Made by a program: the position numbers and the translations under genes
The notes under the pieces: generated by a model
The model's database searches: none
The model's input: the letters and a program-made list of their open reading frames with translations, nothing else
What the model was told of the DNA's origin: nothing
Origin: a virus
Length of the DNA: 61,641 nucleotides
Virus record (IMG/VR): IMGVR_UViG_3300049893_001527
Span: 1 to 61,641 of that record
Strand: one strand, 5' to 3'
Part shown: positions 1 to 61,641 of the stretch, in pieces
How positions within the stretch are numbered: position 1 is the stretch's first letter
How the letters are laid out: each line of letters opens with the position of its first letter

Positions 1-77
1 ATCTTTTTGCTAATAGATGCCCAAATTGCCGCTAACCGCAATGCTTCTTCTGGCGGCATCGAATTGACACTAAGCAT
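1..77 (-). CDS. N-terminus of an unidentified gene, cut by the window edge
   Basis: The minus strand opens with ATG at 77 and stays open to base 1, giving 25 residues that begin MLSVNSMPPEEALRLAAIW. The start overlaps the TAA stop of the SbcC-like gene in a TAATG junction, the same coupling seen elsewhere in this genome, so it is probably the next gene of the groEL-side operon. Too short to assign a function. Confidence 0.6.
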   Translation of the reverse strand, partial: MLSVNSMPPEEALRLAAIWASISKK

Positions 78-2110
78 TATATTATCCTAGATACATCCCC
101 ATTGCATTCTACCTCGATTTGTTTGGTAAACCACTCATTGAAATCAGCAGCGTGATCTACCACCAGCACTATAGCAGACCGCGCGTGCGCCGTCAACAAC
201 CCGACGCACCCCTCTTTGACCGCAGAATCGTGCCCGTCGAACGCTTCATCTAGCATAATCCAAGCGGGCCCCGACCCTACCCTATGCCGGATCACCTTGT
301 TGAGAGCCAAATCTACCGCCAAATCAAGCGACGTAGCCTGTCCACCTGACAGGTTCTCCCGGTCGAACGCCACCCCCGACTTGATAACAATAGGCTTAAT
401 TTCGTTTTTGGCTACCCCCGCTTGGGTAGTTTTAACAGTAGAAAACTGAACAGTAAAGGTATTGGCATTAGACAATTGAGCCAAATAACCATTAGCAGTA
501 ACAGCTATTTCATCTAATAATTCTTGAAAAATCCCACCCAAATACCCTTTGGACAAGGCAATAAAGTCTGTTTCTAAGTCTATTGTGTTTAGATAAGTTT
601 TGATGTTGGCGTCATAATGGTCTAGGACTTGAATTGACTTTTCATAAGCCGCCAATGCTTTATTATAGGCGTCTTTGGCAGCAGCATTAGCCACTATTAC
701 CATTTTGTTTTGCTCAACCCACCAATTTCTAGTACGGTCCAATTCATCTATATGATTAACTAATTTATTACGGTGTTCCCGGCAATCCCTAATACGGTCT
801 TTGAGGGCAGCTAAATTAGACAAATGAGATTCTTTTAGCTTAAGATAATCTGAATCAATTTTGGCCTTAGTCTTTTCCCAATCTGACACAGCCTTTTGAC
901 GCGCTGCGTCGAATTCTTTTTGTCTAGCCTTGGCTTGTGTGAGTTGTGATAGTTCAGGGTATACATGATTTACCATACCAGCTATTTCAGTTTCCAAAGA
1001 CAAAACTTTATTGCCAAAATAATCAGGCTGAACGAGCGTATCCCGTAGCCGGGCAAGTTGTTGCTCATATTGGGCCTTTAAGGCCAATACTTTATCGTCA
1101 TCTATTGCAGAACCACAACTTTGACAAGATTTCTTGGTCTTTAAATTATTTAATTCATTTTCTAATGTATAGTATTGATCTAATTTGGCTTTATTTAATA
1201 CATTTTGATTTTTAACCAAAGCTAATTGTTCCTTGAGTTGAGCCAATTTGTGCCCAACCATTGCCTTTGACCGCTCCAAGGAATCCTGTAGGGATTCTAT
1301 TAGATGTAAATTTTCTTCGCTGGCTTCATCCAACGCAATTGGTGGCGGATAAACCGGTACTGGTACATCCATGATTTTTAATTGATTAAGTTGACGTTCT
1401 AAATCAATCAAATTCTCGTCACAACTACTCATTTCTGTCCGATATTGGCCTTCCAATAAGTCTAATTGTTTAAAATCTTCCACACCCTTGATTAATGATT
1501 TGTCTGTTGGGGGTAGGGGTGGCTCCATTTTAGGTTGGGCCACCTTTAATTTTTGGTAAACCTCTAAGCCACTTTTGGCGGACTCTATGGATTCTTGAGC
1601 TTTGATTATAGCTAACTCGATTTGCTCTAACCCTAGTAATTTACTAAGGAATTCTTTTTTTTCTGAATCCGTCATACTTAAAAAGAAACCCGGTTGTTGC
1701 TGGTAGCGCATAATCAAAGGCTCTACCAAATCCAAAGACATACCAAAAACCGTAGCTATTGCTTCGTTTACCTTAGCAACACTACCACTAATGGTTTGGC
1801 CATTGATGATTACATTAGTGACAGCCCCTCTATTAATAACAACTGGCCCATGACCAGTATCAAGTTCTAGAGTAACTTGCATTTCGGCTTGGGTTTGCTT
1901 GTTGGCGTGCCGCTTGGCATTAGATAACAACCCCAAAGCATACATAATTGCCAACCCGATACTGCTTTTACCCGCACCAGAACTACCACCATTATTACGG
2001 TTATAGCCCTTTATAGCCACTAAGCCATTTTCGGGAAATTCCACGGTATTAACACCAACAAACCCCCTAAAAGCTTGTATGGTTAGCTTTTTTAGCTTAA
2101 TGGTGTTCAT
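77..2110 (-). CDS. Rad50/SbcC/gp46-type recombination ATPase
   Basis: 677 residues with the full layout of the SMC-like nuclease ATPases: N-terminal Walker A GGSSGAGKSS at residues 41-50, long charged helical arms, a zinc-hook CxxC (SCQSCGS, Cys329 and Cys332) at the arm tip, the ABC signature LSGGQ at 587-591, and Walker B with WIMLDEAFDGHD at about 617-628. In the family (T4 gp46, SbcC) it works with an Mre11/SbcD/gp47 nuclease in double-strand-break processing and recombination-dependent replication. The likely partner is the metallophosphoesterase at 8661-9644, which sits in the opposite, divergent operon. Start ATG overlaps the upstream peptidase stop by 4 nt. Confidence 0.93.
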   Translation of the reverse strand: MNTIKLKKLTIQAFRGFVGVNTVEFPENGLVAIKGYNRNNGGSSGAGKSSIGLAIMYALGLLSNAKRHANKQTQAEMQVTLELDTGHGPVVINRGAVTNVIINGQTISGSVAKVNEAIATVFGMSLDLVEPLIMRYQQQPGFFLSMTDSEKKEFLSKLLGLEQIELAIIKAQESIESAKSGLEVYQKLKVAQPKMEPPLPPTDKSLIKGVEDFKQLDLLEGQYRTEMSSCDENLIDLERQLNQLKIMDVPVPVYPPPIALDEASEENLHLIESLQDSLERSKAMVGHKLAQLKEQLALVKNQNVLNKAKLDQYYTLENELNNLKTKKSCQSCGSAIDDDKVLALKAQYEQQLARLRDTLVQPDYFGNKVLSLETEIAGMVNHVYPELSQLTQAKARQKEFDAARQKAVSDWEKTKAKIDSDYLKLKESHLSNLAALKDRIRDCREHRNKLVNHIDELDRTRNWWVEQNKMVIVANAAAKDAYNKALAAYEKSIQVLDHYDANIKTYLNTIDLETDFIALSKGYLGGIFQELLDEIAVTANGYLAQLSNANTFTVQFSTVKTTQAGVAKNEIKPIVIKSGVAFDRENLSGGQATSLDLAVDLALNKVIRHRVGSGPAWIMLDEAFDGHDSAVKEGCVGLLTAHARSAIVLVVDHAADFNEWFTKQIEVECNGDVSRII

Positions 2111-2652
2111 TTAATATTCTTTGGTCTTGCTGGGAATTCGCCAGTACCATAATCACCGCTAATAATTATGGCTAAATGTTTGACTTTTTGACCATCAGCG
2201 GTTTTATCGTGCCATCTAGACTTAAAATCAGCTATAGACAACTTACCGTAACTGTCTGGAATAGATGGGTCCATCAAAATAATGTCTGAGTCATCTATAT
2301 CTACCAATACGCCATAATGGCCATTTTTGAAGTCTTTGGAATATTCTTTTTTGCCGTTTTCGGACCAAGCTTGGTAATTTAAAATAACTGTAATATGTGA
2401 TTCTTTATTAATCAAATCTTCTAGCTTTTCAAAATCATACCCTAAAACCAATTTGGCCTTTAAACCGTACTTTTTGGCCACTTTTACTATATTATTAGGC
2501 ACAGTACCTTTAGTTTTAGTAGTGTCACAAGCAGATTGAATTTCTGGCTCAGAACCATCAAATACTTGCCAATAATACAAACAAGCTGTAAGTGCAGCCG
2601 CACCACAGCTAAAAGACTCAGTTTGTCTAACTATTGGGATAGCAAAACTCAT
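2107..2652 (-). CDS. C39-like papain-fold cysteine peptidase
   Basis: 181 residues without a signal peptide. The N-terminus shows RQTESFSCGAAAL, with Gln10 (oxyanion hole) and Cys16 (nucleophile); GHYGVLVDIDDSDIILMDPS supplies His112 and Asp128. These make the Gln-Cys-His-Asp set of the C39/papain-like fold, best known as the peptidase domain of bacteriocin ABC exporters. No transporter is attached or nearby, so it is a free-standing cytoplasmic enzyme of unknown substrate. It is translationally coupled (4-nt overlaps) to the zinc-ribbon gene and the SbcC-like gene, placing it in the groEL-side operon. It could be a bisulfide-active host-takeover protease or a C39-like hydrolase with another role; only the fold is supported. 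Confidence 0.78.
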   Translation of the reverse strand: MSFAIPIVRQTESFSCGAAALTACLYYWQVFDGSEPEIQSACDTTKTKGTVPNNIVKVAKKYGLKAKLVLGYDFEKLEDLINKESHITVILNYQAWSENGKKEYSKDFKNGHYGVLVDIDDSDIILMDPSIPDSYGKLSIADFKSRWHDKTADGQKVKHLAIIISGDYGTGEFPARPKNIK

Positions 2653-2888
2653 TTATCGTATTTCTTGGAATGGTCTTTATATATTTCTTCTGCTTGATAC
2701 AAACGTTCCAGTTTACGAGGCATCCAACCATTGTCTAGGACTTCCATAGTTTGACTGGTAGGAGCCTTGAAAACTCGCTCTAGCACCCCGTCACAGCTAT
2801 CACACTTCGTAGCATCTGTCAAGGGTTTGTCTAATAACAATTTGGTACTGACAGAACATTTATTACAAACATATGTAAATATAGGCAT
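2649..2888 (-). CDS. FmdB-type zinc-ribbon protein
   Basis: 79 residues starting MPIFTYVCNKCSVSTK, the typical opening of the FmdB/CxxC_CxxC_SSSS putative regulatory family, followed by a second CDSCDG pair. The two CxxC pairs (Cys8/Cys11 and about Cys29/Cys32) form one zinc ribbon; the rest is a short charged tail. The molecular role of the family is not established, though a regulatory function is usually proposed. It overlaps the peptidase gene start by 4 nt. Confidence 0.8.
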   Translation of the reverse strand: MPIFTYVCNKCSVSTKLLLDKPLTDATKCDSCDGVLERVFKAPTSQTMEVLDNGWMPRKLERLYQAEEIYKDHSKKYDK

Positions 2889-2889
2889 A

Positions 2890-3186
2890 TTATACCGCCA
2901 AAGTCATACCGATTAACATAAATACTAGGGCTAAAGCTTGTTTCATGGTAGGCTCATTCCCCAACAACACAAAAGTACCAAACCAAGTAATAGTATAAAC
3001 TAAATCAAACACTAAACTCATAGTCCATGGATTAATATTTTGCTTAGTCATCCAAGCCCAAACACTTGCGGAAAATATAGTGGAGACAAATGGCCAAGCC
3101 CAACTATATCCTTGGATAGACCAATTACTAGTTACTGAACCCGCTATACCCGCTATCGACACCAAAACTATACATAACCATATCAT
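2890..3186 (-). CDS. Small integral membrane protein (three to four helices)
   Basis: 98 residues, almost entirely hydrophobic, with predicted membrane segments near residues 1-20, 28-45, 54-75 and 80-97. The pattern is like one half of an EamA/SMR-type drug-metabolite transporter, for example the final ALALVFMLIGMTLAV helix, but no decisive motif was seen. It overlaps the groEL-like gene by 4 nt, so it is co-expressed with the chaperonin. It might be an inner-membrane accessory protein; transport is only a guess. Confidence 0.6.
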   Translation of the reverse strand: MIWLCIVLVSIAGIAGSVTSNWSIQGYSWAWPFVSTIFSASVWAWMTKQNINPWTMSLVFDLVYTITWFGTFVLLGNEPTMKQALALVFMLIGMTLAV

Positions 3187-4907
3187 TGCATACCCGCCAA
3201 ATCCACCATCGCACTCGCTTCGCTTCGCTCTAAGATTTCATCTCTAGGGAAAACTATTGCCCCACCCAAAGTACCCAACAACGCCGCAATAGATATACTA
3301 TTACGGATAGCTTCGGCTACAGCAGGCATTGAATCCACTACGCCTAATTGTTCGACTGTACCAAATTCTCGACGCAATGCGTCATAAACCTTATCGTGGT
3401 TTATAATTTCCGACATTACGTGTTCTATGTCATTGGTAGTACAACCAGTATTTAATAACAATACCTCAACTGGTTCTTGGAATGCCTTAGCCAATATTTC
3501 TGTCGCTGGCCCCTTATCGGCTAATTCATTAAACAAAAGGTCCGATAATTTCAACAACATCCAGCCACCACCGGGTAATACCCCAAACTTAATAGCACCC
3601 CGGACAGCACAAGCCGCATCTTCCGCTCGGTCGCGCTTTTCCCTGACTTCTCCGGTACTTGGCCCACTAATGGTTAGTTTGGCAATACCACCACTTAGCT
3701 TCCCTATACGTTCTTTTAGTATAGTTTCTTCCAACATAGAGCCCTGACCTAATTGGGCCTTTAGTTCTTCTACTCTATTTATTACTGCATTGGAATCAGA
3801 ATGACCTACGACATTTGACCGATAGCGGCTAGCTTCAAAATAATCCAACTTTGGCCCTAATTGTTCCAAAGTGCCTCGTTCCATTGGATTACCCAATGCG
3901 TCAAAGATTTTACTACCGGTTACTGCTGCCAAATCTTCTAATACATTTTGTAGGCCAGAATGTATTGGTGACTTTGGAATTACCATTGGGTAAACTCTAA
4001 TGGTTTCACCACGGTCTGCCGCAGTCCAATTAGCTGCCAAATTACCTAATACTGTTTCACTAAAATCAAAAGCTACCAAAACTACATTTTTAATCGCATC
4101 GGAGTCCCCGGATTCAAACTTAGATCCAATTTGATGCATTAATGGCAAAATCATAGACATATCTGTAATCGAACCGAAAAATAGTACGAATACAGGGGAT
4201 TCCAGATATACCCGTTGGTTAGTCTTATCGTTTACGAAAACGCTATAAAATCTCTTACAAGCATCTTCGTAACCAGAATTCAAAGGATAGCCCTTTAGTA
4301 GTTCAACTTCGTATCCACTAGGGCCAGATTTTTCAGTTAGGGTGACATTACCGTCATCCCCAGCCAAATCAAAACATTTCATTATAGCTGTAGCCAGTTC
4401 GGTATCACCGTTGGCTGAACAAGTGGCTACTTGTTTTAATAAAGTAGGATTAGGAGTCAGAACAGATTGCTCAATTTGAGGCAAAATGTGTTCTTTGAAT
4501 AGGGATTCTAGTTCTCTAACCACACGTTGAGGGGAATATTGTGGGTGTGCTTGACAGAATTCGTGTGTGTGGCGTACTATGGCTTCTGCCAAAATGGTTG
4601 CGGTAGTGGTGCCGTCCCCGGCTTCTTGGGCTGTACGGACAGCAGCATCCCTAGCAGCTTCCATTATGGCATGACGCACCGCGTCTTGAAATCCCAAAGC
4701 TTTAAATACAGTTACACCATCCTTGGTAATAAGGTTAGGTAAACCGTATTCTTGTCGCTCTATTAATACTTGTGATCCACCCGGTCCTAGAGTAGATCCT
4801 ACTATGGTAGATATATCCTTCATAGTAGATAATACTTTTTCTGCTAATATTTTCCCTTTAGGGAGGGTAATTTTAGAAACTGATTTAACTTTCTTATAAG
4901 AAGTCAT
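3183..4907 (-). CDS. GroEL-like group I chaperonin
   Basis: 574 residues (GroEL is about 548). Equatorial ATP-site motifs are present: STLGPGGSQVLI (about 38-49), TKDGVTVFKAL (61-71), AGDGTTTATILAEAI (96-110) and VLPGGGW near the C-terminal equatorial half. The apical region is divergent, and the usual GGM-repeat tail is missing. Phage chaperonins of this sort (for example phage EL) fold phage proteins. It is the first gene of the minus-strand operon, about 143 nt downstream of a perfect sigma70 promoter, with an AAAGGA site before the ATG. A GroES-like gene lies at 8234-8659, so the phage may carry a matched pair. Confidence 0.95.
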   Translation of the reverse strand: MTSYKKVKSVSKITLPKGKILAEKVLSTMKDISTIVGSTLGPGGSQVLIERQEYGLPNLITKDGVTVFKALGFQDAVRHAIMEAARDAAVRTAQEAGDGTTTATILAEAIVRHTHEFCQAHPQYSPQRVVRELESLFKEHILPQIEQSVLTPNPTLLKQVATCSANGDTELATAIMKCFDLAGDDGNVTLTEKSGPSGYEVELLKGYPLNSGYEDACKRFYSVFVNDKTNQRVYLESPVFVLFFGSITDMSMILPLMHQIGSKFESGDSDAIKNVVLVAFDFSETVLGNLAANWTAADRGETIRVYPMVIPKSPIHSGLQNVLEDLAAVTGSKIFDALGNPMERGTLEQLGPKLDYFEASRYRSNVVGHSDSNAVINRVEELKAQLGQGSMLEETILKERIGKLSGGIAKLTISGPSTGEVREKRDRAEDAACAVRGAIKFGVLPGGGWMLLKLSDLLFNELADKGPATEILAKAFQEPVEVLLLNTGCTTNDIEHVMSEIINHDKVYDALRREFGTVEQLGVVDSMPAVAEAIRNSISIAALLGTLGGAIVFPRDEILERSEASAMVDLAGMQ

Positions 4908-4950
4908 ATTTATTTAAATCCTTTAAGTTAAAATAAGTTGGCCCACAATA

Positions 4951-4968
4951 ATTATTTAATTAAATAAT
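4951..4968. promoter_or_regulatory. 18-bp perfect palindrome in the groEL leader
   Basis: ATTATTTAATTAAATAAT is self-complementary over all 18 bases. It lies inside the predicted 5' untranslated leader of the groEL operon (start near 5050, ATG at 4907). It could be an operator or an RNA hairpin; AT-richness means chance is possible. Confidence 0.4.
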
Positions 4969-5036
4969 CAGTAGTTAGCCTACTACGATCTACTTAGATC
5001 CATACTGATTTTTTGTTGGGTTTTGATTTCTAGTTG

Positions 5037-5048
5037 GCCAATATTGGC
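5037..5048. promoter_or_regulatory. 12-bp palindrome just downstream of the groEL-operon start point
   Basis: GCCAATATTGGC is a perfect palindrome lying at roughly +2 to +13 of the minus-strand promoter. A related TTGGCCAA palindrome lies at 5142-5149, also just downstream of the start point of the divergent plus-strand promoter. The symmetrical placement suggests operator half-sites, which is inference. Confidence 0.35.
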
Positions 5049-5056
5049 TAAGATCG

Positions 5057-5085
5057 ATTATAGCGTGTTCACAACCGGGTGTCAA
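5057..5085 (-). promoter_or_regulatory. Perfect sigma70 promoter driving the groEL-side operon
   Basis: On the minus strand TTGACA (5085-5080), a 17-nt spacer, and TATAAT (5062-5057): consensus at all 12 positions. The predicted transcription start is near 5050, giving a leader of about 143 nt to the groEL-like ATG. Confidence 0.9.
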
Positions 5086-5101
5086 GCGCAAAATTTTCGC
5101 G

Positions 5102-5130
5102 TTGACAGCCCGCCGAAGTCCTGCTATAAT
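5102..5130 (+). promoter_or_regulatory. Perfect sigma70 promoter driving the plus-strand early-type operon
   Basis: TTGACA (5102-5107), a 17-nt spacer, and TATAAT (5125-5130): again consensus at all 12 positions. The predicted start is near 5137, and an AAAGGA ribosome-binding site follows at 5148-5153. The two divergent promoters are 17 bp apart at their -35 boxes. Confidence 0.92.
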
Positions 5131-5159
5131 GAAATCCAACATTGGCCAAAGGAAATCAA

Positions 5160-5774
5160 ATGTTAATCGGATTTTTAGGTTGCCCTAATTCTGGCAAAAC
5201 TACTGTAGCTGCTAAAGTATATGCTAGTTTAAAAGATGATGGTTTATTGGCTGAATTCATACCAGAACAAGCCAGAACTTATATTGCAGAAAAAAGAAAG
5301 CGTAAGCCAATAATAGAACTAACAGATGATGATCAAAATAAAATAGCATCAGCCCAAACCTATGCTGAATTCTTATTTGATGAATCAGGAACCATAGTAG
5401 TAACTGATTCTTCTACAGTCAATACAGGACTTTATGTTAATAATCCACAAAACGCAGAATGCAGATTTAGGACAATAGTCAACTACGACATATTGTTTTT
5501 GTGCCCCCCTATTTACGAGTTTTTCATAGACCCAAACCGGGTACATTCTAGGGAACAGTCTTTGGCTTTGCATGATAAATTAATGAATTACTTAACTAGC
5601 AATAATATACCAATATTGGATCCAGACAATTTCGATCAAGCAGTATTTGGCAAAATGGGCAATATCTTTAGGGTAAATGGAAATTCGGACACGCGAATGC
5701 GCCAAGCCCTAAAGGTTATCCATTATGCTTATTTTAGAAACACCGACCAAACTAAGGATTCATCCAAAGGATGA
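5160..5774 (+). CDS. NadR-like P-loop ATPase/kinase (AAA_28-like)
   Basis: 204 residues from the ATG at 5160, chosen because AAAGGA (5148-5153) sits 6 nt upstream and the predicted transcript starts near 5137; an in-frame TTG at 5142 has no such site. A P-loop GCPNSGKTT is at residues 8-16, followed by EFIPEQARTYI, an E-x-x-R pattern typical of NadR-type nucleoside/nicotinamide-ribose kinases, and VVTDSSTV as a likely Walker B. In large phages NadR-like proteins are linked to NAD salvage, but this one has only the kinase-like half. First gene of the plus-strand operon. Confidence 0.7.
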   Translation: MLIGFLGCPNSGKTTVAAKVYASLKDDGLLAEFIPEQARTYIAEKRKRKPIIELTDDDQNKIASAQTYAEFLFDESGTIVVTDSSTVNTGLYVNNPQNAECRFRTIVNYDILFLCPPIYEFFIDPNRVHSREQSLALHDKLMNYLTSNNIPILDPDNFDQAVFGKMGNIFRVNGNSDTRMRQALKVIHYAYFRNTDQTKDSSKG

Positions 5775-7212
5775 ACAAATCCCTAAGTTACGTCAATTAT
5801 TGACTTATAGAGATTTGACTTTGGTTGGTGAATACCAACGCTTCAAAAAAGCAGTTTGGTTTGCCAATAAATATGGCAGACAAGCTTTTTATGAGGAACT
5901 AGAAAGAAAGAAAAATGCAATCAACGTTTGTTTACTTATGGAAGACGATAAAGGCTATTGGACTTATAGTGGTTTGTCTAATCGGTTATCTAATGAATTC
6001 AAATTACCGGTGGATAGCCTTGTCACTTATCCTGAACCCAAGCTTATACCTTGGGCTAGGGTGCCTACTATTGAACCCCGACCTTATCAATTAGTTAGCA
6101 AGGATAACTTAATAGAAATCCGACACGGGGGGGTAGAAATAGGGACTGGCCTAGGGAAATCCTTTATTATTTTAAACCTAATCAAGCATTATGGGCTACC
6201 TACGGTAGTAATGGCCCCTAGTCGGTCTATTGCTTGGCAGTTATACGATGAATTTGTAGACAAATTTGGTAAAAACAAGGTAGGTTTGTTTGGGGATGGT
6301 AAAAAGCAACTAGGCAAACTAATCACCGTTGGTATAGCGGCTAGTTTAGCCCGGGTCAAGCCGGGGACGGCTGAATTTGCCCACTTGGCATCAGCCACGG
6401 TCTTTATAGCAGACGAGTCCCACTTGTGTCCAGCGGAGACTTTGGCACAAGTTTGTTTTGGGGTTTGTGCTAATGCGCCTTACAGGTTTTTCTTCTCAGG
6501 CACCCAATTTAGAAATGACGGGGCCGATTTATTATTAGAAGGCATAACTAATAAAATAGTTTATCATATGACGGTCAAGGAGGGGGTAGACCAAGGGTAT
6601 TTGGCCAAACCGAAGTTTAAGGTCATTACCGTAGAGTCACCCTCTAATAAAACAAACTTAGAATACCAAGAATTCGTTGACGAACATTTCTACAAGAATA
6701 AATTAATTAATCAAAAAGCAGCCAATTTGGCCAATTTGGCCGTAGAACAACTAAACCACCAAGTATTAATACTAGTAGAACACATAGAACAGTTCCAATA
6801 CCTATTACCCTACTTTAAATATGAAGTGGGCTTTGCTCATGGTGGCGCTACACAATCCAATAAGCAGTTTTTGCCGCCAGAATACCATAAGTCAGACCCT
6901 AATGCCCTAGTTGAACGTTTTAATAAGGGTGATCTTAAAATATTAGTTGGCACTAGTTGTATTTCAACTGGCACAGACCTTAAACCAGTAGGTACTTTAA
7001 TTAATTTGCAAGCTGGAACGTCGGAAATCAAAATTAGACAAGCCATAGGTAGAGGTACGAGAAAAGTTGCAGATAAGGTATATTTTAATTATGTTGATTT
7101 TTGTGTAACCGTTAATGGTTTAGCGGATTCTGACAACATATTAGTACGGCATTGCCTGTCTCGGGTCCGTACTTATCGTGACGTTTATGACACCGTAGAA
7201 TGGATAAGCTAA
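5725..7212 (+). CDS. Superfamily 2 DNA helicase, UvsW-like
   Basis: 495 residues with an ordered SF2 motif set: GTGLGKS (Walker A, 140-146), VMAPSRSIAWQ (motif Ia), FIADESHL (DESH Walker B, 228-234), FFSGT (motif III, 256-260), ILVGTSCISTGTDL (motif V) and IRQAIGRGTR (motif VI, 438-446). In T4, UvsW unwinds recombination intermediates and origin R-loops and drives the switch to recombination-dependent replication, which fits the SbcC/SbcD-like pair here. The start overlaps the upstream gene by 50 nt; there is no strong alternative before the conserved region. Confidence 0.9.
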   Translation: MLILETPTKLRIHPKDEQIPKLRQLLTYRDLTLVGEYQRFKKAVWFANKYGRQAFYEELERKKNAINVCLLMEDDKGYWTYSGLSNRLSNEFKLPVDSLVTYPEPKLIPWARVPTIEPRPYQLVSKDNLIEIRHGGVEIGTGLGKSFIILNLIKHYGLPTVVMAPSRSIAWQLYDEFVDKFGKNKVGLFGDGKKQLGKLITVGIAASLARVKPGTAEFAHLASATVFIADESHLCPAETLAQVCFGVCANAPYRFFFSGTQFRNDGADLLLEGITNKIVYHMTVKEGVDQGYLAKPKFKVITVESPSNKTNLEYQEFVDEHFYKNKLINQKAANLANLAVEQLNHQVLILVEHIEQFQYLLPYFKYEVGFAHGGATQSNKQFLPPEYHKSDPNALVERFNKGDLKILVGTSCISTGTDLKPVGTLINLQAGTSEIKIRQAIGRGTRKVADKVYFNYVDFCVTVNGLADSDNILVRHCLSRVRTYRDVYDTVEWIS

Positions 7213-8223
7213 ATGAAACAATGGAATTCAGGTATTTTTAAACAATTCGCTATTGATTTAAGTAGGATTATACAATCATACGGTAAAAAGCCAGCCAAAG
7301 CGGATTTTGATAAAGTACAACAAAAGCAAGTAGAGGAAATGGTTGCGGCTGAAACAGCTTTTAGGGAAGCATTAATTAAATCTTCGGTAGGGGAGGAAGT
7401 TTACCAACGGTTTATGGATTATGTGTTGTCTGAAAAGGGTAATATATTAGCTGCCAGACCATATTTTAGAGAACGCCAAGTCACCTACAGGGATACTATA
7501 GCGGCGGCATTTAAGGCCAAAGACCCTAAAGGTTTGTTTCCGTACCATATCAACTACCATTTTATTCAATTAGCTATTAAGACCGGTTTATTAAATAAAG
7601 GTCTATTGAAATTAGCCAAAAAGGCTGAACTTAAGCGGCAACTGCTGATTGAACTCAATATGCCTTTGGCTTTGTCAAGAGTTAAGTTATTTAGTAAGAA
7701 TAAACCAGCTAAACACTTGGATTATATGGATTTAGTGCAATCTGCTGTTGAGGGACTAGTAGCCGCTATAGACAAATTCGTACTCCCTTATACACCCGTG
7801 TTTAGGTCTGTTATCATAGGGCGGGTAACTGGCCAACTAATAAAAGATTATTCGGAAACGGTATTGCATTTTTACCCTTCCGACAAACGTAAAATATATA
7901 GGGCCAATATTGCTCGTAAGAAAGCCGGGGTGACCCCGGAGCAATTAGCCGAATTTGTTAATAGTTTAGAAAAAAACGATAATTTCACGGATGCAGATGA
8001 AATCAGCAAGCTACTAGAAGCCGTAGACCATTTATCGTTAGATATGCCTATTGACGCTGGGGAAGATCCAGACGACTTGGGGGAATTTGAAGCACCAGAC
8101 GATTGTAGACCAGACAATCAATTTGAAAATGAAGAACTTAAATACAAATTATATGATGGGATTTCTAAATTAAATGTTTTTCAACAAAAATTGCTTAAAT
8201 TAAAGGGTTTAGCAATAAAATAA
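7213..8223 (+). CDS. Phage-encoded sigma70-family factor lacking region 4.2
   Basis: 336 residues. Residues about 150-225 read as sigma region 2: LALSRVKLFSKNK, then YMDLVQSAVEGLVAAIDKF (the DLIQEGNIGL-AIDKF signature) and FRSVIIGRVTGQLIKDY. Residues 274-292 (LSLDMPIDAGEDPDDLGEF) match the region 3.2 SLDxPIxxDxxxxLGDF signature. The protein ends with ISKLNVFQQKLLKLKGLAIK, exactly where region 4.1 would begin, so the -35-reading helix-turn-helix is absent. T4 gp55 is a known example of a sigma with only -10-type recognition. It starts 1 nt after the helicase stop. I infer that it reads the YAATCTWW elements before the structural genes. Confidence 0.82.
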   Translation: MKQWNSGIFKQFAIDLSRIIQSYGKKPAKADFDKVQQKQVEEMVAAETAFREALIKSSVGEEVYQRFMDYVLSEKGNILAARPYFRERQVTYRDTIAAAFKAKDPKGLFPYHINYHFIQLAIKTGLLNKGLLKLAKKAELKRQLLIELNMPLALSRVKLFSKNKPAKHLDYMDLVQSAVEGLVAAIDKFVLPYTPVFRSVIIGRVTGQLIKDYSETVLHFYPSDKRKIYRANIARKKAGVTPEQLAEFVNSLEKNDNFTDADEISKLLEAVDHLSLDMPIDAGEDPDDLGEFEAPDDCRPDNQFENEELKYKLYDGISKLNVFQQKLLKLKGLAIK

Positions 8224-8233
8224 GGTAATTACA

Positions 8234-8659
8234 ATGATAACTCTAAATAAATTAATTGCTTGTAAGCCATTTAAAGAAGTAGCTATTAAAACTAAGATAG
8301 AAAAGGGGTTTGGTGGTATCGAACAGAAGCAATCCCTGATTTCAACAGAGGTTTTGCTTAGTTTTTTTGGTGATCATAACCTCGTTTTTACGCCCGGCGA
8401 TACCGTTTGGTTGTATGGCGATGCACTATCCCATCACGTATGGTCCCGAAAAGTGTATAATGTGGACAACTTAGAATTTATATTGATTCCTTTTGAATCA
8501 ATTGTAATGTGCAAACACCTACCCGTAACGAGTGATTTAGCGCCGCCTGTAGGTAGCCCATGGCGAGTTACAAACCCATTACCACCGTATACCGTAGGTG
8601 ATCCTGCGCCATATATTATCACTTGTGGGACAAGCACAACGGAACCAACCGATAAATAA
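8234..8659 (+). CDS. GroES/gp31-like co-chaperonin
   Basis: 141 residues. The first 95 follow the GroES beta-barrel plan: CKPFKEVAIKTKIEKGFGGIEQK (barrel strand then mobile loop with FGGI), TPGDTVWLYGDA (the VGDxVxF signature) and VYNVDNLEFILIPFESIVMC (the NxxxYLIMxExDILA-type ending). GroES is about 97 residues; this protein has an extra proline-rich C-terminal tail of about 45. It probably caps the phage GroEL-like protein encoded at 3183-4907, or the host GroEL as T4 gp31 does. Sequence similarity is weak, so a different OB-like protein is possible. Confidence 0.6.
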   Translation: MITLNKLIACKPFKEVAIKTKIEKGFGGIEQKQSLISTEVLLSFFGDHNLVFTPGDTVWLYGDALSHHVWSRKVYNVDNLEFILIPFESIVMCKHLPVTSDLAPPVGSPWRVTNPLPPYTVGDPAPYIITCGTSTTEPTDK

Positions 8660-8660
8660 T

Positions 8661-9644
8661 ATGCGCCCATACTTAATAATAGGTGATGTTCATGCGACTC
8701 CTAGCGAACTCAATGATTGCTGGGAACTCATGCATTATATTAATCAAATAGCAATTGAACATAAAGTACATGGCATAGTATTTTTGGGTGACCAATACCA
8801 CACGCACTCTATTATCCACTTAGAAGTACAGGATTTCTGGCGTAAAGCCCTAGAATACCTCAAGGAACCTACTTGTAATACTATTTGTTTGGTTGGAAAC
8901 CACGATATGTCTGGCGTCAAGGAATCCAAAGTATCGGCTATGGACGTACATGACCAATTGGCCTTTATTATTAATAAACCAACTTGTTTAGATGGTATAT
9001 TATATATACCTTATATGGCAGACACACAGGAATTCATCAGGGTGTGTCAAAAATACCACACCGACTACCCCGAAGTTAAAATAGTAGTTTGCCACCAAGA
9101 ATTCAATGGGGCCAATATGGGTGGTATGTATTCCAAAGAAGGCATTGACATTAATCAAATCCCGCAAGCTATTATAGTGTCTGGTCATATTCATGCCAAG
9201 CAACAATTGGATAAAGTATTTTACCCGGGTAGTCCGCGTTGGCGGACTTTGGCAGATGCTAACGAACATAAGTCAATAGTTTTAATGGATTTTTATAGTG
9301 GTACTGTAATTAAGGAATTTCCAACCGATAAGGTATGCAAAAAAGTAATAGTACACGAATCACACGAATCACAGCCCCTAGAACATACCTTAGACCCCCA
9401 CACCGACACCACCATTAAAATATTTGGTTCAGCCAAGTTTTGTGAATCTGAGGCGGAACGCTGGAAGGCATTAGGGGCTAAAGTTAAGGTATTTGTGGAC
9501 CAAGTAACGGTTGCGACTATTAAAGAATCAGATGGGCTCAGTACGTCTTTTTATAAATATTGGCAAAAATATCAACCGCCACGCCAATCTTTAAAGGAGC
9601 AACTATGGAAACTGGCACAGAATCGGATAAGCTGGTTAGGGTAA
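8661..9644 (+). CDS. SbcD/Mre11/gp47-type metallophosphoesterase nuclease
   Basis: 327 residues from the ATG at 8661, which gives an N-terminus directly at the first motif. The calcineurin-like metal-binding motifs appear in order: IIGDVHA (6-12), FLGDQYH (41-47), VGNHDMS (78-84), CHQEF (144-148) and SGHIHA (174-179). The C-terminal half is the specificity/capping region. Partner of the SbcC-like ATPase at 77-2110 in double-strand end processing; the two subunits are encoded in divergent operons rather than side by side as in most phages. Confidence 0.92.
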   Translation: MRPYLIIGDVHATPSELNDCWELMHYINQIAIEHKVHGIVFLGDQYHTHSIIHLEVQDFWRKALEYLKEPTCNTICLVGNHDMSGVKESKVSAMDVHDQLAFIINKPTCLDGILYIPYMADTQEFIRVCQKYHTDYPEVKIVVCHQEFNGANMGGMYSKEGIDINQIPQAIIVSGHIHAKQQLDKVFYPGSPRWRTLADANEHKSIVLMDFYSGTVIKEFPTDKVCKKVIVHESHESQPLEHTLDPHTDTTIKIFGSAKFCESEAERWKALGAKVKVFVDQVTVATIKESDGLSTSFYKYWQKYQPPRQSLKEQLWKLAQNRISWLG

Positions 9645-9937
9645 AGGAAGTCCGTGCTCAACTTAGGGAATTCACTAAACTTACCGGTGGGTTACACGAA
9701 TACCAAGTACAACACTTAAAAATGTGGCCTTTGGTGTTTTTTGGGTATAATGAGTCAGAATGTCATTTCGATTATGAAGCCAAAGAACTAACGTTTTTCT
9801 TAGCCAAAAACCAAGAAAACCTCGCTAAACGCATTATGGCGGTTCGTTTTAAAGAATTTGTTAAAGCAATTAAAGAATTAATAGGGGATTACAAAGTAAT
9901 AGTTCGTACCAACAAGAAAGTATTGTATGAGTCCTGA
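9605..9937 (+). CDS. Hypothetical protein, 110 residues
   Basis: Starts at the ATG at 9605 behind an AAGGAG site and overlaps the end of the SbcD-like gene by 40 nt. The sequence is mixed alpha/beta (HFDYEAKELTFFLA in the middle, basic helix KEFVKAIKELIGDYKVIVR at the end) with no recognised motif. Sitting between the nuclease and terminase genes it is part of the same transcript. Confidence 0.75.
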   Translation: METGTESDKLVRVKEVRAQLREFTKLTGGLHEYQVQHLKMWPLVFFGYNESECHFDYEAKELTFFLAKNQENLAKRIMAVRFKEFVKAIKELIGDYKVIVRTNKKVLYES

Positions 9938-10505
9938 TATTGAGTCCTTATTAACGGTAGAAGAACAGCAAGCATTGCTGAAATGGCGAGCAAATACCAA
10001 TTTGCGACCAATACCGGTGGCTAATGCTTTACAATTATATCAATTGTATTTAAATGGTTATAGTTGTAAAGATATATATAGATTAAATGATGAATCCTTG
10101 CCATTAGGGTCGATAGTGGATGCACGTATTCGTCACGAATGGGACCGCCGCAAGGATGAACACTTAAAGCAATTATACGATACGATTTCCGACAAAGTAT
10201 TAAAAACTCAAATGGAATCAGCGGCATTTTTGGCAGATTCCCTAAGTGCAGCCCACGTAGAACACGGGACAAAATTTAAGAAATACCTTCAAACACACAA
10301 TCCCGAATTCATAGAACAAATAGGCATACATTCCCTAAAGGAATATCGGGAAACCCTTAATGCTTTAACTAATTTAGTAAATAAGCAAACTGCTAAAATA
10401 GAAAAAGAATCCCCAGCCGTCAAAGAGTTGCCGGTCAAGGAACAGCCAGTTGAGCTTGACAACGAAGCTGCGCTTAAGTTATTGGAATCATTAGAGAATA
10501 AGTAA
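9927..10505 (+). CDS. Putative small terminase subunit
   Basis: 192 residues placed directly before the large terminase and overlapping it by one base. The N-terminal third has a helix-turn-helix-like stretch (ANALQLYQLYLNGYSCKDI, about residues 32-50) as in TerS DNA-binding domains; the middle is helical, suited to oligomerisation, and the C-terminus is a charged KE/PV-rich tail. The assignment rests mainly on position, size and architecture. Confidence 0.6.
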   Translation: MSPDIESLLTVEEQQALLKWRANTNLRPIPVANALQLYQLYLNGYSCKDIYRLNDESLPLGSIVDARIRHEWDRRKDEHLKQLYDTISDKVLKTQMESAAFLADSLSAAHVEHGTKFKKYLQTHNPEFIEQIGIHSLKEYRETLNALTNLVNKQTAKIEKESPAVKELPVKEQPVELDNEAALKLLESLENK

Positions 10506-12409
10506 TGGATGATATAGAACGGACAAAACGCAAGGCTTTATTCGTCCCTTGCCAATCCAAGGATTCATTAAAAAGATGGATTAAGATATATTTAGGTCTA
10601 GATATACCCGATACCATACTTTGCGATGACGACACCACTACGCCACCATCCAATTCTAGCCCCATGGATTTATTATGGGAAATATATCATAAGGCATTGG
10701 ATGGTAAAGACGAAGATTTCCAAACAGTTTTGGCTTACGCTGCCCGGGACTCTTATAAAACATTGTCGGCTGCCGTAATGGAAGTGCTTTGTTTGTTCCA
10801 CTTAAGACGTAGCGTAGCCCACATGGCGGCTATTGAATCCCAAGCGGCCAAAGCGGTACAATATGTAGATAAGTTTTTGCGTAGACCGATTTTGAGGGAT
10901 TTCGTTACTTCCAACAACAAAAGAACGGTTGAAATAACTCGTTACGACCACGTTAACTTTAAATATCCTACTTTATCTAAAGCTGAATACGATGCGTTAG
11001 ATATTAGCAAAAAGGGTAGTTATACCGCACATTCTTACTACATTAAAGTAGTTATAGCTACTATGGCTGGTGCGAACTCAGAACACGTACCTTTTATGGT
11101 TTTGGACGAATTAGACTTGGCCCCACCCAAGCCAGTAGAAGAAGCACAAATGATTCCGTCACAGGGGGAAAATGGGGAAGTCCCTATTACTTTAATGATT
11201 TCCAGCCGTAAATTCGCCTTCGGCTTAGTACAGAAAGCATTAGACGAGGCTGAATCAAAGAAAACTATAGTTAGGCATTGGAACTTATTGGATGTAACCA
11301 AAAAGTGTGAACCAACCAGACACCTACCCGAAGAACCTAAAATACCTATATATTATAATGAAAATACTTTAGCGGCTATTAATGAGGCAGATTTTAAGTT
11401 ATTATCACCAGAAACCCAATCAAAATATAAAAAAGCCGAAGGTTTTGCTGGATGCTTAAAGAATTGCTCGTTATTTGCTAGCTGTAAAGGTCGATTAGCC
11501 ACTAAGCCGGTAGGAGATTCTAAATTATATAAGTCTGTAGCGGTTACCAAAGGGGTGTTCCATAAAGTAACAGCAGAAACCGCTAAAGCCCAATTACTTT
11601 GTTGGAAACCATCTAGTGAAGGCTTGATTTACCCCCACTTTGACCGTACCAAACACGTAGTTAGGGCTAGGGCTATGGCGGAACTTATTACAGGAGAACT
11701 ACCGAAAAGCCCATTTTTTAGTAAAGCAGATTTAATTAATTTAATGAAAGCTAGGGGTATGTCTTTTCATTTAGGCATGGACTTCGGCTTTACACACAAT
11801 TTCGCTACAGTTTTAGCGGGTTTAGATGGTCACCGGTTATTTATATTTGACGTACAAGCTGTGGCTGGATTAGAATTAAATGAAAAAATAGGTATTTGTA
11901 AGCCATATTTGGATTATGACCCCACAGTTTATCCAGACCCCGCTTACCCTAGCGACATTAAATCATTTCGCAGGGCTGGCTTTAGGTGTAAGACTTTTAC
12001 CAAAGATATATTAGCTGGAATTGACTCAGTACGTATTAAATTAATGCCGGGTGGTGGCAAAGAACCAGAACTATTTATATTAGGTGGTGACGAAGGTTGT
12101 GAACTATTAGTAGATCGTGTATCAAAATACCATTGGGTATTGGATGATGCGGGTAGGCCAACTGACGTACCAGACGATTCTTTAGATGACGAAGTTGACG
12201 CATTGCGTTATTTGTGTCAAAATTTGTTCGGTCCTAAAGGGAAACCGGTAGCTGCCAGTATTAATCAAACCACCATTACCCAATCCGGGGAATCTACCGT
12301 AATCACTAGGGATAATTGGATGGTGGAGCGTATTAGGACTTTGACGGATGGAAATAGCACTTCAAATATAATAAAAGGCAAGAAGGGCTCCTTTATATTT
12401 GAGGTATAA
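10505..12409 (+). CDS. terL: Terminase large subunit (packaging ATPase-nuclease)
   Basis: 634 residues. The ATPase domain has a Walker A-type AARDSYKTLSA (79-89) and Walker B PFMVLDELDLA (196-206) followed by a coupling motif LMISS. A cysteine set (Cys317, Cys321, Cys327, Cys366) suggests a zinc-bound insertion. The nuclease domain opens with HLGMDFGFTHNFA (Asp426) and ends with SLDDEVDALRYL, giving the RNase H-like acidic residues. It packages DNA through the portal encoded at 13418-15298. A degenerate relative of its ATPase domain is encoded in the tRNA island (48304-48798). Confidence 0.95.
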   Translation: MDDIERTKRKALFVPCQSKDSLKRWIKIYLGLDIPDTILCDDDTTTPPSNSSPMDLLWEIYHKALDGKDEDFQTVLAYAARDSYKTLSAAVMEVLCLFHLRRSVAHMAAIESQAAKAVQYVDKFLRRPILRDFVTSNNKRTVEITRYDHVNFKYPTLSKAEYDALDISKKGSYTAHSYYIKVVIATMAGANSEHVPFMVLDELDLAPPKPVEEAQMIPSQGENGEVPITLMISSRKFAFGLVQKALDEAESKKTIVRHWNLLDVTKKCEPTRHLPEEPKIPIYYNENTLAAINEADFKLLSPETQSKYKKAEGFAGCLKNCSLFASCKGRLATKPVGDSKLYKSVAVTKGVFHKVTAETAKAQLLCWKPSSEGLIYPHFDRTKHVVRARAMAELITGELPKSPFFSKADLINLMKARGMSFHLGMDFGFTHNFATVLAGLDGHRLFIFDVQAVAGLELNEKIGICKPYLDYDPTVYPDPAYPSDIKSFRRAGFRCKTFTKDILAGIDSVRIKLMPGGGKEPELFILGGDEGCELLVDRVSKYHWVLDDAGRPTDVPDDSLDDEVDALRYLCQNLFGPKGKPVAASINQTTITQSGESTVITRDNWMVERIRTLTDGNSTSNIIKGKKGSFIFEV

Positions 12410-12414
12410 TCTTT
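12407..12414 (+). promoter_or_regulatory. Late-promoter-like element TAATCTTT
   Basis: Lies in the 23-nt gap after terL, 26 nt before the ATG at 12433. It overlaps a TATAAT but has no -35 box at 17 nt. First of the repeated YAATCTWW elements. Confidence 0.5.
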
Positions 12415-12432
12415 ACCTAGACTGGACAACCC

Positions 12433-13416
12433 ATGCCATTTTTAAACAAATCCACACATATTTTAATTCACGGGGACGATACCGCTACAAATAACCCTCA
12501 AAAAAGGTTTGTTGATTGGCGTAAGGGGTGGTTAGGGGTAACGGTTGAAGACCCCGAATCGGTGCGGGTGACGTTGGTGCCCAACGAAACCAAGACGGTT
12601 TTTAGCGGCACCCGTACCCTAGGCGTTGACGGGACCACGGTGTTTGACCTAGAACTCAACTCCTACACCGATGGATTATACCGATTGCTTTATTCTGCCG
12701 GAACGTTACCGGCATTTAGAACCAACCGTGGTTTAACATTAACTGGCAGTACCGTGGATGTAGCAGTTAATAATAATGCTACTGTTACATTTACTTCTAA
12801 TCCGGTTGGGGGATTTGCCGGGGTAGTAGTAGGAGACATAGTATTTATACCGCATACCACTACCGGGGATTCAGCTAGTCCATTTAATGTAGACAATGTA
12901 GGGGAATGGCAAGTTTTGGCCAATACCGGCACGGTGTTGACGGCTAAAAGATTAGCTGGAACAGATTTTAGTGGGGCAGCCGAATTAGCTGTAGCTATTA
13001 GCAGTAATAGCCAATTCCAAGCATATAGTTCAAGTGGGGTCCAAGTTGGGGACACCCTAGAATTATCTGCCGGGTTTTCAACGGTAACACAAAAGACCTA
13101 TATTGTTTCAACTGTTACCCATAATCGACTAGAGTTTATGTCTACTGAGCCATTACCGTTGGAAACGGGTATTACCCCGGGTGCGGCTGGCATTACAGTA
13201 TATTCTAATGCAAAGCGTTATTTGAAAATAGAAACCGACCAAGAATCAGTTATTAGATTAAATGGCGACACCGGTAATACTAATCGTTTGCAGCCAATGA
13301 TTGTAGCTGATGCCGGTAATATGGCATTTTTCGAAAAATGGGGTCCGGTTTGGTCATTAGTAATAGTAAATCGTTCTAGTTCAGAAATGAATGTAGACCT
13401 AATAATGGCAGAATAA
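12433..13416 (+). CDS. Beta-rich virion protein, head block
   Basis: 327 residues rich in Thr, Val, Asn and Gly with alternating beta strands throughout, no cysteine pattern and no catalytic motif. The region GDIVFIPHTTTGD and repeated GDT/GDI turns resemble phage head-fibre or decoration proteins. It lies between terL and portal and is the first gene behind a late-type element, so it is most likely a virion component. No specific family recognised. Confidence 0.7.
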   Translation: MPFLNKSTHILIHGDDTATNNPQKRFVDWRKGWLGVTVEDPESVRVTLVPNETKTVFSGTRTLGVDGTTVFDLELNSYTDGLYRLLYSAGTLPAFRTNRGLTLTGSTVDVAVNNNATVTFTSNPVGGFAGVVVGDIVFIPHTTTGDSASPFNVDNVGEWQVLANTGTVLTAKRLAGTDFSGAAELAVAISSNSQFQAYSSSGVQVGDTLELSAGFSTVTQKTYIVSTVTHNRLEFMSTEPLPLETGITPGAAGITVYSNAKRYLKIETDQESVIRLNGDTGNTNRLQPMIVADAGNMAFFEKWGPVWSLVIVNRSSSEMNVDLIMAE

Positions 13417-13417
13417 A

Positions 13418-15298
13418 ATGGCTAAAACATTACAAGACCAAATAGACGAGGGCTTCAAGCCTAAGCCAGTTAATGTCAAATTTAGCTGGTTAGATCATAA
13501 TGATTTAGCTAAGGCAGAAGAAAAGCATGAGTCCCTAGAAAAGTCGGTGCTGAATTCTTTGGATTCCCTTAAAAGAGGGGAAAAGATACACCGTATAGCG
13601 GTAATGGAAGACCCTAGTAATAGGAATTTCCAAACCTTATGGAAGCCAAAGCGTAATTTATTACCGGACGATGTTTTAAAAAAAATATCGGTACAGGACT
13701 CATTGGTTTCAGCTATTTGGATGGCTAGGGCCAACCATTTAACGGTATTTGGTAGAGAATTACAAGACCGTTTTAGTTTAGGTTATATATTAATGCCTCG
13801 TAAGGGGGTTATGGAAAAGGCTACGGATTCTCAAAAGGAAGAATTGCGTAGTAGAATTAAAAATGCGACTAAGTTGTTGGGGACTTGTGGGTTTACCGAA
13901 GGTTGGTCTAGGGGAGAACAAGAATCCCTACCGGTTTATTTATATAAACAAGCCAAAAATGCATTAATCAATGGTCGATTTGCTACAGAAATCATATATA
14001 CCCGTAAAATGGATGGAACTAGGGTATTTCATGCTTTTAGGTCAGTTGATGCAGGTACAATATATAAAACGGTTCCTAAACTAGAAGCAATAGACCGTAT
14101 TAGACAACAAGCATTGAGTCATTTGCAATCCATCAAGAATGAAAAGTTACAGCCAGAACGTTTCCAAAATGATGAATATGCCTACGTTGAAGTAATAGAA
14201 AACCAACCTAGACAAGCGTTTACGGAAGACGAAATGGTCGTTTGGGATATGTATCCAGTTACGGACTACGAACTTAACGGCTACCCTATTACACCAATTG
14301 ATACAGTAATAAATGATGTAGTAACACACATTAATATAACTACTTATAATAAGTTATATTTCCAAAATGGTCGTGCCGCTAGGGGTATGATTGTAATCAA
14401 GTCTACAGACATATCACCTGATTTGATTACTCAGATCCGTAATCACATGACGGCTAGCATTAATAATGTAAATAACTCTTTCCGAGTACCTGTATTTGGT
14501 GTAGACGTAGAGGATGAAATTAGTTGGCAACCATTTGAGGGCCAAGGTGCCCGGGACATGGAATTCGAGTATTTGTATGATAATAATGCTAGGGCAATAT
14601 TGTCGGCTTTCCAAATTTCCCCTGACGAATTACCGGGTTACAGCCATTTGTCTAAAGGAACCAATAACCAAGCTTTATCAGAATCAAGCAACGAATACAA
14701 AATGGAAGCGGCCCGGGACGTAGGTATTAGACCGCTTTTGCTAAAGTTCCAAGATTTCTTTAATGAAGTAATTATACCTTTAATTGACCCAGTTTTGGCT
14801 CAATTGTGTGTATTGAAGTTTGCTGGCTTGGATGCGGATACAGCCGAAAAGGAATCAACTAGGCTAGCTCAAGACCAACAACTACACATGGATTACGATG
14901 AAATCCGCCTACACGTTGAAAAGGAGCCAGTAGGACAAGAATGGGGTGGTAGGTTCCCACTAAATGCAGCTTATCAAGCTGTTTTGGATAAATATTGGAC
15001 TGTAGGACAAATAAAAGAACACTTCTTTGGTCAAGTGGGGGCCAGCAAAGACCCTAAGTGGGATTATGTAAGAGATCCATTCTGGTTCCAATACCAACAA
15101 CTATTACAAGCTAAAGAGCAAATGGCCCAACAGCAACAACAACAACAAATGCAACAGCAACAAATGCAACAGCCACCCGAAGGTGAGGGGGACCAACCAC
15201 CCGAAGGTGAGGGCGAAGGCCAACCACCCGAGGGTGAATCAGAAATAGCCCAAAAAGCAGACCAAGTGGCACAATTATTAGGTGGAAACAATGGCTAA
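13418..15298 (+). CDS. Portal protein
   Basis: 626 residues. The portal core is seen in the stem/wing region: VINDVVTHINITTYNKLYFQNGRAARG, then EFEYLYDNNARAILSAFQISPDELPGY, and the later RPLLLKFQDFFNEVIIPLID. The C-terminus has a polyglutamine/methionine run followed by three PPEGEG-type repeats, a disordered tail. It forms the dodecameric ring at one capsid vertex through which terminase packages DNA. Starts 2 nt after the previous gene; overlaps the protease gene by 8 nt. Confidence 0.92.
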   Translation: MAKTLQDQIDEGFKPKPVNVKFSWLDHNDLAKAEEKHESLEKSVLNSLDSLKRGEKIHRIAVMEDPSNRNFQTLWKPKRNLLPDDVLKKISVQDSLVSAIWMARANHLTVFGRELQDRFSLGYILMPRKGVMEKATDSQKEELRSRIKNATKLLGTCGFTEGWSRGEQESLPVYLYKQAKNALINGRFATEIIYTRKMDGTRVFHAFRSVDAGTIYKTVPKLEAIDRIRQQALSHLQSIKNEKLQPERFQNDEYAYVEVIENQPRQAFTEDEMVVWDMYPVTDYELNGYPITPIDTVINDVVTHINITTYNKLYFQNGRAARGMIVIKSTDISPDLITQIRNHMTASINNVNNSFRVPVFGVDVEDEISWQPFEGQGARDMEFEYLYDNNARAILSAFQISPDELPGYSHLSKGTNNQALSESSNEYKMEAARDVGIRPLLLKFQDFFNEVIIPLIDPVLAQLCVLKFAGLDADTAEKESTRLAQDQQLHMDYDEIRLHVEKEPVGQEWGGRFPLNAAYQAVLDKYWTVGQIKEHFFGQVGASKDPKWDYVRDPFWFQYQQLLQAKEQMAQQQQQQQMQQQQMQQPPEGEGDQPPEGEGEGQPPEGESEIAQKADQVAQLLGGNNG

Positions 15299-17471
15299 AG
15301 CAATGGTAATAGACGGTATTGCGGCATCTGAGGCTATAGATAGCTCTGGTGAAATATTGTCTGTTGCCGGATTAGATATTTCTGATTTGGAAGCTGGGCT
15401 AGGAGTATTAAATTACGAACACCGTTCCGAAAAGGATGGTGGTGCATCTAGCAATGATATTATTGGGGCTATTACATACGCCAAGAAAATATTTAAACCA
15501 GAAGATTGTGAAAATCCCCGTCAAAGGATGTATTGGGATAAAATTGAATTACCGTTCGTTTATATTACGGCAGAACTATTTAATGGGGAAGATCATACCG
15601 GGGCCAAAGCCGCCGCTAGTTTAATTAGGTATTACCACCGTAGACACCTACCAATATTAATGCGTTTTAGTATTGAGGGTTCTACAATAGAACGCGAAGG
15701 TAATTTCTTAAAAAGAAGTGTAGCCCGTAGAGTAGCGGCTACCCTAAAGCCTTGTAATAGAAGCTGCATTTCGGGTGTTTTGGAAGATGCAGATGACGTT
15801 AGTTCTTTAGATGAATTGGTTAGGGGGGATTTGCCAACTACCCAAATCAAAAAGTCGGTAGTATATGAATTTGATGCCTTGGTAAAGGATGAAGCCGAAC
15901 TATTGGCCGATAAGTTGGAAAACTTCAAGGAAATCAAATACTTAAACGAGCTACTAATGAAATACAATGTAGCTCCAACACAACTTAATGGTTATAGTGC
16001 ATTACAAACAGAATGGGTTGACGGGAAATCCAAGAAAAAGAAAAAGTTAATAGATACCTATAAGAAATGGGCCCGTAAGGAACCCCTAGAAAAATTCATA
16101 AACCAAGAACACCCGGACGTACCGGCGGACTTGGTTAAATATTTCCTAGATGGGATAGAATCCTACCATAATGGACAAACCGAGTTATTGTATGCCGCGT
16201 TGCATCAATTGAAGCCAAAGTCTGTTTTGATTAAGAACCTAGGGGATTTGTTGGCAAAATTTAACCAATTAGTTAAAACAGTTGGCCCAACTGAAACCAC
16301 CCCTAAAATCCAAACAGACAAACACGGATTACAGGAATTGTCTAAACCAGACGCAGCGGTCCCCGGTAAAATCAAAGTCCATACTGGCCCCTACGCTGGG
16401 AGTGTGCTACACTACCACGGGCCAGACGACCGGGACGGTCATGTTTGTAGTAAAGACCCTGACTCTCATAAGTTTATAATAGACGAAGACCATAAAGTAG
16501 AAATATTAGAACATCCAATTAAACCAGTATTAAGGCATCAAGTACACGGTATAGAACACGCGGTATTCGATAATAATACACCCGAACAAACTAATTTAAT
16601 ACACGGGTTAATATTGAATCCAGACCATCGAGAATACCAACAAGACCGTAGTTTTAGTTCTGGTGGCCTTATCTTTGATCGTTTGGGACAAATGGTTGAC
16701 CCCGGCAAAAGTATTAATGGCAAGCATATTAATCCGTTGACCGGTAAGGCTGTATTTATTAAATCTGATTGGATATCTGATTGGACAGATCCTATTATGG
16801 ATGATTTAAATAGGGTTGCAGCAACTTTGCCAATACCTAAAGCTGAACAAATACACCATGACGCAGCGCATCATTTTTGGGGTACTGGTGCATTGTATCC
16901 AACCTTAACCGCTTTTAAACATCCAGATCATAATTATGTTTCAAAACACTTTGCTGCTTCCGAATTTGTGCCCGGTGAAGAATTGTTTTCCGCAGAACGC
17001 ACACCAGAATTCCAAAATTGGAGATGGAAACCCGAAAACGATGAACTATTAAAGCGTCATATGGTATCTGAAATGATAATGGGGAACACAGATCGTCATG
17101 CCGGTAACATGATTTGGGACAAGGACAGTCAAAAGCTGCATATGATTGATAACGGCTTTATGAATGAACACGCATTATCAACACCGTATTTCTTGCAATT
17201 ATCGGAAATGGACCATGGTTTGCCACAATCAATTAGACAATGGTTACACCAATTAGATTTTAGCAAATTAGATAAATTATTACAAGACCGCCAACTACCA
17301 GACCATTTAAGACGCCAAGTAATGCACCATGCATTGAACGTACAATCCAAGGCAATGCAACCAGTACCTTTGTTATGGCGGGACTTGGTAAATCCAAGAT
17401 TTGACCCCGGTGTGGCGCAGCCAACCAAAGAATCAACCCCTGACGATAGACCATTTAAAAGAAGAAGATAA
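15291..17471 (+). CDS. Prohead protease fused to a HipA/PI3K-like kinase domain
   Basis: 726 residues from the ATG at 15291 (AGGTGG site just upstream). The N-terminal 180 residues match prohead serine proteases: DSSGEILSVAG, a catalytic-type His in LNYEHRSEK (about residue 44), IIGAITYAKKIF, and MRFSIEGS with the likely Ser (about 127). A charged linker follows. The C-terminal 250 residues look like an atypical kinase: VFIKSDW (about 488, possible ATP lysine), MGNTDRHAGNMIWD (about 597, catalytic loop DRHxxN) and MIDNG (about 618, metal-binding Asp). Protease position after portal is canonical; the fused kinase is not. Confidence 0.8.
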   Translation: MAKAMVIDGIAASEAIDSSGEILSVAGLDISDLEAGLGVLNYEHRSEKDGGASSNDIIGAITYAKKIFKPEDCENPRQRMYWDKIELPFVYITAELFNGEDHTGAKAAASLIRYYHRRHLPILMRFSIEGSTIEREGNFLKRSVARRVAATLKPCNRSCISGVLEDADDVSSLDELVRGDLPTTQIKKSVVYEFDALVKDEAELLADKLENFKEIKYLNELLMKYNVAPTQLNGYSALQTEWVDGKSKKKKKLIDTYKKWARKEPLEKFINQEHPDVPADLVKYFLDGIESYHNGQTELLYAALHQLKPKSVLIKNLGDLLAKFNQLVKTVGPTETTPKIQTDKHGLQELSKPDAAVPGKIKVHTGPYAGSVLHYHGPDDRDGHVCSKDPDSHKFIIDEDHKVEILEHPIKPVLRHQVHGIEHAVFDNNTPEQTNLIHGLILNPDHREYQQDRSFSSGGLIFDRLGQMVDPGKSINGKHINPLTGKAVFIKSDWISDWTDPIMDDLNRVAATLPIPKAEQIHHDAAHHFWGTGALYPTLTAFKHPDHNYVSKHFAASEFVPGEELFSAERTPEFQNWRWKPENDELLKRHMVSEMIMGNTDRHAGNMIWDKDSQKLHMIDNGFMNEHALSTPYFLQLSEMDHGLPQSIRQWLHQLDFSKLDKLLQDRQLPDHLRRQVMHHALNVQSKAMQPVPLLWRDLVNPRFDPGVAQPTKESTPDDRPFKRRR

Positions 17472-17921
17472 ATGCTAAATAATATTTTAAGAATCTATGC
17501 TTTAAGGTTTAAGGGGCAAGACCACTATTGGGTACTTGCTGGCAAGGTATTTTTGGACCAACCCAATAAGAAATTAGTATGGTTGGAAGACCATACTGAC
17601 ATAAAATCCTTGTTGGGAGACAGCTTGGACGATACATTTATCAGACGTATCAATTCAATGAATGCCAATGGTAGATTTAAAGTAGTGCCAGAATCCCATT
17701 TACACGTATATCATCCAGAAGCCCTACCTAGACACGATTTAGGGGATTCTGCGCCAGACCATAAGTTCAAAGTAATTGGGCCCGACATAAATGTCATAGT
17801 AGAATTCCATGGCCCCAATGCGGTAATTAACGGGAAAAAGGTATCTGAGGAAGAATTAAAGCCCATAACAGATAAATTAAATAGCGGTGAATATCATTTG
17901 GAGCCATTAAATGCCGTATAA
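17472..17921 (+). CDS. Hypothetical head-block protein, 149 residues
   Basis: Follows the protease-kinase gene with no gap and overlaps the next gene by 11 nt. It begins with a compact beta-rich region (YWVLAGKVFLDQPNKKLVWLEDH) and ends with a helical acidic segment. No motif recognised. Coupling to its neighbours suggests a virion or assembly role. Confidence 0.7.
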   Translation: MLNNILRIYALRFKGQDHYWVLAGKVFLDQPNKKLVWLEDHTDIKSLLGDSLDDTFIRRINSMNANGRFKVVPESHLHVYHPEALPRHDLGDSAPDHKFKVIGPDINVIVEFHGPNAVINGKKVSEEELKPITDKLNSGEYHLEPLNAV

Positions 17922-18450
17922 TCCAGATTCCCATACCCCAATGGAACGCCATGCTTTGTATTCCGATTCGGACATACATGGTTTAGGCAATAAATTGGCT
18001 TATGAACTACACACCCAAAGAGCTAACAACACAGGTATTTGGGTCCATATTAAGCCATTATCTGAAACGGTCCCTAATGGGAAATATATAGCCAAACTAA
18101 GTCAAGCGCATAATGGGCATGGATTTAGGTTTAAAGGCAATGATTTTAGGGTATGGTTTCCTAGCACTAAAGAATCGCATCGTTTTACTAGAGCGTATCG
18201 GGCTAGTAAATTACAAGGCCAACACGCTATAGGTATGGGGCATAATGCGAACCAAGCAGAACAATCTCAAATTATAGCAACGGCTGCCTTAAAAGAACCT
18301 AATCACACTAGTATTAAGGCGTTATTAAAGGAAAAGCCCGCAGATTGGTCTGAGGGTAAATCCCACAATGCCATACACCATGAGCCAAAACCACATGATT
18401 TTGGGCTTAATTTAGCTAATCCTTTAAAGAAGCCTGATACAGACGATTAG
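17911..18450 (+). CDS. Hypothetical head-block protein, 179 residues
   Basis: A His- and Asn-rich basic protein (HGLGNKLAYELHTQRANN, GHGFRFKGNDFRVWF) with a disordered proline/lysine-rich end. No family recognised. Its 3' end overlaps by 35 nt the 3' end of the oppositely oriented zinc protein, a convergent arrangement. Confidence 0.68.
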   Translation: MPYNPDSHTPMERHALYSDSDIHGLGNKLAYELHTQRANNTGIWVHIKPLSETVPNGKYIAKLSQAHNGHGFRFKGNDFRVWFPSTKESHRFTRAYRASKLQGQHAIGMGHNANQAEQSQIIATAALKEPNHTSIKALLKEKPADWSEGKSHNAIHHEPKPHDFGLNLANPLKKPDTDD

Positions 18451-18754
18451 CTATTTGTTTACATTTAATACAAATACCGCGGTCTTTATAAAAAGAAGTG
18501 TTATGCAATAAAATTTCGTGGCATTTATTGCACTCCTTAAGACCTTGTTGGGCATTACATTTTTTGCATATATTATTAGAATTTAATGGTTTATGTATTT
18601 TGCAGTTTTGGCATTGTGGATAACGGTGTTTGAAGCGGTATTGTTTAAAACATTGTATACACCATAATTGCACAGGGCGTTCAGTAGTTAAGGATTCGTG
18701 GTATTTGGTTCTAGGCAACAACTGGTTGCAATTTAAGCAAAGATAAGTGTCCAT
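18416..18754 (-). CDS. Multi-zinc-ribbon protein on the opposite strand
   Basis: 112 residues with about seven CxxC-type pairs (CLNC, CIQC, CQNC, CKKC, CNKC, CIKC) spaced through the whole protein, plus many Lys and His. It resembles the zinc-cluster proteins often inserted as solitary genes in phages, some related to homing endonucleases, but no HNH or GIY-YIG core is visible. It is the only minus-strand gene in the head block, convergent with its neighbour. A GAATCTAC element lies exactly 13 nt before its ATG on its own strand, hinting at an independent leaderless transcript. Confidence 0.75.
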   Translation of the reverse strand: MDTYLCLNCNQLLPRTKYHESLTTERPVQLWCIQCFKQYRFKHRYPQCQNCKIHKPLNSNNICKKCNAQQGLKECNKCHEILLHNTSFYKDRGICIKCKQIANRLYQASLKD

Positions 18755-18759
18755 AAACC

Positions 18760-18767
18760 GTAGATTC
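18760..18767 (-). promoter_or_regulatory. Late-element-like GAATCTAC on the minus strand
   Basis: Reads GAATCTAC on the minus strand, one base away from the YAATCT core, with its first base exactly 13 nt before the A of the ATG at 18754. The spacing equals that at 32091 and 36624. Confidence 0.3.
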
Positions 18768-18790
18768 AGTTTTTGTCAATGAGATTGTGG

Positions 18791-18798
18791 CAATCTAA
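18791..18798 (+). promoter_or_regulatory. Late-promoter-like element CAATCTAA
   Basis: Intergenic, 34 nt before the ATG at 18825; an AGGAG site follows at 18812-18816. A TTGTCA at 17 nt from the overlapping TAAGGT could be a partial -35 box, the only copy with one. Confidence 0.5.
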
Positions 18799-18824
18799 GG
18801 TTTAGTTCAATAGGAGAACTTATC

Positions 18825-19292
18825 ATGGCTTATAAATCAAAGAAGGCATCAGCAACCATGCGTCAATTGAAGGACGACCTTGGTCAACGTTTGGGTTCCA
18901 CTTTTACACTAACTGAAAGTGTTGGCGTATCAGACAATTATCCTACACTAGTAGTTGGCGACGCTACCCCAGCAGCCGGTGAAGATGGTTGTTTTATTAA
19001 AATTGGTCCCGAAGATGGCGTAGTACAAGCTCTAAACGCGGTTGGTGGTACACAAGACGTATTTACCCCACATATCGTACACGTAGCGTTTGAACAATCT
19101 GCCGTATTGGGACAAACCCTTGCCAGCATGGCGTTCGTAACCCGTGTTCTTTCACACCTATTAACTTTGGGTATGAAGGTCAAGGTATACCACTCTGCTA
19201 ACGGTGTATTCCCGGTAGAAGGTACATTGATTGCTGGTAACCTAAAGGTAACTATCGATCAATTGTGGCACCCACTAACTCAAACGTTGTAA
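18825..19292 (+). CDS. Probable small capsid-block structural protein
   Basis: 155 residues with a strong Shine-Dalgarno site and codons biased toward CTA, GTA and CGT as in the major capsid gene, which suggests high expression. The fold looks beta-rich with two hydrophobic stretches (VLGQTLASMAFVTRVLSHLL in the C-terminal half). Position before the scaffold and capsid genes and its own late-type element make a decoration or stabilising head protein likely, without a recognised family. Confidence 0.7.
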   Translation: MAYKSKKASATMRQLKDDLGQRLGSTFTLTESVGVSDNYPTLVVGDATPAAGEDGCFIKIGPEDGVVQALNAVGGTQDVFTPHIVHVAFEQSAVLGQTLASMAFVTRVLSHLLTLGMKVKVYHSANGVFPVEGTLIAGNLKVTIDQLWHPLTQTL

Positions 19293-19297
19293 TCTTA
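19290..19297 (+). promoter_or_regulatory. Late-promoter-like element TAATCTTA
   Basis: Overlaps the stop codon of the previous gene, 36 nt before the ATG at 19326. No -35 box at the expected distance. Confidence 0.5.
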
Positions 19298-19325
19298 GTG
19301 GCAGTAGATTACACGGGGTTTGGGT

Positions 19326-21776
19326 ATGTCAAAATTCGACCAAGATGTTGCCGCGCTTATCAAAGAAGCGCGGCAACAAATAAGTGAATTAATTAAGTCT
19401 AGCCAAGAAGAATTGGCTAAAGCTACTATTGGTGAAGTGCTTGAGGCTAAGGCTAAGGGCGAATCATCACCAGAATCATCACCAGAATCATCACCAGACG
19501 TACCCAAATCAGTTAGTTCAAAACCTGTTGGTGTATTAGTTAAAAAGCCGGGGCAACCAAAGCCTGTATTAGATAGGGCGGTTACCCCTGCTAGTCCATT
19601 TATTGCTGGTCGTGATGTTCCAGCGACAGCAGAAAAATTCCCGCAAGTAGTTTCTAAGCCAGAATTTATTGCACAACCTACAAGTAAATCCCCAAAGCCT
19701 GAAATAGAAGACAAAAGTGTTCAACATGATCCGCATCAACATTTGTCGGATAAAATGAAGCTTTTGGGAAACATTTTAGAGCAACACCCAACAAATCCAG
19801 ACGTAGCTAAAAGAGTAGCTAGATCGTTTGCGGATTACATGGTTGCACACAAAGATACCGCCAAAACGTCTAACAAAAAAGAAAGCCATATAGGATCTAG
19901 TAAGGATGCTGCTGCTGGTTTACTAGCACAACCAACTCTAACAGCAAAGTATAGAGCCAAACACGATCCAAAGTTTAGAAAAGAATTGTTAGCTCAACCC
20001 GAATACCAAGACGTATTAGACGAAAAGGGTGAATTAAAATCCAAGCCAGACTTAGGCGATTTTGAGCATTGGACCAAAAAGATGCTAGATATTGCATCTG
20101 GCCAACGTGAACCATTAGAAAATGAGCCTTCAAAAGAAGAAGCGTCCGAAAAGCTATTAAGCTTTTTGCAACACGCTCCTTTGGCTGACCAAGTAAAACA
20201 ACGTGTAGCTCGCGGTTATAAAGACGCAAATGTCACAGCCCGCGTAGCTACACCAGAAGAAATAGCCGATCCGGCATTTTATGAACAATTGTTTGGTAAG
20301 CAAAGCAGGCAACAAGCCGAACACCAACCTGACCCATTATTGCCAGACGAGCTTGATAGTGGCCAAACTACAGACACCGGTTATGAGGGTGGAGCAATCA
20401 AGGATAAAGGCGGTAAAGGTGGGACAAAGGCGGGATTTGGTAATTATGGTTCTGCTATCCCAAGTATTGCTAAATTACAGCAATGGGCCGAAACCAGACC
20501 CGAATATGCTTTTTTGCAACGTCAACAAAATCCAGATGGCACCTATGAATCATTGGAAACCCACCATCAACGTTTGGAAAGTGCCAGAAACAAACTAATA
20601 GATGCTCAAAACGCTGCTAGAAAAAAAGCAGATAAATCTTCATTTTTGGCGTCACCAGAAGAAAAAGCTGCACTAGCAGCCCGTAAAGCCGCTGTTGGCC
20701 AAATTGGTCAACCCGGTGGACCACAACCTAAAAAGGTAGAAGTACCGGATAAAATTAAATCAAAAGTAGAACAACAACCAACCGTAGGTTTTGGTGGTAT
20801 GGGTGGTTCTAGTGGGGATACATGGAATGCGGTTCAAGTAGCCCAACAATTACATGATGAAGTACAAGCCCACAAAAAGCAAAATGAATCCGCACGTTTA
20901 TGGCAAACGCCAGAAGGTCAAGCTAAAATATTGGCTAGACACAAATCAGAAATGATGGCTCATAAGGATCTTCAAAAGGATCCGGTCTTAACTAGTGCTT
21001 TAATACACCCATCTTTTATGCAAACCGTTATGGATAGCGGTAGATTTAGGGTAGATCCGGCTACTAAGCAATCTGTACCATATGTGGATAAATTGTTAGA
21101 AATACCATCTTTGAAAAACTATGCACAAAAAATTCAAGGTGATGTTGTCAAACAAGTCTCAGATGAATTAAAGGCTAGTGGTCGTGGGGCAGATCCACAA
21201 GCAGTAAATGAAGGTGTAGCTAAAAAAATGGGCCAAATGTTAGGCCAAAAAATAGTTCAATCTCGTGCCGCAAAAGCACAAAGCTTAATGGCTAAAAAGC
21301 CGGGTGTTAAAATGCGTCCCGGTGTAGGTATTACACCTACCGCATCCCATAGTGGACGTATAGCGGAAACCATTAAACGTATTAGGTCAAAGCCTTTTGG
21401 TACTAGAGCATTTACTGGAACAGGTAATATGCCTGACAATTGGGAAGATAGCCCACCAAAGGGTGTTGGAAGTATAGCTAGATTACCAGATGAAGCAACC
21501 CCGGAATATGTTGATAGAACTGGCCTATTGGGTAATAAGAAAAAAGCGACAGACGTAGCAACAAAATCTAAAATAAGTGGTCCAGAAGCAGACGCTACGG
21601 CACAAAAAATAAAAGCCGATCATGCTGCGAAAGAAGCAGCAAAACTAGCAGCTAATGTAAAACCGGGTAAATTAGAACAAACACCTTGGAAACCCGGGGA
21701 AAAAGAAGCTTGGATACAAACCGGGGATAGATTGGCTAAGATAAAAGCAGAACTTGGAAAAAAGAAGAAGTCCTAA
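19326..21776 (+). CDS. Large disordered lysine/glutamine-rich virion-block protein
   Basis: 816 residues from the ATG at 19326. It is strongly hydrophilic, with low-complexity Ala-Lys-Gln-Pro-rich segments, an ESSPESSPESSP repeat at about residues 50-60 and a coiled-coil-like start (DQDVAALIKEARQQISELIK). No enzyme motif was seen. Placed before the scaffold-like gene and capsid gene, it may be an inner-core or ejected head protein that is cut by the prohead protease; this is inference. Confidence 0.7.
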   Translation: MSKFDQDVAALIKEARQQISELIKSSQEELAKATIGEVLEAKAKGESSPESSPESSPDVPKSVSSKPVGVLVKKPGQPKPVLDRAVTPASPFIAGRDVPATAEKFPQVVSKPEFIAQPTSKSPKPEIEDKSVQHDPHQHLSDKMKLLGNILEQHPTNPDVAKRVARSFADYMVAHKDTAKTSNKKESHIGSSKDAAAGLLAQPTLTAKYRAKHDPKFRKELLAQPEYQDVLDEKGELKSKPDLGDFEHWTKKMLDIASGQREPLENEPSKEEASEKLLSFLQHAPLADQVKQRVARGYKDANVTARVATPEEIADPAFYEQLFGKQSRQQAEHQPDPLLPDELDSGQTTDTGYEGGAIKDKGGKGGTKAGFGNYGSAIPSIAKLQQWAETRPEYAFLQRQQNPDGTYESLETHHQRLESARNKLIDAQNAARKKADKSSFLASPEEKAALAARKAAVGQIGQPGGPQPKKVEVPDKIKSKVEQQPTVGFGGMGGSSGDTWNAVQVAQQLHDEVQAHKKQNESARLWQTPEGQAKILARHKSEMMAHKDLQKDPVLTSALIHPSFMQTVMDSGRFRVDPATKQSVPYVDKLLEIPSLKNYAQKIQGDVVKQVSDELKASGRGADPQAVNEGVAKKMGQMLGQKIVQSRAAKAQSLMAKKPGVKMRPGVGITPTASHSGRIAETIKRIRSKPFGTRAFTGTGNMPDNWEDSPPKGVGSIARLPDEATPEYVDRTGLLGNKKKATDVATKSKISGPEADATAQKIKADHAAKEAAKLAANVKPGKLEQTPWKPGEKEAWIQTGDRLAKIKAELGKKKKS

Positions 21777-21781
21777 TCTAA
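21774..21781 (+). promoter_or_regulatory. Late-promoter-like element TAATCTAA
   Basis: Overlaps the stop codon of the previous gene, 35 nt before the ATG at 21809. No -35 box at 17 nt. Confidence 0.5.
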
Positions 21782-21808
21782 CACGATATAAAGGATTTGG
21801 AGCATAAA

Positions 21809-22621
21809 ATGGCAAAACTACGTAAAGATGATGAAACCGCAGCAAGCGCACCAGCGCCAGAAGAAACTTCTAGCCCTGCGCCAATGGATACTGATGGTCC
21901 AGATGCTTCTTTGGAAGGATCTGATGAAGTAGAACCATCTACAGCTAGTGATGCCGGGGCAGACCCGTCCGCGTCCGAAGATGCGGCCCTAGGGGACGCG
22001 GGCGAAGGCGTAGCCGGTGACGACACCGCTGCATTAGTTCAAGCTCTAAGTGCATTGCCACCAGAAAAGCTAGAACAATTAGTTAATGCTATAGAACAAG
22101 TAATTATGTCTAAGGGTGGTGAAGCGGGTGGTGAAACCGCACCAGTAGACGGTCAAGGCGATGCGGGCCAAGCTGCTTCACCGCCAGCCGAAGCCGGTGC
22201 AGAACCCGGGCCAGTAGGACAGGATGCAGGCCAATTAGCACCAGAAATGGGTGCCCCACCAGAAATGCCACCAGAAGAACAACTAGCTCAATCCGAAAAG
22301 GTTGTTCCAAGCGAAGCTTTAGTAAAGTCAGAAGCTAAAGTTGCTGAATTAGAAAAAGCTGTTGGTGATCTAATTGGCACTTTGGAATCAGTATTGACAC
22401 AACCAGTACGTAAGGCTGGAAAAGAATTAGCTAAGGCAGAAAAGCCAGCCATGCCAAAGTTCTCTGAATTAAATAAATCAGAACAAACTAAAGCTCTAAC
22501 TGGTTTATCACGCAATCCGTCACTAACCAAATTCGAACGTTCTAAGATCAATGACTTCGTGTTGTCTAAGTCAGTTTCTATCAATGAGATAGAATCAATC
22601 TATGAAAAGTATAACAAATAA
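21809..22621 (+). CDS. Acidic scaffold-like protein
   Basis: 270 residues from the ATG at 21809 (GGAG at 21799-21802). The first two thirds are Ala/Glu/Pro/Gly-rich and highly acidic, with hardly any fold; the last third is a basic helical region (KAVGDLIGTLESVLTQPVRKAG and LNKSEQTKALTGLS). An acidic disordered protein immediately upstream of the major capsid gene is the usual profile of a scaffolding/core protein. It has its own late-type element and the capsid gene follows after 18 nt. Confidence 0.68.
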   Translation: MAKLRKDDETAASAPAPEETSSPAPMDTDGPDASLEGSDEVEPSTASDAGADPSASEDAALGDAGEGVAGDDTAALVQALSALPPEKLEQLVNAIEQVIMSKGGEAGGETAPVDGQGDAGQAASPPAEAGAEPGPVGQDAGQLAPEMGAPPEMPPEEQLAQSEKVVPSEALVKSEAKVAELEKAVGDLIGTLESVLTQPVRKAGKELAKAEKPAMPKFSELNKSEQTKALTGLSRNPSLTKFERSKINDFVLSKSVSINEIESIYEKYNK

Positions 22622-22639
22622 AGTTATAGGAGAAATAAA

Positions 22640-24049
22640 ATGTCACAATTAGCGGAAAAACTAGAATCACTAGCAAAGGCTCTTGAAGCCGGTGGTTACA
22701 ATGCTGTACCTACCACCTTGACTCAAGGTTCAGCATTACAAGTAGAAGATTGTTCTCCTGTAATGTATAATGTTACCTTCAACGACAAGCACATTAAGCT
22801 ACAAAAGGCTTTGAATGTCAAGTCAGTCAAGTCAGTATTCATTCAATTCAACCGTCGTCTAAGCTACGGTCAATTCGGTGGTTCAGCCCAAATTGAAGGT
22901 GCAGTAGGGCAAGAACAAACTAGCGATTTCGTCCGTGTAGGCGTACCAATGGCATTCTACTCAGAACTACGTAGAACTACATTGGTATCAAACATGGTAA
23001 AGACCCAATCCGGTGAAAAGCCAGAAGACTTGGAAGCCGAAGCCGCAGCACTAAGAATTGCTGCCGACATTGAATTCGACTTGTTCCGCGGTAAGGCCGA
23101 TTTCAGCAATGCAGGGGTATTCGATGGTAACCCTAATGCTGTACCTCCACTACCAAACATGATGGGGGTAGACCTACAAATCCGTCAATCCGACCTACAA
23201 ACCAATACCCAAGACCTAATGTTTGAATCATTTAGCTCTGGTTTGTCAGTTGTATTAAACGGTGGTGGTGTTTTGACTCAACCTATAATCGAAGACGCCT
23301 CAGTACGTTCTGCGATTAACCACGGTTCAGCCGATACCCTATATATCGACCCACTTGTACTAAGTGCGTACAACAAATTAGCATACGCCAACAAGGAACG
23401 CATTGTATTAGCTGGCAGCCCACAAACCGCTGTAGGCGCAGACGTACAACGTCAATGGGTTTCCGGTGGTACTGTAAAGACCGAAGCTAGCAGATTCCTA
23501 AGCGGAAAGACTCAACCAATCCGCGCACGCGCTATCGGTCCTGCGACCCCGCTTGTTCCAACCTCTGCCCAAAACGCTTCTAGCACTACTTTCGTAGCTG
23601 CTCAAGTATACAACTACTACACTACGCAAGAAAACGAAATCGGTGAAAGCTCTCGCAGCCCAGCCCTAGCAGTAACGATTTTGGTTAACGGAAACAACGT
23701 TGTTCTTTCTGGTGCCTCAATTGCTCCAACCAGCAAAATAATGAACGTTTACCGTTCTGCTGCTGGTGGTACTGCCGCAAGTGCTAAGTTTATCGGTCGT
23801 GTAGCTACTAACGGTTCAGCTACCCCAGCATTTACCGACCTAAACAACAAAGTACCGGGATTCGTAACTGGATTCTTGCTACAAGATGACACAATGGAAA
23901 TCGCTGAATTAGCTCCATACTCAAGAATGAAGATGGCGGTTGCCGATTTGTCAGAACCAGAAGCGCATTTTAGATTCTGCTGCCTAAAGGTTACTGAACC
24001 TCGCAAGAACGTTCTAGTAGACAACCTAAAGGGTGACCAAAGCTTCTAA
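22640..24049 (+). CDS. Major capsid protein with an Ig/FN3-like insertion
   Basis: 469 residues behind a TAGGAG site. Codons are strongly biased (CTA, GTA, CGT, AAG) compared with the neighbours, and a strong terminator follows, as expected for the most abundant virion protein. The N-terminal half fits HK97-fold capsids (VFIQFNRRLSYGQFGGSAQ, SELRRTTLVSNMVKTQSG, FDLFRGKADF). Residues about 315-420 read like a fibronectin-III/Ig-like surface domain (YNYYTTQENEIGESSRSPA, KIMNVYRSAAGGT). It forms the capsid shell. Confidence 0.9.
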   Translation: MSQLAEKLESLAKALEAGGYNAVPTTLTQGSALQVEDCSPVMYNVTFNDKHIKLQKALNVKSVKSVFIQFNRRLSYGQFGGSAQIEGAVGQEQTSDFVRVGVPMAFYSELRRTTLVSNMVKTQSGEKPEDLEAEAAALRIAADIEFDLFRGKADFSNAGVFDGNPNAVPPLPNMMGVDLQIRQSDLQTNTQDLMFESFSSGLSVVLNGGGVLTQPIIEDASVRSAINHGSADTLYIDPLVLSAYNKLAYANKERIVLAGSPQTAVGADVQRQWVSGGTVKTEASRFLSGKTQPIRARAIGPATPLVPTSAQNASSTTFVAAQVYNYYTTQENEIGESSRSPALAVTILVNGNNVVLSGASIAPTSKIMNVYRSAAGGTAASAKFIGRVATNGSATPAFTDLNNKVPGFVTGFLLQDDTMEIAELAPYSRMKMAVADLSEPEAHFRFCCLKVTEPRKNVLVDNLKGDQSF

Positions 24050-24075
24050 TAGAAGCATCTAAGTAGTACACCTAG

Positions 24076-24110
24076 CGGGGTGGGTCAGAAATGACTCACC
24101 CCGTTTTTTT
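24076..24110 (+). terminator. Rho-independent terminator after the capsid gene
   Basis: A 12-bp stem (one G-T pair) with a GAAA tetraloop, 24076-24087 with 24092-24103, followed by seven T residues. It separates the head operon from thyX. Confidence 0.95.
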
Positions 24111-24120
24111 ATTTACGTGG

Positions 24121-24149
24121 TTGACTCCTAAATCGACTTGTGGTAAGGT
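24121..24149 (+). promoter_or_regulatory. Sigma70-like promoter before thyX
   Basis: TTGACT (24121-24126), 17-nt spacer ending in TGG, then TAAGGT (24144-24149). It follows the terminator directly. The same layout, TTGACA-N17-TAGGGT with TGG before the -10, occurs at 44401 and 48879. Confidence 0.65.
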
Positions 24150-24168
24150 AGTCTACAAAGGAGCCCAA

Positions 24169-24798
24169 ATGCGTATCGTCAAACAATCAGCAGAACTCAT
24201 AGGTTTAATGCGGCCAACAGATACATTATCCCCCCCGGGTAAGTTAATAGAGAGGGCGGGTAGGGTTTGTTGGAAATCAGAAGATAGGATTACAGAAGAC
24301 TCACACGTAGATTTCGTGGACCGTATTTGTAATCAATATGGCCATGAATCGGTAGCAGAACATTCTTCTGCTACATTTCATTTAGTCACCAATAGAGCAA
24401 TAGCTAATGAATTGGTAAGACACCGGATAGCGGCTTACAGCCAAGAATCTACTAGGTATTGTAATTACAGCAAGGACAAGTTTGGTGGAGTAGCATTTAT
24501 TGAGCCAGAATTCTCTAACCAAGAATTAAGGGATCGTTGGTATAATTTAATGGTTCAAATCGAGCAACAATATTTATCAATGGTGCAACAAGGGGTCAAG
24601 CCAGAAGTAGCCCGAGACATATTACCGTTATGTTTAAAGACGGAAATAGTGGCTACAATGAATTTTAGAAGCTGGAAGCACGTTATAGAATTAAGGACTT
24701 CACCTAAAGCGCATTATCAAATACAGGAACTTATTGGATTAGTTAAGAAAGATTTGTTAAAGGTTGCGCCAGAATACTTTGGGACAAAGGTTAATTAA
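24169..24798 (+). CDS. thyX: Flavin-dependent thymidylate synthase
   Basis: 209 residues from the ATG at 24169, with AAGGAG at 24158-24163. The ThyX signature is intact: RHRIAAYSQESTRYCNYS, matching RHRxxSxxxxSxR with a serine shift, preceded by SVAEHSSATFHL and followed by LPLCLKTEIVATMNFRSWKHVIELR. It makes dTMP from dUMP using FAD, NADPH and methylenetetrahydrofolate. It forms a nucleotide module with the dNMP kinase gene, whose ATG overlaps its stop (TAATG). Confidence 0.95.
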   Translation: MRIVKQSAELIGLMRPTDTLSPPGKLIERAGRVCWKSEDRITEDSHVDFVDRICNQYGHESVAEHSSATFHLVTNRAIANELVRHRIAAYSQESTRYCNYSKDKFGGVAFIEPEFSNQELRDRWYNLMVQIEQQYLSMVQQGVKPEVARDILPLCLKTEIVATMNFRSWKHVIELRTSPKAHYQIQELIGLVKKDLLKVAPEYFGTKVN

Positions 24799-25550
24799 TG
24801 TATCCTATTATAATGATATATGGCAACGCTGGTAGTGGCAAGGATTATATTGCGGCAAAAATAGAATCAGACCCGGGATTTCCGTATGTGGCTAAAATTG
24901 CATTGGCAGACCCTATTAAAGAATTGCTGGTCAGGGTTGTTGATTGGCCAGAACATAGTGACCTATTTGGCCCATCGTCTGAGCGTTCTAATGTTAGATT
25001 TTGGAAATCCGACAAGGCGACTAGAACCAAAACGCTTATGGAGAGGGAAGCGCCAATTGTGGTAAATAAATATATAGAACAGCTAGAAATCGGTCGGAAT
25101 AGAACACAAAAACATATAGACGATTTATTAGCTATATGTTCTAAAATAATATATCGTAAAGCTGGCACTTCTGCTAGAATGGCTTTGCAGGAAGTAGGGG
25201 ATTGGGGTAGGGCTATTCATCCTGAACTTTGGATTAGACTAACCCTACAACGAGCAGAAGAACTATTAAGTAATAGTCTAATTAGAACAGACACCGTTAT
25301 AATAACTGACGGGCGTTACAAAAATGAAGTGTTGGCCATTAAAAAGATTGGCGGGGCAGTTATTAAAGTAAATCCCTTAAATAAGGATTTCGTGCCCGAC
25401 AAACACTCAAGCGAACAAGACCAAGTAAACATACCGGATTTCTGGTTTGATACTGTTTTGAATAATTCCAATGATATGCCAGCCTTACACCGGTTTTTAA
25501 ATAAATACCAATGCAGACCATCAATCAATTTGTTCCTGCCACCCACTTAG
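24798..25550 (+). CDS. Deoxynucleoside monophosphate kinase, T4 gp1-like
   Basis: 250 residues. A P-loop GNAGSGKD is at residues 9-16; later VGDWGRAIHPELWIRLTLQRAE and ITDGRYKNEVLAIKKIGGAVIKV match the dNMP-kinase family seen in T4-type phages (base-selecting and Walker B-like segments, with the DxR and RxxNE pattern). It phosphorylates dTMP and other dNMPs, next step after ThyX. The end overlaps the next gene by 40 nt. Confidence 0.85.
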   Translation: MYPIIMIYGNAGSGKDYIAAKIESDPGFPYVAKIALADPIKELLVRVVDWPEHSDLFGPSSERSNVRFWKSDKATRTKTLMEREAPIVVNKYIEQLEIGRNRTQKHIDDLLAICSKIIYRKAGTSARMALQEVGDWGRAIHPELWIRLTLQRAEELLSNSLIRTDTVIITDGRYKNEVLAIKKIGGAVIKVNPLNKDFVPDKHSSEQDQVNIPDFWFDTVLNNSNDMPALHRFLNKYQCRPSINLFLPPT

Positions 25551-25855
25551 ATTTAAAGTTGCATAGGGACAATAATAACACCGTATACCATACTAGCTGT
25601 AAGAAAGTATTGTATTTTAATGTATATAAAGATACATACCAATGTGAACAATGTAGGGCAGTATGGCGACAAGACTTGATAGACCAATGGCCCGTCGATG
25701 AAATATCGCTAAGGTTTTCTGTTTTGGTGCCAGAAGATGAAGTTTATTACAAAAGGGTATGGGTTCAAGATGGTAAAAACGTGTATTCAACATTAGTACC
25801 AAAGGAAAGGATTAAAACAGATGCCCCCAAAGAAGAAGAATACTACTCCGACTAA
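25511..25855 (+). CDS. Small zinc-finger hypothetical protein
   Basis: 114 residues with one ribbon-like group, HTSCKKVLYFNVYKDTYQCEQCRAVW (Cys30 region and a CEQC pair). The C-terminal half is acidic. Overlaps both neighbours, so it belongs to the thyX transcript. Function unknown. Confidence 0.65.
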   Translation: MQTINQFVPATHLDLKLHRDNNNTVYHTSCKKVLYFNVYKDTYQCEQCRAVWRQDLIDQWPVDEISLRFSVLVPEDEVYYKRVWVQDGKNVYSTLVPKERIKTDAPKEEEYYSD

Positions 25856-26033
25856 AACAGCATTAAACAAAATAGTTAAATCCTACAAAGTCCATGCTAT
25901 TACTCAACAAGAAGCAATGGACCAGATTAAAGAGCTAGTAGGCAATAACTTAAGTGCCGAAGTAATGAAAGCCGTAGATGCTATTTTAGAAATGCCAGCC
26001 GAAATCCCGGGTGAACAACATGAAATTGATTAG
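25821..26033 (+). CDS. Small basic-then-acidic hypothetical protein, 70 residues
   Basis: Starts MPPKKKNTTPTKTALNK and continues as a helical domain (QQEAMDQIKELVGNNLSAEVMKAVDAI). Overlaps the previous gene by 35 nt and the next by about 14 nt. No family recognised. Confidence 0.6.
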   Translation: MPPKKKNTTPTKTALNKIVKSYKVHAITQQEAMDQIKELVGNNLSAEVMKAVDAILEMPAEIPGEQHEID

Positions 26034-26334
26034 TTGGGACAAACTTGCCCCTAAGATAGAATCCGTAAAAGAAGAAATAGACGAAAAGTTCAAAGCCGGG
26101 CTAATGACCCCCCAATCATATCACAAAGCTATGTTTTTGATGATTTGTCGGTGTGTGGAAGAAGGTTTCGTAGAAGTAGCAGATGATTTATTATTAGAAA
26201 TGTCGCCTATTTACTTTAAAACAGATTTTTTGGAGCATTTGCAAAACGAAAACTTTAAAGTAAAGGCCGAAAAGTGTTTAGAAGGGATCAAGAATGGACG
26301 TATTAGACCAACCCAGCAAACAGGTGTTGCTTGA
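26020..26334 (+). CDS. Hypothetical protein, 104 residues
   Basis: The ATG at 26020 is preferred (GGGTGA upstream); a GTG at 26011 would add three residues. All-helical (KIESVKEEIDEKFKAGLMTPQ, LMICRCVEEGFVEVADDLLLEM). It overlaps the next gene by 41 nt. Function unknown. Confidence 0.6.
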   Translation: MKLISWDKLAPKIESVKEEIDEKFKAGLMTPQSYHKAMFLMICRCVEEGFVEVADDLLLEMSPIYFKTDFLEHLQNENFKVKAEKCLEGIKNGRIRPTQQTGVA

Positions 26335-26728
26335 TGAAAAAACATTTGATTTAAAAAATGTTAATTTGTTATATTGGGACACTAGGGCGGATTTCGATTC
26401 CGAAACCGAGATTTATTTCAACGATAATATTGTGCCAATCATAGATTTTACCCGGCACAAGGGCATTTTAATAGGTTTTGCCAACATCCAACAAGTCCCC
26501 TACAAAGAAGCATGGAAACTAATAGGGGATATAAGTGTAAAATATAATGACCCCATGAGAGTAGCTTTAGAAGAAGCGTTGGTGGTGCCTGAAATACAAG
26601 GTTTGGTATTAGAAGCAGAACCACAACCCGAAAATTTCGAATTAGTTAAGAAATTTTGGGTTACTGGCTTGACATTTAAGTCTAGGGATTCCAGCAAGGA
26701 TATTAGGTTGGAATTATGGAACTTATAA
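26294..26728 (+). CDS. Hypothetical protein, 144 residues
   Basis: Mixed alpha/beta, with ETEIYFNDNIVPIIDFTRHKG in the centre. No motif recognised. Its TAA stop overlaps the next ATG (TAATG). Part of the thyX transcript. Confidence 0.65.
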   Translation: MDVLDQPSKQVLLDEKTFDLKNVNLLYWDTRADFDSETEIYFNDNIVPIIDFTRHKGILIGFANIQQVPYKEAWKLIGDISVKYNDPMRVALEEALVVPEIQGLVLEAEPQPENFELVKKFWVTGLTFKSRDSSKDIRLELWNL

Positions 26729-26895
26729 TGCGGATTATGTGGGATATTTGCGTAGCGATTAGCTTAATTTGGTGTATTGTATTGCTAAATACGGCCATAC
26801 ACGAACCATTATTAAGAGAACACGTACCCGGGGCATTAATATCGGTGGGGGCTATAGGTTTAGGGTATTATTTGAGATTTAGGCAGCAATCTTAG
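26728..26895 (+). CDS. 55-residue protein with two membrane segments
   Basis: ATG coupled to the previous stop. The protein has a hydrophobic segment at residues 5-22 (WDICVAISLIWCIVLL) and another at 35-50 (GALISVGAIGLGYYL) joined by a short polar loop, with a basic end RFRQQS. Two helices and this size would suit a class II holin or a small membrane regulator, but no endolysin is adjacent, so the role is open. Its last codons overlap a late-type element. Confidence 0.55.
   Translation: MRIMWDICVAISLIWCIVLLNTAIHEPLLREHVPGALISVGAIGLGYYLRFRQQS
26887..26894 (+). promoter_or_regulatory. Late-promoter-like element CAATCTTA
   Basis: Overlaps the end of the 55-residue gene, 28 nt before the ATG at 26915. 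An AGGAG site follows. This marks the return to structural genes after the thyX module. Confidence 0.5.
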
Positions 26896-26914
26896 CTAGG
26901 AGTGAGGCTGCCAA

Positions 26915-27337
26915 ATGGTATTAAGTGCCCGAATTTTAGACAATGTAGCATCCGTTAATCAATTCACCTACGAGGAATCTGCTAAATTCACCGAAGGTGA
27001 CCAAGTATACGTATATTTTCAGCTAACGGACAAATCAGTAGACCGGGCAGAACAGGGATTTGTTCCTGCTGGTAGACGTTATATGCCAGCATCCGGGTCA
27101 ACCTTGGTAGTTACCTTACAAAACATAGATTCCAGCAAAACGCTAACCAAGAACGCTACTCAATTATATAGTACGTCTGACCCTTCTATTTGGCGGATTA
27201 CTATTAGTTCTAGCGATGAAATCGTTGGTATAGCCGATGCCTTGTTGGTTTTGACTGAGCCAACCAGAACTTTGCGCGGTAGAGTTAGCCGGGCATTAAG
27301 CGTAGAGCCACAATCGGGTTCTATGTGTCCAATATAA
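26915..27337 (+). CDS. Virion structural protein, 140 residues
   Basis: Beta-rich (GDQVYVYFQLTDKS, STLVVTLQNIDSSKTL, WRITISSSDEIVGIADALLVL) and compact. First gene behind a late-type element in the connector block; likely a neck or head-completion protein, by position only. Confidence 0.65.
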   Translation: MVLSARILDNVASVNQFTYEESAKFTEGDQVYVYFQLTDKSVDRAEQGFVPAGRRYMPASGSTLVVTLQNIDSSKTLTKNATQLYSTSDPSIWRITISSSDEIVGIADALLVLTEPTRTLRGRVSRALSVEPQSGSMCPI

Positions 27338-27346
27338 GGGGCTCCC

Positions 27347-28189
27347 ATGGCTGATTATACAGATTCCGCACTATTAGACCAATCGTTATATCCAGAAAAC
27401 GCTATAGATGCCCAAGAATGGTCTAGGGTTGAACCATTATTGACGGCAGAACAGCTTAAACGTCGGTTTTTGTGGGGTATACCATTGGTTTCCCCTATTC
27501 GTGACCCTATTACGGGTAAAGCCGATACAATGACTAGTGAAGACCTTAAAGAATTTGTTTTAAGGGCTGTTGCACAAGTTGAACTAGACACGGGGATAGA
27601 CGTATTCCCGGTACAACGCTCCGAAGGCCAAGATTTTGACCGTAACCTATTAGTACAATACGGCCACCTTAGATTAGACCATCGTCCTATTGTATCAATA
27701 GATAAGTTATCTATTAAACCAGCCAGCGGGGACGATATTTATATAGTACCGCCAGAATGGATTGACCACAAGTATTTCACCAAGGGGTTATTGCACATAA
27801 TCCCACTAATGCCAGCTATTAATTCTGGTGTTATCCCTACTGGTCGTAGTGGTGGTACTATGTTTTTGCATATTATTGCTGGTGGTAGACAATGGGTTCC
27901 TAGTTATTGGAATATAGAATACACGACTGGCTTCAAAGACGGTATTTTGCCTAAAGTATTAAATGAATTAATTGGTTGTTATGCGGCTGTTGACATATTG
28001 ACTGTATTGCAATCAACTTATAGGTCTACTAGCTATTCTCTAGGGGTTGACGGTATTAGCCAATCTGGTTCTACACCGGGTCCAAATATGTTCGACCCTA
28101 GGATTAAGCAATTAGAACTCAAGAAAAAGCAATTGCTAGGTAAGTTTAAAGCGTTATTCCAAAATAAATTCATAGTGAGTAATATTTAA
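27347..28189 (+). CDS. Head-tail adaptor-like protein
   Basis: 280 residues. The segment LKEFVLRAVAQVELDTGIDVFPVQ, followed by beta strands and the ending YRSTSYSLGVDGISQSGSTPG with a lysine-rich helix, fits the phage head-tail connector (adaptor) proteins that contact the portal. Gene position after the small virion gene supports this. Its stop overlaps the next ATG. Confidence 0.65.
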   Translation: MADYTDSALLDQSLYPENAIDAQEWSRVEPLLTAEQLKRRFLWGIPLVSPIRDPITGKADTMTSEDLKEFVLRAVAQVELDTGIDVFPVQRSEGQDFDRNLLVQYGHLRLDHRPIVSIDKLSIKPASGDDIYIVPPEWIDHKYFTKGLLHIIPLMPAINSGVIPTGRSGGTMFLHIIAGGRQWVPSYWNIEYTTGFKDGILPKVLNELIGCYAAVDILTVLQSTYRSTSYSLGVDGISQSGSTPGPNMFDPRIKQLELKKKQLLGKFKALFQNKFIVSNI

Positions 28190-30096
28190 TGGCAGACCAA
28201 TCAGAACCACTAGAAAAAGCTGCGCCGCACATAGCGGCTTTCTTGGCTGCTGCCCAATTATTTACCGCCAAACCACACAAAACGGAACCGGCGGCTCCAA
28301 AAGTTGCAGCTACTAAGCAATCAGCTAAATCTACCCCCAAGCCCCTACCCTATGGGCCACACTTGCCGACTACTAACTCCGAGCGGGTAGCCCAGCCGTT
28401 CCCTGTATCCGCCGAACTGACCCAAGGCTTGCCGTCTGAAATGCATCCTATCATGCATTTGGAGTCCCGTAACGGACAAAACCAAAACCACGCTGTAGTA
28501 AATAATAATAAATGGCAAACAGCGCACGGACACCTAGGTTTTATGCCGTTTACCGCCCACGAACGTTATATGAAAAATCCGTCTATGCGGACAATGTTCC
28601 CGGGTTTGGAATCGGCAGATAAGTTTTATAAAACATTTACTACTAATGTTAATTTTTATAATACTTTAGCATATTTACATTGGGATTATTTAGGGAAGCG
28701 TTTAGGTAATAATTTGTCAAGAATGGCTTATGGTTGGCGTTTGGGCGAGGGGGCAGCTAAGAAAGCCGATGACCAAACAGCGCAATCCCATTCTTATGTA
28801 AAAGGATATCACGCCCATGCCCAAAATATTCAACCTCAACCAACGGTTACCAAACAAGCGCCTATTAAGAAATCTGAACCAATAGATGAATTTGCAGTTA
28901 AGTTTAAACAATGGATTTATAAAAAGCGCAAAAAGCTAAAGAAATCCGCTACTTACGATAATCTTATGGGTGATATTACGGATTTAGACCGTAAGATGGC
29001 CCGTAAGATGATTGGTAATGAAATATTAGATACACCAGAATTCAAGTCTGCTAGGTTTTTGGCTAAGGAATCCACCCCTAAAGCCAATCGCCTACAAGAC
29101 GCTTTGGCCATTTACGAACACAACCACATATTAGCTGCTTTGTATGCTTATGGGCTGCCTACCAACGATGAATTTGTGGCTAAAATTCAATCAATTATGC
29201 AATTGAGGGTAGGAGAACTAACTAAGGCTGCCGCCGAATACCAAGTCAAGCCCTTAAACATAGAATCCCGCGAAATCGCTGAATACCTACAAGAATCCTT
29301 TAATACTGGCCAATTTGAATCAGTACACTTAAAGGGTAAATATAATGAAGGTTCTATGATTGTAGTTAACAATAGAACACACAACAAATGGCTATTAAAG
29401 CCAGATCAACCACACAACTCGCCAGCTTCCGGGGTAGATCAAGAACCCATTGGGCAATCTCGTAGGGAAGTAATTAATTCCAAGGTAGCTGAACTATTAG
29501 GGATAGGGAATTTCGTAGTTAGTTCAGACTTGGTAGATATAAATGGAAAAGAATATGCTGCGATGGAATTCTTCAATTCCGATTATTCTGGTTTACACAC
29601 AAGAATGACCAATGGTGAAGATATAAAGAACATATTAGAGCCATATAGGGCCAGCGGGTTGTTATTTAAGTGGGCCTTTATGGATTATATATTAGGTAAT
29701 ACGGATCGGCACGGCATGAACGTAATGGCTGATTCTTACGGTAACATTAAATTAATAGACCATGGAAGTTCATTAGCTGGGGATGAATTTGACCCAGCCA
29801 ATGACCCTAATTCATTTATACCATATTATTTACGAGCATATTCCGTACACGACAACTTTAGGGATTTGTCACCACATGACCGTTATCACAGGTTCCCTAA
29901 AGGCAATTACCAATTAGAGCATGAATTCGCGCAATTTGTTCAAAGTGTAAGTGTGGAAGCTATTTGGCAAGTCCTACATAATTATGGGGCCAAAACCGAA
30001 GCCGTAACGCATCGCGTCAAAGAATTAAAGTCAATTCCACCAGAACACGTATTGAGTTATCTATTGGAAATATGGGCCGGTATAGTGGACCCGTAA
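28189..30096 (+). CDS. Lytic-transglycosylase-like region fused to a HipA/PI3K-like kinase domain
   Basis: 635 residues. After a disordered start, residues about 85-200 resemble a lysozyme/SLT domain: HPIMHLESRNGQNQNHA (a candidate catalytic Glu at about 93), GHLGFMPFTAHERYMKN and MAYGWRLGEG. A lysine-rich linker follows. The C-terminal 250 residues carry an atypical kinase set: KWLLKPDQP (about 399, ATP lysine), YILGNTDRHGMNVMAD (about 500, DRHxxN loop) and KLIDHGSS (about 521, metal Asp). It shares this domain with the protease-kinase protein at 15291-17471. A virion-injected enzyme acting on cell wall and then on a host target is possible but inferred. Confidence 0.68.
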   Translation: MADQSEPLEKAAPHIAAFLAAAQLFTAKPHKTEPAAPKVAATKQSAKSTPKPLPYGPHLPTTNSERVAQPFPVSAELTQGLPSEMHPIMHLESRNGQNQNHAVVNNNKWQTAHGHLGFMPFTAHERYMKNPSMRTMFPGLESADKFYKTFTTNVNFYNTLAYLHWDYLGKRLGNNLSRMAYGWRLGEGAAKKADDQTAQSHSYVKGYHAHAQNIQPQPTVTKQAPIKKSEPIDEFAVKFKQWIYKKRKKLKKSATYDNLMGDITDLDRKMARKMIGNEILDTPEFKSARFLAKESTPKANRLQDALAIYEHNHILAALYAYGLPTNDEFVAKIQSIMQLRVGELTKAAAEYQVKPLNIESREIAEYLQESFNTGQFESVHLKGKYNEGSMIVVNNRTHNKWLLKPDQPHNSPASGVDQEPIGQSRREVINSKVAELLGIGNFVVSSDLVDINGKEYAAMEFFNSDYSGLHTRMTNGEDIKNILEPYRASGLLFKWAFMDYILGNTDRHGMNVMADSYGNIKLIDHGSSLAGDEFDPANDPNSFIPYYLRAYSVHDNFRDLSPHDRYHRFPKGNYQLEHEFAQFVQSVSVEAIWQVLHNYGAKTEAVTHRVKELKSIPPEHVLSYLLEIWAGIVDP

Positions 30097-30101
30097 TCTA
30101 G
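30094..30101 (+). promoter_or_regulatory. Late-promoter-like element TAATCTAG
   Basis: Overlaps the stop codon of the previous gene, 27 nt before the ATG at 30121, with a TAGGAG site between. Confidence 0.45.
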
Positions 30102-30120
30102 CCGCTATAGGAGTAATATA

Positions 30121-30435
30121 ATGCACGTTGCATCTAATCAATTAAAATTTCAACCTAAAGCCATAGGCCAAATGGGCCCTAACGTTGTTTTGGAATCAGA
30201 AACCAAGGGGGGTTTGTTTATAGTATCTGCTGCTGGCAAGAATGGCCAACTACAAACATTAGGGGTTGGGCCGCATCGCGCGGTCGCAAGGTATATGGCC
30301 CAAAAGGACCATCCAGCAGTTAAGATAACTGAACTATCAAAGTCAGAAGTGTTGTCTAAGGCAGAAATTGAACAAATGTTGCCTAAAGCCTATGAGCTAT
30401 TGGCCAAAATAAAAGAAATAGAATCAAATGGCTAA
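30121..30435 (+). CDS. Hypothetical virion-block protein, 104 residues
   Basis: Begins with a small beta region (GGLFIVSAAGKNGQLQTLGVG) and ends with a helical tail. No family recognised. Overlaps the next gene by 8 nt. Confidence 0.62.
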   Translation: MHVASNQLKFQPKAIGQMGPNVVLESETKGGLFIVSAAGKNGQLQTLGVGPHRAVARYMAQKDHPAVKITELSKSEVLSKAEIEQMLPKAYELLAKIKEIESNG

Positions 30436-31261
30436 TAAAAATACCAAAGGTTACTTGCCCTTAATTGGGCCATTAGACAATGTGGCTTTCGATCACGAAG
30501 CCATAGATGATCTATTGCGTAGCCATGGTATTGAAGTTATACATTACAAAGCGATTAAATGTCCTATTGGGTTAAAAGAGCAATATTCCCCTAGAGGACA
30601 CGTAGACCACAACGATTGTTCCAATGGATTTATTTATAAAGTAGCTGGTGGAGTAACTATTCTATTTAGACAAAATTCAACTAGTGAATCCATAGGCAAT
30701 TTTGCCAACATAGCCAATGCTACCGTACAGGCTAGTTTCCCTAGGTTTTACGATGACTGCACGGATTTTAGCATTAATGAAGAAATAGTATTGCACAAAT
30801 ACGACCGTATTTATTTAAAGAATCCAGTTGGGTTTACGGTAACCACCCATTTATTTCAATCTAATAATACCGGGGTAGAGCGAATGGCTTACCCTATAAT
30901 GTGTGTTGAATACTTAGTGGATTATACCGGTAAGGAATACGTAGTTAACGAAGACTTCAACATAGTAAATGGCAATTTGCAATGGTTACCCAACAAACAA
31001 CCCGCTAGCGATTCTGATACTGGCCAAGGGGCGGTATTGTCAATTAGGTATCGGTATGTGCCATATTGGTATGTTGATTCTTTGCCACACGAAATCCGGG
31101 TGTCTCGTAAAATAAATCAAGTTACTGGTGAGTCCACCCTACACCGAATGCCGCAACAAGTTAACTTAGTAAGAGAACACGTATTTGAAAACGTACAATC
31201 TACAGGTGAATCTCCACGTAATATACCTTTGCCGGAATCCGGTGGATTTGGACCTAGATAA
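30428..31261 (+). CDS. Neck/virion protein with a Cys-His cluster
   Basis: 277 residues. The N-terminal part contains IKCPIGLKEQ, then RGHVDHNDCSNGF, a Cys/His arrangement suited to metal binding, followed by a beta-rich body. Similar C-H-C-NG proteins lie in the neck or tail-completion region of large myoviruses, but I could not name the family. The stop overlaps the next ATG by one base. Confidence 0.65.
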   Translation: MANKNTKGYLPLIGPLDNVAFDHEAIDDLLRSHGIEVIHYKAIKCPIGLKEQYSPRGHVDHNDCSNGFIYKVAGGVTILFRQNSTSESIGNFANIANATVQASFPRFYDDCTDFSINEEIVLHKYDRIYLKNPVGFTVTTHLFQSNNTGVERMAYPIMCVEYLVDYTGKEYVVNEDFNIVNGNLQWLPNKQPASDSDTGQGAVLSIRYRYVPYWYVDSLPHEIRVSRKINQVTGESTLHRMPQQVNLVREHVFENVQSTGESPRNIPLPESGGFGPR

Positions 31262-31641
31262 TGGATGCGTTTCTGGTAAAGGTGGTGGGGGTGCATGGGT
31301 TTGACGCATTGCGTAAAGCTAGCGAACGTACTCCTTTATTAAAAACCATTATATTATCTAAAACTATAGTTAGTTGGCTAAAGTTGGCCCAAGAACAACG
31401 TTATGAAGGGCCAATACCGGGTTTGGAACAATCATTAATTAAATGTAATAAGGTTTTTAGTGGTAATATACCCATTATAGACTATGCGTTCGATAATATG
31501 GGATTATTACACACAGCAGCGGCTATAGGGGTAGCGTTTGGGGTAGAATTACCCACACTCAATCCATTAATTAAGAATGAAATACTAAACAAAATAGGCC
31601 AAGATATAGATTTATTAATAAAGGCTAATTTTAGGAAATAA
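31261..31641 (+). CDS. Hypothetical virion-block protein, 126 residues
   Basis: Mostly helical (DALRKASERTPLLKTIILSK, KTIVSWLKLAQEQRYEG) with no motif. Coupled to the upstream gene and followed after 1 nt by the next gene. Confidence 0.62.
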   Translation: MDAFLVKVVGVHGFDALRKASERTPLLKTIILSKTIVSWLKLAQEQRYEGPIPGLEQSLIKCNKVFSGNIPIIDYAFDNMGLLHTAAAIGVAFGVELPTLNPLIKNEILNKIGQDIDLLIKANFRK

Positions 31642-31642
31642 T

Positions 31643-32086
31643 ATGCCAAATATAACAGCAAAATGGTTAGGCCACCCTATCGCAGACCCAAAACACCACG
31701 AAGAATTAGAACACAAAGCTGGTATAAAAGAATTCGAAGAAGGTTTGCCCCAAGAATCCGCGGAAACCGCTACCATGCATGAATACTTATTAGAGCAACA
31801 CTTAGATGGTGCTAGCCACCATATGTCACAATTAAGGGCTCATGCTAATCAAGGTAATAAGGCATTGGGCAATAACCATGAACGTATGTATAAATTACAT
31901 TTGGGCAAATTAGCCCAATTAGACCCACACGTTTATGGTAAGGCATTAAATAGTGGGGACACCCACCCAAACATTACGGCTAAGGTCAAAAATGACGCTA
32001 AAGCGTCTGACCGATACAATTCGCATAAATCCGACATATTATTATTTAATTATGGTGGCCCAAACGATTCCAGTAAAAAGCAATAA
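31643..32086 (+). CDS. Histidine-rich hypothetical protein, 147 residues
   Basis: Helical, with 18 or so histidines (KHHEELEHKAG, DGASHHMSQLRAHANQGN). The helical repeat-like pattern and His richness are unusual, but no metal motif is clear. Ends shortly before a late-type element. Confidence 0.62.
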   Translation: MPNITAKWLGHPIADPKHHEELEHKAGIKEFEEGLPQESAETATMHEYLLEQHLDGASHHMSQLRAHANQGNKALGNNHERMYKLHLGKLAQLDPHVYGKALNSGDTHPNITAKVKNDAKASDRYNSHKSDILLFNYGGPNDSSKKQ

Positions 32087-32090
32087 CCCC

Positions 32091-32098
32091 TAATCTTA
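32091..32098 (+). promoter_or_regulatory. Late-promoter-like element TAATCTTA, 13 nt before an ATG
   Basis: In CCCCTAATCTTACGCAC followed directly by the ATG at 32104. There is no room for a leader or Shine-Dalgarno site, so the message would be leaderless if the element is a -10 box. Confidence 0.55.
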
Positions 32099-32103
32099 CG
32101 CAC

Positions 32104-32889
32104 ATGAACATTTTTGTATGTTGGGCCATGGACAGGTTAGCGGATAATGTTGACACTTATTTGGTAGGTGGCAATATTGACGCATTGCGTCAACAATCTC
32201 AAAACATGGAACGTTTTGGGCTAATGGTTAAGCAATGGGTTCAAGCCCACCATGGCAAAAATATATACCAAATGGGGGCCACCGGGGCATTTGAAATACC
32301 TAGTGACCGGGGCCACGAACTACGTAGTTTACACAACAAGTTTGACGAAATCATGCAATCTAACGGGTCTATGGGGGTAGGGTTGGAGCTACCGCAAGCG
32401 GCCCAAGCCTTGCATTACGCGGTGCGTCAAGGTGGTGGGACTATAGCCATGTTCGATGATTCCATGGTGGATGAACCCGAAACCACTAAGGAATCCGAAT
32501 TGTTGGGCTTAACTAAAGCACAAGGAGTGGAGGGGGTTAGAAATGAGGGCAGGGCTGCACCAACCCCTCCCCAACGTGGAAAACAAGAACCAGCCCCTAT
32601 GCCTTCTCCTGATGCTGGTCCAGCTAGTTTAGATCCAAGTGCTCCACCGGCAGAACAACCTGCGGGCCCTTCTGCCGGACCAGAGTCCCCTGAAATCGAA
32701 CCTAATCAACCAGAAGAATCTCCTAGAGAACAAGTAATGGCGGCATTAAAAGAAATAAAAGAAGCTGCGCCAATATTAGAACAAATAAAACAACAATCGC
32801 CAGAAACATATAAAGCGATAATGGATATAGTAGATGCCATGATAACTATGGCAGAGAAAATGTCTGGTGGCGAAAATGTCCCTGCTTAA
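32104..32889 (+). CDS. Hypothetical virion-block protein, possibly leaderless
   Basis: 261 residues if the ATG at 32104 is used; an internal ATG at 32128 is the alternative, and neither has a Shine-Dalgarno site. The first half is helical (NIDALRQQSQNMERFGLMVKQW), the middle is a proline/glutamate-rich spacer and the end is a helical segment (EIKEAAPILEQIKQQSPETYK). Function unknown; it overlaps the next gene start. Confidence 0.62.
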   Translation: MNIFVCWAMDRLADNVDTYLVGGNIDALRQQSQNMERFGLMVKQWVQAHHGKNIYQMGATGAFEIPSDRGHELRSLHNKFDEIMQSNGSMGVGLELPQAAQALHYAVRQGGGTIAMFDDSMVDEPETTKESELLGLTKAQGVEGVRNEGRAAPTPPQRGKQEPAPMPSPDAGPASLDPSAPPAEQPAGPSAGPESPEIEPNQPEESPREQVMAALKEIKEAAPILEQIKQQSPETYKAIMDIVDAMITMAEKMSGGENVPA

Positions 32890-35800
32890 GCGTGTACGAG
32901 AATTAAGTAATTTATTAAAAACCGAAAAGGCAACCGAATACCCGGGTAATCCGGGGTCTACGGGGCACCGTTGGTTAACTAATGGTTTGCCTAAAAACGC
33001 CAATGGTCACCATGCTAATCCGGTGGCGACTAGTGCTAAAGGTGCAGTAGGTACTAATATACACAATAAATTGGGTAATATTAGACGTTTTTTGTCACCT
33101 AATGGTGAGCTTGTAACTACCACTAAGCAATCTGGCGTATTGGGGCCTAACGGCAATATAATAAAGCAACCCAAATTAATCAAAGCCGAAGGTGATCCGG
33201 TAGATGAAGGACAACCACAACCACAACAACAAGGAAAACCAAAAAGAAAGCCCGGCACGGGCGCGCTTTTACCAGTTAGTGATAAGTTGCGTAGAAACGT
33301 TAAAGCTTGGATGCGTAAGAATGGGTTATATATTGATTTAACGCCAGACCAAATCAGGGCAATTCAAAGGGCTGGTGGGGCTCCTATAGTAGCTCAAATG
33401 GCCAACGATCCAACTAAACACAAACAAACGGGCACTAGGCATTGGTGGACCGTTGTTGCGCCCAAAGATAAGATAGAGCAAGTTAGAGAAACATTGAAAC
33501 AATTAAGTCCTACTGTTTCTACGAATTATAGGGGCATAGAGGTTAATCCCGATTTTCCTGTTTTAATTGATGGTGCCGCAGTAGCAACAGACAAAAAAAA
33601 CACAGCAACATATGGTAATTACGTTTTGGGTCCAGACGGGACACCTATAGTTTCGGGTTCACCAGAACAAAGAGTATTTGACAATAATGGCAATTTAAAT
33701 AGACACTCTACGCATTTCAATTGGGATGATTTGGATTATTATTGGAAAAATGGTCGCACTCCTTTAACGCCAGAAGTAATTAAAGAAGGTAAAGTACCTA
33801 ATTTGCCAAAAAGTAAAACAATAGAAGAATCCGATACTTTAGGACCAGAAAACCGTAAAGCTTTAAAGGAGTTTTATATAAATTTACGGGATAAAATACC
33901 AGAACAGGGGCATGAACAGGTAATAGACCAAGTTAATGCCGGGGAAGCCTTAGAGGATGTATTAGAAGGTCATGCTAAACATTTAATTGGTCAACTTGAT
34001 CCAGACTGGCACGCAACCAAGTTATTAGCAAGAGATATAGCGCATGAGCTTCATACTAGAACTCAAAAAGTTTTAGGTTGGGACAAAAAGCCCGAAATCC
34101 CTAAAACCGAAGAACATATTAAAGAGATGTTTCCTTTACGCAAGGAACCTATTACAGAGGAACATTTAAGGGATTTGGATACTATTCCGGGTGGAGTAAA
34201 TAATTACTTTTTGGCTTATGCTAATTCCAAAGGATATAATCCAGAAACGGCTGATTCAGAAAAGCTTGTTCCAGTAAGTCCTTTAACTATTAAAACTAGC
34301 CATAAAGATCCGTCTAAGTTAACTGAATTGGATGCTACGCACTCGGTTGAAAAGTACCAAGGTGATGACAAACATAACCTAAAGGTGCGTAGATTTGACC
34401 ATAGTGATTTATTGTCTCCCGATTTGCGCCAAAAGTTTTATTTGTTTGTGGATGACGTTAAAATAGATGAAAGGGGTGGGAAAGAGCGTTTAAAGAGAGT
34501 TTTCCCACAACGATTAGACGAATTGCCATTGCGTTCTGGCAAAAAATGGTCTAATATATTGGAAAGTAAAGCCCAACCTAATCAAAGGGCTGCCGCCAAG
34601 GTGTTTGTGCGTTTAATACCTAAAGATCCAAATAATCCATATTTACCATTTGAGAAACCATATTGGGCATGGGGGGTAGATGACGACACCCACGTTCCGG
34701 GTGGTGGAGCTATTAATGCCGTAGCTAATTTATCTACGATTAGCCATCCGGGTTGGACGGGGTTTAGTAATCACCAATCCCCATCATTTGACCAACAACA
34801 ATCCCAAGTAGATCGTATTACTAGACGATTATCGGCTGGTCATGGGATAATACATCCTTATGGGCAAGCCTATACTGATAGACATTACGCTAAGGCTGGT
34901 GCAGACGAGGCTGTAAAGCATTATGGTGGACACGGTTATTCCGGTACAATAGATATGCCGGGTCGTTCAGTTAATCCAATTGACATAAAGTTGGATCCTA
35001 GTCTAAAGGACCAACCAGCCATGGCCAATGGGTTTGATTTTGAAAAAGCAATGATGATTGCTTTGTTGCGGCACTCTAAGCACCAATTACGTATTACGAA
35101 ATTATCACCCGGCGCGCATAGGGATTCGCACTTTAAATTATATAGGGACTTGGCAGAACATTTTTCAATGCCTGCTTCTGGTGGCCAACGTGGTACATTA
35201 ATAACAGAAAAACCAAAAGAGCCAGAATACGTACCATATACCGAAGAACATCACCAACAAGCAATGGCAGAACACGAAGCCGTTAGGCCAGACATTTCTT
35301 TGGAAGATACTGAATACGCACTAAATCAAGCACGTTCAGAAAACTGGGATCCAGAAGATATAAAAAACTTAGAAGAAACACATAAGCAAGTATTGGCACA
35401 CCATGAACAAGGTCTTGAGCTAGAAAAACGTTGGAAAGAATCACAAAAGAATGGTGGTAAAATATTATTACAAGGTGGCAGTCCGCAACCTAGCCCCGAT
35501 ATGTCTCCCGAAGAATTAGAATATATTAGTAGTTTGCCAATGCATTTCCCGGGTACAATATATTTGACTAAAGGAATAGAACACGAAGGCGTTAAATCAA
35601 ATAATTTGTTTGGGTCAGTACAGGAATCGACTGGCGTTAGTAGAGGTAAGTCGCCTACAAAGAAAGATACTGGTGGTTCTGTAGAATCTCGAATGTCCAT
35701 TTTGGATCCTTTGGTGGCCGATGAATTGGGAAGATTGGAAACCAATAATACTGGTGAATCAAATGATGCCTATAGAATTAGACAAGGTAATATAAGAGAA

Positions 35801-36070
35801 CAAACAAAATACGCTGAAAAATTACAAAGTTCGGTAGTGGAAATCCAAAAACAACCTAAACCTGCGCCGGTTACTGCCAAACCAGTAGAACGTAAACCGG
35901 GGGAATCTACGATTCCAAAACCAACAATTACGCCTGCACCTCCAACAAACAATAATGGTAATGGTGGTGGAGCGGTGGATCCAAAGAATCCAACCAAAAA
36001 GTCAGAAATCTGGTTTAGATTAGATTCAGCGATAGAGAAACTAGAAAAATCTAGGGGTAAACTTGGGTAA
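32876..36070 (+). CDS. Very large virion-block protein of unknown function
   Basis: 1064 residues from ATG 32876 (a GTG at 32867 would add three). Begins with a basic helix MSLLKRVRELSNLLK, then STGHRWLTNGLPKNANGHH. A globular region at about 130-240 (RRNVKAWMRKNGLYIDLT, GTRHWWTVVAPKDKIEQVRETL) is followed by long Pro/Lys/Glu-rich spacers and a second ordered part near 560-780 (KVFVRLIPKDPNNPYLPFEK, GHGIIHPYGQAYTDRHY). No catalytic set is certain. Size and position suggest an inner-virion or ejected protein. Confidence 0.7.
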   Translation: MSLLKRVRELSNLLKTEKATEYPGNPGSTGHRWLTNGLPKNANGHHANPVATSAKGAVGTNIHNKLGNIRRFLSPNGELVTTTKQSGVLGPNGNIIKQPKLIKAEGDPVDEGQPQPQQQGKPKRKPGTGALLPVSDKLRRNVKAWMRKNGLYIDLTPDQIRAIQRAGGAPIVAQMANDPTKHKQTGTRHWWTVVAPKDKIEQVRETLKQLSPTVSTNYRGIEVNPDFPVLIDGAAVATDKKNTATYGNYVLGPDGTPIVSGSPEQRVFDNNGNLNRHSTHFNWDDLDYYWKNGRTPLTPEVIKEGKVPNLPKSKTIEESDTLGPENRKALKEFYINLRDKIPEQGHEQVIDQVNAGEALEDVLEGHAKHLIGQLDPDWHATKLLARDIAHELHTRTQKVLGWDKKPEIPKTEEHIKEMFPLRKEPITEEHLRDLDTIPGGVNNYFLAYANSKGYNPETADSEKLVPVSPLTIKTSHKDPSKLTELDATHSVEKYQGDDKHNLKVRRFDHSDLLSPDLRQKFYLFVDDVKIDERGGKERLKRVFPQRLDELPLRSGKKWSNILESKAQPNQRAAAKVFVRLIPKDPNNPYLPFEKPYWAWGVDDDTHVPGGGAINAVANLSTISHPGWTGFSNHQSPSFDQQQSQVDRITRRLSAGHGIIHPYGQAYTDRHYAKAGADEAVKHYGGHGYSGTIDMPGRSVNPIDIKLDPSLKDQPAMANGFDFEKAMMIALLRHSKHQLRITKLSPGAHRDSHFKLYRDLAEHFSMPASGGQRGTLITEKPKEPEYVPYTEEHHQQAMAEHEAVRPDISLEDTEYALNQARSENWDPEDIKNLEETHKQVLAHHEQGLELEKRWKESQKNGGKILLQGGSPQPSPDMSPEELEYISSLPMHFPGTIYLTKGIEHEGVKSNNLFGSVQESTGVSRGKSPTKKDTGGSVESRMSILDPLVADELGRLETNNTGESNDAYRIRQGNIREQTKYAEKLQSSVVEIQKQPKPAPVTAKPVERKPGESTIPKPTITPAPPTNNNGNGGGAVDPKNPTKKSEIWFRLDSAIEKLEKSRGKLG

Positions 36071-36350
36071 ACTGGCTTTAGCTATAGTAGGTTCTTGTTT
36101 AAACTTAATAGATGCTTTAGCTACACTTTACCTATTAAAATCAAATCAAGCCACGGAACTTAACCCGTGGCTTGATTTTTTATATAATATAAGTCCAGGT
36201 TTATTTTTGTTTTATAAGGTATTTGCTGTTGGATTGTTTGTTTTATTATCACAAATAAATAACAAATTAGCTAATTATGGGTTATGGGCGGGGGTATTAC
36301 TATATTTAGGGGTAGACTTATACCATTATTCTTCTTTTAACCATCTATAA
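36063..36350 (+). CDS. Small membrane protein, DUF5658-like
   Basis: 95 residues from a TTG at 36063 (AGGGG upstream, overlap of 8 nt with the previous gene; no ATG is available). The start NLIDALATLYLLKSNQATELNPWLDF has the N-x-x-D-x-x-x-T and E-x-NP pattern of DUF5658-type membrane proteins, followed by two further hydrophobic segments. Role unknown; could be involved in lysis timing or membrane modification. Confidence 0.65.
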   Translation: MGKLALAIVGSCLNLIDALATLYLLKSNQATELNPWLDFLYNISPGLFLFYKVFAVGLFVLLSQINNKLANYGLWAGVLLYLGVDLYHYSSFNHL

Positions 36351-36610
36351 CTAGTAGCTAATACATCTAATAAATCTTCTGGTAGGACACGCATGGGTGA
36401 TTTAGTGTTATATTTTTGGGTTTCTTCTTCTAACAAGGCAACCACTTTGTTTGCTACAGACCTAATCCAATCTACTTTGGGCCCTTCCGGGGTTTCCCCG
36501 GCCATGATGGCTTTTAGCAGTTTAGCGCGTTCGTCTTTGGAAATAGTAATGGATGTATGTAACGCTTGGGTGATTTTGTAGAAATCATACGATATTTGTT
36601 CTGGTGTCAT
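36326..36610 (-). CDS. Hypothetical minus-strand protein, 94 residues
   Basis: A soluble helical protein (SYDFYKITQALHTSITISKDERAKLL) in reverse orientation, converging on the membrane-protein gene with a 25-nt overlap. Its start overlaps the region just before the next plus-strand gene. No family recognised; it looks like a solitary inserted gene. Confidence 0.6.
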   Translation of the reverse strand: MTPEQISYDFYKITQALHTSITISKDERAKLLKAIMAGETPEGPKVDWIRSVANKVVALLEEETQKYNTKSPMRVLPEDLLDVLATSYRWLKEE

Positions 36611-36623
36611 TGACTAAAACCCC

Positions 36624-36631
36624 TAATCTTT
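36624..36631 (+). promoter_or_regulatory. Late-promoter-like element TAATCTTT, 13 nt before an ATG
   Basis: In CCCCTAATCTTTCTAAC followed by the ATG at 36637, the same spacing and the same CCCC flank as at 32091. Confidence 0.55.
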
Positions 36632-36636
36632 CTAAC

Positions 36637-37626
36637 ATGATAGTTCAGACCGTCACACATGGGATTTTCCAGTCAGATATAGTTATTAGGTCTGCTATCG
36701 TGCAGGGTTTGGCATATTTGCGCGAATCCCCATGGTTGTTAGATTACGTGTTTGCGTATTTGCCACATGATGATTTGACTAGTAATTCTTGGGGGTTAGA
36801 AGAACTTAATAAAGCCAAAGAATGGTTTTTGCGAACCCAAATCCAAGTTCGATTAGGGTTTGATTCAGCAGAACCGCCCCGTACCCCTACAGTAGTAATA
36901 GTATTAGACGATTCTAGTGAAGCCGCGACTACTTTAGGGGATGTTTCAGCCCAAGGGGTAGAAGAAACCACAGATTTCTATGACTATGTTATCAAACCTA
37001 ATATAATATTAGGACCATTTACTCCAAAATCCTTTGATTCTACTACTGGTTTAGTGGTTTTACCAGACGACTTAGACACTACCAACATACATGAATCAAT
37101 GTATTTGATGGATAATGTAAATAAAGTAGCTTATTCTATTAATACAGTTGACATAGGACAAGAATTCTATATAGATGAAGATGTAAGGGCGAATTTTACT
37201 AACGCAACCATTATTTCTCAGAATTCCCTACATAAAGTGCAATTGGAATCCCTAGTAGAACGAGAAGTCTACCGTTTGGAGCTATTTTGCTCTAGTTCTA
37301 CGACTAATTTGATTTATTTGCATTCTATTATTAAGTTTATCCTATTACGTTATAGACAATCGCTGTTGGAAAAGCGTGGATTTGAGCGTAGTAACTTTTA
37401 TTCAACTGGTTTGCGTCTATTTAGGGATGACTTACCGGAAATTATATATACTAGGTCTATTGTTTTGGCTGGTTATGTCGTACAATATTGGCCAAAAGAA
37501 GTAACTGGCATGATAGACGGCTTACATATTGGGACTTTCAAAATCAAAGACGGTCCAGCGTCCCCGGATGCCTTGGAAACACAAATAGTTGACCAAGGTT
37601 GGGAAATGGAAAACGATTCTTGGTAA
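36637..37626 (+). CDS. Tail-block structural protein before the sheath gene
   Basis: 329 residues from the ATG at 36637, preferred because it lies 13 nt after a TAATCTTT element; a GTG at 36604 would extend into it. Mixed fold, with NLIYLHSIIKFILLRYRQSLLEKRGFE and IIYTRSIVLAGYVVQYWPKEV in the C-terminal half. Position two genes before the sheath suggests a tail-terminator or neck protein; no family identified. Confidence 0.65.
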   Translation: MIVQTVTHGIFQSDIVIRSAIVQGLAYLRESPWLLDYVFAYLPHDDLTSNSWGLEELNKAKEWFLRTQIQVRLGFDSAEPPRTPTVVIVLDDSSEAATTLGDVSAQGVEETTDFYDYVIKPNIILGPFTPKSFDSTTGLVVLPDDLDTTNIHESMYLMDNVNKVAYSINTVDIGQEFYIDEDVRANFTNATIISQNSLHKVQLESLVEREVYRLELFCSSSTTNLIYLHSIIKFILLRYRQSLLEKRGFERSNFYSTGLRLFRDDLPEIIYTRSIVLAGYVVQYWPKEVTGMIDGLHIGTFKIKDGPASPDALETQIVDQGWEMENDSW

Positions 37627-37629
37627 AGG

Positions 37630-37637
37630 TAATCTAA
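37630..37637 (+). promoter_or_regulatory. Late-promoter-like element TAATCTAA abutting a start codon
   Basis: Directly followed by ATG at 37638; a second in-frame ATG lies 14 nt from the first base, at 37644, which would be the start of a leaderless message. Confidence 0.5.
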
Positions 37638-37643
37638 ATGGCT

Positions 37644-39224
37644 ATGGATACTAAAGATAAAATTAATCAATTTGAACAACGTTTGGCTTCTTTAGCGAAG
37701 GGTTTGGGCGGGGGTTTACCGTCAGACCAAGAAATCCATGATATAACAGAAGAAAAGGGTAGGGCACAATCCCTACAAACTAAACAGGGTGAATCAATGT
37801 CAGGACAAGATGAATTTGGGGCAGTATTTCAAGCTTTAATGTCGTTGAAGAAATCCGAAGATTTTATATTAAATAAACAAGAAGATTTAATAGATTTAAA
37901 GAATTCAAATGATCCAGACAAACGCTTTAAGTCCGTAGGTGGCAAAGGCGCAGTAGTACCAGAAGACAAAAAGGCCAAAGTAATACCTGCACCGGGTTCT
38001 GGTGGTAAGAAATCAAAGGGTCGTCCCGGCAAAAGAGTTAAGCCCAACACTAAGGCTGTATCTACCAAGGTTACTAGAGTAACTGTTACTATAGCCAAGA
38101 ATGAAGATTGTATGGATTGTCATGGAACTGGCACTATACCAACCGCTTGCCCTAGTTGTGTTACTGAACCCATAGACAATACTTACGAGGAAGTTACTAA
38201 ACCTATAGGTGATGCACCAGACAACACTTATGGGGAAGGTTTTGACCAATTGACTCAGGGTTCCGAAGCGGCCCCTGCGCCAGAAGTAATGGATTCGTTA
38301 ACTGATGGCGTAGATGAATCTGATGCCAGAGAAACAATGGCAGAACTGAAACTATCTGAATTTACTGGTGTTTTTGAGGCTTTGGCTAAGGGTGGAGCTA
38401 AGTGGTCCCAAAGGGATATGATTAGAACAGGTGGTGTCCCAAAAGCTGCTATGACGGCTACTGGTTCTGATGTTCCTGCTCCTAAAACGGATCCGGGTTT
38501 GGGAACAAGAACAATAGATTTGGGTGACCAACCAACTGAAAGCGTAGCTTTAGCTCAACCACAACCAAAGTCTACATTACCTACTACTCCTAAAGCTGGT
38601 GGTAGTGTAGTTAGAACAACTGGCAAAATTGGCCCAACTAAAATAGATTTTACTGGTGGCGGACAACCTTTACAAGTACAAGAAAACGTTGGTGGCCGAG
38701 GAAATAAAGCGCCTACTACCCCACCCATTCCAACACCCGCGGGTAAAACGCACCAAAAGGGCGTTCCGGGTTCTCAAGCGGCAGTAGGAACAAAACCGGG
38801 ATTTGTTGGTCAAATGGTTAATAAAGTAAAGGGAGTATTAGGCAAAAGCAATGGTAAGCCAGTACCAGAACCAGCGGCTAAGTTAGATGCCCATACCGAA
38901 CAATTTAAAGCCCAAAACGATGAATTAGAGTCCAAGCAAAGGGCTAAACAAGCTATAGCAGAACACCGGAAAAAAATATTAGGTAAGTCATTGGGGCCAG
39001 TACCGGTTAAGACACAAGAACATCATTTAGATAATGGTCAACCATTACAAAAAACCCCCAATTCCGACCCATTTGCGGCAATATGGGCTTGTTTAAATAA
39101 TAATAATTTAGATAAGAATTGTGGTGCTGCGCCAATGTCGGCCCCTAATCCGGCGATAGCCAAGTCAGAAATACCTAATTTATTAAGACAATTAGCAGAA
39201 TTAGCCAAAAAAGAAGGCTTGTAA
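37644..39224 (+). CDS. Proline/lysine-rich virion-block protein with a DnaJ-like zinc finger
   Basis: 526 residues from 37644 (528 from 37638). Mostly disordered Pro, Gly, Lys and Thr-rich sequence. The ordered feature is CMDCHGTGTIPTACPSC at about residues 155-172, matching half of a DnaJ CxxCxGxG zinc-finger repeat. An amphipathic end (SEIPNLLRQLAELAKKEGL) follows. Function unknown; the zinc site may be a partner-binding module. Confidence 0.65.
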   Translation: MDTKDKINQFEQRLASLAKGLGGGLPSDQEIHDITEEKGRAQSLQTKQGESMSGQDEFGAVFQALMSLKKSEDFILNKQEDLIDLKNSNDPDKRFKSVGGKGAVVPEDKKAKVIPAPGSGGKKSKGRPGKRVKPNTKAVSTKVTRVTVTIAKNEDCMDCHGTGTIPTACPSCVTEPIDNTYEEVTKPIGDAPDNTYGEGFDQLTQGSEAAPAPEVMDSLTDGVDESDARETMAELKLSEFTGVFEALAKGGAKWSQRDMIRTGGVPKAAMTATGSDVPAPKTDPGLGTRTIDLGDQPTESVALAQPQPKSTLPTTPKAGGSVVRTTGKIGPTKIDFTGGGQPLQVQENVGGRGNKAPTTPPIPTPAGKTHQKGVPGSQAAVGTKPGFVGQMVNKVKGVLGKSNGKPVPEPAAKLDAHTEQFKAQNDELESKQRAKQAIAEHRKKILGKSLGPVPVKTQEHHLDNGQPLQKTPNSDPFAAIWACLNNNNLDKNCGAAPMSAPNPAIAKSEIPNLLRQLAELAKKEGL

Positions 39225-39231
39225 TAAGCCC

Positions 39232-39239
39232 TAATCTAA
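39232..39239 (+). promoter_or_regulatory. Late-promoter-like element TAATCTAA before the tail sheath
   Basis: 33 nt before the ATG at 39265, with a GGAGA site between. The AATCTAAGGT context equals that at 18791. Confidence 0.5.
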
Positions 39240-39264
39240 GGTATGTTTACGGAGATTTAATAAA

Positions 39265-42192
39265 ATGGCCCAATCATTTACTACGGACGATGGCAGCATA
39301 TTAATTATTCCCGGGGCTTATCCTCAAGTCAAGGTTCAAAAGACCAATGCTGGTTTAGCGGCAGTAGGGGTATTAGCTTTGGTAGGGGAAGCCGATGCTG
39401 GTCCAGATCATTCCGCTGAATCTGATTTATCAGAAGTCTTTTTCGGACCAGACCAAGAAGCAGATGTAGTAGCTAAATATAAGTCAGGTAACCTAGTAGA
39501 TGCTTTCCGTGCAGCAGTAGCAGCGGCTAATGACCCAGCTATTACCGGGGCTCCTACTGGTGTTTATCTATTAAAGACCAATGTAAGTGGTAAGGCTCAA
39601 TCTGAAATGGATCGGGCTGGTTTGACGGATTATGCTGTATTAGCTGATAAAACATATGGTAAAACTGGTAACTTTTTGTATTGGAACGTCCAAACCGATA
39701 CTGCCGAATCTGCGCCTACTACCGGTAATTTCGTTTATGTACCATTTATTACATTAACTGCTCCTAGCCCAATTTGGCACGTAAATGGTGGGACAGCCCT
39801 TTCACACGCAAATATTGGTACAACTGGCCAATCACCAAATGAATTTGTACGCCAAATTAACGTTAACTTAACTGGTGTAATGGCTACTGGTGGTACTAAT
39901 CGTAATGTATTGTCATCTTTCGTAGATGCAAATACATTAGCTTTAAACGTAACTGCTGGAAATGACGCGGTTATTACTGGTAGCGTAGCATGGGGAACCA
40001 ATCCAACTGCCGGGGATATCTTAATTATTGCCAAGGCTACCGATGGTATTACTGGCGTAGCTCAAGCATCGGTATTATTGGGTGCTGGTAATGCAAATTG
40101 GGGTGCATGGATTGTAACTAGCGCAACCAATACAACTATTAACGTAACCAAAATCAGGGATATGAATGCTGCTACCGTAACAGCGCCAGCAAACGTAGTA
40201 GCTACTGCGGTAGATACTGAACACACCGATATCTTGGTATTTGCTCCGGTTGTAGTAAAGAATATGACCGGCACAAATCGTAGTATTCTAACTGGTAAGG
40301 TAGGTAATGCCATTAGTTGTGTAGCGTCTGGTTCAACTTTGACTGTTACATTGGCTAGCGGTTGGGCTTCTAGACCACAAATCGGTGACATAGCTTATTT
40401 GGCTTCTACGGCAACTGGTATTGCTGGTGCGGCTACTGCAAGTCCTGCGCCAACTGCTAACGAAAACGTTGGTTGGTGGGAAGTAACTAGTTCAACCACT
40501 ACTACGGTTACATTAAATGCATTAAACGGTCAAACTCCCGGTAATGATGCCGGAACCGTTCAAGGCGTAACTGATTTAGTGGTTTACCGTCCCACAATAG
40601 ACGGTACTGGCAAAACAATGGAAATTGCTGGTACAAGTCTAACCGATTTCGTTAAGACTACTGGTGGGGCAGCCGTAAGCTGGATTTCTACTGCTGGAAG
40701 TCCTTATGTAATAACGTCTACTGCCGAACAAACACAAACCCTAAATGTATTACGTTCAACTGACACTACCAATGAAGAAATCACCGAAGGTGGTACGGTA
40801 GTATTGAAACTAGGGTATGAAGGTTCCGGCGCAAGCACCGTAACTATTACAAATACTCAACTATCCACTAGCGTAACTGGTGGAACTGGTACTAACCAAA
40901 CCTTATTGTTCAAGGATTTCACTACAGTAGCGGCTTTGGCTACTTATTTAAATAACCAAACAGGATATACTTGTGAAGTTGGTTCAGCATTAGTAGGCCA
41001 ACTACCACTACAAAAGGTATTCCTAGTAGCGGACGTACAAACAAAGAAATCCGTGTTAGATTTGGGTACTTACGGCATTTTGGGTACTTACGATGGTGCA
41101 ATGCCATGCCGTATCAAGCACGACGCTTACGCTTTCAATGAAGAACTAATGGCTGTAAGTGCCTCAGTCCAACTAGGGACAGACGATGACGGGTCAATCA
41201 AGCGGGACCAAGGATTACCTGAATCTACTATTGACCCTGTTACTGGCCAACCATTTAATACATTCTTAAGTGGTGGAACCAAGGGCTCAACTACTAATAC
41301 ATTAGTAGACGGTGCCATTGACGCTTGCGAATCCCTACGTTTGAATTTCTTGGTTACTCTATTTAGCCAAGACGCTACAGACGACATAGCAGAAAACTTG
41401 ACAGAATCAGGTTCTACTTATACTATTGACTCTATCAATGCATTAGTAAAGACACACGTAATTAAAATGTCTACTACTAAGCGTCGTCGCCACCGTCAAG
41501 GATGTGTTTCAAAGCGTGGTAGCTTTACAGAAGCTAAGACTGCTGCTAATAACTTGGCTAACTACCGTGTAAATTGTGCATTCCAAGATGTAAAACAATT
41601 AGATTCAACTGCTACTATCAAGCAATTCCACCCTTGGATGGGTTCAGTATTAGCTGCTGGTATGCAAGCTGCTGCCTTTAACAAATCAATCCTAAACAAA
41701 GGTATTAATTGTTCAGGGATTTTGATGGGCGACGGGTCATTTAATGACCAATTGGATTCTGACCTAGAATCAGCCCTAAAGAATGGTTTATTGGTGGCTC
41801 GTAGAACGGAAGACGGACGCTTGGTATGGGTAGCAGACCAAACTACTTATGCTACGGATTCAAATTTCGTTTACAATTCAATGCAAGCCATTTATTGTGC
41901 GGATATCGTATCGTTGTCAACCGCACAACGTATGGAACGTGCATTCGTAGGGGAATCTCTAGCCGATGTTTCAGCTACGGCTGCATTATCATTCTTGAAG
42001 GGCGTAATGTTGGATTTCCTACGCCTAAAGCTAACTGTAGGGGATGATGAAGCGCCACTAGGTTTCCGTAATGCCCGTATTCAAATCAGCGGTAATACAA
42101 TGAAAGTATCGCTAGAAGTCAAACTAGCTACCGCTATCGTATTTATCCCAATCAGTTTCTTGGTAACAGAAGTACAATCTTCCGCAGGTTAA
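39265..42192 (+). CDS. Contractile tail sheath protein
   Basis: 975 residues. The conserved sheath body is in the C-terminal third: SGILMGDGSFNDQLDSDLES, NGLLVARRTEDGRLVWVADQ, TYATDSNFVYNSMQAIYCAD and MERAFVGESLADVS, ending with a beta region (IQISGNTMKVSLEVKLATAI). The N-terminus DGSILIIPGAYPQVKVQK is typical of sheath openings. A long beta-rich insertion (about 130-560) with repeated TVTLASG-type strands likely decorates the tail surface. Defines the phage as a myovirus. Codon bias and Shine-Dalgarno are strong. Confidence 0.88.
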   Translation: MAQSFTTDDGSILIIPGAYPQVKVQKTNAGLAAVGVLALVGEADAGPDHSAESDLSEVFFGPDQEADVVAKYKSGNLVDAFRAAVAAANDPAITGAPTGVYLLKTNVSGKAQSEMDRAGLTDYAVLADKTYGKTGNFLYWNVQTDTAESAPTTGNFVYVPFITLTAPSPIWHVNGGTALSHANIGTTGQSPNEFVRQINVNLTGVMATGGTNRNVLSSFVDANTLALNVTAGNDAVITGSVAWGTNPTAGDILIIAKATDGITGVAQASVLLGAGNANWGAWIVTSATNTTINVTKIRDMNAATVTAPANVVATAVDTEHTDILVFAPVVVKNMTGTNRSILTGKVGNAISCVASGSTLTVTLASGWASRPQIGDIAYLASTATGIAGAATASPAPTANENVGWWEVTSSTTTTVTLNALNGQTPGNDAGTVQGVTDLVVYRPTIDGTGKTMEIAGTSLTDFVKTTGGAAVSWISTAGSPYVITSTAEQTQTLNVLRSTDTTNEEITEGGTVVLKLGYEGSGASTVTITNTQLSTSVTGGTGTNQTLLFKDFTTVAALATYLNNQTGYTCEVGSALVGQLPLQKVFLVADVQTKKSVLDLGTYGILGTYDGAMPCRIKHDAYAFNEELMAVSASVQLGTDDDGSIKRDQGLPESTIDPVTGQPFNTFLSGGTKGSTTNTLVDGAIDACESLRLNFLVTLFSQDATDDIAENLTESGSTYTIDSINALVKTHVIKMSTTKRRRHRQGCVSKRGSFTEAKTAANNLANYRVNCAFQDVKQLDSTATIKQFHPWMGSVLAAGMQAAAFNKSILNKGINCSGILMGDGSFNDQLDSDLESALKNGLLVARRTEDGRLVWVADQTTYATDSNFVYNSMQAIYCADIVSLSTAQRMERAFVGESLADVSATAALSFLKGVMLDFLRLKLTVGDDEAPLGFRNARIQISGNTMKVSLEVKLATAIVFIPISFLVTEVQSSAG

Positions 42193-42207
42193 TAGGAGCA
42201 AATAAAT

Positions 42208-43794
42208 ATGCCTAGTTCAACAAATTGGAGAGAAACAACCGCTTTACCTACTACCCGTTATCAACCGGGGGTAGTAGTGCATAACGGGTGTTTGGTAGTA
42301 GCTGGTGGCGCTAGTTCTTTAACGCCTAGTGCTTATGGTGCTTTGGCAACAGTTATTACTGCTAAAATAACTGGTAGCGGGGAACTAGGTACTTGGACTA
42401 GCTGTACCAGTTTACCAGCGGCACAAATCCCAGCCGATACAGTAGCTCTTAATGGATTTATTTATTTGATTGGGGCGGCTAGAGGGGCATTAAGTAACCG
42501 TACCGTACAATATGGTCGTTTATTGCCAAATGGTCAAATTAATTCATGGGCTACCCAACAATTACCATTTGATGCGGTAGTAACTAAAGTATTAGTTAAC
42601 CGTAATCAAATATTTGCTTTCGGAACAGACGGTGCCTCTACTCAAATCTGGAAAGCCGCTGTCAATAGTGACGGTACGTTTGGACGTTGGACTAGTGCAG
42701 GAACTTTGCCAACCGCCAACCTAACTCCAAAATCAGTATGGCTAGTAGATAATAAAGTATGGCTACATTTGGATGGTGGTACGGTTTATGTAGGTAATAT
42801 GGATTCTACCGATGGTGTTGGTGGATGGGTTACAGTTAGCCCACCAGTAACATTGGCTGGTGCAGAATTAATATTAACCAAAAACCGGGTATATTTGATG
42901 GGTGGAGCCAATACTACCCCTGAAATAGATATTGCCGTAGTAGCCAAAGCTAATTTGGTAGACGGTGAAACCCTAACAATTTCAGATGGTTTGCGTACAG
43001 AAGTCTTTGAATTTGACGTAGCTGGGGACGGGGTTGTAGCTGGTAGAGTACAAGTAAACGTTTCAGCAGACGTTACAGCAGAAGACGTAGAGGCTAGACT
43101 AATTACTGCAATCAACGGGACGAGCCTAGCGGTTACAGCCAGCAACGGTGGGGCCGGTGTAGTGGCTGTCCTACGGGACAGCGTAGGATTCCTAAGTGCC
43201 GATGACACGGTGGCGGACGATGCGTTCACGGTTACCAGCGTAACGGCGGCTGGGGGTCAAATGGTTGCTTATAGTATGGAATTAGATTCCAGAGGGCAAC
43301 CAAGAACATTGACTTGGGATAATGAAACTCCGCTATTAGCTAGCAGACAATCACCTAAGATAGTAGTAGACGATAGTTCTAAGTATTGCTGGGTATTAGG
43401 TGGATTAGTAGGAAGTCCAGAAATCGACATTACTGTAGTTGCTAAGGCAAGTTTGGCCGATACCGATACTTTGACTATTTCAGATGGGATTGTAACTAAA
43501 GTATTCGAATTCGATACTGCTGGTGACGGTGTAACTTCTGGTAGAGTACAAGTAAACGTTTCAACAGACGTTACAGCAGAAGATGTAGAAGCCCGTTTGA
43601 TTACAGCGATTAACAACACAACCTTGGACGTAACTGCTGCTAATAGTGGGGCAGGTAAGGTTGCAGTAAGTAGGGATACTCCGGGGACGTTGGTAATTAC
43701 AGAATCAGTAATAAATGCTGGTTTTACCGTAACAGCAGCTAATCAAAGGTCAACACCGCTATTAGCGAATAACGTATATGTAAGAATGCTGTAA
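42208..43794 (+). CDS. Kelch-type propeller with a duplicated beta-domain, between sheath and tube
   Basis: 528 residues. Residues 1-240 contain five or so kelch-like repeats (RYQPGVVVHNGCLVVAGG, ADTVALNGFIYLIGAA, GRWTSAGTLPTANLTPKS), a beta-propeller. Residues about 245-350 and 405-520 are two copies of one domain beginning PEIDI and containing TLTISDG, VFEFD, AGDGV, GRVQVNVS and DVTAEDVEARLITAIN. The repeated domain resembles a segment of the last gene (FEFDDNAAVTPGNISVTLDV). Sheath and tube genes are normally adjacent; an extra surface protein here is likely a tail decoration or receptor/carbohydrate binder. Confidence 0.8.
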   Translation: MPSSTNWRETTALPTTRYQPGVVVHNGCLVVAGGASSLTPSAYGALATVITAKITGSGELGTWTSCTSLPAAQIPADTVALNGFIYLIGAARGALSNRTVQYGRLLPNGQINSWATQQLPFDAVVTKVLVNRNQIFAFGTDGASTQIWKAAVNSDGTFGRWTSAGTLPTANLTPKSVWLVDNKVWLHLDGGTVYVGNMDSTDGVGGWVTVSPPVTLAGAELILTKNRVYLMGGANTTPEIDIAVVAKANLVDGETLTISDGLRTEVFEFDVAGDGVVAGRVQVNVSADVTAEDVEARLITAINGTSLAVTASNGGAGVVAVLRDSVGFLSADDTVADDAFTVTSVTAAGGQMVAYSMELDSRGQPRTLTWDNETPLLASRQSPKIVVDDSSKYCWVLGGLVGSPEIDITVVAKASLADTDTLTISDGIVTKVFEFDTAGDGVTSGRVQVNVSTDVTAEDVEARLITAINNTTLDVTAANSGAGKVAVSRDTPGTLVITESVINAGFTVTAANQRSTPLLANNVYVRML

Positions 43795-43802
43795 ATGGAA
43801 GC

Positions 43803-43810
43803 TAATCTTA
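43803..43810 (+). promoter_or_regulatory. Late-promoter-like element TAATCTTA before the tail tube
   Basis: In the gap before the tail tube, 26 nt from the ATG at 43829. Confidence 0.5.
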
Positions 43811-43828
43811 GGGGATAAGGTAGATTAA

Positions 43829-44296
43829 ATGGGTACTACAGCTAAAACAATGACGGGGGCGCGGGCCCGTTTGATAGTGGATGGGAAATTGATAGGTATT
43901 TTCCAAGAATGCCGTTATGCCTTACAATTCCATTCTGCCCCGGTATATATATTAGGTAATTATGCTCCCCAAGAAATTACCTTAACGAGTCAGGAACCAG
44001 TAACGGTAGTTTGTACGGGTTGGCGTGTAATAGATTTAGGGCCACATTCCGCCCAAGGCGGCAAAGTCCCGCGCCTACAAGACCTATTGCAGCATGAAGA
44101 CATAAGTATCTCGATTTTTGATCGTCAAACAAATAAAGAAATAATGACAGTAGTAGGTGTAAGACCGACCGGATATAGTACAGACCTAGCAACAGGAAAT
44201 CAACAACGAATTACAGTAACATTCCAAGGATTAAAACTAAGCGACGAAACAGGCGACCAAGACGATATCGGTGGAGTAAAATACGGGACTCCTTAA
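43829..44296 (+). CDS. Tail tube protein
   Basis: 155 residues. ARARLIVDGKLIGIFQECRYAL, PVYILGNYAPQEITLTSQEPVTV and GNQQRITVTFQGLKLSDE give the two-sheet tube fold typical of myovirus tubes (gp19-like). It follows sheath and kelch genes and ends at a palindrome plus a strong terminator, closing the tail block. Forms the inner hollow tube inside the sheath. Confidence 0.82.
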   Translation: MGTTAKTMTGARARLIVDGKLIGIFQECRYALQFHSAPVYILGNYAPQEITLTSQEPVTVVCTGWRVIDLGPHSAQGGKVPRLQDLLQHEDISISIFDRQTNKEIMTVVGVRPTGYSTDLATGNQQRITVTFQGLKLSDETGDQDDIGGVKYGTP

Positions 44297-44356
44297 CTAA
44301 TTAGTTAAATCCCGGCAATTTAAACCCCCGATATCCAAGCGGTATCGGGGGTTTAG
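44293..44356 (+). terminator. Terminator closing the structural block
   Basis: A TTAACTAATTAGTTAA palindrome overlaps the tail-tube stop (44293-44308). A 12-bp stem AAACCCCCGATA (44322-44333) with TATCGGGGGTTT (44343-44354) follows, then AGTTTT. The stem is strong, though the T-run is short. Confidence 0.85.
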
Positions 44357-44400
44357 TTTTATAGAGTTTAGACAAATGTAGGGCCCGGGTGCGACGGGAG

Positions 44401-44429
44401 TTGACACCCGGGGGTCGTAGTGGTAGGGT
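44401..44429 (+). promoter_or_regulatory. Sigma70-like promoter of the RNA island
   Basis: TTGACA (44401-44406), 17-nt spacer ending TGG, TAGGGT (44424-44429), shortly before the first tRNA gene. A short hairpin GCGGTT/AACCGC lies in the predicted leader. Confidence 0.7.
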
Positions 44430-44489
44430 GGTTGTGTTGGCGCGGTTGGCAGCAAGAACCGCTACAACGGTGAAAACTGAATAGCAAGT

Positions 44490-44562
44490 GCATTGTGATG
44501 CGATTGGTATCGCAGTTACGCTGTCTACGTAATGAAAGCGGGTTCGATTCCCCTACAATGCG
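44490..44562 (+). tRNA. tRNA-Asp(GTC)
   Basis: Acceptor GCATTGT/ACAATGC, anticodon stem TTACG/CGTAA around loop CTGTCTA. The T stem has one C-C mismatch. No CCA is encoded, as in the rest of the island. Confidence 0.85.
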
Positions 44563-44572
44563 TGTGTTTTAT

Positions 44573-44643
44573 GCGCGTATCGTCTAATGGCAAGACTGGA
44601 GCCTCCAAAACTCTTAACGTGGGTTCGATTCCTACTGCGCGCG
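44573..44643 (+). tRNA. tRNA-Trp(CCA)
   Basis: Acceptor GCGCGTA/TGCGCGC, D stem GTCT/AGAC, anticodon loop CTCCAAA, T arm GTGGG-TTCGATT-CCTAC. Confidence 0.85.
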
Positions 44644-44764
44644 TTTTTGGGTCGTATAAAGTGTAACAAATACGCTCTTAGCAAATGGTTTGACAAATGT
44701 CAAACAAATACTAGGGGAGATATTGGTCGTCCTATTTCGGACAATCCAATCCCAAAATTATTAC

Positions 44765-44848
44765 AGGGGTATAGTCTAATTGGCAAGACAGCGGGCTTTG
44801 ACCCCGCCGGGCGGAAGCCCATTCTAGGTTCGAATCCTAGTACCCCTT
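44765..44848 (+). tRNA. tRNA with anticodon TTG (Gln) but a long variable arm
   Basis: Acceptor AGGGGTA/TACCCCT, D stem GTCT/AGAC, anticodon stem GCGGG/CCCGC with loop CTTTGAC. The A1-U72 pair suits Gln. The variable region is 16 nt with a GGGC-GGAA-GCCC stem, a size normally found only in Leu, Ser and Tyr tRNAs. Confidence 0.8.
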
Positions 44849-44850
44849 TT

Positions 44851-45249
44851 ATGAAACTACTAGTAACTGGTGACCGTAATTATACTAATTATAGTATAGT
44901 ATACGAAACAATTAAAATAATACAACCAACATTAGTAATACATGGTGCTTGTAAAGGGCTGGATTTGTTGGCTGATAAAGCCGCTAAAGCATTATGTATT
45001 AAAACACATTCAGAACCGGCCAAATGGGACACTTATAAGAAAGCGGCTGGTCCTATTAGAAATCGGGTTATGTTGGAAATGAAACCGGATTTAGTAGTTG
45101 GTTTTCACGATAATATAGCGTCATCGAGTGGCACAAAGGATATGTTGACAGCAGCCATCAACGCTGGTACAGTTGTCTGGCTGGTGCAACGAGGATTGTA
45201 TTACCCGCTTAAATCCATACCGGATTTAGTAGACCTAATGGTGGAATAA
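44851..45249 (+). CDS. SLOG-superfamily (DUF2493-like) protein
   Basis: 132 residues from ATG 44851, directly after the tRNA. MKLLVTGDRNYTNYSIVYETI is the YspA/DUF2493 SLOG opening (GDRxYT, nucleotide-type Rossmann), followed by VIHGACKGLDLLADKAAK, NRVMLEMKPDLVVGFHDN and a glycine-rich turn. SLOG domains bind nucleotides or nucleotide-derived signals; some sense ADP-ribose-type ligands in defence. Role here is unknown. Confidence 0.85.
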   Translation: MKLLVTGDRNYTNYSIVYETIKIIQPTLVIHGACKGLDLLADKAAKALCIKTHSEPAKWDTYKKAAGPIRNRVMLEMKPDLVVGFHDNIASSSGTKDMLTAAINAGTVVWLVQRGLYYPLKSIPDLVDLMVE

Positions 45250-45387
45250 ATGTTAGAAATCCATACCTATTATTTGGTTTTTGATTTTGTTCAAAAACCG
45301 GAACTTTCAACTAATGAGGTTTGGTATCAAATTCGATTGATTCATCAAAAGTATCCAGTTAAAATACAAACCGCTAAAGCAGAATAA
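45250..45387 (+). CDS. Small hypothetical protein, 45 residues
   Basis: ATG immediately follows the SLOG stop (TAAATG). Translation MLEIHTYYLVFDFVQKPELS and on to a lysine-rich end. Short and unrecognised, but coupled and bounded by a tRNA. Confidence 0.45.
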   Translation: MLEIHTYYLVFDFVQKPELSTNEVWYQIRLIHQKYPVKIQTAKAE

Positions 45388-45400
45388 ATTTAGCCTATAC

Positions 45401-45474
45401 AGGCTCATAGCTCAACTGGTTAGAGCACCTGCCTTATAAGCGGGAGGTTTCGGGTTCGAGCCCCGATGGGCCTA
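45401..45474 (+). tRNA. tRNA-Ile(TAT)
   Basis: Acceptor AGGCTCA/TGGGCCT, D stem GCTC/GAGC, anticodon stem CCTGC/GCGGG with loop CTTATAA, T stem TCGGG/CCCGA. Reads AUA, common in this genome. Confidence 0.9.
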
Positions 45475-45492
45475 ACAAACACGGAGACACAA

Positions 45493-45678
45493 ATGCTTAA
45501 TACTGGATTAAAGGCTTCTGAATTAATTAAACTTTTGCAGCAGTTTATAAAACAGCATGGTGACCAACAAGTATTTTGTGGTGGTACGGATTATCCGGGT
45601 GGAGTTAAGGATATTTTAGTAAACAAGTATGGCGATGCTTATACCCCTAAAGACGTATTTGTAATACGTCACCATTGA
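45493..45678 (+). CDS. Small hypothetical protein, 61 residues
   Basis: Starts at ATG 45493 behind GGAG. MLNTGLKASELIKLLQQFIKQ helix followed by a beta part (QQVFCGGTDYPGGVKDILV). Many phages carry related small proteins, but I could not name this one. Confidence 0.6.
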   Translation: MLNTGLKASELIKLLQQFIKQHGDQQVFCGGTDYPGGVKDILVNKYGDAYTPKDVFVIRHH

Positions 45679-45783
45679 GCTTGAAAATGAAGCACGCTCT
45701 AGTTTGCGTAGAACCATATAACGACAACATGGTGTATGCCGTTAAGGTGCCATTTATTACACAGTTTACAAAAAGCTTTCAAT

Positions 45784-45867
45784 GGAAAGTTAGCCTAATG
45801 GTAAGGCAAAGGTTTGCTACACCTTGGGGGTGAAAACTCCTTAAGAGTTCGATTCTCTTACTTTCCG
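45784..45867 (+). tRNA. tRNA-Ser(GCT)
   Basis: Acceptor GGAAAGT/ACTTTCC, D stem GCCT/AGGC, anticodon stem AAGGT/ACCTT with loop TTGCTAC, long variable arm, T stem AAGAG/CTCTT. Confidence 0.9.
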
Positions 45868-45868
45868 C

Positions 45869-45953
45869 AGGACTAATATTAGGTATAATTATTATTACGA
45901 TTTAATGACGATTAAATACGAATAATAAGAGGGTTCAAATCCCTTGAAGTCCT
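45869..45953 (+). other. Degenerate tRNA-like element with an AT-rich nested hairpin
   Basis: The ends pair (AGGACT/AGTCCT) and a T arm (GAGGG-TTCAAAT-CCCTT) is intact, but the middle is TTATTATT...AATAATAA enclosing ATTTAAT/ATTAAAT instead of normal D and anticodon arms. Could be a decayed tRNA or an insertion into one. Confidence 0.4.
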
Positions 45954-46019
45954 ATGTCAAGGCTTGGCGCATGATTTGGGCGGTCCCCGAATTAGGCTGG
46001 TTCGATTCCAGTAATCTGA
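45954..46019 (+). other. Degenerate tRNA-like element
   Basis: An intact T arm (GCTGG-TTCGATT-CCAGT) and GTCA/TGAC ends, but the acceptor has mismatches and no convincing anticodon loop could be drawn. Adjacent to the previous degenerate element. Confidence 0.3.
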
Positions 46020-46036
46020 CGTTAGAAGGAAAACAA

Positions 46037-46240
46037 ATGACACAACAAGAAATCCGTACTAAGTATAATGATTTAACCACTAAAATAAATAATTTAATGG
46101 CAGAAGTAAGGTCTTTACAATCCAGTTGTAAGCACCCGAATTACATTGAATACTCACACAGGGATTTTTGGGAAAAAACGTGTAGAGATTGTTGTTTGGT
46201 ATGGGATAATGTGTATAATACGATAGACGAGCCGGATTAA
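46037..46240 (+). CDS. Small coiled-coil zinc protein, family A copy 1
   Basis: 67 residues, ATG 46037 behind AAGGAAAAC. A coiled coil (QEIRTKYNDLTTKINNLMAEV) is followed by a C-x-H and C-x-x-C set (SSCKHPN and CRDCC), likely one zinc site. Related to 46393-46590 and 46624-46821. Its last 10 nt overlap the next tRNA gene. Confidence 0.7.
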   Translation: MTQQEIRTKYNDLTTKINNLMAEVRSLQSSCKHPNYIEYSHRDFWEKTCRDCCLVWDNVYNTIDEPD

Positions 46241-46301
46241 TTAAATGGTATAATACCTGCCTTGTAAACAGGTTTTCTCAGTTCGATTCTGAGATTCGGC
46301 A
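46231..46301 (+). tRNA. tRNA-Thr(TGT)
   Basis: Acceptor GCCGGAT/ATTCGGC, D stem ATTA/TAAT, loop CTTGTAA, T stem CTCAG/CTGAG. Its 5' end lies inside the coding end of the upstream gene. Confidence 0.9.
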
Positions 46302-46305
46302 ATGA

Positions 46306-46379
46306 CTGAGTGTAGCTCAATTTGGTAGAGCACTCGCTTTGGGAGCGAGGGGCTGTAGGTTCAAATCCTATCACTTAGA
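46306..46379 (+). tRNA. tRNA-Pro(TGG), copy 1
   Basis: Acceptor CTGAGTG/CACTTAG with the C1-G72 pair typical of Pro, anticodon stem CTCGC/GCGAG, loop TTTGGGA. Confidence 0.9.
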
Positions 46380-46392
46380 CTAGGGTATTACA

Positions 46393-46590
46393 ATGAAATC
46401 TCCAAAAGAAATCCGGCATGAATTCCAACGATTATGGTCTGAATTAGAATCCGTACATGACCGTATGGATTTACTTAGAAAAGAGTGTTCCCATATCAAT
46501 TGGGTAACAAACGAAACCGCTATAACAGAAGAAGGTCGTAAGGAAAAGTATTGTGATGATTGTGGTGAATACATAGGACAATTAGAATAA
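46393..46590 (+). CDS. Small coiled-coil zinc protein, family A copy 2
   Basis: 65 residues. Coiled coil (HEFQRLWSELESVHDRMDLL) then KECSHIN and YCDDCGEY, the same C-x-H-x-N ... C-x-x-C pattern as the neighbours. Confidence 0.7.
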   Translation: MKSPKEIRHEFQRLWSELESVHDRMDLLRKECSHINWVTNETAITEEGRKEKYCDDCGEYIGQLE

Positions 46591-46623
46591 CATTTAGCCG
46601 AATCACGGCTAAGGGAAATCGTT

Positions 46624-46821
46624 ATGAATACAGACAATAAATCAGATCCGACACAACTAAACGCAACACAAACTGCTTTATTTAAGGCAGCGTTCAACAA
46701 CGATAGTGATGCAGTTAAGTCAATACAAGACAATTGCTCCCACCATAATCAGAAGCAATTTGTGTTGGAATGGGGTAAGGTCGTTGAGTGGTGTGGTGAT
46801 TGTTATACAAGATTTAAATAA
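46624..46821 (+). CDS. Small zinc protein, family A copy 3
   Basis: 65 residues, ATG 46624 with AAGGGA upstream. Helical first half, then DNCSHHNQ and WCGDCYTRF: the third copy of the C-x-H ... C-x-x-C family. Confidence 0.68.
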   Translation: MNTDNKSDPTQLNATQTALFKAAFNNDSDAVKSIQDNCSHHNQKQFVLEWGKVVEWCGDCYTRFK

Positions 46822-46826
46822 ATTAT

Positions 46827-46901
46827 CGGGGAGTGGCCCAGTCTGGTTAGGGCTCCTGTTTTGGAAACAGGAAGTCGCAGGTTCGAATCCTGCCTCCCCG
46901 A
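46827..46901 (+). tRNA. tRNA-Pro(TGG), copy 2
   Basis: Acceptor CGGGGAG/CTCCCCG, D stem GCCC/GGGC, anticodon stem CCTGT/ACAGG, loop TTTGGAA. Same anticodon as copy 1 but a different body, so not a recent duplicate. Confidence 0.85.
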
Positions 46902-46911
46902 CTGTAGTAAT

Positions 46912-46999
46912 GGAAAAGTGGCAGAATGGTTGATTGCAACGGTCTTGAAAATCGTAGCTGGCTAACGCTGGCTTGTGGGTTCGAATCCTACCTTTTCCG
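46912..46999 (+). tRNA. tRNA-Ser(TGA)
   Basis: Acceptor GGAAAAG/CTTTTCC, anticodon stem ACGGT/ATCGT with loop CTTGAAA, long variable arm, T stem GTGGG/CCTAC. Confidence 0.88.
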
Positions 47000-47002
47000 C
47001 TT

Positions 47003-47073
47003 GGGCTCCTAGTATAATGGGATTATGTTGGCTTTGCAAGCCGAAGACAAGGGTTCGATTCCCTTGGGGTCCA
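47003..47073 (+). tRNA. tRNA-Ala(TGC)
   Basis: Acceptor GGGCTCC/GGGGTCC (two wobble pairs), anticodon stem TTGGC/GCCGA, loop TTTGCAA. Confidence 0.88.
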
Positions 47074-47114
47074 CTTTATGTAGTTGGTTAGTAAAACCTT
47101 AAAGGAAAATCAAA

Positions 47115-47633
47115 ATGACCCCAATTGAATACTTAGCTAAAATTACCCAACACGTATTGGTGCGGATACTTGCTGAACCATCATATGATTTTAGTCCACC
47201 AGATGTTCAAACAGTTGCGATTCAGGATTTGCAAGCTTTGGCTGATGAAGCTACGGAACAAGGTAACGCTTTGGTGGTTCAGTCAGTTTTGCCGCATGAA
47301 ATGTGTGTGTTAATGTTGGATTTCAAAACCCCTCATTTGGACGAAGGGGAATTGGTGCGATTATTGAGCCAAAACAAACTTGAAGGAGCTTTGTTTAGAA
47401 CCAATAATTCTTATCATTTTTATGGAAATAAAATGTTGTCTCACGAAGTTTATTACCGCGAGATTCTTCAATTAGTAGGAGTAACCATAAATGATCAACC
47501 CATTCTAGACCTAAAGCACGTTTCGATTTCTGCTAAAAGAAGAATGGCTGGTCTAAGGGTTAATGCGGCTTGGGGTAAGCGGGTGCCAAAATTTGTCACT
47601 AATTTACCTACATTAAGTGGGTTCAAATGGTAG
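47115..47633 (+). CDS. Hypothetical protein, 172 residues
   Basis: ATG 47115 with AAAGGA. Alpha/beta fold with a conserved-looking LFRTNNSYHFYG in the centre, then DLKHVSISAKRRMAGLRVNAAWGKRVPKFV. The RTxxxYHFY pattern recalls small primase/nuclease-like proteins of phages, but the catalytic acids are not clear, so no function is assigned. Confidence 0.65.
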   Translation: MTPIEYLAKITQHVLVRILAEPSYDFSPPDVQTVAIQDLQALADEATEQGNALVVQSVLPHEMCVLMLDFKTPHLDEGELVRLLSQNKLEGALFRTNNSYHFYGNKMLSHEVYYREILQLVGVTINDQPILDLKHVSISAKRRMAGLRVNAAWGKRVPKFVTNLPTLSGFKW

Positions 47634-47642
47634 TAGCAGTAC

Positions 47643-47713
47643 GCGGAGCTAGTTCAATGGTAGAATGTTAGTCTTCCAAACTAAGGATAAGGGTTCGATT
47701 CCCTTGCTCCGCG
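47643..47713 (+). tRNA. tRNA-Gly(TCC)
   Basis: Acceptor GCGGAGC/GCTCCGC, anticodon stem TTAGT/ACTAA, loop CTTCCAA. Confidence 0.92.
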
Positions 47714-47719
47714 AGGGTT

Positions 47720-47769
47720 TCAATTAACCAAATAATGCTTCGCGCGGGGCTTATTTTGGGAATAATTGA
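47720..47769 (+). other. Strong hairpin between tRNA genes
   Basis: TCAATTA/TAATTGA encloses CCAAATAA/TTATTTTGG and a GC-rich tip. It sits in a 129-nt stretch without a gene between two tRNAs and may guide processing or form a small RNA. Confidence 0.45.
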
Positions 47770-47842
47770 TTAAATACGTTCTAGTGAATATACGGCCCGG
47801 AGGGTTAGTATATAAGGTGCAATTCCTTACGTGGCCCTTATC

Positions 47843-47914
47843 AGGGAAAATAGTTCAACGGTAGAACTATCGGCCGATTACCGATAAATGTAGGTTCGAC
47901 TCCTACTTTTCCTA
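47843..47914 (+). tRNA. tRNA-like gene, apparent anticodon GAT with C33
   Basis: Acceptor AGGGAAA/TTTTCCT, D arm AGTTC/GAACT, T arm GTAGG-TTCGACT-CCTAC and a perfect ATCGG/CCGAT anticodon stem. The loop is CCGATTA, with C at position 33 and T at 37 instead of the invariant U33 and a purine, so its decoding is doubtful. Confidence 0.6.
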
Positions 47915-47915
47915 T

Positions 47916-47987
47916 GTGATTGAAACCAAATGGCTAGGTGTTGGTTTGTGAAGCCAATTTTAGCGGGTTCGATTCCCGTCAATCACA
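47916..47987 (+). tRNA. tRNA-His(GTG)
   Basis: Acceptor GTGATTG/CAATCAC, anticodon stem TTGGT/GCCAA, loop TTGTGAA. The D stem is short (ACC/GGT). Confidence 0.85.
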
Positions 47988-47998
47988 CAGGAGTAAAT

Positions 47999-48217
47999 AT
48001 GACTAGAGAAGAATTAGTGGAATTGATGAAAGCTTTAAGAGAAATCCGTGATCGGGTTCAAGAAATAAATAATGAATTAGACGAGGTTTTGGCTGGTTTA
48101 GACCGTGAACACGTTATACATAAAATTTGGGAAATATCCCCTCCCCGCCACAAACCACCATGCGTGGATGGTGAAATCTGTACGTGTGGACTTCGTGGAT
48201 TAAAGCATTTGTTATAA
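47999..48217 (+). CDS. Small coiled-coil hypothetical protein, 72 residues
   Basis: ATG 47999 behind GGAG. Helix MTREELVELMKALREIRDRV and on, then a C-terminal cluster PPCVDGEICTCGLRG with three Cys. Function unknown. Confidence 0.62.
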   Translation: MTREELVELMKALREIRDRVQEINNELDEVLAGLDREHVIHKIWEISPPRHKPPCVDGEICTCGLRGLKHLL

Positions 48218-48220
48218 AAA

Positions 48221-48291
48221 GCGCCTATAATTAAATGGTATAATACCGGTTTTACACACCGGGTTTCCAAGTTCAATTCTTGGTGGGCGCA
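48221..48291 (+). tRNA. tRNA-Val(TAC)
   Basis: Acceptor GCGCCTA/TGGGCGC, anticodon stem CCGGT/ACCGG, loop TTTACAC. Confidence 0.9.
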
Positions 48292-48303
48292 AGAGGAAAT
48301 AAA

Positions 48304-48798
48304 ATGTTTGACAAGTGTAACGATATTGGTTCGTTAAAAGAGTGGTTGAAAAGGTATTTTTGTATTGAATTACAACAAGACGAACTAGAGTTCGTTTGGT
48401 CAATTTACGGTAACTCAGCCCCCAAAGAATTAGTATTACCGGAGCATTTTGATAAAAACACCGTGCCGTTGGTGGTATCAATGGTTTATTTGTTTCATTT
48501 TGATTGTGACGTTAGTTTCTTTTGTTTGACACGTTACTATGTAATTAACCAAATTAAAAAGCGTTTATTGTTGACCAATTGTGCAACAATCGGTAATAAG
48601 CGGGTATCTGTCCAAAAACCTAATAGAACAAACAATATTAGGTTTATATTAAACTATGCTAGTGGACTTGGCATCGAACATACCCCGTTGGTAATTGTTA
48701 ATGGAATGTTTGGGTGTGACGAACGGTGGTTAGATGAAATGAAATTAGTGGCTTGTTCCAAAGGGGGATTAGCTCCCTTGGTTTTAATGATGACGTAA
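48304..48798 (+). CDS. Degenerate paralogue of the terminase ATPase domain
   Basis: 164 residues, ATG 48304 (GAGGAAAT upstream). It aligns in order with residues 15-235 of the large terminase at 10505-12409: SLKEWLKRY with SLKRWIKIY, LEFVWSIY with MDLLWEIY, YLFHFDCDV with CLFHLRRSV, GNKRVSV with NNKRTVEI, IEHTPLVIV with SEHVPFMVL and APLVLMMT with VPITLMIS. The Walker A lysine region is gone and Walker B DELD is VNGM. A non-catalytic terminase-like protein, intact as an ORF. Confidence 0.7.
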   Translation: MFDKCNDIGSLKEWLKRYFCIELQQDELEFVWSIYGNSAPKELVLPEHFDKNTVPLVVSMVYLFHFDCDVSFFCLTRYYVINQIKKRLLLTNCATIGNKRVSVQKPNRTNNIRFILNYASGLGIEHTPLVIVNGMFGCDERWLDEMKLVACSKGGLAPLVLMMT

Positions 48799-48802
48799 TA
48801 AT

Positions 48803-48877
48803 GGTCCCGCAGTTTAATTGGATATGAATACTTGGTTACGACCCAAGAGAATGTGAGTTCGACTCTCACCGGGACCA
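48803..48877 (+). tRNA. tRNA-Arg(ACG)
   Basis: Acceptor GGTCCCG/CGGGACC, anticodon stem CTTGG/CCAAG, loop TTACGAC, T stem GTGAG/CTCAC. Confidence 0.9.
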
Positions 48878-48878
48878 C

Positions 48879-48907
48879 TTGACACCCCCGTAGGACCGTG
48901 GTAGGGT
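48879..48907 (+). promoter_or_regulatory. Second sigma70-like promoter in the RNA island
   Basis: TTGACA (48879-48884), 17-nt spacer ending TGG, TAGGGT (48902-48907): almost the same as at 44401. The next ATG (48915) is 13 nt from the first base of the -10, so its message would be leaderless. Confidence 0.7.
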
Positions 48908-48914
48908 ACTGAAC

Positions 48915-49205
48915 ATGACGACGCGAACACCGGAAGCTGACCTAGACTTACTTAGGGTGGAACTAGCGAATTTAAGTATGGGGGAACACTTGGTAGTACA
49001 AACCAACATGGTTTTTACGGTAAGTTATTGTCAAATGTATGACACCATAGATGTTGCGATAGAAGAACGTGACGGTAAATACCCATCAAAAGTTAACCAT
49101 TTAGTTAAGCAATACGAAGCCAAATTGGCCAAATTTAAGGCCAAAATTGAACGTTTTTGTAAAAAGCATGGTTGGACCGAAGAAGACGTATGGGGTAATT
49201 TATAA
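48915..49205 (+). CDS. Small protein, family B copy 1, probably leaderless
   Basis: 96 residues. A beta-rich first half (GEHLVVQTNMVFTVSYCQMYD) is followed by a coiled coil (HLVKQYEAKLAKFKAKIERF) and the ending KKHGWTEEDVWGNL. No Shine-Dalgarno site; the predicted transcription start coincides with the ATG. Shares its plan with 49394-49675 and 49710-50045. Confidence 0.68.
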   Translation: MTTRTPEADLDLLRVELANLSMGEHLVVQTNMVFTVSYCQMYDTIDVAIEERDGKYPSKVNHLVKQYEAKLAKFKAKIERFCKKHGWTEEDVWGNL

Positions 49206-49211
49206 AGGTAG

Positions 49212-49284
49212 GCATCCATAGCTCAATTGGTAGAGCATTCGGCTTTTAACCGAGCGGTTGGGGGTTCGATTCCCTCTGGATGCA
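49212..49284 (+). tRNA. tRNA-Lys(TTT)
   Basis: Acceptor GCATCCA/TGGATGC, D stem GCTC/GAGC, anticodon stem TTCGG/CCGAG, loop CTTTTAA. Confidence 0.92.
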
Positions 49285-49288
49285 ATAA

Positions 49289-49370
49289 GGGTTTGTTGAC
49301 GATAAGGTTAGCGAAGCAGTCTGTAAAACTGCTGCCTTTGGCCAACTCGGTTCAAGTCCGAGCAGACCCA
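49289..49370 (+). tRNA. tRNA-Tyr(GTA)
   Basis: Acceptor GGGTTTG/CAGACCC, anticodon stem GCAGT/ACTGC, loop CTGTAAA, long variable arm, T stem CTCGG/CCGAG. Confidence 0.9.
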
Positions 49371-49393
49371 TAATGATGCGATAAGGATAAAAA

Positions 49394-49675
49394 ATGGCTA
49401 AAAAAATATATTACACAGACCTTTTAGAAACTTACCTTGCTTTATCCCAAGTAAGACGAGTAAGTTGTTTTGAAATCAAATGGACAGAATTAACCAACGT
49501 GGAAATCACGCAAACCCGTACTTTGGCCGAAGCTAGAGCCAAAGCTAAGAAAACACAAAAAAACTTAAGTCGTAAGATTGAAAGACTAGTAAAACAAGTT
49601 CAATCCTATGCCGCAGAAAAAAAAATGACAGAATTGAATGTCTGGTCAATGTTAGCTGATGACGCTGCTTTATAA
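49394..49675 (+). CDS. Small protein, family B copy 2
   Basis: 93 residues, AAGGAT upstream of ATG 49394. Beta part (VRRVSCFEIKWTELTNVEI), coiled coil (RKIERLVKQVQSYAAEKK) and the ending MTELNVWSML, parallel to copy 1. Confidence 0.68.
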   Translation: MAKKIYYTDLLETYLALSQVRRVSCFEIKWTELTNVEITQTRTLAEARAKAKKTQKNLSRKIERLVKQVQSYAAEKKMTELNVWSMLADDAAL

Positions 49676-49709
49676 GACAGTCTGCAATCCCAACCAAAGG
49701 AATAATACA

Positions 49710-50045
49710 ATGTCAACCCTAGCCAAAATTGCTTGTACGAAATGTGGTTGTAATAAAGAAATCAACCTAGCAAAGTTTGATGGTTTTGATGAACTTTTAA
49801 AAGAGTTCGAAGAACTAAGTAAAGGCGAATACGTAAAAATTCCCGGGGTAGTTGAGTACAAGATTTGTTGGGAAGAAGGTATGGAATGTAGTTCAAATGA
49901 GATCGAAGCTATGATTGACGTTAAGGCTTTAAAGCAAGCTAGGTTAAAGTTTAATAAAAAAATCAAGGCTTTTGAGCAAAAACTAATCAAATTTGCTAAA
50001 AGGCATGGGCTAGAACCCCAAACCGTTTGGGATATAATTATTTAA
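49710..50045 (+). CDS. Small zinc-ribbon protein, family B copy 3
   Basis: 111 residues from ATG 49710 with AAAGGA upstream. An added N-terminal CTKCGC, then the family plan: VVEYKICWEEGMECSSNEIE, helix KFNKKIKAFEQKLIKFAK and RHGLEPQTVWDIII. The KxHG-x4-5-VW end is common to the three copies. Confidence 0.7.
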   Translation: MSTLAKIACTKCGCNKEINLAKFDGFDELLKEFEELSKGEYVKIPGVVEYKICWEEGMECSSNEIEAMIDVKALKQARLKFNKKIKAFEQKLIKFAKRHGLEPQTVWDIII

Positions 50046-50050
50046 GATTG

Positions 50051-50122
50051 TGCGGGGTAGTGAAATGGTTATCACATTAGACTCATACTCTAAGGTTGGC
50101 GGTTCAATTCCGCCCCCCGCAA
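50051..50122 (+). tRNA. tRNA-Met(CAT)
   Basis: Acceptor TGCGGGG/CCCCGCA, D stem GTGA/TCAC, anticodon stem TTAGA/TCTAA, loop CTCATAC. The paired 1-72 and absent GGG/CCC stem rule against an initiator; tRNA-Ile2 with modified C34 cannot be excluded. Confidence 0.85.
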
Positions 50123-50131
50123 AGGAATAAC

Positions 50132-50389
50132 ATGGAACGTTTTAAAACAGAAAACTTTGCAAGACTCGGCAAAACTTGTGCTAGGTGTGGTGAAATTGCC
50201 TATAGCGGAATCAGGGATACCGAAACCCCGGGTTTGTTTGTGCATATTAATCGGCTTATTTGTGACAGATCGTTAGATGAACAAAATCGGGAACTTGACA
50301 AGGCGTGGGACGAGGGGTATAGTGAAGGCCACGATGAAGGGTACGATGAAGGGTATGAAGATGGTGTCGCAGCTAACAAGGATGATTGA
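50132..50389 (+). CDS. Small CxxC protein with a DEGY-type acidic repeat
   Basis: 85 residues, AAAGGA then ATG 50132. Contains TCARCGE (a CxxC pair) and a C-terminal tail with repeats EGYSEGHDEGYDEGYEDG. Function unknown. Confidence 0.65.
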   Translation: MERFKTENFARLGKTCARCGEIAYSGIRDTETPGLFVHINRLICDRSLDEQNRELDKAWDEGYSEGHDEGYDEGYEDGVAANKDD

Positions 50390-50401
50390 GTAATGTAGTA
50401 T

Positions 50402-50473
50402 TGATAGGTAGCCTAATGGCCGGGCGCGTAACTGTTAATTACGAATATGGTGGTTCGAGTCCACCCCTATCAG
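50402..50473 (+). tRNA. tRNA-Asn(GTT)
   Basis: Acceptor TGATAGG/CCTATCA, anticodon stem CGTAA/TTACG, loop CTGTTAA, T stem GGTGG/CCACC. Confidence 0.9.
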
Positions 50474-50518
50474 CTATAATCTTTTGCATAACAGGTGGTG
50501 TTATGCAAAAGATTATAG
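50474..50518 (+). promoter_or_regulatory. 19-bp perfect hairpin sequestering the start codon of the HNH gene
   Basis: CTATAATCTTTTGCATAAC (50474-50492) is fully complementary to 50500-50518 across a 7-nt loop AGGTGGT. The loop holds the Shine-Dalgarno site; the ATG (50503) is in the right arm. It starts on the base after the tRNA-Asn discriminator. Confidence 0.92.
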
Positions 50519-50967
50519 AAAAAGAATGCAAAAAACATGGTTTGTCGGTATTTGTATTTGAGTTGGGTTCTAAAAGATATAGATGCAAAAAGTGCAGGGC
50601 TCAATCAGTAATGAATACCAGAAGAAACGCAAAGAAACGATTGTTGGAAGTTTTTGGAAATAAGTGTTGTATTTGTGGTTATTTTAAATGTTTGGGGGCA
50701 TTAGAATTTCACCACGTTGATTCTATGACTAAAAATTTTTCTATTTCTAGTTCTAAAGCCAATACCAGATCGTTAAAGGTCAAGATGAAAGAAGCGCAAA
50801 AATGTTTAGTTCTTTGCGCTAATTGTCATAGAGAAGTTGAGTCTGGCTTAATTTTAAAAGAAGTTTTAGTAGAAAAATTACAATTAAGGGTTTTGGATGA
50901 ACTGAAGTTTTCTGAACTTGGCTCAAACACAAAAGTGCCGAATTTACAAACTGACACAAATTCGTAG
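50503..50967 (+). CDS. HNH homing-type endonuclease
   Basis: 154 residues. Zinc-bound HNH core: CCICGYFKCLGALEFHHVD (CxxC, then HH with the catalytic His) and CLVLCANCHREVESG (CxxCH). An N-terminal CKKC pair precedes it. Free-standing HNH genes near tRNA genes in phages are usually homing endonucleases that spread themselves with the flanking DNA. The ATG is held in a hairpin (50474-50518), a known way of delaying expression of such genes. Confidence 0.88.
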   Translation: MQKIIEKECKKHGLSVFVFELGSKRYRCKKCRAQSVMNTRRNAKKRLLEVFGNKCCICGYFKCLGALEFHHVDSMTKNFSISSSKANTRSLKVKMKEAQKCLVLCANCHREVESGLILKEVLVEKLQLRVLDELKFSELGSNTKVPNLQTDTNS

Positions 50968-50986
50968 TCCCACAAAGGAGTTTTGG

Positions 50987-51256
50987 ATGAAAACTAAAGT
51001 TTTTGTTGTGGAACGTCTTTATTGTAAATCATTGGTGCCAGATTTGTTGGAGGTTTGTGATTCGGTTGAGGCTGGTATGGCTGTAGTTAACCGGAAAATA
51101 GCTGAAACTGGCGAATCCGCACTTTTTAAGAAAGTACATGATGATTGTGGTCGAATAGAGGTTAGGTTACACACACAACATTATTTTTATTGCATCAACG
51201 AATATCCACTAATGTCAATTAATGACATACCACCCGTTGAACCCGTAGTACCATAA
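50987..51256 (+). CDS. Small hypothetical protein, 89 residues
   Basis: ATG 50987 with AAAGGAG. Alpha/beta (KVFVVERLYCKSLVPDLLEV, EVRLHTQHYFYCINEYPL). No family recognised. Confidence 0.65.
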   Translation: MKTKVFVVERLYCKSLVPDLLEVCDSVEAGMAVVNRKIAETGESALFKKVHDDCGRIEVRLHTQHYFYCINEYPLMSINDIPPVEPVVP

Positions 51257-51268
51257 AGGAATATCCAA

Positions 51269-51568
51269 ATGGGCAAATCAGCTAGAACCAAGAAAGCCGC
51301 AGAACGACTAAAGCAAAAGCGGGCCAAGAAGGACGCTCAACGAGCCAAGTACCAATCATTTAGAGATCGTGGTGAGAATTCAAAGCGGGCGCGTCGGCAA
51401 GCTCGTAAAACGGTTAGAGCCGTAAAGTCTACTTTACATACTGTAGCGGATTGTGGGAATACAGGATGTTTGAAGTGCAATCCGGTTAACTTCAACCCAT
51501 TTCTCAAAGATGGGAAACCAACCCCCGAAATGCCTCGGTGGATGTTTCTAATGTGGCAGGAGGCTTAA
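51269..51568 (+). CDS. Very basic protein with a short Cys cluster
   Basis: 99 residues, ATG 51269 with AAAGGA. Residues 1-55 are Lys/Arg/Ala-rich helix (KKAAERLKQKRAKKDAQR), then VADCGNTGCLKCNP. A nucleic-acid-binding protein is likely; nothing more specific. Confidence 0.65.
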   Translation: MGKSARTKKAAERLKQKRAKKDAQRAKYQSFRDRGENSKRARRQARKTVRAVKSTLHTVADCGNTGCLKCNPVNFNPFLKDGKPTPEMPRWMFLMWQEA

Positions 51569-51569
51569 A

Positions 51570-51956
51570 ATGGGCCTAGATATGTATCTGTATGATATGG
51601 TAATTACCGAAGAACACTCCTTAGCAGAAATGGATCGTAGCCAACTGGCTTATTGGCGTAAGGCTAATTCCATCCATGCTTGGTTTGTGGATAACGTACA
51701 ATCCGGGGTAGATGATTGTGAGTTTTATCCAGTAACGGTTGAGCAGCTTAAAACTTTGTTGGATTTGTGTAAAAAGGCTTTGAATGCGCCTAATATCCAT
51801 GAATCACTAAAGTTTTTACAGCCTAGAAGTGGATTTTTCTTCGGTCCCGTAGATGATATGGATTGGTATTTAAAAGATTTAAGAAATACAGTTGAACAGT
51901 TAGAGGGTATTCTTAAGGATCCACCAAAGGAGATTTATTATCATTCCAGTTGGTAA
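51570..51956 (+). CDS. Conserved phage protein of the MGLDMYLY type
   Basis: 128 residues beginning MGLDMYLYDMVI, with YWRKANSIHAWFVDNVQSG, DDCEFYPV and SGFFFGPVDDMDWY. This is a widespread conserved phage/bacterial hypothetical family that I recognise by pattern, without known function. Confidence 0.82.
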   Translation: MGLDMYLYDMVITEEHSLAEMDRSQLAYWRKANSIHAWFVDNVQSGVDDCEFYPVTVEQLKTLLDLCKKALNAPNIHESLKFLQPRSGFFFGPVDDMDWYLKDLRNTVEQLEGILKDPPKEIYYHSSW

Positions 51957-52160
51957 CACCAAACTATATTGACTTCGGGGTTGTGACACTAATCACAATT
52001 GGGGGCCCCAATATAGTTTGGTGCCCTTGGTAGCAGGGATTTAAAGAGCTACCCGACACAGGTTGGATTTCTAAATGATCCAAAGCCCAAACGAAATAAG
52101 GGTAGCGAGCGACTTCCTTTATTTCGGTAATGGGCGGGGTTCCATCGGCCCCGTGTTGTT
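51957..52160 (+). ncRNA. Candidate structured RNA with at least five helices
   Basis: A 200-nt non-coding stretch. Helix 1 is 15 bp (51957-51971 with 52009-52023) and encloses TTGTGA/TCACAA; helix 2 GGTAGC/GCTACC (52029/52048); helix 3 TTGGAT/ATCCAA (52063/52078); helix 4 CGAAATAA/TTATTTCG (52092/52119); helix 5 CGGGG/CCCCG (52135/52149). GCTACCC at 52048 can also pair with GGGTAGC at 52100, an alternative fold or pseudoknot. It ends just before tRNA-Phe. Confidence 0.6.
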
Positions 52161-52164
52161 TTTA

Positions 52165-52237
52165 GGTGCTATCGCCTACGTGGTCATGGCATTCGGTTGA
52201 AGCCCGAAACATCTTGGTTCGATTCCAAGTGGCACCA
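52165..52237 (+). tRNA. tRNA-Phe(GAA)
   Basis: Acceptor GGTGCTA/TGGCACC, anticodon stem TTCGG/CCGAA, loop TTGAAGC, T stem CTTGG/CCAAG. Confidence 0.9.
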
Positions 52238-52249
52238 CAAGGAAATATA

Positions 52250-52462
52250 ATGACTGCTAATGAAATTCAAGAAATAGCTAATCAAAATAAGTTAGGCAGA
52301 GTTTGGTTTCAAGTAAAAATAGCTCAAAATACTGGTAGAGAAATAGAAGTTGGTTATATTAGTCTTAAAGATGGTTCTAGGGATTTGTTTTGCAAAAGGC
52401 AATCCAGTAGTAATCCAGACCAGTTTTATTTGTGTAATGAATACGCTAAGTTGACACAGTAA
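52250..52462 (+). CDS. Small hypothetical protein, 70 residues
   Basis: ATG 52250 with AAGGAA. Helix then beta (GRVWFQVKIAQNTGREIEVG). No family recognised. Confidence 0.6.
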   Translation: MTANEIQEIANQNKLGRVWFQVKIAQNTGREIEVGYISLKDGSRDLFCKRQSSSNPDQFYLCNEYAKLTQ

Positions 52463-52483
52463 ACGATACCGAGCGAGCCAGCG

Positions 52484-52539
52484 GGAGCCATAAATCCTTG
52501 CAAGGAGTAGTCGGGCTCCGGGGTAGGTGGAAGCCCTAC
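52484..52539 (+). other. Hairpin region before tRNA-Cys
   Basis: GGAGCC/GGCTCC (52484/52514) encloses the 12-bp palindrome TCCTTGCAAGGA (52495-52506); a second stem GTAGG/CCTAC (52523/52535) follows. Non-coding, 85-nt gap. Confidence 0.45.
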
Positions 52540-52544
52540 TTTAT

Positions 52545-52618
52545 TACACCATGGCCGAAATGGATAAGGCAACGGATTGCAAACCCGTTATGTCCCGGTT
52601 CAAATCCGGGTGGTGTAT
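52545..52618 (+). tRNA. tRNA-Cys(GCA)
   Basis: Acceptor TACACCA/TGGTGTA, anticodon stem with one A-C mismatch, loop TTGCAAA, T stem CCCGG/CCGGG. Confidence 0.85.
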
Positions 52619-52629
52619 TTGGGGGTAAA

Positions 52630-52872
52630 ATGAATATAACAGCTTATGTTTCATACCAGATTGAACAAAGAATTTGTGATGGATGGATTAAGGTAAGGGA
52701 CTTTGATGGATATTGGGATTATGGTGTTAGGGAATTCTACACATTTGCAGACGCCAAGAAATACGTTGATTATATTTCTAAGCGAAATCCTAATATAAAG
52801 TTGAGAATAGTAAGGGTACAAACAAATACCACGGTATTAGATTCTACGGGCCAACCAGAGAGGCTAAAATGA
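52630..52872 (+). CDS. Small hypothetical protein, 80 residues
   Basis: ATG 52630 after GGGGGT. Beta-rich (VSYQIEQRICDGWIKVRDF, KYVDYISKRNPNIKLRIVRV). Overlaps the next gene by 4 nt. Confidence 0.62.
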   Translation: MNITAYVSYQIEQRICDGWIKVRDFDGYWDYGVREFYTFADAKKYVDYISKRNPNIKLRIVRVQTNTTVLDSTGQPERLK

Positions 52873-53153
52873 GCAAACCGTCAAATGAAGAACTATGCCA
52901 ACAACTAATTAATGTATTATTAGCATATGATGACCGGTCTTTTGACCCTAGCATGAAAACATTAGTGCAGAAGTGGTCTATTCCAATTAAACCAATTGAA
53001 TTATTAGAAGTCATAGACCGGTGTGTTTTTGGTAGTTTGTGTTCCGGGGTAGTATTGTCCGGGTTACAATTAGTTTATGACAGACAATTAGAAGTGTTTG
53101 GTTTAACACACGAAAACGTAGTAAAAGAAGCGGTATGGCGGGACAACCCATAA
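52869..53153 (+). CDS. Small hypothetical protein, 94 residues
   Basis: ATGA overlap with the previous gene. Helical (EELCQQLINVLLAYDDRS, KPIELLEVIDRCVFGS). No motif. Ends directly at the tRNA-Leu gene. Confidence 0.62.
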   Translation: MSKPSNEELCQQLINVLLAYDDRSFDPSMKTLVQKWSIPIKPIELLEVIDRCVFGSLCSGVVLSGLQLVYDRQLEVFGLTHENVVKEAVWRDNP

Positions 53154-53227
53154 GCGGATATGATGGAATTGGCATACATATTAGGTTTAGACCCTAAGTT
53201 TTGCAGGTTCGACTCCTGCTATCCGCA
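53154..53227 (+). tRNA. tRNA-Leu(TAG) with a short variable loop
   Basis: Acceptor GCGGATA/TATCCGC, anticodon stem TTAGG/CCTAA, loop TTTAGAC, T stem GCAGG/CCTGC. The variable loop is only 5 nt; Leu tRNAs normally have a long arm. Confidence 0.8.
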
Positions 53228-53242
53228 CTAAAGGTAAAACAA

Positions 53243-53647
53243 ATGAATCCACTCAAAGATACTCAAAAATTCATTAAAGCCCTACAAACCATAGTAGAGC
53301 ATAGGTATCAATACCAATTTTGGGTAAGCAATGGTAACCTAAATCCAGACCATGCTAAGACCGTGGATTTAGGTGAAGTAATGTATAACGGGGTCAAGCA
53401 TCCTAAACAACTTAAATGGCGGTCTTCCGAACATTTTAGTTGTTTGTTGAATGAATTAGTAAGTAAGCACGTAAAATTTGTATTTGGTTTTGATTATTAC
53501 AAATTTGATTCAGTATTCGCGTGTTATACCGAAGAAACCAGAGAAGAAGCTATTACCAGACTTAAATTACAAGAAAAAGCCGCCAACGCAGAAGAATCCA
53601 GAGAACGTGCATTACTGGCGAATTTAAAGGCTAAGTACGAGCAGTAA
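53243..53647 (+). CDS. Hypothetical protein, 134 residues
   Basis: ATG 53243 with AAAGGT. Alpha/beta with a coiled-coil C-terminus (EEAITRLKLQEKAANAEESR). Last gene before the tmRNA. No family recognised. Confidence 0.62.
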   Translation: MNPLKDTQKFIKALQTIVEHRYQYQFWVSNGNLNPDHAKTVDLGEVMYNGVKHPKQLKWRSSEHFSCLLNELVSKHVKFVFGFDYYKFDSVFACYTEETREEAITRLKLQEKAANAEESRERALLANLKAKYEQ

Positions 53648-53650
53648 TAC

Positions 53651-53986
53651 GGGGGTAACAAGGTTTCGACGTAGAAATGAAATCCTCAAAGGCAAGCCGT
53701 AGTTGGTCGTTGGCTACGTTAAAAAGCGACTAAAGCATAAAAGACGCTGACATGGCTCTAGCAGCAGCTTAATTGTTGTTGCCCTTTTATTATAAATGCG
53801 AATATATAATAAAAGGTAAAGAATTCGCTAAGGCTCCGGTGGTTTAGGTGGTGGCTAACAAGCCTAGGGGCACAAAAATCAAAGTCAGCTACCCTAGTAG
53901 TAGCCTTGTAGGGGGTTAATCCTACTAAGCTTGTAGAATTTAGGACGTAGGTTTTACGGACGCGGGTTCGATTCCCGCTACCTCCA
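53651..53986 (+). ncRNA. ssrA: Transfer-messenger RNA
   Basis: 336 nt. The 5' end GGGGGTAACAAGGTTTCGACG and the 3' T arm GCGGG-TTCGATT-CCCGC with acceptor TACCTCC form the tRNA-like domain; GGGGGTA pairs with TACCTCC with one G-T. The tag frame (53734-53772) reads SIKDADMALAAA then TAA, though the exact resume codon is inferred. It ends in ALAAA rather than the usual ALAA. Rescues stalled ribosomes and tags proteins for proteolysis. It closes the RNA island. Confidence 0.92.
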
Positions 53987-54004
53987 ACCGAAGCGCGCTG
54001 TACG

Positions 54005-54050
54005 ACCCCTAGATTATCCTAAATGGGATAATCTAGGGGTTTTTATTTTT
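54005..54050 (+). terminator. Strong terminator after the tmRNA
   Basis: A 15-bp stem (54005-54019 with 54026-54040) with a 6-nt loop, followed by TTTTTATTTTT. It ends the RNA island transcript. Confidence 0.95.
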
Positions 54051-54052
54051 CG

Positions 54053-54082
54053 GGCTATCAATCTTTACGGCATTGGGGATTA
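54053..54082 (+). repeat. 30-bp exact direct repeat, copy 1 (with a late element)
   Basis: GGCTATCAATCTTTACGGCA plus ten more bases to TTGGGGATTA; identical to 56018-56047. It lies upstream of the first tailspike gene and carries CAATCTTT at 54059-54066 and a GGGG Shine-Dalgarno-like site. Confidence 0.85.
54059..54066 (+). promoter_or_regulatory. Late-promoter-like element CAATCTTT before the first tailspike
   Basis: 28 nt before the ATG at 54087, within the 30-bp repeat. The following ACGG is shared with the second tailspike element. Confidence 0.5.
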
Positions 54083-54086
54083 CGGT

Positions 54087-56012
54087 ATGGCTACCATTTC
54101 GGAAGCTGCTAGAGAATTAATTAATAGACAATGGGAAGAATTGTGTAAATTGTTGGGATATAAGTCATCTATTCCGTTGGGTGACTTTATTTCTAGTGAG
54201 CAAAGCAAAGATATAGAAAATCTGGGTACTGGTGCTGGTGTTTTAAAAGAATTTGCCGATAACTCCTTTTTTCTTAAGTCAATCAAAGAAGGCCAAAATA
54301 TTGTTGTTGATAATAATACTGATGAAATTGTAATTAATGCCGTACAGTCTACTTACGGTAATCATGTTGTACCTGCAACGGGCTCTAGGGCGGATTTGGT
54401 AACTGCTATAGAATCCTTAAGTGGAAATAATGGTACAGTACATATAGTTCAAAATACAACTATAGATACTGCCAATGTAACAGTACCTAGTAACGTGCAT
54501 TTAATTATAGAACCAACGGCTAAGTTGATTGGTAGTAACGATAAGAAAATAATTGTAGACGGAACGTTAGAGGCGTCTGCTCATCAAATATTTCAGGGAT
54601 TTGGTGCTACCGATGTAGTATTGCGTGGTCCCATTGACCGTATTTATCCACAATGGTTTGGAGCCAAAGCCGATGGCGTGACAGACGATACCGCTGCTAT
54701 TCAAGCAGCTATTAATGCGGCTAAAATCGAAATATCAACAGCATCTAAAACGGTGTATTTTTTGCCGGGTGTTTACTTGGTAAAGGGGACGTTGACGGTA
54801 TCTGGTACTGGTACGTTATTGGTTGGGGAACATTGGCGTAAATCGGCTATTCGGCATTCCCCAATTGTTGCTAATACCGATTGTGTGGTGTTTGAATATG
54901 CAACACCGTATGGTCATGGCAATGGATTTCAGGGATTGTTAGTAGAATCTACTACGACAAATAGCCGTAGGTTGTTGTCGGTAATAAATCAACACACATT
55001 CGCTGCTAGCGATTTTTATGTATCTGGTGGTGGATTTGCGAAAACGGGTATATATTTAGATTATTTAGTTAATTGTGTTTTTAAGAATTTTAAAAGTAAT
55101 GATTTTAGCGGGGTTGGGTGTCAGGGTGTGGAATCTGGACTTAATTCTTCTACAACTTGTAGCTTTAAAAAGGGTTATATTGGTTCAAACAAAAACGGAA
55201 TGGTTTTAAATGGTAGTACGTGGTTTTTGGAAGATACAATTATTGAATCTAACTCAAATGTGGGTATTTTTTTAGAAGCAGCGAATGTTGACTTAAGTAA
55301 TTGCCATTTTGAGAATAATCCTGTAGCGTCTATTTATTCTGGCACAAGTGGTAATATAAATAGCTATAGGTCTATTTATTTGGTCGGAATTTCTGGTACT
55401 CCAACAGCACAAATAGATATAAAATCAGGGAAATTTAATAGTTTTGGTGATTCTTGGTCCGGCAATTGTCCTTTGGTTAGATTAAATAGAGATGGCGTTA
55501 AACAATTAAATACCGAAGCAGCTATATTTAATTTAAATATTCCATTCAATTTCCCCGATGTAGTAGAAATTGTTAAAGATGATTCGGGCGTAATAGCTGG
55601 CACGCCTAGCTGGAAAGACCATTCGTCTTTGTATGGTCAATTTTGCGGTTCTGCGCCTATTATACGAGAAAGTTCTGCTGTTTTAAATGGTGGTGTTAGT
55701 TCATTAATGATTTTATCCGATGGGGGGGCTAGATGGCTGTTGAATGGCAGCATTACGGTTGATAAGCCTACTGCTTCGAATGGATCAACCCCAACTACGC
55801 AAACTTTGCATAATAAACGTTTTCAATTTATGTTTGAGCAAGGCGCGGGGGGCGGAAAAACCGTAGCTTTTAATCCTACTTATTGGAAACTATTGCAAGC
55901 GGTGCCAAATGGGGCAATAGCTACCGCTGGCCAACGTTTAACTGTTTGGTTTAAATATGAAGCCGACATAGGCTTATGGGTTCAGGATACTCCATTTTTG
56001 GGATGGGGTTAA
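54087..56012 (+). CDS. Tailspike 1, pectate-lyase-type beta-helix
   Basis: 641 residues. N-terminal anchor (RELINRQWEELCKLLGYKSS, LGDFISSEQ) followed by a small beta module NLGTGAGVLKEFADNSFFLK. From about 200, WFGAKADGVTDDTAAIQAAI is the pectate-lyase/tailspike beta-helix signature, with coils (NCVFKNFKSNDFSGVG, NCHFENNPVASIYSG) running to about 470. A beta-rich C-terminal domain follows. Binds and possibly cuts surface polysaccharide; catalytic residues not identified. Confidence 0.85.
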   Translation: MATISEAARELINRQWEELCKLLGYKSSIPLGDFISSEQSKDIENLGTGAGVLKEFADNSFFLKSIKEGQNIVVDNNTDEIVINAVQSTYGNHVVPATGSRADLVTAIESLSGNNGTVHIVQNTTIDTANVTVPSNVHLIIEPTAKLIGSNDKKIIVDGTLEASAHQIFQGFGATDVVLRGPIDRIYPQWFGAKADGVTDDTAAIQAAINAAKIEISTASKTVYFLPGVYLVKGTLTVSGTGTLLVGEHWRKSAIRHSPIVANTDCVVFEYATPYGHGNGFQGLLVESTTTNSRRLLSVINQHTFAASDFYVSGGGFAKTGIYLDYLVNCVFKNFKSNDFSGVGCQGVESGLNSSTTCSFKKGYIGSNKNGMVLNGSTWFLEDTIIESNSNVGIFLEAANVDLSNCHFENNPVASIYSGTSGNINSYRSIYLVGISGTPTAQIDIKSGKFNSFGDSWSGNCPLVRLNRDGVKQLNTEAAIFNLNIPFNFPDVVEIVKDDSGVIAGTPSWKDHSSLYGQFCGSAPIIRESSAVLNGGVSSLMILSDGGARWLLNGSITVDKPTASNGSTPTTQTLHNKRFQFMFEQGAGGGKTVAFNPTYWKLLQAVPNGAIATAGQRLTVWFKYEADIGLWVQDTPFLGWG

Positions 56013-56017
56013 ACAAA

Positions 56018-56047
56018 GGCTATCAATCTTTACGGCATTGGGGATTA
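56018..56047 (+). repeat. 30-bp exact direct repeat, copy 2
   Basis: Identical to 54053-54082, upstream of the second tailspike gene. Only the bases next to the ATG differ (TAT here, CGGT there). Confidence 0.85.
56024..56031 (+). promoter_or_regulatory. Late-promoter-like element CAATCTTT before the second tailspike
   Basis: 25 nt before the ATG at 56049, in the second repeat copy. Confidence 0.5.
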
Positions 56048-56048
56048 T

Positions 56049-57683
56049 ATGCCTAAATATTTAGACGCCAATTACGGTGAATTACTAGATCGGACAATAA
56101 ACCAATTACTTAAGACCCAAGGTTTAAAGGAATTACCATTTAGTTTTAGCGAAGCAATCAATAAAACTGACCCAAGTATTGCTATAGCTACTAGAACCAT
56201 ATTTGTCAGCCCCCTAAACGGTGACGACAATAATGATGGTTTAAGTGTCAGTACCCCCCTTAGAACCTTGACTGCCGCGCAAAATATAATACCTAATCCA
56301 ATGGTGGGTAGTATAACAATTAGAGTAATCGGTGGTGGAGTATTACCGGGTATTAGTTGGCGTAAAATGGGGGCTACTAAAGGGTCTACTTTAATTATTG
56401 GAACAAATTTCCCGGGGCTGGTAACCAATGCTAATATAGATACAACTACCTACAATGTTTTAGCTACTGGCACTATTAGCTCTAATGCTTCTGATCCAGA
56501 CAACGCCAATAATACCGCTACGGCATTCCAATCACAAAACTGGACGGTAACGGTTGCTGGTACTCCATTTACCCCCAATGCATTTAAAGGTAAATGGATA
56601 TGGTTTACTAGTTTAAATACTGGCTCAACTCAAGCGGCTGTGTTAAGACAAGTTATATCAAACACAAATAATACCATTGAATTTGCTAGAAATGGCGCTA
56701 CTATAACAAATGGTCATACCTTTAGTATTATAGACGTAACTACTACCATGACCAACACTATTTGGCAAGGTCAATCGCAAGTAACATTTGCGGTACAAGG
56801 CATGGCTATGTCTGGTACGGGTGGGGGAATTAATTGGGTTGCTGGATATGATTCACAATTATTTTTGACTAGTGTTAGACAAACCTTTAGTGGAACAAAT
56901 GTATTGATAGTTGGTGGGGGATTTAGGGCTATTTACAGCAATTGTCATTTAAAGTTCAATAATACTGGCATAGTTGGCTTTGTTCCTAGAAGTGCTGGAT
57001 TAACTATTAATTTTTCTGGTTGTTATTTGGAATCTAGTACGGCTACTCTAATACAAATGTTGGATGATTATGGGGCAGGGGATGTTCAGGCAGAATTCAT
57101 AGCTTCTACCATAGATTTTTCTACTGGCGCAGATTGGTATATTTATGGGTCGCAAGTCAGAATCTTACCTAAATGTAAACTAGGTACTATATTTATAGGT
57201 TACGGCAGTAATATTTATGGTACTGTAAGTGGACCATTTATAATGCCTACTGGATTAAACAAACCAGCCATTAGGGCATTTGGGCCAGTAATTGTAGATT
57301 TAAATACATTCAGGGTAAATATGAATACCAGTACGGCACCAGCTATTATAGCTGAAACCGGGGCTGTTATAAATATTGGTGAATTAAGTGGGCATTCCAA
57401 TGGTGGGGTAGTTAACACAAGCCATTCAGCATTATATGCTAAAAACGGTGGTATAATCAGGGTTGCTGTAACAGCCGATACACAATTAGTTGGCAATGTT
57501 GGTCGATTTGTTTGTGAAGCCCGCGACGGTGGTAGTGTTATATTTAATAATAGCTTTAGAGGTAATTGGACTGGCACATTAGGTTTTGCTAGTGTAGACG
57601 GGGTAACCCCTGTAGCTAGTGGGGCTTTACCAGTAGGTAGTGCAACGGAATTTAGTAGAATATACGAATCTAATACGGTGTAA
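56049..57683 (+). CDS. Tailspike 2, DUF1565-type beta-helix
   Basis: 544 residues. N-terminus differs (ELLDRTINQLLKTQGLKELP) but is a short helical anchor of the same size. TIFVSPLNGDDNNDGLSVST followed by PLRTLTAAQNII is the DUF1565 right-handed helix signature (GxDxNxGxSxxxPxxTLxxA). The body has regular coils (FSGCYLESSTATLIQMLD). Surface-binding spike; no lyase residues recognised. Confidence 0.82.
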   Translation: MPKYLDANYGELLDRTINQLLKTQGLKELPFSFSEAINKTDPSIAIATRTIFVSPLNGDDNNDGLSVSTPLRTLTAAQNIIPNPMVGSITIRVIGGGVLPGISWRKMGATKGSTLIIGTNFPGLVTNANIDTTTYNVLATGTISSNASDPDNANNTATAFQSQNWTVTVAGTPFTPNAFKGKWIWFTSLNTGSTQAAVLRQVISNTNNTIEFARNGATITNGHTFSIIDVTTTMTNTIWQGQSQVTFAVQGMAMSGTGGGINWVAGYDSQLFLTSVRQTFSGTNVLIVGGGFRAIYSNCHLKFNNTGIVGFVPRSAGLTINFSGCYLESSTATLIQMLDDYGAGDVQAEFIASTIDFSTGADWYIYGSQVRILPKCKLGTIFIGYGSNIYGTVSGPFIMPTGLNKPAIRAFGPVIVDLNTFRVNMNTSTAPAIIAETGAVINIGELSGHSNGGVVNTSHSALYAKNGGIIRVAVTADTQLVGNVGRFVCEARDGGSVIFNNSFRGNWTGTLGFASVDGVTPVASGALPVGSATEFSRIYESNTV

Positions 57684-57685
57684 TA

Positions 57686-59995
57686 ATGGCTATTAATGAC
57701 GTAGACAAAGACTTATTAAATAGAGCTTGGTCCCAACTAATGAAACAATTAGGATGGGGGGATATTATTCAATTAGGGGATATTCTCCAAGCCGAGCAAG
57801 TATCTACCATTAATGAAGTTAGTCAAGGAGCCAATGTTGGGGCAGGTAGTGGAATATTCAAAACCAAGGATGCCAATACCCTACAATTTAAAACTTTAGT
57901 AGCTGGACCCAATATGGGTTTGACGCCAGCAGCGGATACTATTACTATTACAACAAATAGTGAAATCAATACTGCATCCAATATTGGAACCGGAAGTGGT
58001 ATTTTCAAGGACAAATCAGGGGTAGACTTACGATTTAAGTCTTTGAAGGCTGGACCGAATATTACTTTAGTTAGTAATCCCAACGACATTACAATTGAAG
58101 CATCTGTTTCGGATAATACTGTAATAAATGTTAAAAGCTATGGTGCAGTAGGTGATGGTGTTACGGATGATACCGCTGCTATTCAATCAGCTTTGGACGC
58201 TATACCAGCGGCGGGCCCAACTGGTTTGGTGGCCGCCGAAGTAATATTTCCACCCGGTATTTATTTAATTAAGAGTCCCGGTTTGACTATTACCGCCAAA
58301 CAGGGTTTTACTATTACTGGTGGTTCAGACGTATCATTTCTTTATGACAGCGATACAGTAAATACAAGTGTTTGGAACATTATAGCTTGTTATTATGGAG
58401 TATTCAACGATATAACTGTTAGCCCTACGGCTGTTGGTTATGCCAAAGCAGGCTTTAGGATTGGTTCGCCACTTGGTAGACATACCTTTAATCGTTGTGG
58501 GGTAACTGGAAGCCACAACAACATACAGCCTTATCACATACAATACGGTTTTTGGACTGAACCAACTAACGGTGACGCCAATAATGACCACCATGTATTT
58601 AATACTTGTAGTGTTTCGGAATGTCGGGTAGGTTGGTGGATTAACCACACTCAATCAAAAGCCATTAGATTTTATGGTTGTATAGACCATTCAAGAGATT
58701 ACGGTGTTTTGTCTGAGGGCAGCTATTTCTGGCGTGACGGCAGTATGTCTAATCACGAAATTTCAGATTTTGCCCAAACAAACATTTCTGGTAACGACCC
58801 TATTATTATTTCGGGTTTAAATAGTGAATCATCGAAACGGTTATTTCAGGTTGGGGCATTTAGCGCAGATGGTAGTGTTCCTAATAGTTCTGCCGCTAAT
58901 GCCAATTATTTTAGCGTTACATTTGAGGGAGTTAGATTTGATTGTGATAACTTGGCCTTGGAGGGTATCGAGAACCTAGATGGCACTAATCCACAAGTAC
59001 GATTAAATGTTGTCCCTACAGCAGATGAATTAGACGGCTTACATGGCACGGTAGGTTGGGGGGCTCCCATTAATTTCCGCCAAATGGGGCCGGTCAACAT
59101 TATTGGGTGTCGTTTTGGGGCGGGGAACCCGGGTGCAGCAGGGGCTAGACGGGCGAAGATTAGCGTATTTGGTGGACAGCCCGAAGTAAATATAATAGGG
59201 TCATCATTTATTGGGGACGATCCTAGGGTATCCCCTGTTTTGGGGGCTATAGGTGGTAGTACATTTGGGCCTTTTACTAGTTCATCTAAAATAAATATAG
59301 TAGGTAGTAGTATGTTGGTTTCGGTGGCGACCCCTAATTATACTTGGCCAGTAGGCGTAACACATATGCCAATTGGGACACCGGATTTTTGGGCTTCTAC
59401 TGAATGGCACGGGTGGTATGGGCAAACTTATCCATTACCGGCATATAGGGGACACAACAGGATTAGATTGGCCGATAACTTAACAACCTTTAGTATACCA
59501 GACGGTGTAGCTCCGGGGGAATTAATAACTTTGGAATTCGTGCAGCACGATTTCTGGACTGGTTATACGGTTAGTTTGGCGTCAGCTACCAACATTGTAT
59601 TAGCTAATCCACATTTCTTTATGACCCCTGAAATCAACACAACTGTTAGTATAACATTGAGGTGGGATTATTTAATAAAGAAATGGGTTGAAATAGCTAG
59701 GTCTAATTTGGGGGTTATTAGACTAGACAGATCCGACAGTAGTGGTGCGCCGGGAAATGCAACAATTAATAAACCGAGTGGGGTATCTGCTATTGCGGCT
59801 GGGGCTAGTAGTGTAGTTATTAGTAACAATCTAGTGACTAGTTCTAGCAATATATTTGCAGTAATAAAACAAGCTGTAGCAGATGCTACATTAACGCAAA
59901 TTTTGCGCGTTAGTAGTGGGGCAGGTACATTTACCATATATGGTAATGCTATAGCGACAGGTAATGTGACCGTTAGTTGGTTTATAGTTAATTAA
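57686..59995 (+). CDS. Tailspike 3, pectin-lyase-type beta-helix
   Basis: 769 residues. Anchor KDLLNRAWSQLMKQLGWGDI and LGDILQAEQ, then two tandem copies of a 45-residue module (VGAGSGIFKTKDANTLQFKT and IGTGSGIFKDKSGVDLRFKS with AGPNxxL after each). Residues about 150 onward have VKSYGAVGDGVTDDTAAIQS, the pectin-lyase signature, and coils to about 560; a C-terminal beta domain with VIRLDRSDSSGAPGN follows. Starts 3 nt after tailspike 2. Confidence 0.85.
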   Translation: MAINDVDKDLLNRAWSQLMKQLGWGDIIQLGDILQAEQVSTINEVSQGANVGAGSGIFKTKDANTLQFKTLVAGPNMGLTPAADTITITTNSEINTASNIGTGSGIFKDKSGVDLRFKSLKAGPNITLVSNPNDITIEASVSDNTVINVKSYGAVGDGVTDDTAAIQSALDAIPAAGPTGLVAAEVIFPPGIYLIKSPGLTITAKQGFTITGGSDVSFLYDSDTVNTSVWNIIACYYGVFNDITVSPTAVGYAKAGFRIGSPLGRHTFNRCGVTGSHNNIQPYHIQYGFWTEPTNGDANNDHHVFNTCSVSECRVGWWINHTQSKAIRFYGCIDHSRDYGVLSEGSYFWRDGSMSNHEISDFAQTNISGNDPIIISGLNSESSKRLFQVGAFSADGSVPNSSAANANYFSVTFEGVRFDCDNLALEGIENLDGTNPQVRLNVVPTADELDGLHGTVGWGAPINFRQMGPVNIIGCRFGAGNPGAAGARRAKISVFGGQPEVNIIGSSFIGDDPRVSPVLGAIGGSTFGPFTSSSKINIVGSSMLVSVATPNYTWPVGVTHMPIGTPDFWASTEWHGWYGQTYPLPAYRGHNRIRLADNLTTFSIPDGVAPGELITLEFVQHDFWTGYTVSLASATNIVLANPHFFMTPEINTTVSITLRWDYLIKKWVEIARSNLGVIRLDRSDSSGAPGNATINKPSGVSAIAAGASSVVISNNLVTSSSNIFAVIKQAVADATLTQILRVSSGAGTFTIYGNAIATGNVTVSWFIVN

Positions 59996-60006
59996 AGGGT
60001 AATAAA

Positions 60007-61641
60007 ATGGCTATTAGTGAATATACCGCAGAACAAATAAACAAAGCTTGGGCTTCATTAATGAACCTATTAGGGTTCAAACAAGGCATTGAACTCGGCA
60101 CTATATTACGCCAAGAAGAAACCGATATCCCTACTGGTGGTACTACGGGGCAAGTATTAGCTAAAGCCAGCAATACAGACCTAGACCTAGAATGGATTAC
60201 TAGTGGGGGTGGGTCAGGTAATTCTGGTTATTTGTTTGGGAGTGGTTATGATGGGGATGTTACTTTAACGTCGGGGCATATATTGGGTGTGCCGATGTAT
60301 AATAACTTAACTATTGATGGCACAGTAAGCATGGCCAACAATCCTTTGTTTGTTAAAGATACATTAACTATTAACGTTGGAGCAGTTTTACACGCTAATG
60401 GAGCCGATGGTGGGAATGCACAAGAAATCGAAGAAGGGCGTTATGGTAGAGCTTTGTTTATGCAAAGTAATACCCAATATGATGATGAAGGTAATGGGTG
60501 GGGCGGCACCGATGGTGGTACTGGTTCGGTATCAATAGCTGTTACCGATTTGGATTTTAACGGAAATACTATTACAGATGGTTTGACTATTATTGTGTAC
60601 GATGGAGCTTTAACTAAAACATTTGAATTCGATGATAATGCCGCTGTTACACCCGGCAATATTTCTGTAACATTAGACGTAAATGCTGAAATTACTGCGA
60701 CCAATTTCGAAAATGCCGTTAATGGTGCCGGTATGGCTGTTGGGGCCACTAGAAATGTTATGGTAGTTACTTTAACACATACAATAGCGGGGGCTGCATT
60801 AGACACTACTGGTACAGCAATTGCAGCATTAGGGGCTTTTGCTGAAATAGCTCAACCATTGGGGTCTTGGCTTGCAGCAGATGATCCTCAATCAATAACA
60901 GATCCGGTATGGGGTCCATACGATATTTTAGTGGATATAGGTACTGGTGGCAATGGTGGTGCTGCTACGGTTGCTGGTTTAGCTGGTGGTATCGCTACTA
61001 GGGTATTTAGGCAAGAAAATTTGCTACGTTTGTCGTCGTCAATACCATGGGTATCCGATTTTAATGATTGGCGACGTTTGGAAACTCATTTTGGTGGGCA
61101 GGGCGGGAGGGCAGGTACAGCAAATGGCGATGCAACTAGTGGTGCTGGCGGGGGAGGGGGGGCTGCTGGATCAATTATACATATATTAGCTAAAAATATA
61201 GTCAATAACGGAACTATTCAATCTAATGGCGGCAATGGTGGTAATGGTGGGGATGCCACAAACTATTCAGTACCACGATTACAATCACAGGGGTCTTTTA
61301 ATACGACAGGCCAACCAGTAGTAGAAGGCGATTTGTTTACTGTAGATGATGGTGTTATTAGTGTAACATTTGAGGCTGATTCAGATTCAATAGTAGGTGG
61401 TGGCAATACTCCCGTAACATTTGATAGTGTGTATTCAGAATTCTTCAAAGTAAATCTTGTGGCTGCTATTAATGACTCTGCTTTAAACGTAACTTCTTAT
61501 TATTCGTTCGGAACCATAGAAATCATACACAATGATTTCGGTGTCAACGATAACGCTTTGGTTACCACTTCGGCTGCTTTTTCCGCTAATGGTTTGGCTA
61601 ATGGAAATGCAGGAACCCCCGGTAGTGGTTATGGTGAAGCT
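60007..61641 (+). CDS. Tailspike/fibre 4, glycine-rich, incomplete at window end
   Basis: Open to the last base (545 codons, no stop). ATG 60007 follows an AAAGGGTAA site. Anchor AEQINKAWASLMNLLGFKQG and LGTILRQEE, then the LAKASNTDLDLEW phage-fibre trimerisation-type segment. Later parts are glycine-rich (GGTDGGTGSVSIAV, SGAGGGGGAAGSIIH) and include the TLTISDG-like domain seen in the kelch protein (LTKTFEFDDNAAVTPGN). C-terminus missing. Confidence 0.8.
   Translation, partial: MAISEYTAEQINKAWASLMNLLGFKQGIELGTILRQEETDIPTGGTTGQVLAKASNTDLDLEWITSGGGSGNSGYLFGSGYDGDVTLTSGHILGVPMYNNLTIDGTVSMANNPLFVKDTLTINVGAVLHANGADGGNAQEIEEGRYGRALFMQSNTQYDDEGNGWGGTDGGTGSVSIAVTDLDFNGNTITDGLTIIVYDGALTKTFEFDDNAAVTPGNISVTLDVNAEITATNFENAVNGAGMAVGATRNVMVVTLTHTIAGAALDTTGTAIAALGAFAEIAQPLGSWLAADDPQSITDPVWGPYDILVDIGTGGNGGAATVAGLAGGIATRVFRQENLLRLSSSIPWVSDFNDWRRLETHFGGQGGRAGTANGDATSGAGGGGGAAGSIIHILAKNIVNNGTIQSNGGNGGNGGDATNYSVPRLQSQGSFNTTGQPVVEGDLFTVDDGVISVTFEADSDSIVGGGNTPVTFDSVYSEFFKVNLVAAINDSALNVTSYYSFGTIEIIHNDFGVNDNALVTTSAAFSANGLANGNAGTPGSGYGEA

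Follow-up and report, generated by a model that had tools for sequence, protein, structure and literature searches.

The phage DNA analysed here (61,641 nt, positions 1 to 61,641 of IMG/VR record IMGVR_UViG_3300049893_001527; the window) encodes a sigma factor that ends naturally inside region 4.1, and this truncated sigma is a trait of a large set of phages, most of them uncultured, that are related to Myxococcus phage Mx1. We consider it probable (about 0.77) that the protein is the late sigma factor of Mx1-like phages of approximately 150-180 kb, a -10-only factor derived from a primary-type sigma by removal of region 4.2. Computation established that the protein is homologous to sigma factors, that its truncation is conserved, and that a promoter motif exists which is linked to virion genes and lacks -35 conservation.

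The sigma gene ends in TAA, and the ATG of the next gene lies 10 nt past this stop, at 8234, in agreement with the natural end proposed in the first-pass annotation. It is embedded in the order helicase, sigma, small protein, SbcD/gp47-like nuclease, two small proteins, and large terminase, which is identical in Mx1. As open reading frames were called with a simple script, gene starts in the window and its relatives are approximate. The sigma gene, its parts, and its neighbours are as follows.

5725-7212, + strand: helicase (phrog_16), upstream of the sigma gene; gene order also in Mx1
7213-8223, + strand: putative late sigma factor gene, 336 aa, with a family-wide natural end inside region 4.1
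7228-7437, + strand: region 1.2-like N-terminal helices, residues 6-75 (AlphaFold2 model aligned to sigma70)
7438-7587, + strand: family-specific block with invariant RPYFRE, residues 76-125 (conservation in the family)
7597-7857, + strand: sigma domain 2, residues 129-215, predicted to bind core and read the -10 element (PHROGs, profile alignments)
7858-8028, + strand: sigma domain 3 helices, residues 216-272 (profile alignments, AlphaFold2 model)
8029-8109, + strand: region 3.2 linker or sigma finger, residues 273-299 (alignment to RpoD 3.2; pLDDT partly low)
8110-8220, + strand: region 4.1, residues 300-318 and 322-330, plus the terminal KLLKLKG motif (conservation, AlphaFold2 model)
8234-8659, + strand: downstream neighbour with a weak Cpn10/GroES-like fold match, probably not the partner of the sigma
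8661-9644, + strand: SbcD/gp47-like nuclease (phrog_100); gene order also in Mx1

A Pfam search with the window protein as a single sequence returned no sigma match, and Sigma70_r2 matches stay under the curated cut-off. PHROGs assigned residues 128-331 to phrog_351, 'RNA polymerase sigma factor' (E 1.8e-10), and family profiles built from 3 and 47 sequences matched SigA/RpoD chains with E values of about 1e-8 and 4.5e-10, respectively. The SigA/RpoD alignment is colinear through region 2, region 3, and the sigma finger, up to 'REAKVLRMRFGI' in region 4.1; an hhalign comparison of the family with an RpoD (E 5.8e-8) likewise spans region 2 to region 4.1. The region 2 and 3.2 signatures that had been read from the sequence are thus borne out by PHROGs, the family profiles, and the RpoD alignment. 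The AlphaFold2 model (pLDDT 88.6) can be aligned to sigma factors from region 1.2 on, with residue 5 corresponding to about residue 94 of sigma70, and its last helices (residues 300-318 and 322-330) are helices one and two of sigma 4, the recognition helix-turn-helix being missing. This corrects the initial description, which placed the end in the first helix of region 4: the chain continues through the second helix before it stops. It has the region 2 homology and the region 3.2 finger of the sigma-70 superfamily and lacks a complete region 4 with the 4.2 helix-turn-helix, an element found in many but not all members and absent from T4 gp55. The Trp-Trp dyad of region 2.3 is also absent from the family consensus. 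The RPYFRE block is conserved to about the same degree as sigma 2.

A profile scan identified sigma relatives on 76 viral contigs. Of the family, 74 proteins have an intact 3' end, a set comprising the window, Mx1, and viral contigs in which the relatives are 29-43% identical to the window protein; all of them terminate 1-20 residues (mode 3) past the conserved Gly332, and the family shares the terminal motif K-[LVI]-[LI]-R-[LM]-K-G-[VI]. Among 48 members with less than 80% mutual identity, Lys326 never varies and Gly332 hardly ever does. Averaged over pairs, identity in the last 15 residues (0.526) is close to that in sigma 2 (0.529), whereas the preceding linker and helix reach only 0.20-0.27; conservation of this kind next to a variable stretch points to a role in binding for the truncated end. 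The stop codons after the shared end vary across the family (TGA, TAA, or TAG). Because the truncation is common to all 74 proteins, it is neither a chance event nor a sequencing error. Region 4.2 is indeed missing, as first noted: no convincing match was found in the three frames downstream of the sigma stop, none is conserved elsewhere in 17 genomes, and no relative with a longer sigma was found either, so the original statement that no frameshift is involved holds. No relatives of the family were confirmed in bacterial genomes, and region 4.2 was probably lost in an ancestor of the phage group.

The promoter motif YAATCTWW was analysed in 10 related genomes (approximately 150-180 kb where complete), where it is enriched in intergenic DNA and, ahead of gene starts, in the sense orientation. 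Within 60 nt upstream, 124 genes carry the octamer in sense and 41 in antisense; in the window it precedes 12 of the 70 genes, against a mean of 0.66 for permuted motifs, while in Mx1 it precedes only three. An unseeded EM search recovered an octamer-like motif in several genomes, and in several genomes motifs resembling ribosome-binding sites or codons came first. In the tested stretches of the unrelated phages SPO1 and T4, zero and one sense octamer cases were found, respectively. The candidate late promoter octamers in the window are listed below, each by motif match unless stated otherwise.

9585-9592, + strand: octamer CAATCTTT, the top-scoring one in the window, before gene 9605 (110 aa)
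12407-12414, + strand: octamer before gene 12433
18791-18798, + strand: octamer before gene 18825
19290-19297, + strand: octamer before gene 19320
21774-21781, + strand: octamer before gene 21797
22596-22603, + strand: octamer before gene 22640, whose Mx1 orthologue is the major capsid protein
26887-26894, + strand: octamer before gene 26915
32091-32098, + strand: octamer before gene 32104
37630-37637, + strand: octamer abutting the start of gene 37638, which may be chance
39232-39239, + strand: octamer before gene 39265, whose Mx1 orthologue is the tail sheath protein
43803-43810, + strand: octamer before gene 43829
54059-54066, + strand: octamer before gene 54087
56024-56031, + strand: octamer before gene 56049

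The octamers at 54059-54066 and 56024-56031 look like products of a duplication, as they lie in near-identical contexts before two genes arranged in tandem, 54087 and 56049.

The motif is tied to gene class. With orthologues compared and the genomes counted as independent, the octamer was found before 25 of 73 virion-gene cases and before none of 89 cases of replication, recombination, chaperone, metabolism, and sigma genes. Baseplate, prohead protease, portal, capsid, and sheath genes carry it in part of the genomes; as the strict octamer accounts for only about a third of the virion-gene cases, we assume that the others are served by operons or by variant sites. A purine stands 6 nt past the octamer in 117 of 132 promoter octamers versus 163 of 329 octamers inside genes (p 4e-16). 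This purine lies 13 positions past the first base of the octamer in the 132 instances; if it is +1, as we infer in assigning start sites from this signal, the octamer occupies -13 to -6. In the -35 zone, no position rose above the shuffle threshold and no hexamer was enriched. The YAATCTWW promoter proposed at the outset is real, enriched upstream of virion genes, and devoid of a -35 element. Two sites, 32091-32106 and 36624-36639, have the form ccccTAATCTTWcnnncATG, in which the predicted start site falls on the ATG, a hint of leaderless late mRNAs.

These observations can be assembled into a mechanism. The sigma would load on the host core RNA polymerase via sigma 2, sigma 3, and the finger (3.2), read YAATCTWW as a -10-type element at about -13 to -6, and melt its AATCTT portion with no -35 contact, so that the virion genes would be transcribed from octamer promoters; on CAATCTTA, initiation is predicted 6 nt past the octamer. 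That this sigma is the factor reading YAATCTWW is suggested by the co-occurrence of the two in the 10 genomes, which is weakest in Mx1, and another factor could read the octamer. The region 4.1 hairpin and the K-x-L-R-L-K-G tail would serve as an anchor on the beta-flap or on a phage co-activator; this is at present the most likely role for them, although it is a guess.

Two sub-models of the -10-only late sigma differ in whether a partner is involved. The first, which we regard as possible but short of an even chance, is that the protein is half of a two-part sigma, with region 4.2, or a flap cap like gp33 that packs against the region 4.1 hairpin, coming from a second phage protein. SigO-RsoA of B. 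subtilis is a sigma of this two-part kind. The cut exactly between helices 2 and 3 of sigma 4, the high conservation of the end, and the annotation of SPO1 gp33 as a 'sigma factor accessory' all favour such an arrangement. However, no conserved region 4 protein (PF04545) was found in 17 genomes, the PF04545 matches that might have provided region 4 in trans being scattered and non-conserved, with one overlapping an HNH endonuclease of Mx1; there is also no conserved -35 element for a supplied region 4.2 to read. Likewise, no gp33-like protein (phrog_254) was matched beyond chance level in the window and 16 related genomes, although gp33 is short and divergent. In the same genomes, neither a gp45-like clamp (phrog_223), of which a divergent form could escape detection, nor the C-terminal domain of the bacterial clamp DnaN (PF02768) was convincingly detected, and the sigma tail is mostly basic and hydrophobic, not acidic. 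A partner or clamp, one of the two options given in the first-pass annotation, gains no support from these searches.

Candidates encoded near the sigma gene fared no better as partners. The best fold matches of the downstream neighbour (8234-8659) are Cpn10 chaperonins, including T4 gp31, with weak E-values, and the phage also has a GroEL gene; the neighbour is probably a co-chaperonin and was rejected as a co-activator. Together, the GroEL homologue (3183-4907, - strand) and the Cpn10-like protein (8234-8659, + strand) suggest a phage-encoded chaperonin pair. The core proteins encoded at 9605-9937 and 9927-10505 gave no informative matches as sigma partners; the latter, whose gene precedes that of the large terminase, probably represents the small terminase.

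Slightly less plausible is the second sub-model, in which region 2 and extended -10 contacts suffice and no partner is needed. It fits the failure to detect a partner, and T4 gp55 alone gives basal transcription (PMC2988020). Weak preferences at -17 to -14 would also agree with it, but they differ between genomes, and the reliance on extended -10 reading that had been offered as the alternative to a partner finds only this weak signal. The conserved C-terminal motif, moreover, suggests a binding role.

It seems improbable that the protein is instead a decoy that sits on core RNA polymerase and blocks host transcription while something else reads the octamer. The tie between protein and motif is correlative, which leaves room for this reading, but the protein retains region 2, region 3, and the finger, and in these genomes the octamer is followed by a start-like purine at the spacing of a -10 element. 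A frameshift, an erroneous truncation, or readthrough in the window phage is refuted by the stop shared across the family: the 74 3'-complete proteins all have their end at this point, and the three frames downstream contain no convincing region 4.2.

The closest functional parallel to the proposed -10-only late sigma is T4 gp55 (phrog_234); sigma factors independent of a -35 box have been modelled on T4. Both are phage sigmas without region 4.2, both go with a -10-only octamer at -13 to -6 (here a predicted position) and with late virion genes, and both have an SbcD/gp47-like gene nearby. T4 late promoters consist of such an octamer with no -35 conservation (PMC2988020); computationally, the Mx1-like phages show the same position, the same lack of a -35 element, and the same association with late genes, although the octamer sequence differs from that of T4. 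The proteins themselves, however, showed no sequence relationship (hhalign probability 0.6%). Gp55 consists of a sigma 2 domain, a helix-loop-helix, and a clamp-binding tail, and works with the gp45 clamp and with gp33, which sits on the beta-flap (PMC7892883), whereas the window family retains region 1.2-like helices, region 3, region 3.2, and half of region 4. As far as can be told from sequence, the family would work like gp55 while showing no relationship to it, and it probably evolved independently, by loss of region 4.2. More tentatively, and with somewhat less than even confidence, we propose a second, independently evolved -10-only late system, in which the region 4.1 hairpin would dock a co-activator or replication link unrelated to gp33 and gp45.

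Other known factors are more distant in design. SigA/RpoD is colinear with the family from region 2 to region 4.1, but the family lacks region 4.2 and the region 2.3 Trp dyad and goes with another -10 sequence. SPO1 gp34, which acts with gp33, is also a myovirus late sigma, but it runs on into an HTH-like C-terminus (sequence read by eye), which the window family does not. The gp68/gp226 proteins of phiKZ/AR9 are sigma-like promoter factors of large phages; unlike the window family, they are fixed subunits of non-virion RNA polymerases, with a domain in the position of region 4 (PMC7618050). The Mx1 protein WNM70309.1 belongs to the family, with 40% identity and a shared gene order; its record already names it 'putative RNA polymerase sigma factor' but is silent on the missing region 4 and on the promoter; the literature searched contained no description of the Mx1 sigma, the family-wide truncation, or the promoter. 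If the proposed mechanism is correct, an unrelated lineage would use the same promoter design with a different sigma architecture, offering a test of which features are essential and of whether clamp coupling to replication is general. A predicted late-promoter consensus is now available for this large, mostly uncultured phage group.

Elsewhere in the window, the gene at 9605-9937, flanked by those of the gp47-like nuclease and the probable small terminase, encodes a protein of 110 aa that is conserved, carries an LKMWPLV motif, and has no family match. The window also carries an array of 22 tRNA genes, at the end of which lies a complete tmRNA (53651-53989; Rfam RF00023, 130.8 bits) with the ARAGORN-predicted tag DADMALAAA.

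Follow-up and report, generated by a model that had tools for sequence, protein, structure and literature searches.

YAATCTT as a putative late promoter of Mx1-like myophages, read by a shortened phage sigma factor

The element YAATCTT, repeated ahead of virion genes, very probably serves an Mx1-like myophage as its late promoter, recognized by a shortened, phage-encoded sigma factor working with the host core polymerase. Mechanistically, host RNA polymerase would first use host-type TTGACA-N17-TATAAT promoters, one of them ahead of the sigma gene (7213-8223), and the phage sigma would then guide host core polymerase to the single-element, -10-type YAATCTT before virion genes; as this sigma retains region 2 and ends before the helix-turn-helix of region 4.2, a -35 box would not be needed. 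Transcription would begin ~13 nt past the first motif base, giving leaderless mRNAs for some late genes, whose ATG lies exactly at the start point; most others would have a short leader that in general carries a Shine-Dalgarno sequence. We infer the pairing of sigma and motif from their co-conservation and architecture, as well as the late timing and the start point. The original prediction of a late promoter class is supported by enrichment, by conservation before orthologues, and by a cognate sigma factor whose sequence suggests that it lacks -35 recognition.

A recurring element ahead of virion genes

The window (the whole 61,641-nt stretch of viral DNA analysed) was predicted to carry YAATCTWW at 13 positions, and TAATCT or CAATCT is present at all of them (Table 1), followed by WW at 12 (exception: 30094). 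This list proved incomplete, with additional copies at 22596 and 42175. The proposed core stood, whereas the second W is not conserved, and the element is better written YAATCTT, with T at position 7 in 81% and A in 19% of sites (chosen for T or A there) and a weak G four bases upstream; a search for an extended pattern with a downstream TAG found nothing. Two further occurrences (54029 and 50477) are hairpin arms and were not counted, and the copy at 9585 is rated uncertain because its orthologues lack the motif. The 30-nt cassettes at 54053 and 56018 are identical in sequence.

The expected enrichment is one of position, not of total count: the + and - strands of the whole window hold 19 and 15 copies of YAATCTWW, respectively, which is not unusual, but most + strand copies lie 13-44 nt upstream of virion genes. 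With our gene set, 10 of 47 upstream regions carry it in sense and none in antisense orientation, where the coding rate predicts 0.21 and 200 dinucleotide shuffles average 0.45 (maximum 3). De novo motif discovery, run as k-mer counting, returned TAATCT as the top-enriched 6-mer before window genes (8 versus 0.09 expected, p = 6.5e-14) and CAATCTT as the top k-mer in five relatives of ~165-172 kb (60 gene-upstream windows versus 3.3 expected, p ≈ 1e-53); the comparison of coding with upstream sequence was likewise strongly positive in both the window and its relatives. The assignment of early operons and the RNA island to TTGACA-N17 promoters also holds where it matters, namely at the divergent pair at 5085/5102 and at the RNA island promoters at 50295 (TTGACA-N17-TATAGT) and 45145 (TTGACA-N17-TACAGT).

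Table 1. Predicted promoters, terminator-like hairpins and sigma gene of the window (positions in nt).
Feature	Sequence	Position	Strand	Context
Host-type promoter, perfect	TTGACA-N17-TATAAT	5057..5085	-	Divergent, toward GroEL/SbcC-like genes
Host-type promoter, perfect	TTGACA-N17-TATAAT	5102..5130	+	Ahead of helicase-sigma genes
Phage sigma factor, 336 aa		7213..8223	+	N-terminal helical part, region 2, region 3, linker, region 4.1; ends before region 4.2
Uncertain site	CAATCTTT	9585..9592	+	20 nt before ATG 9605
Putative late promoter	TAATCTTT	12407..12414	+	Upstream of 12433 (follows TerL); start predicted at ~12420; position shared by 52/52 phages (two GAATCTT)
Putative late promoter	CAATCTAA	18791..18798	+	Before 18825
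Putative late promoter	TAATCTTA	19290..19297	+	Before 19326
Putative late promoter	TAATCTAA	21774..21781	+	Before 21809 (scaffold position)
Probable late promoter	CAATCTAT	22596..22603	+	44 nt before major capsid gene 22640; absent before major capsid orthologues
Putative late promoter	CAATCTTA	26887..26894	+	Before 26915
Putative late promoter	TAATCTAG	30094..30101	+	Before 30121; also in 5/6 orthologues
Putative late promoter	TAATCTTA	32091..32098	+	13 nt before ATG 32104; predicted leaderless
Putative late promoter	TAATCTTT	36624..36631	+	13 nt before ATG 36637; predicted leaderless; Mx1 orthologue also 13 nt
Putative late promoter	TAATCTAA	37630..37637	+	14 nt before in-frame ATG 37644; predicted leaderless
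Putative late promoter	TAATCTAA	39232..39239	+	33 nt before tail sheath gene 39265; 6/6 orthologues have motif at 30-43 nt
Probable late promoter	CAATCTTC	42175..42182	+	33 nt before 42208
Putative late promoter	TAATCTTA	43803..43810	+	Before 43829
Strong terminator-like hairpin		44320..44356	+	Closes late block before tRNA island
Strong terminator-like hairpin		54004..54041	+	After tmRNA, ahead of next late promoter; TAATCT in stem
Late-promoter/leader cassette, 30 nt, putative	CAATCTTT at 54059	54053..54082	+	Before tail spike gene 54087
Late-promoter/leader cassette, 30 nt, putative	CAATCTTT at 56024	56018..56047	+	Before 56049

A sigma factor that ends before region 4.2

In sigma factors, region 2 reads the -10 element and the helix-turn-helix of region 4.2 reads the -35 element. 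The product of 7213..8223 matches phrog_351 (1.8e-10) and, by hmmsearch, RpoD (4e-9), and Pfam Sigma70_r2 was detected in four of eight members of its family (best 9e-4). Structurally, its AF2 model (pLDDT 87) finds sigma-A of initiation complexes by Foldseek (E = 7e-6), with matches to whole sigma-A reaching only 14-20% identity and TM-scores near 0.4. The alignment to RpoD spans region 2 to 'RMRFGI' of region 4.1 and ends there in all ~45 members with a covered 3' end; across the family the proteins end at most ~20 residues after 'LLRLKG', and the region 4.2 helix-turn-helix is absent. A frame-shifted continuation of the gene into region 4 was rejected, as the bases past the stop translate to an unrelated 141-aa ORF. 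Every motif-bearing phage in which the sigma gene is covered encodes such a shortened sigma, that of Mx1 being WNM70309.1. The small protein encoded beside the window sigma gene (8234-8659) is a candidate partner that might stand in for region 4. RpoD positions W433/W434 are replaced by V, A or I, Q437 by R (R204 in the window sigma) and T440 by G, with R441 variable; in E. coli, a T to C change at -12 is suppressed by Q437H and T440I (PMC2613000).

A sigma ending before the -35-reading helix-turn-helix would account for promoters that have a -10-type element alone, and the predicted lack of a -35 box was borne out: all columns from -40 to -6 carry at most 0.07 bits (91 sites, 12 genomes), with no hexamer of the host sigma-70 type 16-18 nt upstream in this flat sequence. 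We consider it improbable that a host alternative sigma reads the motif, or that the host main sigma reads it as an odd -10 box. The motif resembles a -10 box in its A2 and T6, which TATAAT shares, and its binding by the phage sigma is a prediction, but it stays constant, and is retained before orthologous virion genes, in phages spanning 41-63% GC, one from Myxococcus and the others probably from different hosts; moreover, the sites have no -35 element, and records covering the region hold the phage sigma with its -35 reader missing.

Spacing and predicted start point

Spacings from motif to start codon range from 13 to 60 nt and were tallied without a lower limit over 129 YAATCT[AT] sites, whereas the 91-site set and the Shine-Dalgarno tally took spacings of at least 13 nt only, and the site set for the initiator test admitted spacings down to 7 nt. 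Start codons cluster exactly 13 nt past the motif's first base (18 of the 129), and a single site lies closer than 13 nt to a called start, in a gene with an in-frame ATG at 14. A Y-R step at index 12/13 occurs at 45 of 80 deduplicated distant sites versus 19% at neighbouring offsets (p = 1.5e-13), and in none of the six genomes does another offset reach a higher frequency; a second collection of 43 sites, for the most part the one site that follows TerL in other phages, did not reproduce the signal (9/43, p = 0.36). Together, the start-codon pile-up and the Y-R initiator place the predicted transcription start ~13 nt after the first motif base, within the 12-14 nt originally proposed, and, where an ATG lies at that same point, imply leaderless late mRNAs. 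In Mx1 this would apply to genes 7617, 36563, 75289 and 121405, where the predicted start coincides with the AUG. Fitted to the motif, the start codons at 36637 (not GTG 36604) and 37644 (not 37638) should be adopted, and that at 32104 is probably set in the same way.

These spacings also bear on whether the motif acts in late mRNAs, as a translation enhancer or a processing site, which we hold to be very unlikely. The motif does lie near start codons, and the 13-nt minimum could reflect a ribosome footprint or processing; however, the spacing varies, a separate Shine-Dalgarno sequence is present at 26 of 32 sites with 24-30-nt spacing, the Y-R offset is fixed to the motif and not to the start codon, and a dedicated sigma factor is present.

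Conservation across related phages

The 528-aa protein 37638-39224 yielded no related loci in a first scan, and the 818-aa protein matched nothing from phages. Across the relatives surveyed, the motif precedes the same gene downstream of TerL in 50 of 52 distinct phages, with GAATCTT in the remaining two, and the tail sheath gene in 7 of 7, and in none of the seven does it precede SbcC, GroEL, sigma, SbcD or TerL. Upstream of the major capsid orthologues the motif is absent for 62 nt, and late genes therefore do not all carry a copy of their own. In five genomes the motif is almost wholly limited to the structural-gene strand (p 1e-4 to 1e-8), and in Mx1 it precedes 7 of 11 structural versus 1 of 34 metabolic genes. 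Mx1 itself propagates on M. xanthus DK1050. Enrichment, strand bias, avoidance of metabolic genes and the orthologue survey thus agree with the claim that sites lie before virion and not early-type genes.

Within the 60 nt ahead of genes YAATCTT occurs at 104 sites, whereas 59 permuted cores average 4.7, and the same pipeline, as a positive control, finds TATAAATA before T4 late genes. A chance or composition artefact, such as TAA stops of upstream genes followed by CT, might be suspected from the overlap of 12407, 19290, 21774 and 30094 with an upstream TAA stop and from the similar strand totals, but is already refuted by the conserved orthologous positions, as well as by the permuted cores and the dominance of CAATCT (71% of 91 sites, 12 genomes), which contains no stop codon.

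Comparison with known promoter systems

The YAATCTT system resembles the T4 gp55 and phiEco32 gp36 promoters in its working and belongs to neither family. T4 late transcription uses a single -10-type element with no -35, a sigma (gp55) without a functional region 4 reader, and host core polymerase (PMC2988020). The T4 system also draws on gp33 and gp45, with gp33 and the sliding clamp as co-activators. Shared with T4 are the lone -10-type element before virion genes, the phage sigma lacking a -35 reader, and comparable neighbouring genes (SbcCD-like, helicase); the T4 motif is TATAAATA, however, its promoter-to-start distances are 22-36 nt with no leaderless class, and gp55 belongs to phrog_234 with no profile similarity to the present sigma (phrog_351), which was therefore rejected as a gp55 homologue. 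The middle/late promoters of phiEco32 gp36 (tAATGTAtA) likewise lack a -35, with a sigma without region 4 homology and a start 6-8 bp past the element (PMC8948821). The single element with an AAT core is common to both, whereas the 3' half of the motif differs, there are six sites versus about 15-20 per genome here, and gp36, a 214-aa protein annotated as an ECF sigma (phrog_1740), has no detectable profile similarity to our sigma; homology to gp36 was rejected on this ground, the tAATGTAtA pattern also being absent.

The bacterial primary sigma (RpoD/SigA) and extended -10 promoters are similar in the alignment through regions 2-4.1, the sigma-A fold and the retained A2 and T6 of the hexamer, but the present sigma ends before region 4.2 and the first motif base is mostly C. 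Phage 7-11 also encodes its late sigma, gp47, but this bears region 4 and its late promoters are bipartite (GTAAtg-16-aCTA; PMC8948821), unlike the single element and shortened sigma here.

Implications

YAATCTT is almost certainly an undescribed promoter code for a large phage family related to Myxococcus phage Mx1, and would join T4 gp55 and phiEco32 gp36 as a further case in which a phage late sigma works without -35 recognition. As the truncation falls directly before the DNA-binding helix, the mechanism of -10-only initiation becomes testable. Practically, the motif corrects start codons, can mark late genes by sequence where phages lack annotation, and leads to the prediction of capsid and tail mRNAs without leaders. 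For the ~170-kb phage family as a whole, we lean towards a picture in which the sigma cut off after region 4.1 serves as a pure '-10-only' late sigma, an arginine in place of Q437 goes together with tolerance of C as the first promoter base, and a considerable share of the virion mRNAs would be leaderless through a promoter placed exactly 13 nt before the ATG.

Motif enrichment and the genes that carry it

Of the 13 sites at which a YAATCTWW element had been predicted before virion genes, all were present as described, with the exception of 30094, which reads TAATCTAG. Strand totals of the motif in the window are similar (19 and 15), and the enrichment claim therefore rests on position. Before window genes, called with a simple gene caller, TAATCT was the top enriched 6-mer (8 versus 0.09 expected). 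Across five pooled relatives, which are not independent samples and carry our own gene calls from the same kind of simple caller, CAATCTT was the top 7-mer before genes (60 versus 3.3, p≈1e-53) and TAATCTT ranked third, so that k-mer counting places the motif first in both settings. Sense-upstream counts in the window exceeded antisense counts, the coding expectation and dinucleotide shuffles, confirming the proposed enrichment over coding sequence, and YAATCTT did the same in five long genomes. Over all genomes, YAATCTT was found 104 times in the 60 nt before genes, whereas 59 permuted cores averaged 4.7; the top-scoring one (19, YTAATCT) overlaps YAATCTT itself. As a positive control, this approach recovered TATAAATA from T4 late genes, where YAATCT precedes only 1/40.

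Myxococcus phage Mx1 (OR576727.2; 169,621 bp, 55.5% GC) is the sole close named relative of the window phage (an IMG/VR virus record of 61,641 bases, 40.7% GC, with 22 tRNA genes plus a tmRNA), with protein identities of 59% for TerL and 67% for the major capsid protein, and the two have a common gene order: helicase-sigma-SbcD, followed by TerL, portal, capsid and sheath, and then the tRNA island. Uncultivated relatives, four of them 165-172 kb, were taken from IMG/VR. In keeping with the predicted link to virion genes, the motif is confined almost entirely to the structural-gene strand in five genomes (structural:other strand 11:0, 15:2, 20:0, 15:0 and 18:0; p 1e-4 to 1e-8). Among annotated Mx1 genes, 7/11 structural and 1/34 metabolic genes have it upstream, this single metabolic match being internal to the gene. 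By orthology, the sheath gene has the motif 30-43 nt upstream in 6/6 relatives compared, and the gene next downstream of TerL (window 12433) has YAATCT within 75 nt upstream in 50/52 distinct phages (antisense, 1), the remaining two carrying GAATCTT. SbcC, GroEL, sigma, SbcD and TerL had the motif upstream in 0/7 phages, and the helicase gene of one relative (G008) is preceded by GAATCTAT. Major capsid orthologues lack upstream the motif of the window's own capsid gene, and some late genes are therefore probably read from promoters further upstream. Two tail genes are preceded by identical copies of a 30-nt cassette that comprises promoter and leader.

The assignment of TTGACA-N17 promoters to early operons was borne out by a perfect divergent TTGACA-N17-TATAAT pair between two early blocks, its + member preceding the helicase-sigma genes, and the RNA island likewise has TTGACA-type matches of its own.

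Features of the window, Mx1 and two relatives' sigma-gene loci (L140, L141)
Feature	Coordinates	Sequence	Observations
GroEL-like chaperonin	3183-4907	window	phrog_5725 (2e-83); divergent from sigma operon; kept in Mx1 and relatives
Sigma factor, 336 aa	7213-8223 (+)	window	phrog_351; Mx1 counterpart annotated putative sigma
Small protein directly after sigma gene	8234-8659	window	similar-sized Mx1 counterpart, 3075-3539
Head-maturation-protease-like gene	15282-17471	window	C-terminal part with weak Pfam PI3/PI4-kinase match, 8e-6, just below cut-off
Virion-strand gene	32104-32889	window	weak Pfam mCpol (minimal CRISPR polymerase) match, 1.4e-4, below cut-off
'Nucleotide cyclase' annotation, head cluster	17173-17904	Mx1	compare mCpol match, window 32104-32889
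Terminator-like hairpin, strong	44320-44356	window	one end of RNA island
Inverted repeat TAATCTTTTGCATAAC...GTTATGCAAAAGATTA	50477-50515	window	directly past tRNA-Asn; imitates motif on both strands
tmRNA, phage-encoded	53651-53989	window	tag DADMALAAA; Rfam RF00023, 131 bits; ends island of 22 tRNA genes
Terminator-like hairpin, strong	54004-54041	window	other end of RNA island; next late promoter after it
Sigma gene, about 2.2 kb	9989-12229	L140	intein inside sigma (Pfam Intein_splicing 3e-10); C-terminal 'RKLLKMKG' retained
Sigma gene, about 2.2 kb	466-2706	L141	C-terminal 'RKLLKMKG' retained

Anatomy of the proposed promoter and predicted start point

Among 91 distant sites, the first motif base was C in 71% and T in 29%, and the base after YAATCT was T in 81% and A in 19%; apart from a weak G (62%) four bases 5' of the motif, no column was conserved back to -40, and there is no -35 box, as had been noted for most of the window sites. 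Start codons lay 13 to 60 nt from the first motif base (129 distinct YAATCT[AT] sites at most 60 nt from a gene), at exactly 13 nt in 18/129 and at 14 nt in 5/129, and the one gene with a shorter distance (1/129, window 37638) has another in-frame ATG at 14; two further tallies of the spacing gave the same picture. A Y-R step at index 12/13, counted from the first motif base, occurred in 45/80 deduplicated distant sites versus 19% nearby (p=1.5e-13) and was the highest or tied-highest offset in each of six genomes, but was not reproduced in a second set consisting mostly of the post-TerL site (9/43). Apart from that second set, these sequence proxies favor the originally predicted start 12-14 nt downstream of the motif, with the start-codon limit and Y-R step together indicating a start at about index 13. 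If so, genes 13-14 nt from the motif should make leaderless mRNA. Such mRNAs have precedent in phages, whose transcripts have been called "often leaderless" (PMC5312081). At 24-30 nt, 26/32 genes have a Shine-Dalgarno sequence in the leader.

A phage sigma factor as putative reader

The fetched records spanning the region carry the sigma gene, with TerL, the post-TerL gene and portal after it in that order. The alignment of the sigma profile with RpoD (E 4e-9) extends from region 2 to 'RMRFGI' of region 4.1, and in about 45 members the protein ends at most about 20 residues past this match. The RpoD residues following 'RMRFGI' form the -35-binding helix-turn-helix. An AlphaFold2 model (pLDDT 87) matched sigma-A of initiation complexes in Foldseek. 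In the region 2.4 alignment, W433/W434 are replaced by V and A or I, Q437 by an R that hardly varies (R204), and T440 by G. The E. coli substitutions Q437H and T440I are suppressors of a -12 T-to-C change (PMC2613000); the phage replacements at Q437/T440 would be consistent with the mostly-C first motif base. The small protein encoded directly after sigma is a candidate for a partner standing in for region 4. Further relatives of the sigma gene (L142-L147) come from MAGs: four contigs belong to a single Deltaproteobacteria MAG (bog_1112), the others to Saprospiraceae and Saccharibacteria MAGs. These are probably phage contigs that were binned with hosts.

Relation to known late-promoter systems

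Promoters of T4 gp55 also have no -35 element, and T4 has gp33 as a sigma-4 mimic (PMC2988020); those of phiEco32 gp36, a protein without region 4, carry a tAATGTAtA motif (PMC8948821). The window sigma falls outside both families, however, and its motif differs from both. Promoters go unmentioned in the accessible part of the Mx1 genome announcement (PMC10720576), nor did searches of the literature for the motif and for Mx1 transcription bring any to light. Judged from sequence, the putative YAATCTT late-promoter system would thus be new in its motif and sigma family, while its mode is known from T4 gp55 and phiEco32 gp36.

What the first reader, a model, noticed from the sequence alone, without database searches (positions are those of the whole stretch)
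28189..30096. A second kinase-like domain, fused to a transglycosylase-like region
KWLLKPDQP, GNTDRHGMN and LIDHG in the same order as in the protease fusion indicate a paralogous domain; N-terminally there is a possible SLT-type glutamate domain. Two virion-block proteins sharing one kinase domain suggest an injected kinase system acting early on the host.
Basis: partly seen in the sequence, partly recalled or inferred. Interest (0 to 1): 0.7.

Follow-up and report, generated by a model that had tools for sequence, protein, structure and literature searches.

The report
Phage cell-wall enzyme fused to kinase
A contractile-tail phage carries, among its particle-building genes, a protein joining a cell-wall-cutting domain to an apparently active kinase resembling type II phosphatidylinositol 4-kinases; the kinase sits in the same place in about 35 phage sequences and is probably, though not yet shown to be, carried in the particle and injected to reprogram the host.

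Summary
Confirmed: 28189-30096 encodes 635 aa with an N-terminal lytic-transglycosylase fold (predicted structure matches GH23 enzymes, Z 12.7; Glu92 invariant) and a C-terminal complete PI4K-II-like kinase domain 'K2' (Z 18.2 to PI4KIIbeta). The prohead-protease fusion (15282-17471) carries a homologous but anciently diverged domain 'K1' (profile-profile E 4.5e-8; separate clades in a 60-sequence tree). K2 was found in 35 phage records, almost always in one slot of the head-tail connector block, in cassettes with NUDIX, GNAT, ART and transglycosylase domains that are fused or split differently in each phage: the pattern of 'polyvalent' injected effectors. A related phage has the protease and transglycosylase without either kinase, so the kinases are not needed to build that head. 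The injection idea is therefore well motivated but unproven; the substrate is unknown. The kinase family differs from the described polyvalent-protein kinase. New variant of a known kind; interest about 0.5.

The parts
28189..30096 (+). ORF of 635 aa: lytic-transglycosylase-like domain + helical linker + K2 kinase domain
   Evidence: orthologous parts in Myxococcus phage Mx1
28390..28848 (+). GH23-like lytic transglycosylase domain (residues about 68-220)
   Evidence: AF2 core pLDDT >90; VIA Z 12.7 to LtgA 5mpq over 132 aa, 3.0 A, Slt70 Z 12.2; homologous domain in the same block of 18 of 35 records
28462..28464 (+). Glu92, putative catalytic acid/base of the transglycosylase (LES motif)
   Evidence: invariant in the 9- and 10-row alignments
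28906..29223 (+). helical linker region (residues 240-345) before the kinase, partly conserved in Mx1
29224..30093 (+). K2 kinase domain, PI4K type II-like fold (residues 346-635)
   Evidence: PF00454; AF2 pLDDT 80.6, pTM 0.69; VIA Z 18.2 to PI4KIIbeta 8a5x, 246 aa, 3.3 A
29398..29400 (+). Lys404, ATP-binding lysine (WLLKP)
   Evidence: 33/33 K2 domains
29467..29469 (+). Glu427 (QSRRE), probable partner of the ATP lysine
   Evidence: 33/33
29704..29721 (+). Catalytic loop DRHGMN (D506, H508, N511)
   Evidence: D506 and N511 33/33, H508 31/33
29755..29766 (+). Metal-binding IDHG (D524)
   Evidence: D524 and G526 33/33
28187..28191 (+). TAATG overlap of the upstream gene's stop with this gene's start, consistent with translational coupling
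27347..28189 (+). Upstream neighbour, head-tail connector block (phrog_772), conserved left border of the cassette
30428..31261 (+). Downstream neighbour, virion structural protein (phrog_1004), conserved right border of the cassette
15282..17471 (+). Prohead protease (N) fused to the K1 kinase domain (C)
   Evidence: protease: phrog_1028 and SPO1-type prohead proteases; K1: PF00454
16377..17468 (+). K1 kinase domain (residues about 366-729; K494, D604, N609, D623)
   Evidence: K494, N609, D623 27/27 and D604 26/27 K1 domains

Best explanation
The gene encodes a short 'polyvalent' effector of a contractile-tail phage. Shown here: a GH23-type lytic transglycosylase domain and a catalytically complete PI4K-II-like kinase domain (K2) in one protein, encoded in the head-tail connector block. 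Inferred: the protein is incorporated in the particle, at or inside the portal/neck end of the head, and is ejected with or ahead of the DNA; the transglycosylase locally opens peptidoglycan during penetration; the kinase reaches the cytoplasm and phosphorylates host target(s), more likely protein than lipid, to switch the cell to phage production or to blunt a defence before phage genes are expressed. The related K1 domain would travel inside the head as a C-terminal extension of the prohead protease, giving a second delivery route.
For: Fold and motifs. Catalytic residues invariant in K2 (33/33) and nearly so in K1; dN/dS about 0.11 between two close K2 relatives. Fixed genomic slot: 35 records; phrog_1004-type gene downstream on the same strand in 28, connector gene in the cassette region in 23. 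Domain company: NUDIX in 21, transglycosylase in 18, GNAT in 13, K1-type in 10, ART in 2 records, fused and split in many combinations. K1 is fused to the prohead protease in at least 11 phages. G011 (172 kb) has a protease in a 331-aa frame and the transglycosylase but neither kinase, and G019 a protease in a 326-aa frame without K1, so the kinases behave as optional cargo. Precedent: packaged ART Alt, polyvalent effectors, and NUDIX fused to portal, MuF or capsid protease (PMC5512222, PMC9503650).
Against: No virion proteomics, activity assay or substrate. Gene position in a late block does not prove packaging. G011 may be incomplete or its kinases diverged beyond the profiles. The transglycosylase may act only in assembly or lysis. 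Most relatives are metagenomic contigs, some fragmentary.
Confidence: 0.58

Rival explanations
1. Assembly-stage kinase: K1 and K2 phosphorylate phage proteins (scaffold, protease, connectors) to time head maturation and are not injected.
For: K1 is fused to the maturation protease and K2 is encoded between connector genes, with overlapping stop and start codons.
Against: A related phage has protease and transglycosylase without kinases; several K2-bearing records show no K1; the companion domains (ART, NUDIX, GNAT) are host-modification or counter-defence enzymes rather than assembly factors.
Confidence: 0.2
2. Lipid kinase: K2 phosphorylates phosphatidylinositol or another membrane lipid of the host. 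Myxobacteria are reported to contain phosphatidylinositol.
For: Best fold match is PI4K type II, clearly above CtkA, HipT and HipA; a myxobacterial phage, Mx1, carries the ortholog; PMC9131029 lists phosphatidylinositol among myxobacterial lipids.
Against: Protein kinases (CtkA, HipT/HipA, mTOR, Fam20) share this fold class and also score; the host of this window is unknown; the fold does not reveal the substrate.
Confidence: 0.12
3. Pseudokinase used as a structural or protein-binding module.
For: Some K1 domains and two K2 domains lose the His of DRH.
Against: Lys, Glu, Asp, Asn, Asp are invariant in 33/33 K2 domains.
Confidence: 0.07
4. HipA-type toxin of a toxin-antitoxin module.
For: Weak HipA_C hits in 6 of 30 K2 domains; HipT Z 13.1.
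Against: No HipA N-terminal domain match in the protein, no Pfam match to an antitoxin in neighbouring genes, fixed connection to virion genes.
Confidence: 0.03

Closest known systems
Myxococcus phage Mx1 WNM70334 'kinase', WNM70333 'NUDIX hydrolase', WNM70322 'putative prohead protease'
   Same: K2 ortholog at 35.5% over 383 aa; the transglycosylase domain lies in WNM70333 (35% over 153 aa); the protease N-terminus is 51% identical and also carries a C-terminal K1-like domain; same gene order.
   Different: In Mx1 the transglycosylase and kinase are in adjacent genes, the kinase has a GNAT-like N-terminus, and WNM70333 adds GNAT, ART-PolyVal and NUDIX domains, none of which was found in the window's cassette.
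Polyvalent proteins (Iyer et al. 2017, PMC5512222)
   Same: Multidomain phage proteins mixing lysozyme/transglycosylase, ART, GNAT and kinase domains, encoded near packaging genes and proposed to be injected.
   Different: Their kinase domain is a protein-kinase type lacking the whole C-terminal subdomain, mainly in Verrucomicrobia/Chlamydia and Bacteroidetes phages; K2 has a complete PI4K-like C-lobe and hits PF00454.
PI4K type II (PI4KIIalpha/beta)
   Same: Predicted fold of the whole kinase domain (Z 18.2, 246 aa, 3.3 A) and the catalytic-loop Asp/Asn and ID-x-G motifs typical of PF00454.
   Different: About 15% identity; no evidence of a lipid substrate; fused to a transglycosylase in a phage.
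GH23 lytic transglycosylases (Slt70, LtgA, MltC; phiKZ gp144)
   Same: Fold and an invariant Glu in an ES motif.
   Different: No Pfam SLT hit; fused to a kinase.
T4 Alt, N4 virion RNAP, T7 protein kinase
   Same: Precedents for packaged host-modifying enzymes (Alt), injected enzymes (N4 RNAP) and a phage kinase of host proteins (T7), as cited in PMC5512222.
   Different: Different folds; the T7 kinase is, to my knowledge, made after infection and not packaged.

Membership tests
PI3/PI4 kinase superfamily (PF00454) | Pfam score above gathering cut-off | tested here: met
   27.6 bits vs 27.1 for the window protein; 26 of 30 K2 domains match at E <= 0.01, best 4e-10
PI3/PI4 kinase superfamily (PF00454) | ATP lysine, catalytic Asp and Asn, metal-binding Asp conserved | tested here: met
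   33/33 K2 domains
PI3/PI4 kinase superfamily (PF00454) | Two-lobe PI4K-like fold | tested here: met
   VIA Z 18.2 to PI4KIIbeta, 246 aa, 3.3 A; next family CtkA 13.6
PI3/PI4 kinase superfamily (PF00454) | Phosphoinositide kinase activity | not testable with these tools
   needs biochemistry; the superfamily also contains protein kinases
Kinase-PolyVal (polyvalent-protein kinase) | Sequence match to the Pfam family | tested here: not met
   no match for the window protein at E <= 1 nor for 30 relatives at E <= 0.01
Kinase-PolyVal (polyvalent-protein kinase) | Loss of the C-terminal kinase subdomain (PMC5512222) | tested here: not met
   C-lobe helices predicted with high confidence and aligned to PI4KII up to the last residue
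Polyvalent (injected, multidomain) proteins | Mosaic of lysozyme, ART, GNAT, NUDIX and kinase domains near head/packaging genes | tested here: met
   the window copy itself has only two domains
Polyvalent (injected, multidomain) proteins | Packaged in the virion and injected | not testable with these tools
   needs virion mass spectrometry
HipA toxins | HipA N-terminal domain and HipB-type antitoxin partner | tested here: not met
   no such Pfam match in the protein or in neighbouring genes
GH23 lytic transglycosylase | Lysozyme-like fold with invariant Glu | tested here: met
GH23 lytic transglycosylase | Recognised by the Pfam SLT family | tested here: not met
   no hit even at E <= 10: placed by fold and motif only
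GH23 lytic transglycosylase | Peptidoglycan cleavage | not testable with these tools
   needs zymogram or muropeptide assay

The most novel reading that the evidence does not exclude
A widespread class of contractile phages injects PI4K-type kinases by two routes, one as cargo of the prohead protease and one coupled to a cell-wall enzyme, and at least one of them phosphorylates a membrane lipid (phosphatidylinositol) of the bacterial host, that is, phages rewire bacterial phosphoinositides.
Probability: 0.07. Interest if true: 0.85.

Novelty: new variant of a known kind. Interest (0 to 1): 0.52.

Why it matters
If the K2/K1 proteins are packaged and active, they form a conserved family of virion-delivered kinases in one fixed slot, distinct from the kinase already described in polyvalent proteins. 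A culturable host/phage pair (M. xanthus and Mx1) would make 'does a phage phosphorylate its host within the first minutes?' directly testable. The conserved slot also gives a simple rule for finding further effector domains: read whatever lies between the connector gene and the phrog_1004-type gene.

Tried and rejected
Single-sequence scan of viral contigs and two-row genome scan found nothing; profiles were needed. Search of plasmids: no match. Scan of 84,980 bacterial/archaeal species genomes with the nine-row profile gave one contig, in a Saccharibacteria MAG, with the full phage gene order, so the domain looks phage-specific within the reach of that pattern scan. A MAFFT alignment of full proteases misplaced the kinase part, as did one of whole mixed-domain proteins; domains were aligned separately afterwards. 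The seven-row K1 profile was too diverse for a pattern scan. I first read the K1 copies beside K2 in G002/G003 as K1 moved from the protease; the tree shows they lie outside the protease-K1 clade, so that idea was dropped. HipA toxin and pseudokinase readings were tested and disfavoured.

Full report
What is there. The ORF at 28189-30096 (635 aa) starts at an ATG that overlaps the stop of the upstream connector-block gene as TAATG. Its left neighbour matches phrog_772 and the gene at 30428 matches phrog_1004 (virion structural protein); the block runs terminase 10505, portal 13418, protease 15282, major capsid protein 22640, then tail genes. The window is a 61,641-bp linear virus record, probably a fragment: its relatives are mostly 120-180 kb.

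The kinase domains. K2 (residues 346-635) and K1 (C-terminal half of the protease fusion) each hit PF00454. BLASTP between them is marginal, but profile-profile alignment gives 94.9% and E 4.5e-8 with DRHxxN and IDxG in register. A tree of 60 domains separates all K2 from all K1 without exception (support 0.99), and within K1 the protease-fused copies form their own clade (0.97). So they are homologous, but old subfamilies rather than a recent duplication. In Mx1 both are present at the same two loci.

Is it an active-type kinase? Among 33 non-redundant K2 domains K404, E427, D506, N511, D524 and G526 never change; H508 changes in two. Among 27 K1 domains K494, N609 and D623 never change and D604 changes once. 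Two close relatives give dN/dS of about 0.11 across the K2 region. The AlphaFold model of residues 240-635 (nine-row alignment, pLDDT 80.6, pTM 0.69) aligns to PI4KIIbeta with Z 18.2 over 246 residues at 3.3 A; the next families are CtkA (13.6), HipT (13.1), PI4KIIIbeta and HipA (about 11). Foldseek agrees (PI4KIIalpha, E 1.7e-5). The fold says 'PI4K-like kinase'; it does not say lipid or protein substrate.

The transglycosylase domain. No Pfam or PDB sequence match, but the predicted fold matches lysozyme-superfamily enzymes, GH23 lytic transglycosylases first (LtgA Z 12.7, Slt70 12.2, MltC 11.6, phiKZ gp144 9.9). Glu92 in an ES motif, the GxxGxxPxTAH stretch (GHLGFMPFTAH in the window) and a YxWRxG motif are conserved across phages. 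Glu92 was not mapped residue by residue onto a solved active site.

Breadth and context. A nine-row K2 profile found 32 IMG/VR loci. With the window, Mx1 and one MAG contig this makes 35 records. A phrog_1004-type gene lies downstream of K2 on the same strand in 28; the connector gene was found in 23. Between them are NUDIX (21), transglycosylase (18), GNAT (13), K1-type (10) and ART (2; the Mx1 one hits ART-PolyVal at E 2.8e-16) domains. The arrangement varies: one 1,512-1,678-aa protein NUDIX-(GNAT)-SLT-K2 in G005-G007; neighbouring ORFs in Mx1, G009, G010; direct SLT-K2 proteins in the window, L078, L079, L080/L081; tandem K1 domains before K2 in G003, L073, L075. These counts are lower bounds because loci were cut at 6-10 kb flanks. 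K1 is fused to the prohead protease in the window, Mx1, G001, G005-G010 and, by shared open frames, G014 and G018. In G002 and G003 the protease carries a GGDEF domain instead.

How it most likely works. Polyvalent proteins were proposed to be virion-packaged, injected mosaics of host-modifying and counter-defence enzymes, with lysozyme domains helping breach the wall (PMC5512222). NUDIX and ART enzymes are likewise inferred to be head-packaged in myoviruses, some fused to the capsid protease or portal (PMC9503650). The present cassette fits that pattern closely. G011 carries the protease (331-aa frame) and the transglycosylase but neither kinase, which argues that the kinases are cargo rather than machinery. 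I therefore favour injection and early phosphorylation of a host target (0.58 overall), with an assembly-stage role as the main rival (0.2). Shown: homology, predicted folds, catalytic residues, slot, domain company. Inferred: packaging, injection, timing, substrate.

Novelty. The Mx1 record already labels its copy 'kinase', and Mx1's genome note does not discuss it (PMC10720576). My searches of open-access papers found no description of PI4K-like kinases in this setting; that is not proof of absence, since subscription papers and preprints are mostly not held. The described polyvalent kinase is a different family. Hence a new variant of a known kind.

Noticed in passing
window 32104-32889; L006:17950-18966: A virion-block gene matches mCpol, the minimal CRISPR polymerase / GGDEF-like cyclase (E 1.4e-4 in the window, below cut-off and with a degenerate motif; E 3.9e-11, above cut-off, in relative G002). 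A cyclase-like gene near tail genes may relate to cyclic-nucleotide defences.
   Followed up: partly
L049:6138-9572 (-), L048:10040-13777 (-), L003:9174-9902: GGDEF domains are fused to the prohead protease C-terminus in two relatives (E 1.5e-8, 5.5e-9), and in Mx1 a GGDEF gene lies just downstream of the protease (E 1.3e-9).
   Followed up: partly
window 44489-53986: 22 tRNA genes and a tmRNA gene (tag DADMALAAA) in the phage.
   Followed up: no
L003:16405-20841 (Mx1 WNM70333): 1,479-aa mosaic with GNAT, ART-PolyVal, NUDIX, transglycosylase and a weak ParB-like match in one protein.
   Followed up: partly
L018:7408-9288, L073:748-4425, L075:1636-5412: Tandem arrays of two or three K1-type kinases in one protein next to K2, outside the protease-K1 clade.
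   Followed up: partly
L050 (CALMSM010000143.1): The cassette occurs on a contig binned in a Saccharibacteria MAG; whether this is a real host link or a binning error was not tested.
   Followed up: no
window 24091-25550: Thymidylate synthase (ThyX-like by motif) and deoxynucleoside monophosphate kinase genes lie directly after the major capsid gene, as in Mx1.
   Followed up: no
L005:4004-4735, L006:17361-17999: GIY-YIG-like homing endonuclease ORFs (by eye) inserted in the connector block of two relatives.
   Followed up: no
window 32867-36070: 1,067-aa virion-block protein with no Pfam match; function unknown.
   Followed up: no

Follow-up and report, generated by a model that had tools for sequence, protein, structure and literature searches.

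A probable non-catalytic homologue of the large terminase ATPase domain within a phage tRNA island

Introduction

What is an open reading frame that resembles part of a packaging motor doing between two tRNA genes? Few enzymes of tailed phages are as conserved as the large terminase (TerL), which bacterial immune receptors sense directly. An earlier note on the window (the whole 61,641-base stretch of viral DNA analysed here), made from the sequence alone, had reported a degenerate terminase ATPase domain encoded inside a tRNA island, and had suggested that it is either a decaying duplicate or a regulator competing with the terminase for the portal or the small subunit. Here, we ask whether the resemblance is real, what the ORF has lost, how it came about, and what it might do. 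We lean, with some reserve, towards the product being a maintained, non-catalytic mimic of TerL.

Results

The ORF (48304-48798, plus strand) runs from an ATG at 48304 to a TAA ending at 48798 and is intact over its 164 codons, as had been read before. A ribosome-binding-like AGAGG (48292..48296, plus strand), identified by direct reading of the sequence, lies 7 nt upstream of the ATG. On the same strand, ARAGORN places a tRNA-Val (tac) upstream at 48221-48291 and a tRNA-Arg (acg) downstream at 48803-48878, with gaps of 12 and 4 bases respectively; the frame has a translation-ready layout between two tRNAs. The island around it (44489-53986) holds 22 tRNA genes and a tmRNA (53651-53986) according to the same program. 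A consensus scan found an intrinsic-terminator-like hairpin of 16 pairs ahead of the first tRNA (44320..44356, plus strand) and another of 17 pairs past the tmRNA, at the end of the island (54004..54041, plus strand). Because these two strong hairpins flank it, the island is possibly its own transcription unit amid the structural and late genes, and may be transcribed separately from the late genes around it. A scan for sigma-70 promoters returned 21 sites, which is fewer than the mean of 28.5 in shuffled sequences and hence uninformative.

Several other ORFs of the island, all on the plus strand where a strand is given, also drew our attention. At its start, ORF 44587-45249 (+) encodes a SLOG-family (YspA-like) protein (Pfam YAcAr, 1.5e-6), relatives of which are present in three TerL-related genomes. 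For ORF 47115-47633 (+, 172 aa), Pfam lists AEP-like (archaeo-eukaryotic primase 1D-like), a weak match that at E 7.7e-4 falls under the curated cut-off; this ORF is possibly a second disguised enzyme fold within the island. ORFs 48915-49205 and 49659-50045 (both +) are probable paralogues, judging by 24% identity across 84 residues (E 0.006 within the window), and ORF 49394-49675 resembles this pair by eye. ORF 50386-50967 (+, 193 aa) has no Pfam match and a cysteine-histidine pattern that looks HNH-like; it matches (26.5%, E 1e-9) an ORF of the tRNA island of Myxococcus phage Mx1 (L023:10105-10626) that lacks annotation in the Mx1 record. A search for copies of core genes among the other island ORFs gave no convincing pair at E 0.05, in a test that, with its different seed setting, also missed the known pair of ORF 48304-48798 and TerL.

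The full-length TerL of this phage (634 aa, 10505..12409, plus strand) is recognised by PHROGs as a terminase large subunit (1.3e-12), though it has no significant match in Pfam or NCBIfam, and its nearest named relative is the TerL of Mx1 (58.7%). Directly before it, a 192-aa ORF (9927..10505, plus strand), for which Pfam gives no match, is by this position a candidate small terminase. Among related phages, some TerL ORFs exceed the usual length by some 300-450 aa (L170:10028-13288, ~1087 aa; L172:16180-19044, ~954 aa; L015, ~1049 aa), perhaps through inteins or other insertions.

The collinear match to TerL that had been noticed from the sequence is borne out by statistics. Residues 1-164 of the ORF align with residues 12-233 of the window TerL (about 10538-11203) at 17% identity, with a BLASTP E-value of 4e-4 for the single pair, and the observed score was reached by 1, 0 and 0 of 2,000 shuffles under three gap settings (z 6.7 to 9.2). 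The profile-profile alignment that had been proposed as a check gave a still clearer answer: hhalign matched a TerL N-terminal profile built from 16 TerL sequences to ORF residues 1-163 with a score of 42.4 (probability 85.7, P 5.5e-6), whereas 400 random decoy ORFs had a mean of 12.6 (SD 2.5) and a maximum of 25.2, and 200 shuffles of the ORF reached at most 23.5. In an hhalign screen of 801 of the 2,241 ORFs of the window, Mx1 and six further genomes (G001-G006), the ORF came first (42.6), the Mx1 protein WNM70160 second (34.3), and the next scored 25.2.

Our statements about distribution draw on HMMER and BLAST searches of a pool of 12,419 distinct ORFs (60 aa or longer), collected from the window and from 25 further records that carry a TerL; 26 of these ORFs are TerLs. 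The top BLASTP match of the ORF beyond itself in this pool is a TerL (L195, 20% over residues 1-164), at an E-value that is modest even as the best in the full database (0.002); TerLs make up 9 of the 36 ORFs listed by BLAST (the ORF itself counted), against 26 of 12,419 in the pool. When the ORF was compared with 57 TerL N-terminal regions, the search space being set to 34,000, its best matches were the TerLs L005 (2e-7) and L148 (5e-7, here over the full length), followed by its own TerL at 2e-4. The signal was weaker in HMMER, where the window ORF had E 0.12 in the pool and L222:14842-15471, in all probability unrelated, followed at 0.16, ahead of the Mx1 fragment. We regard L222:14842-15471 and another ORF whose HMMER score was close to those of the two fragments (L183:19659-19970) as chance matches, their aligned parts being short, coiled or of low complexity by eye. 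The ORF ranked second by BLAST (L154:17172-18566) was likewise set aside: its aligned region lacks the TerL motifs, look-alikes occur in several of the genomes, and from its appearance it may be a head protein. The ORF itself has no usable match in Pfam, PHROGs, PADLOC (PADLOC-DB) or NCBIfam. Judged by these comparisons, ORF 48304-48798 is distantly homologous to the ATPase domain at the N-terminus of TerL.

Structure prediction is compatible with this assignment. From the single ORF sequence AlphaFold2 gave no usable fold (pLDDT 37), whereas with 56 TerL rows as the alignment it reached a pLDDT of 86.9 and a pTM of 0.85. The best PDB matches of the TerL-guided model in Foldseek were HK97 TerL (5.4e-5) and then D6E TerL, while VIA-align placed the ATPase domain of P74-26 TerL at the top (Z 13.4, rmsd 2.3 Å, 147 residues). 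Close followers were other P-loop folds, reverse gyrase (Z 12.6) and NAT10 (Z 11.8), whose scores near TerL are expected since the P-loop core is common to these folds. An Avs3-bound phage terminase chain (8dgc_E, Z 11.9) was also among the structural matches, and among viral structure models many of the named matches were terminases. The model, biased as it is by its own alignment, has an ASCE-type ATPase fold, and the prediction supports a TerL ATPase core fold shared by the ORF product; since it was built on a TerL alignment, this makes the fold compatible with homology and is not independent proof. Sequence statistics, profile comparison and the TerL-guided model together uphold the original assignment of a terminase ATPase domain lying between tRNA-Val and tRNA-Arg.

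What, then, has this domain lost? In 56 TerLs, 38 columns are conserved at a level of 85% or more; the ORF covers 28 of these columns without a gap and retains the TerL residue in 10, namely L11, W14, W32, Y35, K51, H65, Y79, H126, G155 and P158. The earlier note held that both the Walker A lysine and the Walker B acids were gone, which proved correct for the second and incorrect for the first. K51 aligns with TerL K85, the Walker A lysine, in BLASTP, hhalign and both MAFFT alignments, and is followed by N52 in place of T86 (codons 48454..48459, plus strand). The P-loop arginine is replaced as well (R81 by E47), and further losses are E93 (S59) and H106 (F72). All three Walker B acids, the catalytic glutamate included, have changed (D201 to N133, E202 to G134, D204 to F136; codons for N133-G134 at 48700..48705, plus strand). 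The ORF ends at the equivalent of TerL S233, so that everything beyond is absent, including the invariant R235 and the C-terminal nuclease domain of RNase H fold, and a six-frame scan of the window with a full-length TerL profile found no further clear TerL piece. The retained part comprises the helical entry segment and the ATPase core through the strand that follows Walker B; missing are the catalytic residues, the lid/linker, the nuclease domain and the C-terminal segment to which portal docking is attributed. Given the known role of the Walker B glutamate and the P-loop arginine, both missing, ATP hydrolysis by the ORF product is very unlikely, and we describe it as a putatively dead homologue.

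The ORF did not arise by recent copying of the TerL encoded by this phage. Its identity to 56 TerLs is 13-23% (mean 17%), under the minimum of 27% found between any two TerLs, and its own TerL is not the closest, being outscored by those of L005 and L148. In the recent sense, therefore, the word duplicate used in the earlier note does not apply: the ORF is no closer to its own TerL than to those of other phages. Its low identity implies instead that it has evolved for longer, or at a higher rate, than any of the TerL lineages sampled. When TerL was allowed to drift neutrally to 24% identity in a simulation with substitutions only, none of 2,000 frames stayed open and the mean was 8.9 stops per 164 codons. 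The codon statistics of the ORF are weak, with a log-odds of 0.08 per codon against a core mean of 0.217 and GC by codon position of 0.39/0.32/0.38 against 0.50/0.38/0.34, which is a point against strong coding selection; an island ORF at 50500-50967 is similarly weak (0.051).

A homologue in another phage, one of the checks proposed at the outset, was found in Mx1, and none in scans of GenBank phages, IMG/VR (a pattern scan) and GTDB contigs, nor in the other TerL-related records. A match in G017 (26%, with an internal stop) was rejected as it overlaps a gene on the opposite strand, the translation of which looks to us like an SMC or RecN-type ATPase. The Mx1 protein, WNM70160.1 (119 aa, OR576727.2 82048-82407, minus strand), is annotated as hypothetical. 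Against the TerL profile it scored 34.3 in hhalign (probability 63), with the same 400 decoys reaching at most 25.2; its best TerL pair among the 57 N-terminal regions (search space 34,000) is L124, at 1e-7; and it matches the window ORF at 3e-4 in BLASTP (single pair). Like the window ORF, it has a TerL-like segment around Walker B in which the catalytic glutamate has become glycine (DG for DE, the first Walker B aspartate being retained), it lacks the nuclease, and it stops at nearly the same position: projected on TerL, the window ORF ends at the conserved serine and WNM70160 one residue earlier. These modal offsets hold in 13 of 15 TerL alignments for the window ORF and 33 of 40 for WNM70160, counting alignments that score at least 40 and leaving aside TerLs without the anchor motif. 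Unlike the window ORF, WNM70160 is without the N-terminal helical segment, and its gene lies outside the Mx1 tRNA island, following an AAA gene on the minus strand.

A tree with 57 TerLs has a branch (SH-aLRT 91) that sets the two fragments apart from the TerLs; the fragments themselves sit on very long branches (7.85 and 3.98), so that long-branch attraction may account for their grouping. With homology between the fragments and a common truncation point, a shared origin is likely, though not proven. The remaining 24 TerL-related records yielded no third member, and a search for relatives of WNM70160 returned just itself and one chance match at E 8. The AAA ATPase adjoining the Mx1 fragment (L025:6465-7619, minus strand) has clear relatives in several TerL-related genomes, in which our scans found no TerL-like fragments. 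As for the Mx1 island, ARAGORN finds (at about 43,000-64,000) 33 tRNAs and a tmRNA in L023 and 4 tRNAs in L024, several more tRNAs than the record annotates, and the phosphoesterase of this island is hardly like the one beside the Mx1 TerL (E 0.051, 43 residues).

Discussion

In light of these losses, is the ORF a gene at all? That an unrelated small protein with a hydrophobic pattern happened to align with TerL might be argued from the low identity to the window TerL, the modest database-wide E-values and the silence of every family library, but a full-length collinear profile match far beyond 400 decoys and 200 shuffles, the first two places of the hhalign screen taken by the ORF and the Mx1 protein, and the strong enrichment of TerLs among its BLAST matches make chance resemblance very improbable. 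A better case can be made for a decaying fragment, once selected and only recently deprived of its function, in which the open frame is a leftover: the codon statistics are weak, the catalytic motifs are missing, and Mx1 is the sole place among GenBank phages, IMG/VR, GTDB and the TerL-related records with a homologue. Against this, the frame is open at a divergence where neutral drift always brought stops, the ribosome-binding-like site is well placed, the ORF fits tightly between its tRNAs, and the Mx1 homologue has a common end point. We therefore consider decay unlikely, and the decaying duplicate of the earlier note is disfavoured by the open frame, by a divergence greater than that of any TerL pair and by the shared end in Mx1. 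The mimic that we favour would come from a lineage that is old, evolves fast and has a relative in Mx1, separate from any recent copying of the phage's own TerL, and it would be expressed and retained for a function.

What might that function be? As a standalone homologue of the TerL N-terminal ATPase domain without catalysis, it would present a TerL-like surface and thereby occupy something that TerL normally binds or is bound by. This could be the small terminase, the TerL ring (of the phage's own motor or a rival's), or an immune receptor that senses TerL; motor and immune targets appear about equally likely. The product of the candidate small terminase gene 9927..10505 is a possible binding partner. 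Portal binding is attributed to a C-terminal segment of TerL (PMC5727402), and since the ORF is without this segment, the small terminase or the interface of the TerL ring would be a likelier partner than the portal.

A regulator or inhibitor directed at the motor would substitute for TerL, either within its ring or in the contact with the small terminase, and so pace the phage's own packaging or block that of a co-infecting relative. As might be expected of a poison subunit, the catalytic residues are missing from the ORF, and the entry helices and the ATPase core, where the ring contacts are made, are retained; in TerL the ATPase active sites are situated where two monomers meet, and an isolated ATPase domain can oligomerise (PMC5727402); and the ORF is equally similar to the TerLs of other phages and its own. 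Against this reading stand the loss of the presumed portal-docking segment, the different context of the Mx1 relative and the lack of the N-terminal helices in that relative, and we regard it as a tentative possibility. Its counterpart, on the host side, is an immune decoy that would occupy TerL sensors of the Avs1-3 type without activating them, sparing the real TerL from recognition, a reading that strikes us as about equally tentative. Conflict genes may plausibly reside among the small accessory ORFs that lie between tRNA genes, and an Avs3-bound terminase chain is among the structural matches, but that match is owed to the chain being a terminase and not to Avs, and a TerL-like domain might equally trigger the receptor. 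Avs1-3, which are STAND NTPases, recognise TerL (PMC12931631, PMC12724215), so that a TerL mimic could bind them, although they are host receptors and not phage mimics. Our search of open-licence PubMed Central literature yielded no TerL-derived Avs decoy.

How does the proposed mimic compare with what is known? With the TerLs themselves (HK97, D6E, T4 gp17, P74-26) it shares the predicted core fold, and with those of its phage group collinear homology; it differs in having lost the catalytic arginine, threonine and Walker B acids, in ending at the post-Walker B strand without a lid/linker or nuclease domain, and in sitting in a tRNA island and not in the packaging cluster. Closer to its proposed role are SaPI Ppi and the redirection of terminase by PICIs, where a protein binds to the phage packaging enzyme. 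These interference proteins are encoded by phage satellites, whereas the ORF is phage-encoded, and to our knowledge they are not built from a TerL ATPase domain. The earlier note knew of no precedent, nor did the open-licence papers that we searched describe a TerL within a phage tRNA cluster that is truncated, dead or a decoy; the phrase "Myxococcus phage Mx1" occurs in no open-licence PubMed Central full text.

One could speculate, although we think it rather unlikely, that phages of the Mx1 group keep dead-TerL genes as fast-evolving decoys, which blind TerL-sensing receptors or jam the motors of rivals and which in the present phage would be expressed from the tRNA island on a transcript distinct from that of the late genes. 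As Mx1 is recorded as an isolated Myxococcus phage, the question can be tested through its homologue WNM70160. If a dead TerL domain is indeed maintained, it would represent an accessory gene of a kind new to phages, acting as a built-in motor brake or as a mimic in conflict. Our findings also carry a caution, in that "hypothetical" ORFs in phage tRNA islands may conceal disguised relatives of core genes.
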